A stretch of 64,000 bases of DNA from Monodelphis domestica (lineage: Eukaryota > Chordata > Mammalia > Didelphimorphia > Didelphidae): positions 48,849,395-48,913,394 of the forward strand of contig NC_077235.1 in assembly GCF_027887165.1 (NCBI RefSeq). Direction: 5' to 3'. A program made the translations under genes and the position numbers. Within the stretch, counting starts at the first letter, position 1; each line of letters begins with the position of its first letter. Below are positions 1 to 64,000 of this stretch, piece by piece. The notes under the pieces were generated by a model, which was not told the origin of the DNA, searched no databases, and was given only the letters and a program-made list of their open reading frames with translations.

Positions 1-1294
1 CCCCCCCCCCCCCATTCCCATTCCAATCTCTCAAACCCCTTCTATTTCCAAGTACTTCTTCTGACCACCCATATCTGGTTCTGGACCCCTCCTTCTTATC
101 CCAGCAAACTCCCCTTATCTTCCCACACTTGCTTTATTTCTAAGTAACTCTGTCTAGCAAAATGTCTGCCCCTGTTATAATACTTTCCCCCACCAAGTTC
201 TCAATTTGTAAAAATCTCACTAGTAGAGCTGTGTCTACCTTCCCATCCTATTTGCTCAAACCCTTCTCATATTTAAATTATTTTGACTGGCAGAAAGTGG
301 TGCTGCTGCTCCACCCCACCCCATTTTCATGACTCCCAAGCCATCTCCATTTCTATATATCTCTGACCAGAATTGTCTCTGTACCCCAACTTCCCTATAA
401 CCTTTTGAATTTCTAAAGTATTGTTTACCAGCATTGGTGCTTCTGACCTCCGCAGTCCCTCAAACCCCCTGAATTTCTAAATATCTCTGCCAGAATTGTT
501 TCTTGTCCCCTGCCCCCAAACCCAACTATTTCTAAGTAGCTTTGACAAGCATATATGGTTCTGGCCTCCTCTTATTATCCAACCAAACTTCTCAATTTCT
601 AAGCATCTTAACATCCGGGCTCTCTTCCCTCCCTATCCCTCAAATCCTTTTTATTTCTAGGTATTTTTGACCAGCAGAGCTTTCTCCACCATGCCTCTAT
701 ATCTCCTAAGCTTCCTCCATTTCCAAGTATCTCTTACCAGAAGAACTGTCTTTTGTACTCAACTTCATATTCCTCCAACTGTTTCAATTTCTAGATATCC
801 CTTATGAGCACCTTTTGGTTCCAACCCTTTGCTCCCAATCTCTTAAACCCCTTCTATTTCTAAGTATTTCTGACCAGTCACATCTGGTTCTATGTCCTTC
901 TTATCCCAGCAAAATCTTATTTTCTAAGTATTTCTCAATAGCAGAACGGTCTCTTCTCTCCCTTTCTGTCCCTTCAAATCCTTTCCATTTCTAAGTACCT
1001 CTGTGGTACTTAGCAGAGATTTCTCTACCCTCCCTTTTATATCTCTCCAAATTCCCTCTTATTTTATGTGACTGACTAGCAGTGGTACTACTGGTACTAC
1101 TTGACCCCATATCCTCTCGATTTCTAAGTATCTATATCCAGAAGCTTCATATCTCCCCAAACATCAATTTCTAAGCATCACTGACCAGCACAATTGGTCC
1201 TTATAACTTTATTCCTTTATAATCTCTAAAAAAACCCTTTAAGCATCTCTGGCCACCAGAATTGTCTTTGTTCTGCCCCTGCTTCTTGGCCCCC

Positions 1295-1620
1295 CAGACT
1301 CTTATTTTTTATTTTATTTTTTTGCAGGGGGAGGAAATTTTAGTCATTTTAGAACATTCCTTGGTTACAGGAATCATAATCTTTCCCTCCCCTCTCCCCA
1401 TCCTTCCCATAGCCAACACGCAATTCCACTGGGTTTTACATGTGTCCTTCATCAGAACCTATTTCCATATTATTGTTTATAATAGGATGATCATTTAGAG
1501 TCTACATCCCCAGTCATATCCCCATAGACCCATGTGATCAAGCAGTTGTGTTTCTACTCCCAGTTTTTCCTCTGTGTATAAACTTTCTTGTAAATCCCTC
1601 CAGAAACTCTTTTTACTAAA
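1295..1620 (-). mobile_element. L1 LINE 3'-end fragment (marsupial type)
   Basis: The stretch resembles the reverse complement of the marsupial L1 3' region. It has the familiar words TTACAGGAATCATAATCTTT, CGCAATTCCACTGGGTTTTA and GATCATTTAGAGTCTACATC. It interrupts the 60-bp array and abuts a SINE on its right. Only a short 3' piece is present. Identification is from memory of the family, not from a search. Confidence 0.7.
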
Positions 1621-1621
1621 A

Positions 1622-1830
1622 AAAAATTTTTTTTTAAACCCTTACCTTCTGTCTTGGAGTCAATACAGTATATTGACTCCAAGGCAGAAGAGTGGTAAGG
1701 GCTAGGCAATGGGGGTCAAGTGACTTGCCCAGGGTCACAGAGCTGGGAAGTGTCTGAGGCCAGATTTGAACCTAGGACCTCCCGTCTCTAGGCCTGACTC
1801 TCAATCCACTGAACTACCCAGCTGCCCCCC
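1622..1830 (-). mobile_element. tRNA-derived marsupial SINE, near full length
   Basis: In reverse orientation the element has a tRNA-like head (GGGTAGTTCAGTGGATTGAG), the central word GACTTGCCCAGGGTCACA on the plus strand, and the tail with TATTGACTCCAAGGCAGAAG. It is little diverged from other copies in this window (37.5 and 57.5 kb). It is inserted in the upstream tandem domain next to the L1 fragment. Confidence 0.88.
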
Positions 1831-3221
1831 ACAAACTCTTTTTATTTTCTAAATGTCTCTCAACATCAAAGCTGTATATGTTTCTATCCTATAACCCTAT
1901 TCCTTTCTATTTTGAAATGTCTTTATACAGTTGAGCTTTCTTTAATACCCTTTTATAATCTCCCAACCCTTCCCCATTTCTAAATATTTCTGACAAGCAT
2001 AATTGTCACCCCAATCCACTCCTTCCACTTCTCCATCTTCAACAACCTCTTATCTCTTACCTGGTCAGCACATCTAGTCCTCTGTCTCTTCCCCAGTCAT
2101 TTCTAAATAGCTGTCTATTGCCTCACTAAGCTCTCAGTTTCTAAAATTCACTCAACAGCTCTTATTCCATTTATTTCTAAGAAACTGAGTAGAAGAAATG
2201 TTACTGCTGGTCTCTCACACACACACATATACACATATACATATTCTCATTACCCCAAGCCCATTCTGTTTCTATATCTCTGATCAGAAATGTCTGCATC
2301 CCACATTCCAAACCTGAAAGCCTCCAAGTATCTATAACCAGCACAGTTGGTTCTGGTACCCCACTCTTCCAATTTCTAAGCACCTCTGACCACAAATTGT
2401 CTCTATCCCCACTTCATATCCCCCTAAATTTTCTTTTTCTAATATGGACCAGTACCAGCGGCCCTTCCTCTTTGTCTTATGTTCTCTCCATTTAAGAGTA
2501 TCTGAGCACCAGAATTATCTGTTCCCACTCCCTTTTCCTCCATTTCCAAGTATCTGAGCAGAACAGCAGATTCTGACCCTCCCCTTTTCTATACCCTAGA
2601 ATACCCTTAATTTATATGTTTCAATGACCTTCAGATTGTCTTCAGGTTCTTCCTTTTTTTTTCTCCCCACAAGCTCCTCCATTTCTAAAGTATCTCTGAC
2701 CACTCTGACCACCCATCTCTTCTTTTGGGCCTCATTTCTTATCTCCCCCTCCCCCCCCAATTCTCTCATTTTTTTGAGTATCTCAACAGTACCCTCTCTC
2801 TTCCCTTCCTATCTACCCCCTCAAATACTTTTCATTTCTAAATACATTTGAAAAGCAGAGATTTCTCTCCTCTCCCTTCATGTCCCCATAAACCCCTTCC
2901 AGTATCTCTTATCAGTATAATTGTCCCCCCCCACTTCCTCTCCTCTCAAACCCACTTCACTGATGAATATCTTTGACCTGGTTAACAGGTTCTGGCTCCC
3001 TCTTCCTATTTCCCCAAGGCCCTCTGCAATTTTGATTTACTTTGAGTAGCAGAACTAGTCATCTACCATATCCAGTCCGATGCCCCTCCAGAGTCTTCCA
3101 TTTCTTAGCATCTGACCAGGAAAATACTCTATCACTACTTCATATTCTCACAAATCCTTTTCTGTTTTCTAAGACAACACAACTGGTTCTTCCCCCATCC
3201 CTTTCCAGCCCTCTCCTTTTA

Positions 3222-3405
3222 AAATAAAATTCTTACCTCCTGTCTTAGAACTAATACTCTGCATTGGTTCCCAGGCCTAGGCAATGGATATTAAGTGACT
3301 TGCCCAGGGTCACACAGTTAGGAAGTATGAGACCAGACATGAACCTAAGACCTCCTGTCTCTCGACCTGGCTCTCAGTCCACTGAGCTACCTAGCTGCAC
3401 CCAAG
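3222..3405 (-). mobile_element. tRNA-derived marsupial SINE
   Basis: Reverse-oriented copy of the same SINE as at 1622-1830, with TTGCCCAGGGTCACACAG, CCTCCTGTCTCTCGACCTGG and CCACTGAGCTACCTAGCTGC at the head end. It is more diverged and carries a small internal deletion around the TATTGG word. It is inserted in the upstream tandem domain. Confidence 0.85.
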
Positions 3406-3989
3406 TCCCCCCCTCTTTTTAAAATGTCTTGGACCATGAGAAATGGGTCCATCCTCCTCCCTTTTCACTAACCCCCAAAACACTCCAACTCTGTACTAGC
3501 ATAGGTAGTTCCCCACCTTTACTCTTAATTCATCTTCATTTTAACTACTTGTTTCCACTTGTTCCTCCTGTCTATCCCTCAAGTATCTCAGGTCTGTCCT
3601 TCCCCTGACTTGACCTCCTTAATTTTTAAGTATTTCTGAGAAACAGGATTGTCTTTGCCATTCTTCTATGTTCCCCAAATTATATCTCTGATTAACACAG
3701 CTGGTTCTATCCTGTTTCCCTTAAACTGGTTCCATTTTGAAGTATTTCAACATCAGATACCCCTTTATACTGCCTAAGGCTCCTCCATTTCTAAGCATCT
3801 GAGCCTAGCAGATCTAGTTATGAACCCTTTGTAATCCTTTTGAGCCACCTCAATATAAGTATCTGTGACCAGCATAGCTGGTTCCAGCACCCCTTCTTAT
3901 CCCTTAAAACCCTTGTCATTTCTAAATGTTTCTGAACAGTAGAGCTAGTTCTGCTCTACTTGTCAGGCCCCTACACTCCATCCGTTAAA

Positions 3990-4130
3990 TTTTTTTTTAA
4001 AGCTCTTCCCTTCTGCCTTGATCCCAAGGCAGAATTGTAAGGGGCAGAATCACAGCCAAGAAATATCTTAGGCCAGATGTGAACTCTCTAGGACTGGCTC
4101 TCAATCCACTGAGCCAGCCACCCCACCCTT
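3990..4130 (-). mobile_element. Decayed tRNA-derived SINE fragment
   Basis: Remnant of the same SINE family: CTTCTGCCTTGATCCCAAGG, GAACTCTCTAGGACTGGCTC and TCAATCCACTGAGCCAGCC are recognisable, but the central part is shortened. Reverse orientation. Confidence 0.65.
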
Positions 4131-5397
4131 TCCATTCTGATTAGGATTTTTGTGTGATTTAAGAATCTTTGATTCTTCCTAGATCTGTTGGTTTTAACTA
4201 TCCTCCTTTTCCTACAAACACAGTATCTTTCTAGTATTTTATGACTAGACTATCTGATGCTAGTCTCTCCTTATTTCTCAGTACCGTTGACCAGCAGAGC
4301 TATTTCTGTATGGCTCCCTCATCCCCTTGCTTTCTTGTTACATTGCTTAGTTGCTTTGATCCTGATTTGATAAACTGATTGTAGCTTTCTTTCCAGTCTC
4401 CCTTAAATCTTCCCTATTTCTGTGATCTATAGTAGAAGAGCTACTTTTGTTCCTTCTTTACATTCCCACAGAACTGATTCCAACCCCCTCCATGTATTTT
4501 CCCCAAACACTGTACTATTTTAGTGTTTATGATTCTTATGGGAAGGCCTAATTATAGTACCCCTTCCTATCTATCCCACCAAACTCACTCAATAAATATC
4601 TGACTAAAAAGGAGGATCTAGCCTCTACTTGCACTCCCCCCAATTCTCAATATCTCTAGATCAAAAGGTGTGATTCTGCCCTTACTACCTGTCCCCCTAA
4701 ACATCATTCATATCCAGGCATCTTCACTTACTACTTGCAGAGTAGGTTGTAGTCCCCCTTCCAGTTGCCCTAAATTCCCTCCATTTCTAGATATCTCTGA
4801 TTATAGCCTCACCTTATCATCCCATCCATTCTACACATCTCTGGTCAGAAGCATTCCCCTTTAACTTCCAAACCCTCTAATTGTCTTTACTTGATCCAAA
4901 TGGAATGTACTCCATACCCTGACATCCCCTCCCCCAAAGCCTTGCATTTAAAAATGTCTCTGATTAGAACTTAGTCTAGTGTCCTTTCTTCCTCTCCAAT
5001 AAGGTCTCCCATTTCTGTCTGCATGCCCCTAACATTTATAAATAATCACTGATTTTGAAGGTCTCCTATCCATCCTTTCAAATCCTTTGAACTTCTAAGA
5101 CTGGACTTGAACTCCTTTCAAGGACTTTCAAAAGGACTTTCAAATCCTTTGAACTTCTATTGACTGGACAATTTCTACGTATTTGACCTGAAGAACTCAT
5201 TCCAGTTTTACCTTCCTATCTTTTCCACACACACCCCCATTTCCAAAAGTCTCTGATTTTGAGTAGAATTGCTGTTTATACCTTGTACATTTGCTCTTCC
5301 TCTCTAACTGTTAAGGGGGAGGTTGAAGGAAGGGGGCTGGTAACCCAAGGCAATATTTTGTCAATCTAGGAAACATTTAGAACAGAGTTACTCTTAC

Positions 5398-5475
5398 CTG
5401 TTAATGTGACCAAAGGCATTCCAGAAATATAGCTCCCATTCAAATCAGCCTTCCTGAAATTTCCAGAAAGTACAG
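5398..5475 (-). other. Candidate minus-strand exon (78 nt) of an unidentified transcript
   Basis: On the minus strand, a pyrimidine-rich tract ending in ATGTTAACAG at 5476 is followed by 78 nt that end ACAG at 5398. These are followed at once by GTAAGAGT, close to the ideal 5' splice site, and a possible branch point (CTAAT) lies upstream. One frame is open through the exon and the length is a multiple of three, but an open frame this short is expected often by chance and I recognise no protein in it. If transcribed, it could belong to an RNA antisense to RSX. Confidence 0.4.
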
Positions 5476-5540
5476 CTGTTAACATAGAAGAAAATTAGTC
5501 ACAGTAAAATCTCTGGTTTAAGCCCTAGACTTGTGGGAGG

Positions 5541-5574
5541 CTACTGTACCGTACGGTAAGGTACGGTACAGTAG
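5541..5574. repeat. Perfect inverted repeat, 14-bp arms, 6-bp loop
   Basis: CTACTGTACCGTAC at 5541-5554 is the exact reverse complement of GTACGGTACAGTAG at 5561-5574, separated by GGTAAG. The core word GTACGG/CCGTAC repeats, giving alternative pairings. It lies in the short non-repetitive spacer between the upstream array and the putative RSX start, and holds several of the few CpGs of that spacer. Confidence 0.9.
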
Positions 5575-5756
5575 GGTAGGGTAGGTTGGGGTGGGACAGG
5601 CTGGAGGAGAAGGAAGGCAGTAACTAAAATCTCCCAAAAAATTTTTTTTAGCTCCTTGCTTGTTTTTCCTGATTATAGATTGTATATCAGAAAGGCTTAG
5701 ATAAGACCTTCACAAAGATTCTAATTTAATTATATTAAATTTCTCTTTGCCTACAG

Positions 5757-5892
5757 GAAAACTCTTAGCATTCTAAATGAACCTCTATTGGAGGCTTTGA
5801 GGAGGCCATGTCTAGTCATGTAAGATGAGAGGGAAACCTGGCTCTTTGAGAGAAAGATGGATGACATCCTAGAGGAACTGCCATCCTGAAAG
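5757..5892 (+). other. RSX: Candidate 5' exon of RSX (136 nt)
   Basis: A pyrimidine-rich acceptor (TTCTCTTTGCCTACAG, ending 5756) opens it and the donor AAAG|GTAGGT at 5893 closes it. All frames contain stops, as expected of noncoding RNA. It is non-repetitive and lies between the palindrome at 5541 and the giant repeat exon. Predicted from splice words only. Confidence 0.4.
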
Positions 5893-7010
5893 GTAGGTTG
5901 AAGGTAAACCTAAAATCCAGGTAGAGGACCGAAAAATATCACAAAGTATTATTGCTTAGTTCTAAGGCTCTGCCTAAGGGCTGCCATATTGGCACTTGCA
6001 GTTAAATATGGCCTTGAGTTTCAGAAAACAAGACTTGGATGGGTGAGATGACCATGTCATCCATACCATTTCAGGGAAATTTAACAGGTTAGCAAAAACA
6101 AAGTAGCTATTATTTTTAAGTAGTAAACCTCTTCCTTTTTCCTCCCCTTTTCCCCTTCAAGTGGAAATAATATTTCCTTGGAATTTTTACCATGGCCCCA
6201 TGGTTTCTGGAATCCTGTTTTCTTCTAATCCCCATATGGTGATAATAAGTGTTCTGAATGAAATGTCTCTGACCTTCCACTCTTTTACCTGGCCGTTGGA
6301 ATCCTAAATTTGCCTAATCACAAATGTTTTGGGGGATGCTTAAATAAATTTCTTACATTTCTTTGCTTGGTATCACAGAATGACACTTTTCTAAACAGCT
6401 ACTTAGAGCTCAAACCATTATTTGAGTTGGCAAAACTCAGTATTTTGGGATTTGATATAAAGTTACCTTCATATGTAAATAGATATACTCCACTGGTTCT
6501 TGGGAACTTTTGTAGGCAGAAATATGAATACTGCACTTTGTTGGGTAAGTGATCATGAGAATATTCTAATTAGTGTTGGGCTATGCATTCCACTTTGTTG
6601 AAGAATGGGAAAAAATAATTTGGTATCTACAAAAGTAAATGTTCCTACTTGGGGCCTACAAGTGTTCCAACTGGTATCAGGGTGATGGAATTTCCCATTT
6701 GAGTTGTGTTAGGAGATTATTGTTATCCAGGTATCTGGATGTTCTTCCTCTGGGTTTCAGGAGAAGTAAAAAAATGTTTCATGTGGTTCTTGGCTAGGTT
6801 AAACACTGCACAAGAAGCCTGGAGAGAGGAGCTATCTCCTACATGTCTAGAGGTTGGAAGACCTGAACCTGGAGACTCAAGTAGTGCCACTGCCAGGAAA
6901 GGCAAGCAGTCCTTCTTGTACTTCCTTGCCACTTGCTACAGAACTTTCCACTGGGAGCCATCAAAAGTCAGTACCCACTGGAAGCCAATGAGTAACCCTT
7001 TTTTAAAAAT
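5893..7010. other. Single-copy spacer before the RSX repeats; strong acceptor at 6160-6161
   Basis: No tandem repeat or known element is visible. At 6131-6161 a long pyrimidine tract (CCTCCCCTTTTCCCCTTCAAG) is a very strong 3' splice site on the plus strand, and I take 6162 as the likely start of the giant RSX exon. From about 6950 the phrase CACTGGGAGCCA begins to recur and grades into the GC-rich array. No CpG island is present, so an RSX promoter is not evident here. Confidence 0.5.
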
Positions 7011-7014
7011 TCCA

Positions 7015-8795
7015 TCCTGCTACCTTGAGCCAAAGGACCCAAGCCTCCCACCGGGAAGCATAGGACCCAAACTCCCACTGGGGGGCAAGAGACCCAAGCT
7101 TCCACCGGGAGCAAAGGGACCCAAGCTTCAACTGGGAGCTAAGTGACCCATGCCTCCCACCGGGAGCCAAGGGACCCATATGCCTTCCATTTCGGGGGCA
7201 AAGGGAACCACGTCTCCCACCAGGGTGCAGGGGTTCCAAGTATCCCACTGAGAGCTAAAGGACCCATGCCTCCCACTGGTTGCCAAGGGACCCAAGCCTC
7301 CCACCAGGAGATGGGACCCAAGCCTCCCACCCGGAGCTCTGGGACCCAAACCTCAGGCCTCCCACCAAGAGCCAGGACCCAAGCCCTCCACTGGAAACCC
7401 AAGGTACATGTGCCTTAAGCCTCCCACCTAGTGCCAGTATTGAAGTCTCAGGCTTCTGATTATGAGCCAAAAGGACCCGAAGACTAAGCCCTCAACCTTC
7501 CTTGGAGGCAGGAACCAAGCCTCAAACCTTCCACTGGGAGCTAAGGAACCCAATCCTCAGGATTTTTACCTGGAGCTAAGAGACCCTTTGGCCAGGAGCG
7601 AAAGTCTATATATAACTTCCTACTGGGAGTGAGGACCTAAGCCTCAATCTTCCTACTGGAATCTACCACCAGATGCTAATGGACTTAATCCTGCCACCAG
7701 TAGTCAAGGAACCCACATCTCAGTTCTTTCATCAGCAGCTAAGGACCCAAGCCTAAATCCTTCTACCAGGATTAACCAGGACCCAAAAATCTAAGCCTTC
7801 CCCTGGGATCCAGGCCTGTAGCCTCAAGCTTCCCATCTGGAGCATGGAGCTAGGACCCAATGATCCAATCCTCACAAAGAGATCTGGGAGCCAGGACCCA
7901 AGCCTCAAGTCTCCCATCAGAAGCCAGGAGAACCAATCCTCCATCCAAGGACTGAAGCCTCCTCCTGGGATTCAGAACCCAACCCAACTCTCATAATGAG
8001 TTAAGGAACCCAAAGCCTCAATCCTTTCACTTCAGGGATGAAACCCAAGCCTTCCACAGGGATCCAGGGGACCCAAACTCCCATTAAGTCCTAGGTTTCA
8101 ACTCTTATACTACTTAAGCCAGGACCTAACCCAACTATTGGCAATCAACACCCAAGGACCTAAAACTCTTACATGGAGCCAAGAGGCAAGGCCCTAAGCC
8201 TCCCATTTGGAATCAGGACTCAAGGACTTAAGCCTCCCACTTAGAGCTAGAACCAAAGTTCCCAAGGAGCCAAGCCTCCCACTTGGATCTAGGACCCAAG
8301 GAAATAAGCACCAAAGCCTCCCACCCAAGCCTCCTATCTGAAACTCAGGACCCAAGGACTCAAGCCTCCCACATTAGCCAAGGATGAAGGACCAAAGCAT
8401 TCCACCAGGAGACGGGAAGAAAGGACTTGAGAAGCTAAGCCCACATGGAGCCCAGGACTGAAGGACTGAAGCCTCGCCCCTGAAACCCAGGACCCAAGGA
8501 CCCCCATCCATGCCTCCCACCTGGAACCAGGAACACAGGACCCAGGCCTCCCACCTGGAACTGAGGACCCAAGGAACCAAGGACTGAAGCCTCTCCTACC
8601 TTAGAGCCTTGACCGAAGGACTCAAGCCTCCTACCTGGAGCCAGGAAGAAAGGAGCCAAGAATCAAGCCTCCCATCTAGAACCTGGACCCATGAACAAAG
8701 AACACAGTCCTCCCACTTTTGGAGACCAGGATCCAAGGACTGAAGTCTAGAGTCAGAAACAAAGGAACCAAGAAGCCGGGGACCCAAGGAACCTG
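7015..8795 (+). repeat. RSX: RSX GC-rich domain, diverged left flank
   Basis: Degenerate units of about 30-40 bp carry the words CCTCCCACCGGGAGCCAAGG and GACCCAAGCC, later CAGGACCCAAGGAC. They are recognisable relatives of the homogeneous array to the right but have drifted in sequence and length. This fits an array that is homogenised in its centre and decays at its edge. Confidence 0.85.
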
Positions 8796-9468
8796 GGACT
8801 TAAGACTCCCACCTGAAGCCAGGAAGAAGGGACCCCAAGACACCCACCTAGAACCAGGAAGAAGGGATGCAAGACACCTACCTGGAACCAGGAAGAAGGG
8901 ATGCAAGCCACCTACCTGGAACCAGGAAGAAGGGACGCAAGACTCCCACCTGGAACCAGGAAGAAGGGACCAAAGACTCCCACCTGGAGCCAGGAGGAAG
9001 TGGAAGTGACCCAGGCCTCCCACCGGGAGCCAGGAAAAAGTGACCCAGGCCTCCCATCTGGAACTAGGAAGAAGTGACCCAAGCCTCCCACTTTGAAGCC
9101 AGGAAAAAGTGACCCAGGCCTCCCACATGGAGCGAGGAAAAAGTGACCCAGGCCTCCCACCTGGAGCCATGAAGAAGGAACACAGGCCTCCCACCTGGAG
9201 CCATGAAGAAGGAACACAGGCCTCCCACCTGGAGCCAGGAAAAAGGGACCAGAAGACCCAAGACTCCCAACTGGAGGCGGGAAGAAGGGACCGGAAGATC
9301 TAAGACTCCCCCCGGGAGCCAGGAGGAAGGGACCAAAAAATCCAAGACTCCCAATTGGAGCCAGGAGGAAGGGACCAGAAGATCCAAGACTCCCAACTGG
9401 AGAGAGGAAGAGTGACCCAGGCCGCCTACCTGGAGCCAGGAGGAAAGGACCCAAGGACCTAGTTCTCC

Positions 9469-9854
9469 CAGCTGATGCCAGGAAGAAGGGACCCAGGCCT
9501 CCCAGCTGATGCCAGGAAGAAGGGACCCAGGCCTCCCAGCTGATGCCAGGAAGAAGGGACCCAGGCCTCCCAGCTGATGCCAGGAAGAAGGGACCCAGGC
9601 CTCCCAGCTGATGCCAGGAAGAAGGGACCCAGGCCTCCCAGCTGATGCCAGGAAGAAGGGACCCAGGCCTCCCAGCTGATGCCAGGAAGAAGGGACCCAG
9701 GCCTCCCAGCTGATGCCAGGAAGAAGGGACCCAGGCCTCCCAGCTGATGCCAGGAAGAAGGGACCCAGGCCTCCCAGCTGATGCCAGGAAGAAGGGACCC
9801 AGGCCTCCCAGCTGATGCCAGGAAGAAGGGACCCAGGCCTCCCAGCTGATGCCA
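9469..9854 (+). repeat. RSX: 34-bp unit block, ~11 copies
   Basis: Near-perfect copies of the unit that starts CAGCTGATGCCAGGAAGAAG, spaced exactly 34 bp (for example GCTGAT at 9505 and 9539). No CpG occurs in the unit. Confidence 0.95.
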
Positions 9855-10035
9855 GGAGCAAAGGACCCGAGGAGTCAGGAGCAAAGGACCCGAGGAGTCA
9901 GGAGCAAAGGACCCGAGGAGTCAGGAGCAAAGGACCCGAGGAGTCAGGAGCAAAGGACCCGAGGAGTCAGGAGCAAAGGACCCGAGGAGTCAGGAGCAAA
10001 GGACCCGAGGAGTCAGGAGCAAAGGACCCGAGGAG
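9855..10035 (+). repeat. RSX: 23-bp unit block, ~8 copies
   Basis: Identical copies of the unit AGGAGCAAAGGACCCGAGGA plus GTC. This is the shortest unit in the domain, with one CpG per copy, and it stands apart from the GCCAGGAAGAAG core units on both sides. Confidence 0.95.
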
Positions 10036-10044
10036 CCAGTTCTC

Positions 10045-10230
10045 CCACCTGGAGCCAGGAAGTGACCCAGGCCTCTCACCTGGCGCCAAGAAGTGACCCA
10101 GGCCTCTCACCTGGCGCCAAGAAGTGACCCAGGCCTCTCACCTGGAGCCAAGAAGTGACCCAGGCCTCTCACCTGGAGCCAAGAAGTGACCCAGGCCTCT
10201 CACCTGGAGCCAAGAAGTGACCCAGGCCTC
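10045..10230 (+). repeat. RSX: 31-bp unit block, ~6 copies
   Basis: The unit reads GAAGTGACCCAGGCCTCTCA followed by CCTGGAGCCAA or CCTGGCGCCAA. Copies are almost identical. Confidence 0.9.
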
Positions 10231-10284
10231 TCACCTGATGCCAGGAGGAAGGGACCCAAAGGCCCAAGACTCACACCTGGAGCC

Positions 10285-10395
10285 AGGAAGAAGCGACCCA
10301 GGCATCTCGGAGCCAGGAAGAAGCGACCCAGGCATCTCGGAGCCAGGAAGAAGCAACCCAGGCATCTCGGAGCCAGGAAGAAGCGACCCAGGCCT
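10285..10395 (+). repeat. RSX: 30-bp unit block, ~4 copies (GCATCTCGG variant)
   Basis: The unit reads GGAGCCAGGAAGAAGCGACC followed by CAGGCATCTC. It is a relative of the CpG-rich 30-bp unit that dominates from 13 kb on. Confidence 0.9.
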
Positions 10396-10832
10396 TCCCC
10401 GCTGATGCCAGGAAGAGGCGACCCAGGCCTTCCCCGCTGATGCCAGGAAGAGGCGACCCAGGCCTTCCCCGCTGATGGCAGGAAGAGGGGACCCAGGCCA
10501 TCCCAGCTGATGGCAGGAAGAGGGGACCCAGGCCATCCCAGCTGATGGCAGGAAGAGGGGACCCAGGCCATCCCAGCTGATGGCAGGAAGAGGGGACCCA
10601 GGCCATCCCAGCTGATGGCAGGAAGAGGGGACCCAGGCCATCCCAGCTGATGGCAGGAAGAGGGGACCCAGGCCATCCCAGCTGATGGCAGGAAGAGGGG
10701 ACCCAGGCCATCCCAGCTGATGGCAGGAAGAGGGGACCCAGGCCATCCCAGCTGTTGCCAGGAAGAGGGGACCCAGGCCATCCCAGCTGTTGCCAGGAAG
10801 AGGGGACCCAGGCCTTCCCAGCTTATGCCAGG
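10396..10832 (+). repeat. RSX: 35-bp unit block, ~12 copies
   Basis: The unit GCTGATGGCAGGAAGAGGGG plus ACCCAGGCCATCCCA has a spacing of 35 bp (GCTGAT at 10506 and 10541). It begins as a GATGCC variant and ends with two GTTGCC variants. Confidence 0.93.
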
Positions 10833-13080
10833 AAGAAAGGACCTGAGGAGCCAGGAAAAAGTGACCAGAAGACGCAAGACTCCCACTTGGGGACAGGAAG
10901 AAGTAACCCAGGCCTCTCACCTGATGCCAGGAGAAAGGGACCCAAAGACCCAAGACTCCCACTTGGAGCCAGGAAGAAAGGACCCAAAGACCCAAGACAC
11001 CCACTTGGAGCCAGGAAGAAGTGACCCAGGCCTCTCGCCTGATGCCAGAAAATGACCTGGGCCTCTCACCTGATGCCGGGAGAAAGGGACCCAAAGACCC
11101 AAGACTCCCACCTGGAATACGGAAGAAGTGACCCAGGCCTCTCAGCCAGGAAGAAAGTACGCAAAGACCCAAGACTTCTACCTGGAGCCAGGAAGAAGGG
11201 ACCCAGGCCTCCCAGCAGATGCCAGGAAGAAGGGACCCAGGCCTCCCAGCAGATGCCAGGAAGAAGGGACCCAGGCCTCCCAGCAGATGCCAGGAAGAAG
11301 GGACCCAGGCCTCCCAGCAGATGCCAGGAAGAAGGGACCCAGGCCTCCCAGCAGATGCCAGGAAGAAGGGACCCAGGCCTCCCAGCTGATGCCAGGAAGA
11401 AGGGACCCAGGCCTCCCAGAAGATGCCAGGAAGAAAGGACCTGAGGAGCCAGGAAAAGGTGACCAGAAGACTCAAGACTCCCACTTGGGGACAGGAAGAA
11501 GTGACCCAGGCCTCTCACCTGATGCCAGGAGAAAGTGACCCAAAGACCCAAGACTCCCACTTGGAGCCAGGAAGAAAGGACTCAAAGACCAAAGACTCCC
11601 ACCTGGAATACGGAAGAAGTGACCCAGGCCTCTCAGCCAGGAAGAAAGTACGCAAAGACCCAAGACTTCCACCTGGAGCCAGGAAGAAGGGACCCAGGCC
11701 TCCCAGCAGATGCCAGGAAGAAGGGACCCGGGCCTCCCAGCAGATGCCAGGAAGAAGGGACCCGGGTCTCCCAGCAGATGCCAGGAAGAAGGGACCCGGG
11801 CTTCCCAGCAGATGCCAGGAAGAATGGACCCGGGCCTCCCAGCAGATGGCAGGAAGAAGGGACCCAGGCCTCCCAGCAGATGGCAGGAAGAAGGGACCCA
11901 GGCCTCCCAGCAGATGGCAGGAAGAAGGGACCCAGGCCTCCCAGCAGATGGCAGGAAGAAGAGACCCAGGCCTCCCAGCTGATGCCAGGAAGAAGGGACC
12001 CAAGGAGCCAGGAAAAAGTGACCAGAAGACCCAAGACTCCCACTTGGGGCCAGGAATAAGTGACCCAGGCCTCTCGCCTGATGCCAGGAAGTGACCCAGG
12101 CCTCTCGCCTGATGCCAGGACAAAGGGACCCAAAGACCCAAGACTCCCACCTGGAGTCCGGAAGAAGTGACCCAGGCCTCTCAGCCAGGTAGAAAGTACG
12201 CAAAGACCCAAGACTTCCACCTGGAGCCAGGAAGAAGGGACCTAGGCCTCCCAGCAGATGCCAGGAAAGAAGGGACCCAGGCCTCCCAGCAGATGCCAGG
12301 AAAGAAGGGACCCAGGCCTCCCAGCAGATGCCAGGAAAGAAGGGACCCAGGCCTCCCAGCTGATGCCAGGAAAGAAGGGACCCAAGGAGCCAGGAAAAAG
12401 TGACCGGAAGACCCAAGACTCCCACCTGAGGTCAGGAAGAAGTGACCCAGGCCTCCCACCAGGAGCCAGGAGCAAAGGACCCGAGGAGACAGTTCTCCCA
12501 CCTGGAGCCAGGAGGAAGGGACCCAAAGACCCAAGACTCCCACCTAGACCCAGGAAGAAGCCTCCCACCTGGAGCCAAGAGGAAAGGACTGGAGGAGCCA
12601 AGAGGAAAGGACTCAAGGACCTAGTTCTTCCACCTGGAGCCAGGAAGAAGGGACCCAGGCCTCCCAGCAGATGCCAGCAGGAAAGGACCCGAGGAGCCAG
12701 CAGCTAGGAAAAAGTGACCGGAAGACCCAAGACTCCCAGCTGATGCGAGGAAGAAGTGACCCAGAAGAAGTCTCCCACCTGGAGCCCGGAGCAAAGAACT
12801 GGAGGAGCCTGAAGCAAAGGACCCGAGGAGCCAGGAAAAAGTGACCAGAAGACCGAAGACTCTTACTTAAGGCTAGGAAGAAGTGACCCAGGCCTCCCAC
12901 CAGGAGCCAGGAGCAAAGGACCCGAGGAGACAGTTCTCCCACCTGGAGCCAGGAAGAAGTGACCCAGGCCTCTCACCTGATGCCAGGAGGAAGGGACCCC
13001 AAAGACTCAAGACTCCCAACTGGAGCCAGGAGGAAGGGACCCAAAGACCCAAGACTCCCACCTAGAGCCAGGAAGAAGGG
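10833..13080 (+). repeat. RSX: Mixed block: long composite units and short 34-35-bp runs
   Basis: About 450-bp composite segments repeat, each with ACCAGAAGACCCAAGACTCC, CAGGCCTCTCACCTGATGCC and a run of CAGCAGATGCCAGGAAGAAG units. Copies begin near 10850, 11445, 12005 and 12390. The runs use the CAGCAGATGCC variant instead of CAGCTGATGCC, so this older higher-order family is distinct from the one at 13.6-18.4 kb. Confidence 0.8.
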
Positions 13081-13392
13081 ACCCAGGCGTGTCGGAGCCA
13101 GGAAGAAGGGACCCCGGCGTGTCGGAGCCAGGAAGAAGGGACCCCGGCGTGTCGGAGCCAGGAAGAAGGGACCCCGGCGTGTCGGAGCCAGGAAGAAGGG
13201 ACCCCGGCGTGTCGGAGCCAGGAAGAAGGGACCCCGGCGTGTCGGAGCCAGGAAGAAGGGACCCCGGCGTGTCGGAGCCAGGAAGAAGGGACCCCGGCGT
13301 GTCGGAGCCAGGAAGAAGGGACCCGGGCCTGTCGGAGCCAGGAAGAAGGGACCCGGGCCTGTCGGAGCCAGGAAGAAGGGACCCGGGCCCCC
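13081..13392 (+). repeat. RSX: CpG-rich 30-bp unit block, ~10 copies
   Basis: Copies of GGAGCCAGGAAGAAGGGACC followed by CCGGCGTGTC. Each full copy carries three CpGs, while flanking 34-bp units carry none. The last copies read GGGCCTGTC. Confidence 0.95.
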
Positions 13393-13621
13393 CAGCTGAT
13401 GCCAGCAGGAAAGGATCTGAAGAGCCAGGAAAAAGTGACCAGAAGACCCAAGACTCCCACCTGAGGCCAGGAAGAAGTGACCCAGGTCTCCCACCTGGAG
13501 CTAGGAGCAAAGAACCAGAGAAGCCAGGAGCAAAGGATCCGAGGAGCCAGGAAAAAGTGACCAGAAGACCCAAGACTCTTGGGGCTAGGAAGAAGTGACC
13601 CAGTTCTCCTACCTGGAGCCA

Positions 13622-13985
13622 GGAAGAAGGGACCCAGGCCTCTCAGCTGATGCCAGGAAGAAGGGACCCAGGCCTCTCAGCTGATGCCAGGAAGAAGGGA
13701 CCCAGGCCTCTCAGCTGATGCCAGGAAGAAGGGACCCAGGCCTCTCAGCTGATGCCAGGAAGAAGGGACCCAGGCCTCTCAGCTGATGCCAGGAAGAAGG
13801 GACCCAGGCCTCTCAGCTGATGCCAGGAAGAAGGGACCCAGGCCTCTCAGCTGATGCCAGGAAGAAGGGACCCAGGCCTCTCAGCTGATGCCAGGAAGAA
13901 GGGACCCAGGCCTCTCAGCTGATGCCAGGAAGAAGGGACCCAGGCCTCCCAGCTGATGCCAGGAAGAAGGGACCCAGGCCTCTCA
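13622..13985 (+). repeat. RSX: 34-bp unit block, ~11 copies (CTCTCAGCTGATGCC variant)
   Basis: Identical 34-bp units with CCTCTCAGCTGATGCCAGG in place of CCTCCCAGCTGATGCC. The block precedes the first spacer of the main higher-order repeat. Confidence 0.93.
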
Positions 13986-16900
13986 CCTGGAGCCAGGAGC
14001 AAAGAACCGGAGAAGCCAGGAGTAAAGGATCCGAGGAGCCAGGAAAACGTGACCAGAAGACCCAAGACTCCCACCTGAGGACAGGAAGAAGTGACCCAGG
14101 TCTCCCAGGAGCAAAGGACCTGAGGAGCCAGGAGCAAAGGATCCAAGGAGCCAGCTCTCCCCCCTGGAGCCAGGAAGAAGTGACCCAAGTCTCACACCTG
14201 GAGCCAGGAGGAAGGGACCCAAAGACCCAAGACTCACAACTGGAGCCAGGAGGAAGGGACCCAAAGACCCAAGACTCACACCTGGAGCCCGGAGGAAGGG
14301 ACCCAAAGACCCAAGACTCACACCTGGAGCCAGGAGGAAGGGACCCAGGCGTGTCGGAGCCAGGAAGAAGGGACGCAGGCCTGTCGGAGCCAGGAAGAAG
14401 GGACCCAGGCGTGTCGGAGCCAGGAAGAAGGGACCCAGGCGTGTCGGAGCCAGGAAGAAGGGACCCAGGCGTGTCAGAGCCAGGAAGAAGGGACCCAGGC
14501 CTCCCAGCTGATGCCAGGAAGAAGGGACCCAGGCCTCCCAGCTGATGCCAGGAAGAAGGGACCCAGGCCTCCCAGCTGATGCCAGGAAGAAGGGACCCAG
14601 GCCTCCCAGCTGATGCCAGGAAGAAGGGACCCAGGCCTCCCAGCTGATGCCAGGAAGAAGGGACCCAGGCCTCCCAGCTGATGCCAGGAAGAAGGGACCC
14701 AGGCCTCCCAGCTGATGCCAGGAAGAAGGGACCCAGGCCTCCCAGCTGATGCCAGGAAGAAGGGACCCAGGCCTCCCAGCTGATGCCAGGAAGAAGGGAC
14801 CCAGGCCTCCCAGCTGATGCCAGGAAGAAGGGACCCAGGCCTCCCAGCTGATGCCAGGAAGAAGGGACCCAGGCCTCCCAGCTGATGCCAGGAAGAAGGG
14901 ACCCAGGCCTCCCAGCTGATGCCAGGAAGAAGGGACCCAGGCCTCTCACCTGGAGCCAGGAGCAAAGAACCGGAGAAGCCAGGAAAACGTGACCAGAAGA
15001 CCCAAGACTCCCACCTGAGGACAGGAAGAAGTGACCCAGGTCTCCCAGGAGCAAAGGACCTGAGGAGCCAGGAGCAAAGGACCTGAGGAGCCAGGAGCAA
15101 AGGATCCAAGGAGCCAGCTCTCCCCCCTGGAGCCAGGAAGAAGTGACCCAAGTCTCACACCTGGAGCCAGGAGGAAGGGACCCAAAGACCCAAGACTCAC
15201 AACTGGAGCCAGGAGGAAGGGACCCAAAGACCCAAGATTCACACCTGGAGCCAGGAGGAAGGGACCCAAAGACCCAAGACTCACACCTGGAGCCAGGAAG
15301 AAGGGACCCAGGCCTGTCAGAGCCAGGAAGAAGGGACCCCGGCGTGTCGGAGCCAGGAAGAAGGGACCCCGGCGTGTCGGAGCCAGGAAGAAGGGACCCC
15401 GGCGTGTCGGAGCCAGGAAGAAGGGACCCCGGCGTGTCGGAGCCAGGAAGAAGGGACCCCGGCGTGTCGGAGCCAGGAAGAAGGGACCCCGGCGTGTCGG
15501 AGCCAGGAAGAAGGGACCCCGGCGTGTCGGAGCCAGGAAGAAGGGACCCCGGCGTGTCGGAGCCAGGAAGAAGGGACGCAGGCGTGTCGGAGCCAGGAAG
15601 AAGGGACCCAGGCGTGTCGGAGCCAGGAAGAAGGGACCCAGGCGTGTCGGAGCCAGGAAGAAGGGACCCAGGCCTCCCAGCTGATGCCAGGAAGAAGGGA
15701 CCCAGGCCTCCCAGCTGATGCCAGGAAGAAGGGACCCAGGCCTCCCAGCTGATGCCAGGAAGAAGGGACCCAGGCCTCCCAGCTGATGCCAGGAAGAAGG
15801 GACCCAGGCCTCCCAGCTGATGCCAGGAAGAAGGGACCCAGGCCTCCCAGCTGATGCCAGGAAGAAGGGACCCAGGCCTCCCAGCTGATGCCAGGAAGAA
15901 GGGACCCAGGTCTCTCACCTGGAGCCAGGAGCAAAGAACCAGAGAAGCCAGGAAAACGTGACCAGAAGACCCAAGACTCCCACCTGAGGACAGGAAGAAG
16001 TGACCCAGGTCTCCCAGGAGCAAAGGACCTGAGGAGCCAGGAGCAAAGGACCTGAGGAGCCAGGAGCAAAGGATCCAAGGAGCCAGCTCTCCTCCCTGGA
16101 GCCAGGAAGAAGTGACCCAAGTCTCACACCTGGAGCCAGGAGGAAGGGACCCAAAGACCCAAGACTCACAACTGGAGCCAGGAGGAAGGGACCCAAAGAC
16201 CCAAGACTCACAACTGGAGCCAGGAGGAAGGGACCCAAAGACCCAAGACTCACACCTGGAGCCCGGAGGAAGGGACCCAAAGACCCAAGACTCACACCTG
16301 GAGCCAGGAGGAAGGGACGCAGGCGTGTCGGAGCCAGGAAGAAGGGACGCAGGCGTGTCGGAGCCAGGAAGAAGGGACCCAGGCGTGTCGGAGCCAGGAA
16401 GAAGGGACCCCGGCGTGTCGGAGCCAGGAAGAAGGGACCCCGGCGTGTCGGAGCCAGGAAGAAGGGACCCCGGCGTGTCGGAGCCAGGAAGAAGGGACCC
16501 CGGCGTGTCGGAGCCAGGAAGAAGGGACTCAGGCCTCCCACCTGATGGCAGGAAGAAGGGACTCAGGCCTCCCACCTGATGGCAGGAAGAAGGGACTCAG
16601 GCCTCCCACCTGATGGCAGGAAGAAGGGACTCAGGCCTCCCACCTGATGGCAGGAAGAAGGGACTCAGGCCTCCCACCTGATGGCAGGAAGAAGGGACTC
16701 AGGCCTCCCACCTGATGGCAGGAAGAAGGGACTCAGGCCTCCCACCTGATGGCAGGAAGAAGGGACTCAGGCCTCCCACCTGATGGCAGGAAGAAGGGAC
16801 TCGGGCCTCTCACCTGATGCCAGGAAGAAGGGACCCAGGCATGTCGGAGCCAGGAAGAAGGGACGCAGGCGTGTCGGAGCCAGGAAGAAGGGACCCAGGC

Positions 16901-18420
16901 GTGTCGGAGCCAGGAAGAAGGGACCCAGGCGTGTCGGAGCCAGGAAGAAGGGACCCAGGCGTGTCGGAGCCAGGAAGAAGGGACCCAGGCCTCCCAGCTG
17001 ATGCCAGGAAGAAGGGACCCAGGCCTCCCACCTGATGGCAGGAAGAAGGGACTCAGGCCTCCCACCTGATGGCAGGAAGAAGGGACTCAGGCCTCCCACC
17101 TGATGGCAGGAAGAAGGGACTCAGGCCTCCCACCTGATGGCAGGAAGAAGGGACTCAGGCCTCCCACCTGATGGCAGGAAGAAGGGACTCAGGCCTCCCA
17201 CCTGATGGCAGGAAGAAGGGACTCAGGCCTCCCACCTGATGGCAGGAAGAAGGGACTCAGGCCTCCCACCTGATGGCAGGAAGAAGGGACTCAGGCCTCC
17301 CACCTGATGGCAGGAAAAAGGGACTCAGGCCTCTCACCTGATGCCAGGAAGAAGGGACCCAGGCGTGTCGGAGCCAGGAAGAAGGGACGCAGGCGTGTCG
17401 GAGCCAGGAAGAAGGGACGCAGGCGTGTCGGAGCCAGGAAGAAGGGACGCAGGCGTGTCGGAGCCAGGAAGAAGGGACCCAGGCGTGTCGGAGCCAGGAA
17501 GAAGGGACGCAGGCGTGTCGGAGCCAGGAAGAAGGGACCCAGGCGTGTCGGAGCCAGGAAGAAGGGACCCAGGCGTGTCGGAGCCAGGAAGAAGGGACCC
17601 AGGCGTGTCGGAGCCAGGAAGAAGGGACCCAGGCCTCCCAGCTGATGCCAGGAAGAAGGGACCCAGGCCTCCCAGCTGATGCCAGGAAGAAGGGACCCAG
17701 GCCTCCCAGCTGATGCCAGGAAGAAGGGACCCAGGCCTCCCAGCTGATGCCAGGAAGAAGGGACCCAGGCCTCCCAGCTGATGCCAGGAAGAAGGGACCC
17801 AGGCCTCCCAGCTGATGCCAGGAAGAAGGGACCCAGGCCTCCCAGCTGATGCCAGGAAGAAGGGACCCAGGCCTCCCAGCTGATGCCAGGAAGAAGGGAC
17901 CCAGGCCTCCCAGCTGATGCCAGGAAGGGACCCAGGTCTCTCACCTGGAGCCAGGAGCAAAGAACCAGAGAAGCCAGGAAAACGTGACCAGAAGACCCAA
18001 GACTCCCACCTGAGGACAGGAAGAAGTGACCCAGGTCTCCCAGGAGCAAAGGACCTGAGGAGCCAGGAGCAAAGGACCTGAGGAGCCAGGAGCAAAGGAT
18101 CCAAGGAGCCAGCTCTCCCCCCTGGAGCCAGGAAGAAGTGACCCAAGTCTCACACCTGGAGCCAGGAGGAAGGGACCCAAAGACCCAAGACTCACAACTG
18201 GAGCCAGGAGGAAGGGACCCAAAGACCCAAGATTCACACCTGGAGCCAGGAGGAAGGGACCCAAAGACCCAAGACTCACACCTGGAGCCAGGAAGAAGGG
18301 ACCCAGGCCTGTCAGAGCCAGGAAGAAGGGACCCCGGCGTGTCGGAGCCAGGAAGAAGGGACCCCGGCGTGTCGGAGCCAGGAAGAAGGGACCCCGGCGT
18401 GTCGGAGCCAGGAAGAAGGG
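13986..18420 (+). repeat. RSX: Higher-order repeat: ~360-bp spacer + 30-bp block + 34-bp block
   Basis: A nearly identical spacer begins around 13980, 14945, 15905 and 17935 with GGAGCCAGGAGCAAAGAACC and continues through ACCAGAAGACCCAAGACTCC and GGAAGAAGTGACCCAAGTCT. Each is followed by a run of CpG-rich 30-bp units (14340, 15300, 16320 and 18300) and then 34-bp units (14500, 15670, 16520 and 18420). Between 16830 and 17935 two 30/34 cycles occur without the spacer. Spacing is about 955-960 bp for the first three copies, so the whole composite amplified as a unit, with copy number in each short block varying. Confidence 0.9.
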
Positions 18421-19104
18421 ACTCAGGCCTCCCACCTGATGGCAGGAAGAAGGGACTCAGGCCTCCCACCTGATGGCAGGAAGAAGGGACTCAGGCCTCC
18501 CACCTGATGGCAGGAAGAAGGGACTCAGGCCTCCCACCTGATGGCAGGAAGAAGGGACTCAGGCCTCCCACCTGATGGCAGGAAGAAGGGACCCAGGCCT
18601 CTCACCTGATGGCAGGAAGAAGGGACCCAGGCCTCTCACCTGATGGCAGGAAGAAGGGACCCAGGCCTCTCACCTGATGGCAGGAAGAAGAGACCCAGGC
18701 CTCTCACCTGATGGCAGGAAGAAGGGACTCAGGCCTCTCACCTGATGGCAGGAAGAAGGGACTCAGGCCTCTCACCTGATGGCAGGAAGAAGGGACTCAG
18801 GCCTCCCACCTGATGGCAGGAAGAAGGGACCCAGGCCTCTCACCTGATGGCAGGAAGAAGGGACCCAGGCCTCTCACCTGATGGCAGGAAGAAGGGACCC
18901 AGGCCTCTCACCTGATGGCAGGAAGAAGGGACCCAGGCCTCTCACCTGATGGCAGGAAGAAGAGACTCAGCCCTCCCACCTGATGGCAGGAAGAAGGGAC
19001 CCAGGCCTCTCACCTGATGGCAGGAAGAAGGGACCCAGGCCTCTCACCTGATGGCAGGAAGAAGAGACTCAGCCCTCCCACCTGATGGCAGGAAGAAGGG
19101 ACTC
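18421..19104 (+). repeat. RSX: 34-bp unit block, ~20 copies (CACCTGATGGCAGG variant)
   Basis: The 34-bp unit with CCTGATGGCAGGAAGAAGGG alternates between CCTCCC and CCTCTC and between GGACTC and GGACCC. The variants occur in runs, which is the signature of local slippage. Confidence 0.93.
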
Positions 19105-19652
19105 AGGCCTGTCGGAGCCAGGAAGAAGGGACCCAGGCCTGTCGGAGCCAGGAAGAAGGGACCCAGGCCTGTCGGAGCCAGGAAGAAGGGACCCAGGCCT
19201 GTCGGAGCCAGGAAGAAGGGACCCAGGCCTGTCGGAGCCAGGAAGAAGGGACCCAGGCCTGTCGGAGCCAGGAAGAAGGGACCCAGGCCTGTCGGAGCCA
19301 GGAAGAAGGGACCCAGGCCTGTCGGAGCCAGGAAGAAGGGACCCAGGCCTGTCGGAGCCAGGAAGAAGGGACCCAGGCCTGTCGGAGCCAGGAAGAAGGG
19401 ACCCAGGCCTGTCGGAGCCAGGAAGAAGGGACCCAGGCCTGTCGGAGCCAGGAAGAAGGGACCCAGGCCTGTCGGAGCCAGGAAGAAGGGACCCAGGCCT
19501 GTCGGAGCCAGGAAGAAGGGACCCAGGCCTGTCGGAGCCAGGAAGAAGGGACCCAGGCCTGTCGGAGCCAGGAAGAAGGGACCCAGGCCTGTCGGAGCCA
19601 GGAAGAAGGGACCCAGGCCTGTCGGAGCCAGGAAGAAGGGACCCAGGCGTCC
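19105..19652 (+). repeat. RSX: 30-bp unit block, 18 near-identical copies
   Basis: Eighteen copies of GGAGCCAGGAAGAAGGGACC plus CAGGCCTGTC, with essentially no differences between them. This is the most homogeneous block in the window. One CpG (GTCGG) is kept per unit. Confidence 0.97.
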
Positions 19653-19832
19653 CACCAAGGGCCAGGAAGAAGGAACCCTGGCCTCCCATCAGCCAGGAAG
19701 AAGGAACCCTGGCCTCCCATCAGCCAGGAAGAAGGAACCCTGGCCTCCCATCAGCCAGGAAGAAGGAACTCTGGCCTCCCATCAGCCAGGAAGAAGGAAC
19801 CCTGGCCTCCCATCAGCCAGGAAGAAGTGACC
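19653..19832 (+). repeat. RSX: ~31-bp terminal unit block, ~5 copies
   Basis: Units of GAAGGAACCCTGGCCTCCCA plus TCAGCCAGGAA end the homogeneous array. Beyond this the sequence decays into longer, diverged units. Confidence 0.9.
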
Positions 19833-19850
19833 TGAGGATGCAGGCCTTCC

Positions 19851-21330
19851 ACCTAGAGACAGGAAGAAGGAATGTCCTTCTAGGAGTCCAGTCAGGAGCT
19901 GAAAGTAACTGTCTGAGAATCAGAAGCAGGAATCTCCAAGCCTTCCTCTGTGAGTAAGGTTCAGCAAAAACTCAACTTGGAATCAATAGACGAGCATTCC
20001 TTGGTAAAACACACCTTCCACTGAGTCAAGAGGCAAACCTTTTCTAGGAGTTTTGGAAGAGCAGGCCTAGGATTATCAAATATTCCAGTTGGAGTTCGAA
20101 TCAGCAAGCATTCTCACTGGAGACAAGAGACACATGTTCTACTTGAAGTCAGGAAACCAGGCTTCTACTGGCATTCAGAATCAGGAAATGTCAAGATCAC
20201 AAGCATTGCCTCTGGAATTTGAGATGAAACTTCTACTGGGAGCCATGAGTAATTGGCTCTTCTTGGCCCTGGATGCTCAATTTCTAAACAGAAAAAAGTA
20301 AGTGCCTGAGAAATGAAATACTACATCTTTTAGCTGCAGTGGAAAGCATTTCACTTTATTTCCGAAGAACCTTGTTGCCTGAAGATGTTTCTGTTGAAAC
20401 AAGCACTTTCCCTTGGAGCTCAGCAACAAGTATTCCCAGGTATGGAGTCAAGAGAAACAAACCTTCCACTGAAGTAAGGAGGTATCATCAACCATTCCAC
20501 TGGGAGTCTCAAGCAGGAAACCCTGGGAGTGAATCAGGAGATAGAGGCCTTGCACTGTGAGACATAATTATAGGAGCCGAGCAGGAAACAGTGCACTTTG
20601 AGGGAAGTCATCAGCTGGGAGTCTGGAGCTCAAAACCTTCATCTTGATAGAATCGAGAGGCCTTCCATTGGGAGTCAGTCAGGAAGAGGAGATATTCCAC
20701 TTGGATTCAAGATCACCAATACTTCCTCTTGGAAGACAGACCTTCCTTTCAGGGTCAAGACCTAGCCTTCCACTGGCATTCTGGAGTAGGAAACCTTACT
20801 CTTTAGAGTCAAGAGACTTCACTGAAGTCAGTCAGGAACAGGAAACATTCCACTCAAGATCAGCAAGCAATTACCTTCATCTTGGAGTCAAAAGTCAAAA
20901 GACACTCACAACTTCTACTTGCCACCAAGAGGAAGAAAACAGTCAAGTTGAAGGAGATAGAAATCTTTGTGAAGTCAAGACAAAAATCTTCCACTGGGAA
21001 TGAGAAACCGGAAACAACACCTGGATATAGAGTCAGCTAGTGTGTCTCTACCTAGAGTTCCAGGCAGTTAGGATCAGCAAGTATTCCCTAGGGGTCTGAA
21101 CGCTGGTCTCCAAGTCAAAAGACACACCTATCTGAAGTCAGGAGTAGTTAATAATCCAGTTGGATTCCAGAAACATAAGCCTTCAATACTCAGGAGACAT
21201 GGGTCTGTTCACCTGTTCTTAGCAAGCAAGTATTTCTCTTTAGTAAAAGCATGCATTCAGGGAATCCTGTGTCACTAGAGATCCAACTATTATCCTCTGC
21301 TTGTTGAGAAAATGGTTGTCTTTCAGGAAA
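19851..21330 (+). repeat. RSX: Diverged transition domain of RSX
   Basis: Loose units of roughly 50-60 bp repeat phrases such as CTTCCACTGGGAGTC, GTCAAGAGACA, AGGAAACC and AAGCATTCC. They are kin to GGAGCCAGGA of the GC-rich array on one side and to the CTGGAGA/ATTCC words of the next domain on the other. Divergence is high and no coding frame is convincing. Confidence 0.6.
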
Positions 21331-21336
21331 TGAACC

Positions 21337-21830
21337 CCCCCCCCCAAATTGAAATAGTTTTAGAAAGAAGTTTATTAAGTCATTTGGGTGAGAGGGAATG
21401 AGGGGAGAAAGAGAGGCAGACAGAAGGGATTGCTGTTTTTGGTGAGTTTTGGTGAGGTTACATTATAGAGTTCAGAGATGGCTGAAAGACCATTTGCCTA
21501 AATGGCCTAACTTAGGCAAGAGAAGGGTGGTTTGAAATGTATGTATATTAGCAGTTAGGTCGATCTATTTTGGGGAACCCAAAACAAGACCTGAGGGGAC
21601 TCAAAACTAGCACCTAGTGGAATCTAAGCATTCCTTACTTACCTGAGGTTAGCTTGACCTAGGAGTAAACTTTCTGGGTTAGTAAATCTTTTAGACACTA
21701 AGGCACTTTTTGATGCTTCTGCTTATTAGAGATGTTTTTAACTGATTAGCCCCCAGTAGGCAGTAGGTAGTGTCCTAGAGAGGAGTAGTTTGAGATATCT
21801 GCCAGCAGGTTGTTGGGTTGCTAGATGATC
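21337..21830 (-). mobile_element. Unclassified insertion, possibly LTR-like fossil
   Basis: The texture differs from the surrounding tandem units. It begins after a C10 run and, read on the minus strand, ends with CTTAATAAACTTCTTTCTAA, a typical LTR polyadenylation region. A related stretch recurs at about 22035-22195, on the far side of a SINE. If it is an LTR relic it is old and incomplete. The assignment is weak. Confidence 0.3.
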
Positions 21831-22016
21831 CATGAATGGATTTAGTAGGGTTCAAATCTAGCCATAGATATAGATGTCTGTGTGACCTGGACAAGTCTTT
21901 TAACCCTATTTTCTTCAGTTTCCTCATCTGTCAAACGAGTCTTTGCCAAGAAAACACCCAGTGGGGTCACAAGGAGTCAGGCATGACTGAAGACAACTTG
22001 AACATCCTTAACAATA
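21831..22016 (+). mobile_element. Marsupial SINE with RTE-derived tail (MAR1-like)
   Basis: GTTCAAATCTAGCCATAGAT and CTTCAGTTTCCTCATCTGTC form the tRNA-derived body. The 3' part, CTTTGCCAAGAAAACACCCA with GGGGTCACAAGGAGTCAGGC and ATGACTGAAGACAACTTGAA, is the RTE/BovB-type tail used by this SINE class. It lies inside the putative RSX giant exon, so it would be part of the RNA. Confidence 0.8.
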
Positions 22017-22034
22017 GGTAAGGTCATCTATGAT

Positions 22035-22195
22035 GGGAAACTTCAAACACAAGCAGACCCAAAACAAACCTGAGGGGGCCCAAAGGAAGCACTGGGTGAG
22101 ATCTATGCAATCTTTACACAAATCTTCCCTGTGGCCTCTCTGAAGCCAGCCTGATCAGTAAGGTTTTTGGATCAAACACTGTTTTAGCTCCATAA
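22035..22195 (+). repeat. Diverged second copy of 21560-21715
   Basis: Both stretches share, in order, the phrases GGGAA, CCCAAAACAA, ACCTGAGGGG, AGCAC, GGATCTATGCA-like words and a TTAC/CTTCC segment. The two copies flank the SINE at 21831. This could be a local duplication or two parts of one interrupted element. Confidence 0.55.
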
Positions 22196-23144
22196 GGATA
22201 GGTTTTTTTTTTAAATAAATGATAATCATGATTCCTTGGTACATAGGGGGAAAAATGATTTCTCTTGGTACCTGGAGAAAAAAATGAAGATTCTTCATTG
22301 TCCCTTGGGAGGAAGAAGACTCCTTAGTGACTTGGAAGAGGGGAAAAAAGATTCTCCTGGTTCCTGGAAGGAAAAAAGATTATTCTTGTGTAGAGGAAGA
22401 AGATTCTTGAGACCTCCTAGTGCCTGTAGAAAATAAAATTCCTCTAGATGACAGGAAGGAAAAAAAAATTCCTTTTTAGTGCCTGGAATATTGGGGGGGG
22501 GGAGATTTTCCCCTATTGCGTGTCATTTTTTAAAGATTTTTTTTAAAGATTTTTTTCAATGCCTGGAGAACAAAATGATTCCTTTTGGTGTTTGGTGCCT
22601 GGAGCGGGAAAAAAAGAGATCCCTCCTTGTCCCTGGATAAGAACTCCTGGTCTCTGGAAGGAACAAAGGATTCCTCTTGCCTTTTGATGTCTGGTGAATA
22701 AATATTCTTTGGTACCTTAAGGAAAAAAATATTCCTCCCAATTTAATTCTGTAGAATTTTTAAAAATTCCTGATGCCTAGAGAACAAAATGATTCCTTTT
22801 TGTGCTTGGAGTGGGAAAAAAAAAGATCCCTCCTTGTTCCTGGATAAGATTCTCCTGGTCCCTGGAAAGGGGAAAAGAAAGATTCCTCCCAGTGCCTGGA
22901 GAACAAAATGGTTTCTTTTGGTACCTGGATGGTCCTTATGTTCCTGGATATGAAAAAAAGACTCTTCATTCCTGGTCCTTGGAAGGAACAAAGGATTTCT
23001 CTTGGCATCTGGAGAAAATTAGGAAGCATTCCTTTTGATACCTGGAGAATAAAAAAGCATTCCTTTTGATACCTGGTGCCTGGAGTGAAAAAGATTCCTT
23101 GTTCCTGGAAGATTCCTCTCCTGGTCCCTGGAAGGAAAAAAGGA

Positions 23145-23187
23145 TTCCTCTTGGCACCTGGATAAAATTTTTTTGTGCCAAGAGGAA
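23145..23187 (+). repeat. RSX: RNA hairpin, 13-bp perfect stem, 17-nt U-rich loop (copy 1)
   Basis: TTCCTCTTGGCAC (23145-23157) pairs perfectly with GTGCCAAGAGGAA (23175-23187). The loop contains CTGGATAAAATTTTTTT, exposing a U-run in the RNA. Confidence 0.9.
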
Positions 23188-23897
23188 AAAAGATACATCT
23201 TGGTGCCTTGAGGGAAAAAAAATGATTGCTCCCAATTTGTTGCTGGAGAACAAAATGATTCCTTTTGGTACTTGGAGGATCCTTCTGTTCCTGGATATGA
23301 GAAGAAAGACTCCTTTTCATTCCTGGATTAAAAAAAAAAGATTCCTCCTGGTCCATGGAAGGGAAAAAAAGGATTCCTCTTGGCACCTGGAAAAATTAAA
23401 AAGCATTCCTTTTGATACCTGGAGAATAAAAAGTATTCCTTTTGGTGCTTGAAGTGAGGGAAAAAAAGATCACTCCTTGTTCCTGGATAAGATTCTCCTG
23501 GTCCCTGGAAAAGGAAAAAAAGATTCCTCCCAATGCCTGGAGAACAAAATGGTTCCTTTTTGTACCTGGAGGATCATTCTGTTCCTGGATATGAAAAAAA
23601 GACTCTTCATTCCTGGATTAATAAAAAGATTCCTCCTGGTCCTTGGAAGGAACAAAGGATTCTCTTCGCACCTGGAGAAAATGAAAAAGCATTCCTTTTG
23701 GTACCTGGAGAATAAAAAGTATTCCTCTTGGTGCCTAGAGGGGAAAAAGATTCATCTTTATCCCTCCAGGTTCCTGTAGAATTTATTAAAAAAAAAAATC
23801 CTGATACCTGGAGATTCCTTTTGGTGCCTGGAGTGAAAAAAAGATTCCATGTTCCTGGAAGATTCCTCTCCTGGTCCCTGGAAGAAAAAAAAAAGGA

Positions 23898-23940
23898 TTC
23901 CTCTTGGCACCTGGATAAAATTTTTTTGTGCCAAGAGGAA
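23898..23940 (+). repeat. RSX: RNA hairpin, same 13-bp stem (copy 2)
   Basis: Exact second occurrence of both 13-nt arms (23898-23910 and 23928-23940) with the same 17-nt spacing and a U7 loop run. Confidence 0.9.
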
Positions 23941-24357
23941 AAAGATACTTCTTGGTGCCTTGAGGAAAAAAAAAATGATTGCTCCCAATTTGTTGCTGGA
24001 GAACAAAATGATTCCTTTTGGTACTTGGAGGATCCTTCTGTTCCTGGATATGAGAAGAAAGACTCCTTTTCATTCCTGGATTAAAAAAAATAAGATCCCT
24101 CCTGGTCCTTGGAAGGAACAAAGGATTTCTCTTGGCATCTGGAGAAAATTAAAAAGTATTCCTTTTGATACCTGGAGAATAAAAAGTATTCCTTTTGGTG
24201 CCTAGAGGGGGGAAAATATTCATCTTATTCCTCCAGGTTCCTGTAGAATTAAAAACAATTCCTGATGCCTGGAGATTCCTTTTGGTGCCTGGAGTGAAAA
24301 AAAGATTCCTTGTTCCTGGAAGATTCCTCTCCTGGTCCCTGGAAGGAAAAAAAAGGA

Positions 24358-24400
24358 TTCCTCTTGGCACCTGGATAAAATTTTTTTGTGCCAAAAGGAA
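24358..24400 (+). repeat. RSX: RNA hairpin, one mismatch in the stem (copy 3)
   Basis: The left arm (24358-24370) is unchanged and the right arm (24388-24400) reads GTGCCAAAAGGAA, so one pair of the 13 is lost. Spacing and loop are as in the other copies. Confidence 0.88.
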
Positions 24401-25900
24401 AACATACTTCTTGGTGCCTTGAGGAAAAAAAAATGATTGCTCCCAATTTGTTGCTGGAGAACAAAATGATTCCTTTTGGTACTTGGGAGGATCCTTCTGT
24501 TCCTGGATATGAGAAGAAAGACTCCTTTTCATTCCTGGATTAAAAAAAAAAAGATTCCTCTTGGCACCTGGAAAAAATTAAAAAGCATTCCTTTTGATAC
24601 CCAGAGAATAAAAAGTGTTCCTTTTGGTGCCTAGAATGAAAAAAGATTCTTGGTGTCTTGAGGAAAAATGATTCTTCATGGTGCCTGTAGAAAATAAAAA
24701 GTCCTCTTGATGCCTGGAGGAAAAAGGATTCCTTTTGGTTTCTAGAGGAGGGAAGAAGATTCTTTTGGTTTCTGAAATTTGAAAGCATTCCTTTTGGTAC
24801 CTGTAGTAAAAAGAACTTGGTTGCCTGGCTTAAAAAAAATTCACCTTGGTACCTAAAGAAAAAAAAAAGATTCCTCTTAGGGCATCAAAGGGATGTAGGT
24901 GGGACAAATTCTTCTTGGTGCCTGGAGATCCCTCTGTGTCTACAGAAGACTGCATTCCAAGTTCCAGGAGACTCAAGAATTCTCAGCAGTCCAAGGAGAT
25001 GTAAAAATTGTCCTATACCTAGTGAAGTAAGTAGTCATCCAGAGGGAGATATTACCCTATGTCTAAAGACTCCTCTTGATTCTAAGGATTCCTCTTGATA
25101 CCTGAGTGAGAAAAGGGAAACAAAAAGACTCCTTTTGGTGCCTAGAGGAAAAACAAGGATTCTTCTGGTTTCCTGCAGGAAGAAAAGTATTCTTCTTGAT
25201 GTCTAGGGGGGGGGTGGATTTCCTTTGGCACCTGGAAGGAAAAACATTTTTGTAGGGGGAAAAAAGGATTCCTTCTGGTGCCTGGAGAAAAATTTCTCCA
25301 TTTCTCTTGGTGCCTAGAGAAAAATTATTCCTCTTGGTGTCCAAAAAAGAAAGGATTTCTTTTGGAAAGAAAGAAAAATACAGATTTCTCTTGAATCCTG
25401 GAGGAAAAAAGGATTTCTCTTGGTACATGGAGAGACAAGTATTGCCCTATCTCTGGAGATCCTCTGTATGTCTACAGAAACACATTATTTTTAGTTCCTG
25501 GAGTCTCAAGGATTTTCAGTAGTCCATGGATATGTCAGTATTGTGACCTAGTGAAGTCTTATAAATCTTATGTTATCCTGTGTCTAGGAGAAAAAGGATT
25601 CCTCTTGTTGTTGTTTGGAAAATTAAAGAAATGATTCCTCTGGGTGCTTGGAAGGAAAAAAAGGATTTCTCTTGGTCACTGGAGGAAGGAAAAGAAATTC
25701 TTCTTGGCTTCCTCTTGGTGCCTGGTGGAAGGAAAAAAATATATTCTTTTTTGGTGCCTCAAGGGGGAAAATTTTTCTTGGTGCTCCATGTGTGCAGATC
25801 CCTTTGTGTCTACAGAATTACCCTTAGTTTCTGGAGACTCTTTAACTGCCATGGAGATGTAAATATGAAGTAAAAAGTATTCTGTTTTCTCCAAAGGAAG

Positions 25901-27530
25901 AGATTATTCTGTGCCTGGAAACATTAATTCCTCTTGATGTCAAAAGATCCAAATCTTGCCTTCTGCTGAAATGAGCAGAGTCTCTTGGTCCTTGGAGATG
26001 GAATCATTCAACTATTCCTCTTGATGCCACATGATGCCTATATTTCCTCTTGATGCAACAAAACCTCCCTTGATGCCAAGAGATGCCTTTGATGCTTTGA
26101 GATAATTTCAATAATAATCAGTCAAGTATTTCTCTTGGTGAAGAAGATATGCCAATGATTTTCTGGAGAATCAAATATTCTACTTTAGTAGAGGCAAAAA
26201 GCTTTCTTGCTTTCTGAAATTTCCCTTGTACGCATTCTACTTGGTGTTCCAGAAATGGAAACATTCTAGGAAATTTCGGCATTTCTCTTGATGCAAGCAT
26301 TTTTTGAAGAATCAATATGGGAGGCACAGATGTCTGGAGAGACAAGCATTCTGCTTGATGTACAGAAATACAAGTATTCTAGGAAATTCCAGTATTTCTT
26401 TCAATGGAAGTATTTTAAGTATTTACTCTGAATAATCAGATTCTGCTGTGACCTTGTCACAGGTCTGGAGAGGCAAAAAAATCTATCTTTTGGAGAGGCA
26501 AGCATTCCACTTAGTGTCCAGAAATGCAAATATTCTAGGCATTTATTCTCGATGCAAGTACTTCAATGATTTTGTAGAGAAATCAGATGGAAGATCTGAT
26601 CATGCAGTCACAGGTCTGACCTCAAAGGGTGAGCATTTCACTTCATGTACAATAAAAAAAACAAACACACTATGAAATTACATTATTTCCCTTGATGCAA
26701 GGAAATTTCTGGAGAACAAACATTCCATTCAGTTTGAGAGGTAAAAACTCCCCTTGCCTTTTGGAGAGGTAATCATTCTACTTGGAGTCCAGAAATACAA
26801 AGGACATTCCAATGTTTCTCTTGATGCAAATAATCCAATGATTTTCTGGATAATGAAATTTTCCACAGAGGCAAAAAGTTTCCTGACTTTTAGAGAAGCA
26901 AACATTCCACTTGGTGTCTGGAAATACAACTATTTTATCAAACCCCAGTATTCCTCTAGGTGCAAGTATCCCAAGCATTTTCTGGAGAATGAAATATTCT
27001 ACTTGCTTTATGGTAGTCACAGGTATTTTGGAGAGGCAAAAAGTCTTTTAGGGGGGAAGACAAGGAATCCACTTGGTATCCAGAAATGTAAATACTCTAG
27101 TAGGAGGTCCTAGTATTTCTCTTGATGCAAGTAATCCAATGATTTTCTGGAGGACAAAATGGAGGACTTCTTTTATAGGAATTTAGGCATCTGGAAAAGC
27201 AAAGTCTCCTGACTTTTAGAGAAGCTGGAAATAAAATCATCTAGGAAATCCCAGTATTTCCCAAGTACAAGTATTCATTTAATGGAGAATCAAAATAGTC
27301 TACTTATTTTATGGGAGGCACAGGCATTCCAGAGAAGTATTCAACCTGTTCTCTAGGAAATTTCAATATTCCAATCACTTTCTGGAGTTCTATCTTTTGG
27401 AGAATGAAGTATTCTACTTATTTTAAGGGCTTCACTATTGTCTGAAGCAAAACTCAATAACTTCTCCATAACTTCTTGAAAGGCATCACGTCAAGGAATG
27501 GAAAGCTAATTCACATCCAGACAATTTCAC
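25901..27530 (+). repeat. RSX: RSX domain with ~150-200-bp composite units (GATGCAAGTA / CATTCTACTTGG)
   Basis: Repeated order of phrases: CATTCCACTTGGTGTCCAGA, AATATTCTAGGAAATTCCAG, TATTTCTCTTGATGCAAGTA, CCAATGATTTTCTGGAGAA, then a TTTTGGAGAGGCAAA word. Good examples start near 26115, 26330, 26500, 26770, 26890 and 27060. It differs from the domain on either side and is strongly diverged. Confidence 0.75.
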
Positions 27531-28300
27531 ATCCAGAGAAGAAAATATTTTGCCTGATTTTTCCTCTGCTTTGTTCATGGGTCACAATTTTCCTCCCCTA
27601 CTCACTTTCTGGAATTTTTTTTTTCTGGAATTAGTTTCTGGATTTTCCCTCTCTTCACTCAGCTTGGTTTCTGAAGAATTAAGTATTGAATTTTTCCTGC
27701 CTATTTTACGAAGTCTACTATTTTCTATTTGGTTTCTGGAAGATATGGTTTTTTGTTTTGGCCTTCCAGAACCTAAAATTTTGTCCTTCGTTTCTGGGAA
27801 AAAAATATTTTTTTTCTAGAATTTTTTCCAAGTGTGGTTTTGGGAATCTACAATTTCCCCCCTTTGCTTGGTTTCTGGAATATTAATTTTTTCCTTGCCG
27901 GGTTTTTGATAGCTACAAAGTACCTTGTACTATGCTTCTCACATGGATTCTACATAATTTTATTCTTTGAATTTGGAAATATAATTGTACCTCCATCTCC
28001 ATATTTAATTTCATGTTTTTCTCATATTCAGTCCCTAGAATATTTTTCCTACTCAATTTCTGGAATCTACATTTTCCCCACCTGTGCTTCGTTTTTGCAG
28101 TATTTTTCCTTTGCTTGGTTTCTTGAATATTTTTACCATTTGCTTTCTTGAATTTTTAACTTCTACACTTGGATTATGGAATTTGGACCTCCCCTCCCCC
28201 CATTTGTTTTTTATATGCTACATGGTGGCATTAAGTATAGATTCTCCATTTTGTTTTGGTGAGTATTAATTGGTAAGTATTCTTTTTGTGGCTATGGTAA
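27531..28300 (+). repeat. RSX: RSX U-rich domain, GGTTTCTGGAAT units
   Basis: Short irregular units of about 35-50 bp carry TTGCTTGGTTTCTGGAATAT and runs of T with CCTCCC words. It forms the transition to the long TGGAATACAA domain. Confidence 0.7.
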
Positions 28301-31300
28301 GTGCCACTTTTTCTCTAGGTATTGCTCACAACGTTTTTATGTGCCTTCTGGGACATGCAAGTTTTGTGGAATACAGATCATTTCGCTGCTGAGATACCCA
28401 ACCCATCCTCCTTGGTTTTGTGGAATACAGTTTCTTTTTTTCCCCAAAAAAAATTTGGCAACTAGATACCCTCTTCATTTGTAAACTCAGCTCAGAGATT
28501 CAAAACATTCCCTTGTTTTCTGTGGAATACAAGCTTTCCTAAAAACGTGGTAACTGGAACTTCTATTCCTTCCCCCATGGTTTCTGGAATATATATGGGT
28601 TTTTTTAAATTGCCTGAGAGAACCTATCCCCTTATTCAATGGAATGCAAATTTTTGAAAGTTCAACAACTGGAAGATATAATTGCCTTTATCTGTATAAT
28701 GCAATTAAAAACAAAACAATTGAACAAGAGATTCAAATCAGTTCCCCTTTTTCTATGGAATACAAATTTTTTCTGTTTCACATCAGGGGAATCCAGTCAT
28801 ACCTCTTGATCTGGGTAAAACAAATGTTTTACATTTGGCATCTGGGAGTCAATCATCTCTTTGATCCGTGGAATACAATTTTTAAAACTTGCCAGTAAAT
28901 TTAATCATACCCCTTTGTGCAATAAAAGTTTTTGGTTTTTGATTCAGCACCTGAGAGATCAAAGCATCTTCTTGCATTTGCGGGATACAAGTGGCTTTTT
29001 TATTCATAAAAATTGGCAGCTGAGAGATCCAGTGATTCTCCTGATTTGCAGAATATAAAAAATTTAAAAATTGGCAGCCCCTCTGAGATCAACTAATTGC
29101 CTTGTGTTTTTTTTTTTGTTTTGTTTTTTCCTATTTGGCACCTGCAAGAGCTCCCTTAGTTTGTTTTGTTTTTTTGTCACTTGGCAGCTAGGAAATCCAG
29201 TCATCCTCATTCGTCTGTAAATACAAAATTTTAACATTTGGCAGCTGGGAGATCTCCTTTTGTGGAATTAAGGGGTTGGGTTTTTTGTTATTGTTGATGA
29301 TGGTGGGTTTTTTTTTGTTATTTTTTGGTAAATGGCAGATAGGAGATCCAATCATCCTCTGATTTGTTGAATATAGAATTAAAAATTTTGACACCTGGAA
29401 GATATCATCGTTCCCTTTTTGTGAAATACAAGTGTTGGGTTAAAAATGAAATTGGTGGCCAGGAGATCTAGCCATACTCCCCAATTTTGTGGAATAAAAT
29501 TTTTTTAAATCTGTCAAGTTGGAGATCTCATCGTTCCCCTTTTTGTGGAATACAAGTGTTGAGTTTTTTTTTTTTTATTGGCACCTAGGAGATATAACCA
29601 TTCTTCATTTAAGGAAGAAAAAGTAAAATTTGGCAGCTGGGAGATCTCATCCCCCTTCATATGTGGAATACAAGTTTTTGGGTTTTTTTCCCACTTGGGC
29701 AGCTGGGAAACGATTCCCCTTCATGTGTGGAATACAAATGTTTATTTTCTTAATTGGCACTTGGGCGATCCAATCATCTTACTTGATTTGTGGAATACAA
29801 AATTTTAAAATTTGTCAACTGGAAGACCTAATCATCTCCCTTTATTTTGTGGAATACAAGTTTTGGTTGTTTTATATTTGGCAGCTGGGAGATTTGTTTC
29901 TTCCCCATTTATTTTTGAAATATAATTTAAAATATTTTGCATCTGGTTGATATAATCATCTTGGTTTGTGGAATAAAGTGTTATTTTTTAAATTCATTTT
30001 TCATCTGAGACATCTAGTCATCTGGTGTTTTGTGGAATACAAGGTTTTTTTCATTGGCATCTGCAAGATCTAAGAATCTAATTGTTTTGAGGAATACAAG
30101 GTGGTTTTAATTTTAATTCTGCATCTGGGAGATCTAAACACCTTCCTTATTAATGTGCAATATAAGGTTTTTAGAATTTGCTCCTGTTTTCTGGATGTTG
30201 CTGGTTTGTGTTGTCTTTTGGTTGGTTTTGTTGGTTTGGCAGCTAGTGTTTTTCTACTTGGTTGTTAGGCTTTTAGAATAAGTTTTTACATTGGCAGCTG
30301 GGAGAATATTCTTGGTTTATGAAATACAAAGTTTTAAAAGCTCAGTGGCTGATCCTCCCATCTTTGTTTGTTATCCTAACGTTTACAATTTAGCTGCTTG
30401 GGAGATCCAATGGTCTTTATGCTGTTTAGGCTGTTTTTTTTTTTTGGGCAAAGCATTGGCCAAATGACCCTCTTGGATTATTATAATGCAATATTATTGT
30501 TGGGAGAGCCAGTTGATTTCCCTTGGTTTATGTAAATAATATATAAGTAATTGTTGCTTTATTGGATCTTTTTATCTCTTTATTAGGAGATCTATTTGAT
30601 CACCTTGGATTGTAGCATACCAATTATTTTAATTGGCAGCTGTGAGACCTAATTAACCTCCTTCATTTATGCAATGAGGTTGCTTTAATTGGCAGCAGGT
30701 CTAATCAGTATTCTTGGATTATGTAATAAAAGTTTTAATTGGCAGTTGAGGTCCAATTGAACACTATTCACCTATGCAGTACAAATGGTTGTTTTAGTTG
30801 GCACCTGGGAGATCCAGTTGATTCTCTTGCTTTAGGCAGTACACACAAGTTGTTTAAATTGGCAGCTTGGAGTCGATTCCCTTGGCCTAGGCTTATATAC
30901 ATAGCCTTTTACTGGTAGCCGGAATATCTAATCAATCCCCTTGGTTTATGCAATACTTGTGATACAAGTTATTTTAATTGGTTGTCCTGAGGTTTTCTCC
31001 TGTGGTTTGTGCAATGCAACTTGTTGCTCCTTTAATTGGCCATTGGGACATCTAATCAAAGGATTCTGTTATACAAGTTTCATTTGCAACTGGATGATCC
31101 TTACTTCGTGCAATAAAAAGTGTTTTCTTTTTCTTTTGGCAGTCAGTAGGTTCATTCATTCGTTCCCCTTGGTTTGTGTGATAGAAATATTCTTTAGAAT
31201 ATTTGGTTGGGAAATCCAATTTTCCCCTTTGGTATATGGAATATGAGTTTGTTTAAATTTGTTTGGAAGATCCATCTTAGTGGTGTTTGAGATAATCGCC

Positions 31301-32391
31301 CATTGTGGAATGTTAATGGTTTGTGGAATATGTTATTTTCTTTGACAGCTGGGAGATAATCATCAACTCACTTAATGGAATACAAATTCTTATCCTTGTG
31401 GAATACAAATTTTTCTTTGGCACCCAGGAGATCCAATCATCTTCCTTGCTTTATGGAATACAAGTTCTCCTTGTGGAATTAATTTTTTTTGGTAGCTGGA
31501 AGATATTGACTCCCCTTGGTTTACTTGGTGGCTGGTTTTTTGTTTTTTTCATTGCTTTTGTTTTCTATTTTTTGTTTTTTCCTGGAGTGCCTGGAAGATC
31601 TCATCCTTGGTTTGGAATACAAAATATTGCTCCTTTTCATTTGTGGAATACAAGGTCTTTGGAGGGTTTGCTTCATCCTAGAAGATATCATCATCATCCT
31701 TGGTTTGTGGAATACAAAATTATTATTCCTTTGGAATAAAAGGTCTTTGGGGGGTTTGTTTGCTGCTTGGAAGATCTCATCCTTGGTTTGGAATACAAAA
31801 TTTACCATTTTTTTGTGGAATACAAATTTTTTTGGGGGCTTGGAAGATATCATCCATCTTTGGTTTGGAATACAAATTCTGGAATACAAGTTTTTTTTGG
31901 TTTTTATTTTTGGTTTCTTTGGTGTGTGTTTGGAAGATTTCATCATCCATTCTCCTTGGTTTGTGGAATACAAAATTTTCATTTGTGGAATACAAAGTAT
32001 GGTTTTTTTCTTTTTGGTTTTTTTTTCCTTCCCTAGTGCATGGAAGATGGAAGATCATCCTCAGTGGTTTGGAATACAAAATTTGTCTTTGCTCATTTAT
32101 GGAATATAAGGGCCTTTTTTTTTTTGGCTTTGAATATCTGCTACTTGTTTTGGAATACAAAATTTGTTCATTTGTGGAATACAAATTTTTGGGCTTTTAT
32201 TTTTTGGTGCTTAGAAGATCTCATCCCCTTTCATTTGGAATACAAAATTTGTCATTCTCCATTTGTGGAATACAAGTTGTGGGCTTTTTTTGTTTGTTTT
32301 TTGTTTTTTTTTTTGTTTTGTGTTTGGTTTTTCCTGGAAGATCTAAACATCTTTGGTCTGTGGAATACAATTTTTTTTTATGATTGGTATT
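28301..32391 (+). repeat. RSX: RSX U-rich domain with TTGTGGAATACAAATTTT units (~55-60 bp)
   Basis: About 4 kb of units, each holding TTGTGGAATACAA, a U-run, then GGCAGCTGGGAGATC and TAATCATCCTCC. In the right third the GGCAGCTGGGAG part becomes TTGGAAGATCTCATCC. I estimate about 65-75 units. The RNA is rich in U-tracts suited to PTBP1, CELF, TIA1 or ELAVL-type proteins, which is also true of XIST repeats A and E. It is probably the 3'-most named RSX repeat. Confidence 0.85.
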
Positions 32392-32449
32392 GTAAGTGGT
32401 ATTGTAATACCACTTACAAATGTTGTAAGTGGTATTGGTGTTGGTAAGT
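32392..32449 (+). promoter_or_regulatory. RSX: Three nested 5' splice sites with a 12-bp hairpin
   Basis: GTAAGT occurs at 32392, 32425 and 32444. GTAAGTGGTATT (32392-32403) is followed by GT and then its exact reverse complement AATACCACTTAC (32406-32417), so the first donor can be locked in a 12-bp stem. The complement could equally pair with the later donors GTAAGTGGTATT (32425-32436) or GTAAGTGG (32444-32451). One of these probably ends the giant exon. Confidence 0.6.
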
Positions 32450-32977
32450 GGAAACATTCCACTTAGGTAGGTACCAATTTTTCTCATTTCCCAAATATAT
32501 TTGAAATATATAAATATTCTAAAAGCAATACTACAATTCTCTGCTTAGGGGCAACTCTGGGAAATTCTGCATAAGGGGCATGACTCCCCATCCTCTTAAA
32601 TTAAGCTGAACATAACATTACTGGATTTGGAATTGAGGCCCTATATAGCCTGTCACATGAAAGGAATGCTATGTCTACATGACAGCTAGCATCCACTTAA
32701 GAGGAACTGTATTGCAAAGTAAGAGGGGAGAAATTATATTTCTAGTACATGACTTATTATTAGGTGGAATTAAGATGTCCTTGGTTTGGTCCTTTTCTCT
32801 CTGGGCCTCTATTTACTACTTTTTAACATGAGGAGTTGAGATTCAGGTGATCTTTGAGGTCCCTTATCTCTGATACTTCAAAATTTTATGAAAATTAATA
32901 AGCATTCAGCATGTTCAAATAGCCTTTCCCAGCTTTCACGATGACTATGAAGTCACATGTAGAATTTTGTTTTCCAG

Positions 32978-33070
32978 GTGTTGTGCAAGCCCTGCATTCA
33001 AGGAGCCCTCCTGGTCATCCGTTGGATCTTCTCATTGTGGATTTCTGGACCAGAATCATATACTTGGAAG
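32978..33070 (+). other. RSX: Candidate RSX exon (93 nt)
   Basis: The acceptor AATTTTGTTTTCCAG ends at 32977, and the donor TGGAAG|GTATAG starts at 33071. The exon is not repetitive and no coding role is evident. Confidence 0.5.
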
Positions 33071-33814
33071 GTATAGGGCTTTTGTATCTTTAAGGGAGTG
33101 CCTTGTGTAGATGGGATCTGGGATCCTTTGAAGAATGTTTGCAGTCAGTCTGTATCCAAGACTTCCTGGGTGTTTGAGAGGAGTGCAGCGTGCAAATTCT
33201 TTTTATTCTGTGTGTTCCTTACTTATTCTCTGATAAGATGCAAGTGTTCAGTCTTTGCCCAAATGACTTCCTAGAAGTATATTCCCAGGAGTGGTATTAC
33301 TATTTGAAAGGTAGTCAAGTTAATGGGATGTATCTGTAGTTCGTGTGATTGCCCTCAAAAGATTTCGCCCATTCTCATGGCTACCGTTCTAGTGAGAGTA
33401 CCCCATTAGAGAACCTGATGGTCTCTTTTCACCTATTTACTTCCAGCCTCTGCTTCCATGAGTTAGCCCTTGAAATCCTTTAGAAATGGCACCAGTGGAT
33501 GATGGATACTGCCTAGATGTGCTGTGACATATTCCACCCCCCTTTTTTTAACGGGAAATAGGTGATATTTGAATTGTAAACTGACAGCCTGGTGCCTAGC
33601 AGTATAGTATAATAGAAGGTGGCCTAGCTCAGAGTATAAGACTGGGTTCTGATGGAGTCTGAAACACTTAAAGGACTACCATTTGTGCACTCCTTGCTTC
33701 TGATTGGAGTGTGATGGTGCAAAGAATCTAAAATCAGGGATTGATGATACAGTTGGCTACATCACAACCTCTTATAATGTTAGATCAACACAGGATCCTT
33801 GCTCTGTAGCAGAG

Positions 33815-33915
33815 TCCTGAAATTTAGAATTAGAAGGGATCTTGGAGATCCCTGAAGCCATTCACTTCATTTTATAGACCAGGCAACTGAGGTCTCGAGA
33901 GGGGAAGGGCTTACA
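33815..33915 (-). mobile_element. MIR fragment
   Basis: Reverse-oriented MIR-like words: AATTAGAAGGGATCTTGGAG, CATTTTATAGACCAGGCAAC and TGAGGTCTCGAGAGGGGAAG. It lies in the putative last RSX intron. Confidence 0.6.
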
Positions 33916-33945
33916 AGTGTCTTCTTGTTTTTTTTCCCCATTCAG

Positions 33946-34240
33946 CCACATACCAGGCCACTACCCAGATCCATTGCTGAGGAGACATACCTGCCTACCA
34001 GAGATCCCCCCGGGGCCTGCGCTGGATGCCAAGAAGAGAAACCAACACCCCCCCACCCCCCCTCCCCGCCCCAATCCTTTGTTAAAGTTCCCTAGACTGT
34101 TAACTTCTATTTTCCCTTGGAGTTTTGACCAATTTGTTTTGTCACCCCTACTTATGTACTCCCTTGTCCCTTCACCCCAGCCACTTTTGATGCCCTTTTC
34201 CCTAAGATCATGTACCCTAAATAAACTTTGTTTTTAAAAG
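33946..34240 (+). other. RSX: Candidate terminal exon of RSX
   Basis: A long pyrimidine tract (TTCTTGTTTTTTTTCCCCATTCAG over 33922-33945) makes a strong acceptor. The exon runs to a cleavage site about 15 nt after AATAAA at 34220, followed by a T-rich element. A frame of about 100 codons crosses it (33917-34237) but begins inside the upstream intron and resembles no family I know. Confidence 0.55.
34220..34225 (+). terminator. RSX: Polyadenylation signal AATAAA (putative RSX 3' end)
   Basis: Canonical hexamer in CCTAAATAAACTTTG, followed by T-rich sequence. It is the first such signal after the last good acceptor. Confidence 0.6.
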
Positions 34241-34371
34241 AAATTTCTTGATATTGAAAATGATTTCCAGAGGTATAACATATCTAGAATCCGAATTTGT
34301 TTTTAATCCTGAATCATCTTAGGCTGGAGTTTCCTCTCCTAGGCTCATGGGAGATAAATGTGTGCTTGTGA

Positions 34372-34853
34372 GTTGTGGGGTGAACACTGGGACCTGGCCT
34401 GGCCCTGAGAAATTATTAAAACTCTTACTCTTAGTAAAGCAACTGGTTAGTCAGTAGTGTGAGAAGGGAATTTGTATTTTGATTTGATCAATCAGATTTA
34501 GGCTTCCCTTCCATTTGTTTTAAATTTGGATCAATCAGCAACCAGGGAATTGATCCCACAGGCACTGGCCCACTGGGTGGTGCCAGGCTAATTGAGGGAT
34601 TCTGATTGGTTCCTGGGGAGTAATGTAAGAGAGCTAGTGGGTGAAAAGAAGGAATGGTATATAAGATGAGACCTAGCAGGAATGGGAAGGGAGGAGTTCT
34701 GAAGCTGAGATTTGGACTGGGTTGTTAGGCTTTAAGGTTAATTCTTCACCTCCTTTCTGTATTTTCCTCTTTATCTTTAACTTACAAAAAAGCTATTTGT
34801 TATTAACAGTCTTGTGACTTAAGGGCTAATTTCTATAAAGGGTGACCACAACA
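34372..34853 (+). mobile_element. Solo LTR-like fossil
   Basis: The stretch begins TGTGGGGTGAAC and ends GGTGACCACAACA, with an inverted CCAAT-type word (GATTGGTTCC), a TATA-like box (GGTATATAAG near 34657) and a downstream T/A-rich end, an LTR-like order of parts. No internal retroviral part is seen beside it. Family and age cannot be fixed; it looks old and is not flanked by an obvious partner. Confidence 0.4.
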
Positions 34854-36395
34854 TTTTCTTGTAATTTAGTCAAACCCATTCTAAGCATTATGGTAGGCCA
34901 GTAGAAAGAGTTCTAGGGTTGGAATTGTAAGCTCTGGAGTCTTTGGTCCTTTCCATAAGACATTTGTGGCTATGGGCTGACCAGCTCAACTCTCTTCTCT
35001 GAAAAGAGCAGGATGGACTGGATCCCAACTGTTGCTCAGAGCTTTCATTAAGCATGTTCCTTTGTTCCATTTTGAGCCTGTATCCTCTCCCGATCCAAGG
35101 GTAGAAACTTCAGGCCACCAGAGCAAAAACTCCTTAGCCTGACAGATGATTCCACTCGGGTGGAACCTGGTTTTGAGCTACATTCCTTAGTTTTAGGAAT
35201 ATCCTCTGCTTACAATAGTTTACTCAGATTGGTTTAGCATCTACGCACCTGAACTGACATTTTCTCCTCTTTTCTGCCAGTTCACTCCCTCCCACCAGGA
35301 CCCTTATCCTCTCAGGGCCCTCCCTCCCAGAATCCTCCTGAGTATATCCATAATTCATCGATTCTGCCTTTCATAGGCATATTTATATGGTAAACACTAT
35401 TGGCTTTACTTTGTAGGGGTCAGGAAGGAGGATCTTGCTCCACAGGCAAATCCTGTCTTGGCTAAAACACAAAGTAGGACTTCTCTTGTGTGAAAGAAGC
35501 TGGAATCTCCCTTCCCTTATTCTTCCCAAGAGTGGGACCAACTTTGAGAAAAGCGGCCTGGGGGGAGAAAAATTCCATCTTTTCATTGGCTTCTCACTGA
35601 AGTCTGCCATCCTCTCAGCCATTTAAGGGGATTCCAAAAAGGGGGCTCAAACCCAATACAGAAAGTTCCGAAATCCTGCTCTAGAGCAATGGAGAATCTA
35701 AGCCAAGAACATTCCTGCAGTATATTACAGGCTCTTTAGTCGAGGGCATCTGGGCCATAAGAGTCTCCAAGTAAAATTTCTTTCCTAAGGGGCCACACTC
35801 CCTTGGAGGGGAATTGGGCATCTGGTGCCAGCAGAGCCCACTGTGAGATTCCCCACCTTGCCCTTGGGTTCCCGGCAGACTACCAACTGTGCCCAGAGAA
35901 GGGCCCCTGGCGTGGACCCAGCCCCGGGGCCTTTCTGGAGATCAGTAGTGGGAGACCTGGGGAAGCTAGGAGAGGGCCCCGCTTGGACCCCAGCATTCCA
36001 TAACAATCCATTGGTTCTTTCCCCCAAATACTCCAGATGGACTGTGGGGCGGCAACCAGCTGGTGAATGGAAAGGAAGAGAGGTGCTTCCCTCCCCTGCG
36101 CCCCCCCCCCCCATTCCTCCACCTACCTCTGACCTGAGCTCCATGGTAGACAGCTAGCAGGAAAAGAAAGTGCTCAAGGGAGAAGTTGAGTCCCATCTCA
36201 GACCCCAGAGACTGCGCCCTGGTGGTTGGAGGTGGAGCCGCGGCTAACTGCTCAGGCCAGGGGCTAAGGTGTGGGCAAAGCCCACCCCCAACCCCGCCCT
36301 CTTAGGTTCTTTCATCTGTCACTCACTAGTCCCTGGGCTTGGAACTTTCCACCTCTTCAGCGGATTTGGCCATTTCATTTCTTTGTTAAAAACAC
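34854..36395. other. Intergenic stretch without recognisable features
   Basis: Mixed unique sequence between RSX and HPRT1. Apart from a C12 run at about 36101 and moderately GC-rich sequence from 35800, I see no gene, SINE or tandem structure. Several 60-120-codon frames overlap on both strands and look random. Confidence 0.6.
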
Positions 36396-36396
36396 T

Positions 36397-36510
36397 TGAT
36401 GGTCAGCTGGGTGGCTCTGTGGGTAGAGCACCAAACCTAGAGACGGGAGGTCTGGGTGACCCTGGGCAAGTCCCCTACCGCCTGTATACAGTATTGAGCC
36501 CAAGGGGGAG
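36397..36510 (+). mobile_element. tRNA-derived SINE, internally shortened
   Basis: GTCAGCTGGGTGGCTCTGTG, TAGAGACGGGAGGTCTGG, GTGACCCTGGGCAAGTCC and TATACAGTATTGAG are diagnostic. The part between the head and the GTGACC word is deleted. Confidence 0.75.
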
Positions 36511-37274
36511 GGTTTGAAAAGAGAAAAACCATCACTCAGTGAGGATTTTCAGACACAGGGAGCGAGCATTCCCTCCACAGCCCACCAATTGCCATTCGGA
36601 GGAGCTCAGGAAGAAGAATGACTGCATGACAGGACCTGGGAATATCAGCTGGTCTGGGAAAAGCGGGGCCGCGGAGGGCAGGGGACTATTTCTTCTGAGG
36701 GCCTCCTGGAGGACGCATACATATCTCGGAACCCAAAGTAGGGATGAGTGGGTCCTAGGACGTGACCAAACCTAGAGACACCCAGCAGTCACTTCTTTGG
36801 CCCCACTCCTTCTGGGCAATTCCTGGGCAGCCCAAGCTCTCCAAGCTTGGATCCGAATTCAAGCAGTTCCGCCACACTCCCAGCGAGCCAAACAGTCCCT
36901 TTTTTCCCATTTAAATTTTTACCAATTCCATGGAATAACGAACTTCCACAGGAGCTTCCCTAAGTACCTCTCCCTCGCGCCTTCCCTCTCCCCTCCGGGT
37001 GCCAGCAGGCCATTTGGGCTGGATCACACTCGTCTTATCACCACAAACCCACTTCCGGCTTATTCATTTTTATTCGGGAGTGATCTTATGAAGCCAAAAG
37101 GCTCCGCGAAAACCCGAAAGAAGCTCAAGCGAAGAAGGACCGCTTCCCTCTGCATTCAGACTCCAACAGCCCCTCCCAGGATGGGCCACCGCTTTAGTAC
37201 ACCTCTTTCTGAGGTACGGAAGCCCCTGGACCTGGACCCAAACGCTTTGGAACGCCACTGGACAAGCTGCCAGC

Positions 37275-37440
37275 GTTAAAAAATAGAAACAGGCCTGGAG
37301 TTGGGAAGGTCTGGATTCAAATGTTGCCTCAGGCACTCTCTAGGCTTTGTGGCCCCAGGCAAAGCTTGTAACCCTGCTTGCCCATCCTCTGCTGCCCTTC
37401 TACTTCATTACTGATATAAAACAGAAATGGGAAAATTTTA
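37275..37440 (+). mobile_element. MIR-like / tRNA-SINE fragment
   Basis: GGAGTTGGGAAGGTCTGGAT, TCAAATGTTGCCTCAGGCAC and CCCCAGGCAAAGCTTGTAAC follow the order of the SINE body, ending in a TAAAACAGAAATGGG tail. Confidence 0.7.
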
Positions 37441-37554
37441 GTCATTGCTTAGGGAGGATTAGGTCACAAATGGGGCTGGAGAAGATGGTGTCTGGTACAG
37501 AACATGAGAAGCATCTTGTTGGTCACCAAAACCACTTTTTTCCCCTCTTTCTTT

Positions 37555-37745
37555 TTAAATTCTCACCTTCCATCTTAGAATCAATACTGGCTCCAAGACT
37601 GAGTATGGTAACGGCTGGGTAATGGGGGGTGAAGTGACTTGCCCAGGGTCACACAGCTGGGAAGTGTCTGAGGTCATATTGGAACCCAGGACCTCCTGTC
37701 TCTAGGCCTGGCTCTCAATCCACTGAGCTACCCAGTCCCACCCCC
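37555..37745 (-). mobile_element. tRNA-derived marsupial SINE, near full length
   Basis: Plus-strand words TCACCTTCCATCTTAGAATC, GACTTGCCCAGGGTCACACA, GCTGGGAAGTGTCTGAGGTC and CAATCCACTGAGCTACCCAG show a reverse-oriented copy, closely similar to that at 1622. Confidence 0.9.
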
Positions 37746-38269
37746 CACCCGCCCACCTCTACTCTTTAAGGAGGGATTCTTAGTATGGTATTTTTTCCCT
37801 CATATTTTGGTAATTTATCGTGTAATTGCATTCTTTTAGAATCTGATAGATTCTTTTAAGAACCTCCCAAGTCCATAGGCTTCCCCCAGGCTGCACTGAG
37901 GAGTCCTAGTAGACTGGAGATACTCCCTGGGAGGACCCTCCTGCTCTCTTTGCTTTGATTCTAGGCTCCCCCAGCCACTGGTTGCCACTGTTCCATCGAA
38001 TGTCCTTGGTACTTTAATACCAGAAAGAGGGGGCTCTGAGCAGCACATACCATTGTAGGGCATCTGTCCCTCCTAATTCCCTTATTTCTGTCTGAGGGCA
38101 CCAGCATCCTTCTGGCAGCCCAGGCCCACAGGCCAGATGTCCTCTTCTCTCCAATTGCAGCCTCCCAATCCAATCTGTGGCCACTCCTTAGCAATCCCAT
38201 TTGTGACCCTCATCCACTCCCCTCTGCACTCCAGGTGCCCAATGGTTGTTCTGGCTGCTTCAAGTTCTC

Positions 38270-38600
38270 CTCCTAGCTGGTGCCAAACTGACCTTCCTTA
38301 GAGCCAGGTGCCAGCTACCCCCCCAACCCCCCCTGAATCAACTCTGGGATTTGCCTCCAGGATCCAATAGAAAATCTGCTGGCTTTTCAAGCCCTTCCCA
38401 ACCTGAGCCCTCCCTACTTTTCTGTTTTTCTTACATGACTCTCTTCCAGTTCTTCGTGACCCTGGCCCCTTTGCCATTCCTCCCTCTTGCCATATCTCCT
38501 GCTTCTCCTCTTCCCACCTTCTTAGCAGGAGTCCCTTCTCTCTCAGATACTCCCCAATTTACCTTTTTATTTTACACCCCTTCCTTTCCCCCAGTCTTCC
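38270..38600 (+). mobile_element. L2 LINE fragment
   Basis: L2-type 3' wording: CCAAACTGACCTTCCTTAGA, ACATGACTCTCTTCCAGTTC, CTTTGCCATTCCTCCCTCTT and CTCCTCTTCCCACCTTCTTA. It is diverged, consistent with the great age of L2. Confidence 0.5.
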
Positions 38601-38695
38601 AGTACAGACTGTGTATGGGTTCCAAGGCAGAAGATTGAGAAGAGCTAGACAGTGGGGGTTAAGTGACTGTCCCAGGGGCACATAGTTATGGAGTG
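38595..38695 (-). mobile_element. SINE fragment
   Basis: TGTATGGGTTCCAAGGCAGA, AGACAGTGGGGGTTAAGTGA and CCCAGGGGCACATAGTTATG represent the tail and middle of the tRNA-derived SINE; the head is missing. Confidence 0.7.
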
Positions 38696-38934
38696 TCTCC
38701 CTAACTGACTCTCCAGCATTGGCTAAGGCAGGGCACACAGGCAGGGCTGGCCCTCAGGGAGCTACTGCATTCCCCCTCTACCCACAGCTAGAGGACATTT
38801 TTTTTTGCAGGCCCCACCCCTCTGTCCAGGTATCCAAAGCAAGCTCTTCCTCCCTCAGCTCTCTCCAGTAATGTGGGGGCTCAGCTTGAATTTGCCCTCT
38901 GGGCACTCAACTCAGAAAAGGTTCGCCAACAATG

Positions 38935-39032
38935 CTATGTCTTAGACTCCAAACTGTTATTGGTTCCAAGGTAGAAGAGGGGTAAAGGTTAGGCAATGGG
39001 GGTCAAGTGACCTGCCCAGGGTCACACAGCTC
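38935..39032 (-). mobile_element. SINE fragment
   Basis: CTGTTATTGGTTCCAAGGTA, GGTTAGGCAATGGGGGTCAA and GACCTGCCCAGGGTCACACA belong to the same SINE; it is cut at about 39032 where L2-like sequence begins. Confidence 0.78.
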
Positions 39033-39044
39033 CACATATCTTTT

Positions 39045-39365
39045 GCTTGTTGTTAAATTACGAACTCCACAAGTGCAGAGATTCTTTTTGTTTTTCTTTA
39101 TACCCCAGCCCATGTGGTGTGTGATCTTGACTGGACTGTCGTCCCGAGTGTCTTCAGTGTTCCTTTGGATCATTCGATCACTGCACCTCCATGTCCAAAG
39201 GCGGTGCTTGAAGCTCCCAGGGGCATTCAAGTATCCCTCTACTAAAAAAGAAAGGCTGAGGACACCACCCTCCCATATTCCTCCTCCTCCCTCCATAGAG
39301 GCTCCAGGAGGGCTCAGCTTGGAGTGGGGGGGGGGGCATACAGCAGGTGCTTAATAAATGGCAGA
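39045..39365 (+). mobile_element. L2 3'-end, possibly split
   Basis: TTGTTAAATTACGAACTCCA with TTTTTCTTTATACCCCAGCC is the L2 terminal region, and CATACAGCAGGTGCTTAATA at 39338 looks like its last part. About 220 bp of unrelated sequence with a G10 run lies between, suggesting an insertion into the L2. Confidence 0.5.
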
Positions 39366-39579
39366 GAATTTGGTTAAATTTCTTGGTACTCATGGAATGG
39401 GGTCAGCCCGAGGACGCTCAAGAAGCTGACAAAATGAATGATGGGGGTGGGGGGCCCTACCTAGCAGCTCCCCTCCATGCTGTTGCCCTATTCTGCAGTG
39501 TCTCTGGAGAGGTTGCTTCTCTCCTGGGGTTCTCAGTCCTCGATAGAACGCCCCTCTGTCCTACATAAAGTGCTAGGGC

Positions 39580-39692
39580 TTTGGAGCCCGGGGATCTGGA
39601 TTTTAGGCCTACGTCCGCCATCTCATAGCTGCGGGACCTTGGGGAGCACTTCCCTGACCCGGTGCCTCAGTGTACTCATCTGTGAAATGTAG
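39580..39692 (+). mobile_element. MIR fragment
   Basis: GGAGCCCGGGGATCTGGATT, CGGGACCTTGGGGAGCACTT and CCTCAGTGTACTCATCTGTG follow the MIR core and its conserved central domain. It borders the CpG island. Confidence 0.65.
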
Positions 39693-39773
39693 GACAGCGG
39701 AGTGGGCGCCCCCAAAGTCTCGGAAACGCGAGCTCCGGAGGAGCCAAACGCAAGCGCACTTCTCCGCTTCGGA

Positions 39774-39786
39774 CACCAGATGGCAG
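39774..39786 (+). promoter_or_regulatory. CTCF-like motif 1
   Basis: CACCAGATGGCAG matches the CTCF core (CCACNAGRKGGCAG/GC type) closely. Confidence 0.6.
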
Positions 39787-39840
39787 GCTTTGACTAGAAA
39801 TGAAGGGGTGCGAATCGTGTTTTTGGCAGACGACACTGGA

Positions 39841-39853
39841 CACCAGGGGGCGT
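39841..39853 (+). promoter_or_regulatory. CTCF-like motif 2
   Basis: CACCAGGGGGCGT matches the CTCF core (CCACCAGGGGGCGC) with one change, 67 bp after motif 1 and in the same orientation. Confidence 0.65.
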
Positions 39854-40235
39854 TCCAGCTATCGTTCGCCGGGAGGCAAGCCGGAGCCGAGCCGAGCCGA
39901 GCCGAGCCGTGAGCGCGCGGCACGGCTTGGGGGCCGAAAGAGGCCTAGGATGGTAACAGGGTTTGGAAGAAGCGGCCGATGTCCCGGCGGGGGTCGGCGA
40001 GGGGGCGCGTTCAGGCTCAAATTAGCCGGGAAGAGCAGAGGCGGCCCAGACCTCGCTTCGGCCCCTTCTCTAAGATGGTGACATTGAGGCCCCCCTCCCG
40101 CTTTCTCTTCTCCTCTTTGCGCCTCAGCGGCTTCCTCTTTACTGTGAAACGGGGAATCTCTACTGTAAAACAGAGAAATCGAATCCGGCATAGCCCCGCC
40201 AAAAACCCGTCTCCCCCTGCTCACCTTAACCGGAG

Positions 40236-40248
40236 CACCAGGTGGCGC
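40236..40248 (+). promoter_or_regulatory. CTCF-like motif 3
   Basis: CACCAGGTGGCGC, same orientation. It is part of a 36-bp sequence repeated 64 bp further on. Confidence 0.65.
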
Positions 40249-40299
40249 TCCTCGACTACAAATAAGCCACCCGAACCCATTGCAATGATGCGCCCCGAG

Positions 40300-40312
40300 C
40301 ATCAGGTGGCGC
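40300..40312 (+). promoter_or_regulatory. CTCF-like motif 4, in a 36-bp direct repeat
   Basis: CATCAGGTGGCGC, same orientation. The repeat (40233-40268 and 40297-40332) continues through GCTCCTCGACTACAAATAAG and is identical but for one or two bases, so the motif was duplicated together with its flank. Confidence 0.6.
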
Positions 40313-40874
40313 TCCTCGACTACAAATAAGCCGCCCTGCGCCTTGAGCGAAAGCAGGCGGCCCCTCTGGACACCCTGGCAATCAATACACGCAGGAAGAA
40401 AAGACAGCAGGTGCGCAGGCTCCTTTCAGCGCGCCAACGGCCCTTGGGGCAAGCCTCCCCTTCATCTGCATTGCCCTGGCTCTCAAGGATTGGGAGCAGG
40501 CTGTCCTAGGGATAAACTGAAAACACCTCCTGTCCTAGCCTGGACACTGGGCAGCTCTGCATCTCCATGGTTCCCCCCCACAGCCCCCAAAGGTGGGGGA
40601 AGAAGGGCCTCTCCCCAGCCCCGCCGACCTTGGCCACATTTTTTCCAATCACTTTTTCCACAAAGATTTTCAATTTCCTGCAGCAATCAAGCTAATTTTG
40701 TGGCCTCCCATTCTGAATTTTCCTTACACCCACAATGTGTAAGGTACTTCTTTACATTCCATTAGGAGTAACTTAACCCTGTGCCTTCGACTTGCTTATT
40801 AATTTGCTGCCTGGGATTTTGGTAAATGGTGCATGTCTGTTTAACCTAACTATGCTCAGTAAAAATTTATTGCC

Positions 40875-41040
40875 TAGCAGCCTAGACAGGGAAGGTCCTG
40901 GGTTCCAATCTGAACTCACTTTCTAGCTGTGTGACCCTGGGCAAGTCACTTCACCCCCATTGCCTAGCCCTGACCACACTGCTGCTGCATTGAAACTGAT
41001 ACAGACTATTGATTCGAAGATGGAAGGTGAGGGTTTTAAG
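40875..41040 (+). mobile_element. tRNA-derived marsupial SINE, head truncated
   Basis: GGTCCTGGGTTCCAATCTGA, GTGTGACCCTGGGCAAGTCA, CCCATTGCCTAGCCCTGACC and the tail GATGGAAGGTGAGGGTTTTA identify it. Confidence 0.85.
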
Positions 41041-42611
41041 TAAACCAGAAAATAAATAAGCCAGCCTTAAAGCCCCTGGAAGCATCATTGGACACAGGGT
41101 GATCAGCTTCTCCTGTCCTCTCCCCTCCACCTTAGGTCTTTCTTGATTGTACACCAACTCCACAGCTCCTTCTCTATCTTCTTAGCTAGATCAGCACCAC
41201 TCAAACTGGGGGTGTCCTGGTGCTCTGCTCAGCTCCCATGGATCCAGGCCTGGGTATGTCTCAGCATCTGTATAGGCAGCCAGTCTCTTTCCAGAGCACT
41301 CACTAGTTCCATGTCCCAATTGTCTTTGCAAAGGGGCACCACAATCTCAGCATCTCAAAGAGAGAACCATTCTCTTATCTTTGCTTATTTCCCCATGGAG
41401 TGTGATGTCTTTTTGCACCAAATTGTTTGACCCTCTTCTTTCTGTCCACTGTAGCTGAGCTATTATTGTCCTTTCCCCTCCACCTCTTCCCCCATAATTG
41501 TAACCACTCTTCTCTTATACTCCAATTATGAGAAATTACCAATTCCAATCCCCTTTTCTTCCTTCCTTCTACGAGCGTCTTCTTTCCCCTCCTCAAATCC
41601 TCCCATCAGAACTGTCTCCCCCCAGGTCCTGGATTTTATTTATCTGTTTGGAAGACTTTGCTTTCCCAGATTTCTTTGGGCTGCAACAGCTTTGGTCTTT
41701 TGGGATGCTTTCTGTTCAGATCCATTTCCCCCCCCTTGCAGGAAGATAATGATCTTGCAGGGGAGGGCATTCTCATTTATCTTCTGGAATAGTGGATTGC
41801 CAAGACTCCAGTTTAGGAGCTGGGCAGAGACTCTTCTCTGACAGCCCAACCTTTAATGAGGTCATTATGTTTCAGACCTGGCAATGTCTGCCAGTTCTTC
41901 TGGGTCAGACTCGGCCAATTCCATGGCAAGTTGGGTAAAATACAGAAACAAAACACAAGACTAACAGAAGTCTTGGAAAGATATTGAAAAGACCTTAAGA
42001 GTTTCTTGAGTTGGTTTGCATGCAAAGCTGGAGTCACCCACCACACCAACCAATTAACAGCAGAGAACTTCAGAAAGCACTTTTCATCCAAAATGATTTG
42101 CTACTGGTTAAAAACATAAGCAATTAAAAAATCACATCCTATTGTTTGATAAACATAAGAACAGATTCATGGAAGAAAAATGTCATTTTAACAAGAAAAT
42201 GGGAAAGCATTTTGGCAGAAATTAAGTTTGATCAGCTTGTTATACACCATATATAAGCATCTCAAGAGTTCAAGCACAATTCCAGAATCGCTACCCCCCA
42301 CCCTCATCCCAGTCCAAGAGGTGATGAATTTAAGCATGCTTCAAATTCCATTTGAAAATCCCTTATTTGTTATCATTTTCTTTTTACGTGGGGAGAAGAG
42401 AGAAGGGGTAAATAAGAGGACATAGATTTTTGTTGACTTAATTTTTAAAAAAATAATGAAATTGTCTTGGAGACATAGGGACTACGCTCTACCTACAGTC
42501 AAGTGCCAACACTATAGTGGGGGTTTTGCTTAACTGTTTTTCACAAGAGAAGATACAGACTCAAGGAAGGAGAACGATTGAGGTGAAAGACAAAAGTCAA
42601 AATGCATTCTT
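41041..42611. other. Intergenic stretch between the CpG island and the HPRT1 3' end
   Basis: No repeat, RNA gene or coding exon recognised. C/T-rich sequence at 41430-41760 and A/T-rich sequence from 42080. The HPRT1 poly(A) site bounds it on the right. Confidence 0.55.
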
Positions 42612-43424
42612 TTTTCTTTTTAAAGAGACAGCCTTTATTTTAAGCATTTTGCATTATAGATTTCAAAAGTAAAATGTCCAGAATGTCAATTTATTTTAAA
42701 AGAAAACTACTTTTGACTGGCGAGCACAGAAAGGAAATGATCTGTAAGAGTGGGACAGACAGCTCAATGAACTTTTTTTTTTTTGCTTTTCTTTCTATTG
42801 CCCATCTCCATAAAATTAACTATTTGCTTTCATTTTAATTCTTAGCAACAACCAAAATTCTTGAAATAATAATGTAATTCCAGGAGGAGATAAGATAGGG
42901 TTATCATAAAATAATCAAACCTCTTGGATTCTGTAACAGAACTGGAACAGATATTGAAATTGACTGCTCCCTCTTTGACACCAAAAAGGTGTTAACTAAC
43001 AATATTCAATCACTTCTCTGCATTTTCGTTAACATATAAAATTAAATTACCAATTTAAAAAATCAATATATCCTCTTTAAACATCTCTTACATTCACAAT
43101 ACTTTAGCTATTTCAATTCAGTGTCGGTGTGGTTTAAGTAATTTCCCATTCATAAGTCAAACAGCAATTCAAGCAAAACAACCCACCCAGGGGGTAGTGA
43201 TAGTCTCTTTCAGTTTTGTAGTGCAAATGAAACAGCAATCAGAACTGCAGCAACTGTCTGACATTCCTAAAATATAAAACAGACAAGATACAGTACATGC
43301 AAAAGCTCTAATAAGCAGATGGTCACAGGGCTGAAACATTGGACAATTTAGCTGGTGGTCCAGAGGTGAAGTTGATGGGTTTCCCCACAGTGTTTCAAAG
43401 CTTCTCTGCACACCAAGTTGCATC
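42612..43424 (-). other. HPRT1: HPRT1 3' untranslated region
   Basis: It follows the TGA stop. It aligns by eye with the human HPRT1 3' UTR: CCATCTGCTTATTAGAGCTT, AGGAATGTCAGACAGTTGCT, TTAAACCACACCGACACTGA and AGAAGTGATTGAATATTGTT have clear human counterparts. Two AATAAA signals occur on the minus strand near the end (around 42690 and at 42634-42639). The distal one is followed by a T/U-rich stretch, so cleavage near 42612-42620 is likely. The UTR is longer than in human through added segments in its second half. Confidence 0.85.
42634..42639 (-). terminator. HPRT1: HPRT1 distal polyadenylation signal
   Basis: AATAAA in CTTAAAATAAAGGCTG on the minus strand. A proximal AATAAA lies about 55 nt upstream. 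Confidence 0.75.
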
Positions 43425-58291
<14,867 letters not shown>

Positions 58292-59054
58292 CTGAAAAAG
58301 AAGTTTCATAAAAATATGAGGACCTTGGTAGCTATTGACCCTTGATCTCATCCAGGAACATCAGGTCCTAGGCTAACAGTTAAACATCAAGCTGTACAAG
58401 TAATGAGGAGCTGCTTGCTGTCTCCCAAAGTCCTAACTTTTCGATCTCTGGGTAAATGTCTACACAAAGCCAAGTGGGGGCCTGAGCCTATCTTTGCCCA
58501 ATCATCTGAAATGCAAAACTAAAGCATCTGCTAAACATTCATTTCACCCAGAAATGACATTACTTACAACATTAGCCCCCATAACATATTCATCAGTTTT
58601 GCTAAAAAAATTTTCTTCCCCTTTTAAAAACCCCTGGCTTCCCCCACATCCCAGATCTGAGGCTCCTCAGCCCCTTACTGCTTCTGCCAATATTAGCAAT
58701 CAGGTCCAAAGGCTCCCGCTCCCCTTCACTCTGTGAAACAGGAAGGGCAGAGCTTTTCTTGGAAGGCACAAGGTTGGGGAAGTAAGGAATCATGAGTGAC
58801 TGGCTGCAGAGTTCTGAGGCAGTATCAGGAAATTAGGAAATCATATCTCAAGCTAACAAAATCAGACTCTGTCTCCAAAGAGATCTTCTAGACCATCCTG
58901 TTCAAGCTCAAAGAATCCACTCTACACGCTCACAATAAGTAATGATCATCTAGCCTTTGTTGGAAGACCTTTATTGAAGGGGAAAACCATTATAGCCCCC
59001 TCCACTTTTGGAAAGCTCTAGCAATTTCCCCCCAATTCAACCCTAAATCTGCCT

Positions 59055-59590
59055 CTTTTTGCCAGATGTAGGCACTTATCACCTCATCTGGATTATTGCA
59101 CTGCTGGTTGCTCTCTCTCTGCCTAAAGTCTCTCCCTCCTCCACTCAACTGTCAAATTAATCTTCCTAAAGCATTGGTCTACCTGTTACACCACCCTCAC
59201 CCTTCAAGAAATTCTTAGTAACTCCCTAACCCTTCCAGGGGCATTTGAAACCCTTACTATAACCTGGCCCCTCCCCCTACTACAGTCTTCTCTCTTACTC
59301 TGAAAGCAAGTGGCGCTGATCTCTTTTTGCTGGTCCTCCCATATTATATCAATGCCATCTCTGACTCCATCCATTTTTACTGGCTGGAATGCTCTCCCTC
59401 CCGGCTCCCTTCAAGTTCCTGATAAAATGTCACCTTCTACAATAAGCATTTCCCAATCCCCATGAATGCCAAGTTGATTTTCTCTAACTTATCATGTCTA
59501 TAGCTTGTCTGTACATATTTTTCTGGATATTGTTTTCTGTATTAGACTATGAGCTCTTTGAAGGCAGGAACTGTGGAAATTACTGAAGAT
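59055..59590 (+). mobile_element. L2 LINE 3' region
   Basis: CACCTCATCTGGATTATTGC, TAGTAACTCCCTAACCCTTC, TGGCTGGAATGCTCTCCCTC, GATAAAATGTCACCTTCTAC and ATTAGACTATGAGCTCTTTG follow the L2 order over more than 500 bp. HPRT1 intron 1. Confidence 0.85.
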
Positions 59591-59639
59591 AAAAAAGCCA
59601 AAGCCAAAGCCACAACTAAAAACTGCTCTCAAGGAGCTA

Positions 59640-62275
59640 ATATATTCCATCGAGAGAGAACTAATGAGATATGAATGCATTTCATTAACTACAGTAGCAA
59701 AGTGCCCACAAAACAAAAGAACATTGTTATCAGCTTATTAATATTATATGCATAATTTTATTGGTAATTAGTATTTAAGATTGGGAGCTTTACAGTGATA
59801 ACGACAAGTAGCTTAAAGGACTGCTTTGAGGAACAAGGGACAAAATGGCTATGAATGCATTACATTAACTTCAAAGTACTGAACAAAATAAAAGTGCATC
59901 ATTATTAATATATTTGTGATTTTGTGGAAATGTTAATAATCAGTTTTCAGAACTGTGGTCTTTGCAGTTTTATTAATAAACACGAGAATATTCATTCACT
60001 TATAGCAAAGTGATAGACAAAATAATAGTACTGTTATTAATTATTAGGATTATCTGGGTGACTATAAATGTTAGTCATTGACATTTAGGATTGTAATCTT
60101 TACCATTTGATTAGTTACCATAGTGGCTATGAATTTGTTTTATTAACTGTGAAGTAATATCTCACATGAAATAGCAGTTCTTAATCTACTAATATACTTT
60201 GAATTTTATTCATGTTAATTAGTGTTTAGGATTGTGGTCTTTCCAGTTTTGTTCACACAAAGAGCACATGAAATAATGATATGAATTCCTGATCTTGACC
60301 ATTTAGTTAATGTTATGAGGGAACAAATGAGAGAGAGTGGCTATTAATAATAATTTATAATATATAAAATATATGTAAGAAAAAACATGACATAAATGGC
60401 AATTATTAAAATACACAGAATCTTTGTTTATTAGGATTGTGATCTTCAGTTTTGTTAATATGAAGAGCACATGAGAATGCTGTGAATTCATTTCACTGAC
60501 TACAAAATGCAAGACAAAATAACATTGCTATGAACTTACTACTATTATCCTTATGATTGTATTAATGTTAATAACTGGCATTTTAGGATCTTAATCTTTA
60601 CAATGTTCACAATAACAATTAAGTTTATAGGATTATTGTGAGCAGTTATTGAGATAAGGGCCATGAATGAATTTCCTTAACTACAAGGTGCCATGCAAAA
60701 TAAAATAGCATTGTTGCCAATTAATATCTTTAAAATTTTGCTAACATTAATAACCGCATTTAGGATTTTGATCTTTGTTTTTATTTAGGAAAAGAGTAAT
60801 GAGGTAATGATTAACTGGCAAGATGCTATAACAAAATAAAAACACATTATCAATTCATTAATGTTGTCTTCATAATTTTCTCAATGTTAATAATTAGCAT
60901 TTAAGGTTGAACTTTATAATGTTAACATTAACAATTAGTTTACAGGATTGCAGTGAAGAGCAAATGAGATAATGGTTACAAACGAATTTCATTACCAGGA
61001 AAATCTTAATATCTTTGTGATTTTTGTTGCTATTAATAAATTAGTATTTAGGATTACAATCTTTACAATTAAAGAGCACACCAGAGAATGGCACAAGTCA
61101 ATTTTGTTCGCTGCAAAATAAAATAGAGCTGTTACTAATAATTCATATTTATATTATCTTTTATAATTTTGTAAATGTTAGTGATTAGGATTTAGGACTG
61201 TGATCTTTACCATTTGGTTAATGTTATGAGGAGCAAATGAGATGGCAGCTAGGAATTCATTTCATTCACTTCAAAGTGCTCTACAAAATAAAATGGGTTG
61301 CAACTAATTTGTTAAGTAAATAGTCAGCATTTCTTATCATTAGAATTTTGTTAATAATTAGCATTTAGGATGGAGCCTTACAATGTTATTAAAATTAACA
61401 ATTGGTTTAAAGTATTATTGTAAGGCGCAAATGAGATAATAGCCAGCAATGAATTTCATTAACTGCAAAGTGCTAAACAAAATATTAGTACTATTATTAA
61501 AATGATCTTTGTAATTGTGTTAATGTTAATAATTAGTATTTAGGATTGTGAGCGTTACCTTTCTGTTCATGTTAAGAGCATGAAATGCCAGTATGAATGC
61601 ACTTCCTTAACTGCAAAGTGCTATACAGAACAGGATTGTTATTTATTAATTTTATTTCTATCTAAATTTTGTTAATATAGTTTTACCTTTATAACTTAAC
61701 ATTAACAATGAGATTCTAGGGTTGTGGTTAGGAGGAAATGAGATGATGACCATGAATTCATTTCTTAATCATAAAAAACTATAGCATTATTATAAAATTA
61801 TCCCTGTAATCAGAAAGATGTTAACTGCTAGTATTTAGGATTGTGATCTTTACACTTTTTGTTCATGTGAAGAGTATACAATAGGAATGCATTTCATTAA
61901 CTGTAAAGTGCTATACAAAATAAGAGCATTGTTATTAAAGTTATTTCTATTAAATTTTTGTTAATGGATTTTTTATCTTTACAATTTTGTTAACTACCAG
62001 TATGTGTAGATGAAATGAGATAAGTCTTAAAGGCATTTCATTAACTATAAGGTACAAGATAAAATACTAGCATTTTTACCAATTATCTTATAATTCTATA
62101 AATCTAAAAATATTATTTGGGATTGTGCTCTTTATTTTGTTTATGAAAAGAGCAAATGAGAGAATATGATTATATTTCATTAAGTGCAAGGTGCTATATG
62201 AAATAAAATAGCATTGTTATTAACTTATTAATCTTTATTATGATCAATAATTAGCATTTACCAATAATAAGTTGC
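59640..62275. repeat. Diverged ~150-bp tandem array in HPRT1 intron 1, ~17 units
   Basis: Each unit runs GAGCAAATGAGATAATG, ATGAATTCATTTCATTAACT, GCAAAGTGCTATACAAAATA, ATAGCATTGTTATTAAT, TTTGTAATTTTGTTAATGTT, AATAATTAGCATTTAGGATT and GTGATCTTTACAATTTT. Starts fall near 59655, 59835, 59980, 60120, 60260, 60465, 60645, 60790, 60957, 61075, 61231, 61425, 61575, 61730, 61870, 62010 and 62150. The GAGCAAATGAGATAATG...AAGTGCTATA order resembles the 3' part of MIR/L2-type elements, so the array may have grown from such a tail. Units are strongly diverged, hence old. Confidence 0.85.
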
Positions 62276-63630
62276 CAGCATCAAAAGACCCCATCAGATG
62301 TGTAAATAACACTTGATTCTAAAACAATTAGCCAGCAATGTGTTCAGCCTGTACCTCTCCTGGTTTGACTTCTCTCTGGAATGGATGAGGCTGCACAGAC
62401 ACTCTCAGAGCAGCCCTATGCACTGACTTTAGCCTGAAGGCCAGCAGAGGTCACAGCCCAGCTTGTTTAAACTCCTGAGTTCTTACTTAACAGGAAGCAG
62501 GCACTGCGACCACCTGTATAATACACTGAAAACTCGGGCGGGCAGTAAGGACTGTATTTCCTGTGAAAGGGGGGCAGACACAGGTGTATGTATTCAGGAC
62601 ATAAAAAACACGCTAGGCCCTGCCATCAAGGAGCTTCCATTCTAATTAATGGAAGAAGAGAACATGTTTGGGAAAGGTACCGCCCAAAGAAGGATATTTT
62701 GGTTAGGGAAACCACAGGGATGGCATCCAGTTTTGAAGGTCTATTAAGCAATGGCAACATCCCACTTTCCCTATGGACACAGGTCATTACATGTGGCTTC
62801 TCAGACAGTTCAATCAGTGTCTACTGCAGCAATCTTCAGCAAATGATTAAGGGGGTTCATCCAAACTGACAAAGATGGTTGCCTGAATGGGAGCCAAACC
62901 ACTAAGCTCTGATTTACTCCAGCAAAATACTGAATAATGATAAAAAAAAAATCACATTAAATCCTGCTATCTTCTACCCTAGAACTACACAAAAAAGCTA
63001 AGCAGTCTTCAGAGTAAGAAAGCAAGCCATTCCCCACCTCAACCCCCCCCCCCCCCGCCCGCCCCAGTCAGTGCAATCACTTATCAGCCCAACCAGAGAA
63101 ATCATCAGAGAGCCATTAGGAGGTTCCAAGGAAAAGGACAGTGAGTAGGCAACTACAGCAATCTCTATTTTTCCATCCTTAGGAGACAGTTAAGTAGTCA
63201 CTTCAGATCCAGTGCTCTGAGCCTCAAAGATCCAGGGGGTTGAGTTTAAACCCTGGGAGCTGAAGGTCACCAGATCAAGCTCATCCCACCCAAATGCTAA
63301 GTGCAGAAGGAGGCCTTTTCCTAATAAAAAAGCCCAATTAAGAAACCAAAAAAGGATGGTCACCAAGGATTACATGAATACCTAGAAGAAACAAAGGAAG
63401 AGATTTTTTTAAAAATGAAATAAACTTTAGAGCAAAGAAATATACCATGTAGCTCAGAAAAGAAAGAAACCAAGATAGAAAAAACTCTCAAGAAAATATA
63501 AAGAATCTGATATTTAAAAAAGACAAAAACAAACTGACTTGGAAAACTTGGATCAAGAGGAGGTAATTTAAGAATCTTTTGCTCCCCCTACCTGTGATTA
63601 AAGAAAAAAGGCACAACCTCCCCCATTCTT
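62276..63630. other. HPRT1 intron 1, mostly unassigned
   Basis: A short MIR/L2-like phrase (GGCCCTGCCATCAAGGAGCT) occurs at 62614. A C-run with GCCC words lies at 63043-63065. A/T-rich sequence follows 63380. HPRT1 exon 1 is not present. Confidence 0.5.
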
Positions 63631-64000
63631 TTTAAATAAAAAAGAAATTATGGCTTATTTTAGAAGCATGTGGAATTGGAAGCTTTTCAAAGCAATAAAA
63701 ATGTAATTGGACAATATATGACAGAAATGAATTTTAGTATACATAGCTTTTGATCCAGTAATACCACTACTAGATCTGTAGCCCAAAGACATTTTTTAAA
63801 AATGGGAAACGGGTCTGCTTGTACAAAAATATTTATAGCTTCTCTTTTTGTGGTAGCAAAGAATTGGAAACTAAAGGGGGTGTTCCTCCATTGGGTCATG
63901 GCTGAACAAACTGTGGGAAATGGTGGTGAGGGAATACTATTGTGCTGTAAGGAATGATGAGCAGGAGGATTTCAGAACGAGCTGGAAAGACCTATGTGAA
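63631..64000 (+). mobile_element. L1 LINE 3' region, continues past the window
   Basis: TTTTGATCCAGTAATACCAC, CTGTAGCCCAAAGACATTTT, TACAAAAATATTTATAGCTT, GTGGTAGCAAAGAATTGGAA and GGAATACTATTGTGCTGTAA follow the marsupial L1 3' end in order. The window ends inside it. Confidence 0.85.

Follow-up and report, generated by a model that had tools for sequence, protein, structure and literature searches.

In the published view, the long, repetitive RSX RNA of marsupials would silence one of the two X chromosomes of the female, and the question raised by this locus is whether the window, a 64,000-nucleotide stretch of Monodelphis domestica DNA without any N, carries RSX, on which strand, and how much of the gene it holds. 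An earlier note had read the plus strand as RSX, adjoining HPRT1, with four exons making up the gene. RSX is an already known gene; our analysis indicates, with a probability of about 0.93, that the plus strand of the window is this marsupial X-silencing lncRNA gene, lying tail to tail with HPRT1.

Both published M. domestica RSX qPCR primers matched the window exactly and once each (39 of 39 bases, 189 bp apart), while none of the eight control primers from the same paper (PMC12221971) matched, the best having 4 mismatches. The published RNA motifs AG-12a, AG-12b and AG-12c were counted 181, 10 and 6 times on the plus strand of the window and never on the minus strand, and the 34/35-base motifs with AG-12 cores (published counts 67/31/7) are on the RNA strand here. 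The window sequence contains 274 r-UC sites versus 287 in the published RNA, the maximum motif lengths (17 and 10) equal the published values, and two motif-count bins are spaced 5200-5450 bp apart versus 5300 bp in the published RNA. Another bin pair, 24180-24230 (33:27) and 31060-31120 (26:3), was favoured when each bin was taken singly and was dropped for its spacing of 6.9 kb versus 5.3 kb. Between 7.0 and 19.9 kb, CCC occurs 42.9 times per kb on the plus strand versus 22.3 on the minus strand. Landmarks, primers and motifs follow the published order, and motif strand, primer direction and domain order rule out the minus strand as RSX. The locus and RNA strand named in the earlier note were thus borne out by the primers, the strand-limited AG-12 motifs and the landmarks, as was its neighbour, since HPRT1 coding exons were found on the minus strand. 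These exons are numbered after the human gene, and one of them was checked against PDB HGPRT chains (E 2.4e-37). The two genes are convergent, with ~8.4 kb from the RSX end at 34240 to the nearest HPRT1-side AATAAA at 42639.

Tandem repetition was scored in 100-bp tiles, a tile being positive when its self-alignment within 500 bp exceeded the best of 8 shuffles by more than 2 points. At 7.0-32.4 kb, 231 of 254 tiles were positive, in agreement with the near-continuous tandem domains first described there, with one break at 21-22 kb (2/10 tiles). Elsewhere, positive tiles numbered 16/50 at 1-5 kb, 2/20 at 5-7 kb, 9/106 at 32.4-43 kb and 36/210 at 43-64 kb, 19 of the last belonging to an array at 60-62 kb. 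Tandem arrays by themselves are no proof of transcription, and the region could be read as a plain GC-rich satellite next to HPRT1 without any lncRNA; we consider this scarcely credible, since the RSX primers, motifs and landmarks known from the literature all occur here in their expected order. In the RSX reading, GC-rich tandem repeats occupy the 5' part and more repeat domains follow downstream (Table 1). The GC-rich domain, which from its position and composition we infer to be repeat 1, shows higher-order repeats at lags of about 963, 1005 and 3014 bp with ~90-91% identity, and the AT-rich domains would correspond by position to the published RSX repeats 2-4. When three repeat-1 units and windows of 200 nt were folded, no extra RNA structure emerged on the plus strand of repeat 1 (mean z-score +0.69, n=10), nor was that strand favoured there; the most structured stretch was 22.2-25 kb (mean z -2.08 on the plus strand, n=7). 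The longest ATG ORF in the model RSX RNA, of 290 aa, is located at 19085-19957, where repeat 1 ends.

Table 1. Features of the window, with coordinates, strand and the evidence for each.
Feature	Coordinates	Strand	Evidence
Degenerate ~67-bp pyrimidine-rich tandem array, interrupted by SINEs; seems to pass the left edge	1..4960	+	anchors and profile hits
Possible short RSX exon, 136 nt	5757..5892	+	acceptor rank 89/5215, donor rank 4/2519
Proposed RSX giant exon; may run on to 33070	6162..32443	+	repeat profile, motif and landmark match; exact ends putative
Repeat-1-type domain, GC-rich units of 34, 42, 35, 30/31 and 23 bp	7027..19872	+	TRF, AG-12 motifs, long self-matches
RSX qPCR amplicon, 189 bp	8825..9013	+	primers from PMC12221971, exact single matches
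AT-rich tandem domains (22.2-25.5, 26.1-27.2, 29.3-30.2 and 31.5-32.3 kb)	22200..32400	+	self-alignment
Proposed intron, 534 nt, doubtful	32444..32977	+	RNA length landmarks fit better if retained (soft evidence)
Proposed last intron, 875 nt	33071..33945	+	weak donor, strong acceptor
Probable RSX terminal exon	33946..34240	+	AATAAA at 34220
CpG island, 72 CpG, o/e 0.83	39541..40481	.	four same-orientation CTCF-like motifs (39770, 39837, 40232, 40296)
HPRT1, 7 coding exons (2, 3, 4, 6, 7, 8, 9)	43428..58291	-	tblastn with human protein

The window sequence was compared with what is published on the M. domestica RSX RNA (JQ937282; Grant et al. 2012). The two share the primer sites, the motifs on the RNA strand, the order of domains and HPRT1 as neighbour, and ~27 kb of exon sequence would agree as well, but repeat 1 is ~3 kb longer in the window than in the 24-kb GenBank RNA. 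AG-12a is more frequent here (181 vs 67) and AG-12b less so (10 vs 31), and r-AG 12-mers (237 vs 141) and r-AG sites (628 vs 542) also differ, so the array in the window is not the same sequence as the published RNA. These differences could stem from polymorphism, from an array collapsed in the older record, or from the window belonging to a sister species. The AG-12a and AG-12b counts are the point in favour of the RSX of another didelphid, or a diverged copy, still working as RSX, which would be compatible with our preferred explanation; the 39/39 primer bases and the adjoining HPRT1 make it unlikely. The window most probably holds most of RSX from M. domestica or a very close relative.

The acceptors (ending at 5756, 6161, 32977 and 33945), the donors (at 5893, 32392, 32444 and 33071) and the AATAAA at 34220, one of 56 on the plus strand, are present where the four-exon model had placed them. 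Splice sites were scored with an approximate matrix. Among 2,519 plus-strand GT, the donors at 5893, 32444, 32392 and 33071 rank 4, 23, 77 and 202, and among 5,215 plus-strand AG, the acceptors of the exons opening at 33946, 5757, 6162 and 32978 rank 20, 89, 153 and 226. With the same scoring, HPRT1 exon ends served as a yardstick, yielding 6 acceptors (ranks 48-537) and 6 donors (ranks 46-271) above score 5, with 2 of 13 ranges lacking any site above that score. One of these yardstick donors, at 44541, is probably the wrong site. The RSX candidates thus look like genuine sites, although many non-sites score equally and sequence alone is no proof of the junctions. The acceptor at 6162 is plausible as the start of the giant exon, and a single exon of ~26 kb is compatible with the repeat profile, motifs and published landmarks.

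The four exons add up to 26,806 nt, the ~26.8 kb originally given, and the RNA would reach 27.3 kb with 32444-32977 retained, versus the published ~27 kb. The published RNA landmarks fit best with ~0.75-1.05 kb spliced out 3' of 27.5 kb, not 1.41 kb, which speaks somewhat against the intron at 32444-32977; the giant exon agrees with the landmarks. Differences in repeat length could mimic this misfit at the 3' end. The r-UC totals for intron variants A-F, which range from 272 to 295 versus 287 published, are a weak discriminator: variant E, with 33071-33945 retained, gives exactly 287, and the length-favoured variant B gives 282.

One alternative is that the four exons within 5757-34240 are the entire gene, starting at ~5757 with a promoter just upstream. 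In its favour, their sum of 26.8 kb agrees with the 27 kb given in the literature, and the published RNA start maps to ~6.29-6.34 kb if colinear, leaving little room for upstream exons. Against this, the exon at 5757 opens at an acceptor, which implies an upstream exon, so it is not the first; the 3' length landmarks disagree; and no CpG island precedes 5757 (none in 1-7 kb), while CpG islands are reported upstream of koala Rsx in the cited sections of PMC7934952. The literature coordinates cited for RSX span 46,195 bp, and a review, in the part cited, places a 47-kb RSX segment downstream of HPRT1, whereas the model covers 28.5 kb, and the remainder would fall left of the window. Extending RSX rightward to reach 46 kb was rejected, since it would cross HPRT1 and the review puts RSX downstream of that gene. 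Completeness of the four-exon model is very unlikely. From the published span and the position of the 47-kb segment, the first exon very likely lies outside the window, and first exon and promoter are probably to its left.

Two new candidate leads are the 67-bp array at 1-4.96 kb and the CpG island at 39541-40481. For the array, 33 of 34 plus-strand anchors fall in 1-5300 (20 shuffles: mean 0.25, maximum 2), four further anchors are found on the minus strand elsewhere, and profile hits (E up to 0.01) are located solely at 44-4943. It probably belongs to the long first intron of RSX, or else lies 5' of that intron.

The CpG island is flanked by the 3' ends of RSX and HPRT1. Its CTCF-like motifs were scored with a CTCF matrix, and it is a candidate promoter of the antisense XSR or a boundary. 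A tentative, rather doubtful proposal is that the island is both XSR promoter and insulator: bound by CTCF and active on the maternal X, it would fire XSR leftwards through RSX and the RSX promoter, aid the maternal methylation imprint and shield HPRT1, and the 1-5 kb array, purine-rich in the XSR sense, would be the site of stable XSR RNA-DNA hybrids. Control of XSR and of the maternal imprint is called unestablished in the cited sections of PMC12221971 and PMC12287537. Ten ORFs between RSX and HPRT1 had no Pfam match at E 0.1. Among ten further pieces compared with Pfam, only a nucleophosmin frame passed the cut-off; a piece of an HPRT1 exon reached E 0.0032 and a leader-peptide match E 0.032, both falling short of it. 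The window yielded nothing from Rfam at gathering scores and nothing from ARAGORN.

In the mechanism that we propose, RSX would be transcribed from left to right, convergent with HPRT1, from a methylation-controlled promoter and first exon left of the window, joined via a long intron containing the 1-5 kb array to a giant exon of ~26-27 kb that would carry the tandem-repeat domains, and a short terminal exon would end at ~34.24 kb. In the published model the RSX RNA remains on the X that produces it; hnRNPK and other RNA-binding proteins would be drawn in by the C-rich repeat 1 and by the later, pyrimidine-rich repeats, with repressive chromatin as the consequence. In the cited sections of PMC11112854, hnRNPK is enriched in RSX RIP and its depletion partly reactivates inactive-X alleles.

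Koala Rsx (29.8-30.4 kb; PMC7934952), compared here by its description in the cited sections, is likewise a long lncRNA gene, found via homology to opossum Rsx. Eutherian XIST and Tsix also form, in the published evidence cited, a pair of a repeat-rich cis-silencing RNA and an antisense partner (Tsix in mouse, XSR in marsupials). RSX and XIST, however, are not the same family, the reports cited describing no linear sequence homology.

The N-free window reveals a repeat 1 that exceeds the one in the 24-kb GenBank entry by ~3 kb and establishes that RSX and HPRT1 lie tail to tail, and its CpG island with CTCF-like motifs would be a concrete candidate for how XSR and the maternal imprint are controlled. 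RSX, which plays the part of XIST in marsupials, evolved independently of it, so exactly how RSX is built is important when these two solutions to silencing an entire chromosome are compared.

The plus strand carries RSX, the already known marsupial X-silencing lncRNA gene. Both RSX qPCR primers printed for Monodelphis domestica in a Nature 2025 paper (PMC12221971) had exact, single matches in the window, convergent and 189 bp apart (8825-9013), while their next best same-direction sites had 3 and 6 mismatches. As a control, eight primers for other genes from the same paper had best sites with 4-7 mismatches on each strand. The purine 12-mers AG-12a, AG-12b and AG-12c, counted 67, 31 and 7 times in the opossum Rsx RNA JQ937282 (2019 paper, PMC6664574), occurred 181, 10 and 6 times on the plus strand and never on the minus strand, indicating that plus is the RNA strand; in 100 random sequences matched to 6.16-20 kb in dinucleotide content, the averages were 0.08 AG-12a and 0.11 AG-12b. 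The earlier note had proposed four exons on this strand and was right about the gene, the strand and most of the exon, but its model is incomplete at the 5' end and contains one doubtful 3' intron.

Features of the window (positions in nt unless kb is given)
Feature	Position	Strand	Repeat unit	Source
Proposed RSX exon 1	5757-5892	+
Proposed RSX exon 2 (giant exon)	6162-32443	+
Proposed RSX exon 3	32978-33070	+
Proposed RSX exon 4	33946-34240	+
GC-rich block	~7.0-19.8 kb		34, 42, 23, 30, 31 bp	TRF
Second tandem set	23.3-24.8 kb			TRF
Degenerate repeat families	22.2-25.5, 26.1-27.2, 31.5-32.3 kb			repeat search
Degenerate repeat family	29.3-30.2 kb			self-BLAST
Near-perfect local expansions	9853-10237		23 bp x 8.1, 31 bp x 6.3
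Pyrimidine-rich array	1-4960		~67 bp
AT-rich tandem array	60000-62300
Weak SINE fragment	21848-21906
893-aa stop-free frame	13915-16596	-
CpG island	39541-40481
HPRT1, 7 coding exons	58291 to 43428	-		tblastn
389-aa NPM1-like frame	49397-50563	-

The splice and AATAAA signals on which the model was built are present where it placed them, and near-continuous tandem repetition at 7.0-32.4 kb was borne out (231/254 tiles repetitive); elsewhere the counts were 16/50 (1-5 kb), 2/20 (5-7 kb), 9/106 (32.4-43 kb) and 36/210 (43-64 kb). Higher-order repeats of ~1 kb gave lags of 963, 1005 and 3014. The near-perfect expansions directly upstream of the AG-12b cluster are possibly variable between animals, and the long stop-free frame antisense to repeat 1, the GC-rich tandem domain of the giant exon, is probably a by-product of the repeat period. 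Among the 12 loci of one SINE family in the window (one row overlapping another copy excluded), a single weak fragment falls inside the giant exon. Tandem repetition ends near the proposed donor cluster. Where the last repeat domain ends, three GTAAGT donor-like sites (32392, 32425 and 32444) fall within 58 bp (32392-32449); five of the nine plus-strand GTAAGT sites in the window are at 28273-32444.

Published landmarks of JQ937282 (PMC6664574) were placed on the window. The AG-12b (4,141-4,631) and AG-12c (within 9,821-10,620) clusters have counterparts at 10480-10806 and 19664-19872, and the 1-kb bins with r-UC:r-AG motif counts of 33:27 (at 12,941) and 26:3 (at 18,241) were best placed jointly at 22140 with 27340-27590. 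In a rigid fit, window positions exceed RNA positions by 9.1-9.4 kb (best 9201). The length of JQ937282, calculated from its 542 sites and a density of 22.5 per kb, would be 24.09 kb. The stretch from the RNA start to 22 kb is ~3 kb longer in the window than in this record, an excess that fits the ~1-kb higher-order repeats and may reflect collapse in the older record or haplotype differences; collapse does not account for there being fewer AG-12b copies in the window (10, against 31). By our own coding of the published motif rules, the proposed exons hold 628 r-AG and 274 r-UC sites, versus the published 542 and 287.

The same fit puts the published RNA end at 33.2-33.5 kb without any splicing, which leaves ~0.75-1.05 kb to be spliced out upstream of 34240. 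The two proposed introns remove 1,409 bases and 33071-33945 alone removes 875; these lengths appear to count against intron 32444-32977, although repeats differing in length by a few hundred bases could produce the same pattern. By r-UC totals, the variant that loses only 33071-33945 does not stand out: the proposed model has 274, retention of 32444-32977 gives 282, retention of 33071-33945 in its place 287, and the unspliced form 295, compared with a published 287 from a shorter array.

At the other end, the proposed first exon opens at an acceptor and thus requires an upstream exon. The published coordinates, chrX:35,605,415-35,651,609 (46,195 bp; PMC9604385, PMC4302592), with the tail at ~34.2 kb, place the start ~12-15 kb beyond the window's left edge, provided that the gaps in monDom5 are correctly sized. 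No CpG island was found at 1-7 kb; koala Rsx has two upstream islands with lower methylation in females (PMC7934952), and the opossum RSX promoter region is methylated in oocytes and unmethylated in sperm (PMC12221971). Against a missing start, the published RNA start maps to ~6.29-6.34 kb if colinear, which implies that upstream exons are short or offset by fewer repeats in JQ937282. The left of the window is occupied by a degenerate, CpG-poor ~67-bp array (33 anchors vs 0.25 expected; GC skew -0.42 to -0.46 at 1-4 kb), missing from the TRF list at 1-5 kb, that seems to continue past the edge and, judging by landmark positions, would lie outside JQ937282.

HPRT1 adjoins RSX, as the earlier note had held: tblastn with a human protein sequence located seven of its coding exons on the opposite strand (one exon against solved HGPRT chains, E 2.4e-37), making the two genes convergent. 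This is consistent with the position, downstream of HPRT1, that a review gives for a 47-kb segment of RSX (PMC3820666). The gap is ~8.4 kb, from 34240 to the nearest HPRT1-side AATAAA (42639). Within HPRT1 lies an apparently intronless NPM1-like retrocopy whose open frame matches nucleophosmin (Pfam 4e-35; PDB 8as5, E 8.6e-84), and upstream of HPRT1 exon 2 is the AT-rich array (19/20 tiles repetitive at 60-62 kb).

Just past the RSX tail, on the way to the HPRT1 3' end, is a 940-bp CpG island (72 CpG, observed/expected 0.83) holding 4 of the window's 12 CTCF-like matches of at least 11 bits by matrix score, all in one direction; 200 random sequences with its dinucleotide content averaged 0.125, with a maximum of at most 3. 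The remaining eight lie in repeat 1 (five plus, of which four are tandem copies of one unit, and one minus), at 36210 and at 62438. In oocytes and embryos the maternal X gives rise to XSR, an antisense RNA (PMC12221971, PMC12287537). The island, placed where transcription antisense to RSX could start, is a candidate XSR promoter or boundary. Among the literature matches listed, from a collection lacking key RSX papers, no title or abstract opening mentions an island between RSX and HPRT1.

Published work shows that RSX is transcribed from the inactive X and that, as a transgene in mouse cells, it can silence in cis (PMC12287537, PMC3820666). RSX is bound by hnRNPK, and cells depleted of this protein partly reactivate X alleles (PMC11112854). 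RNA folding did not set repeat 1 on the plus strand apart. CCC in repeat 1 reaches 42.9 per kb on the RNA strand vs 22.3 on the other, and TTTTT at 28-32.4 kb reaches 28.0-45.7 vs 0.7-4.3 per kb, a strand bias that would fit recruitment of poly-C and poly-pyrimidine binders.
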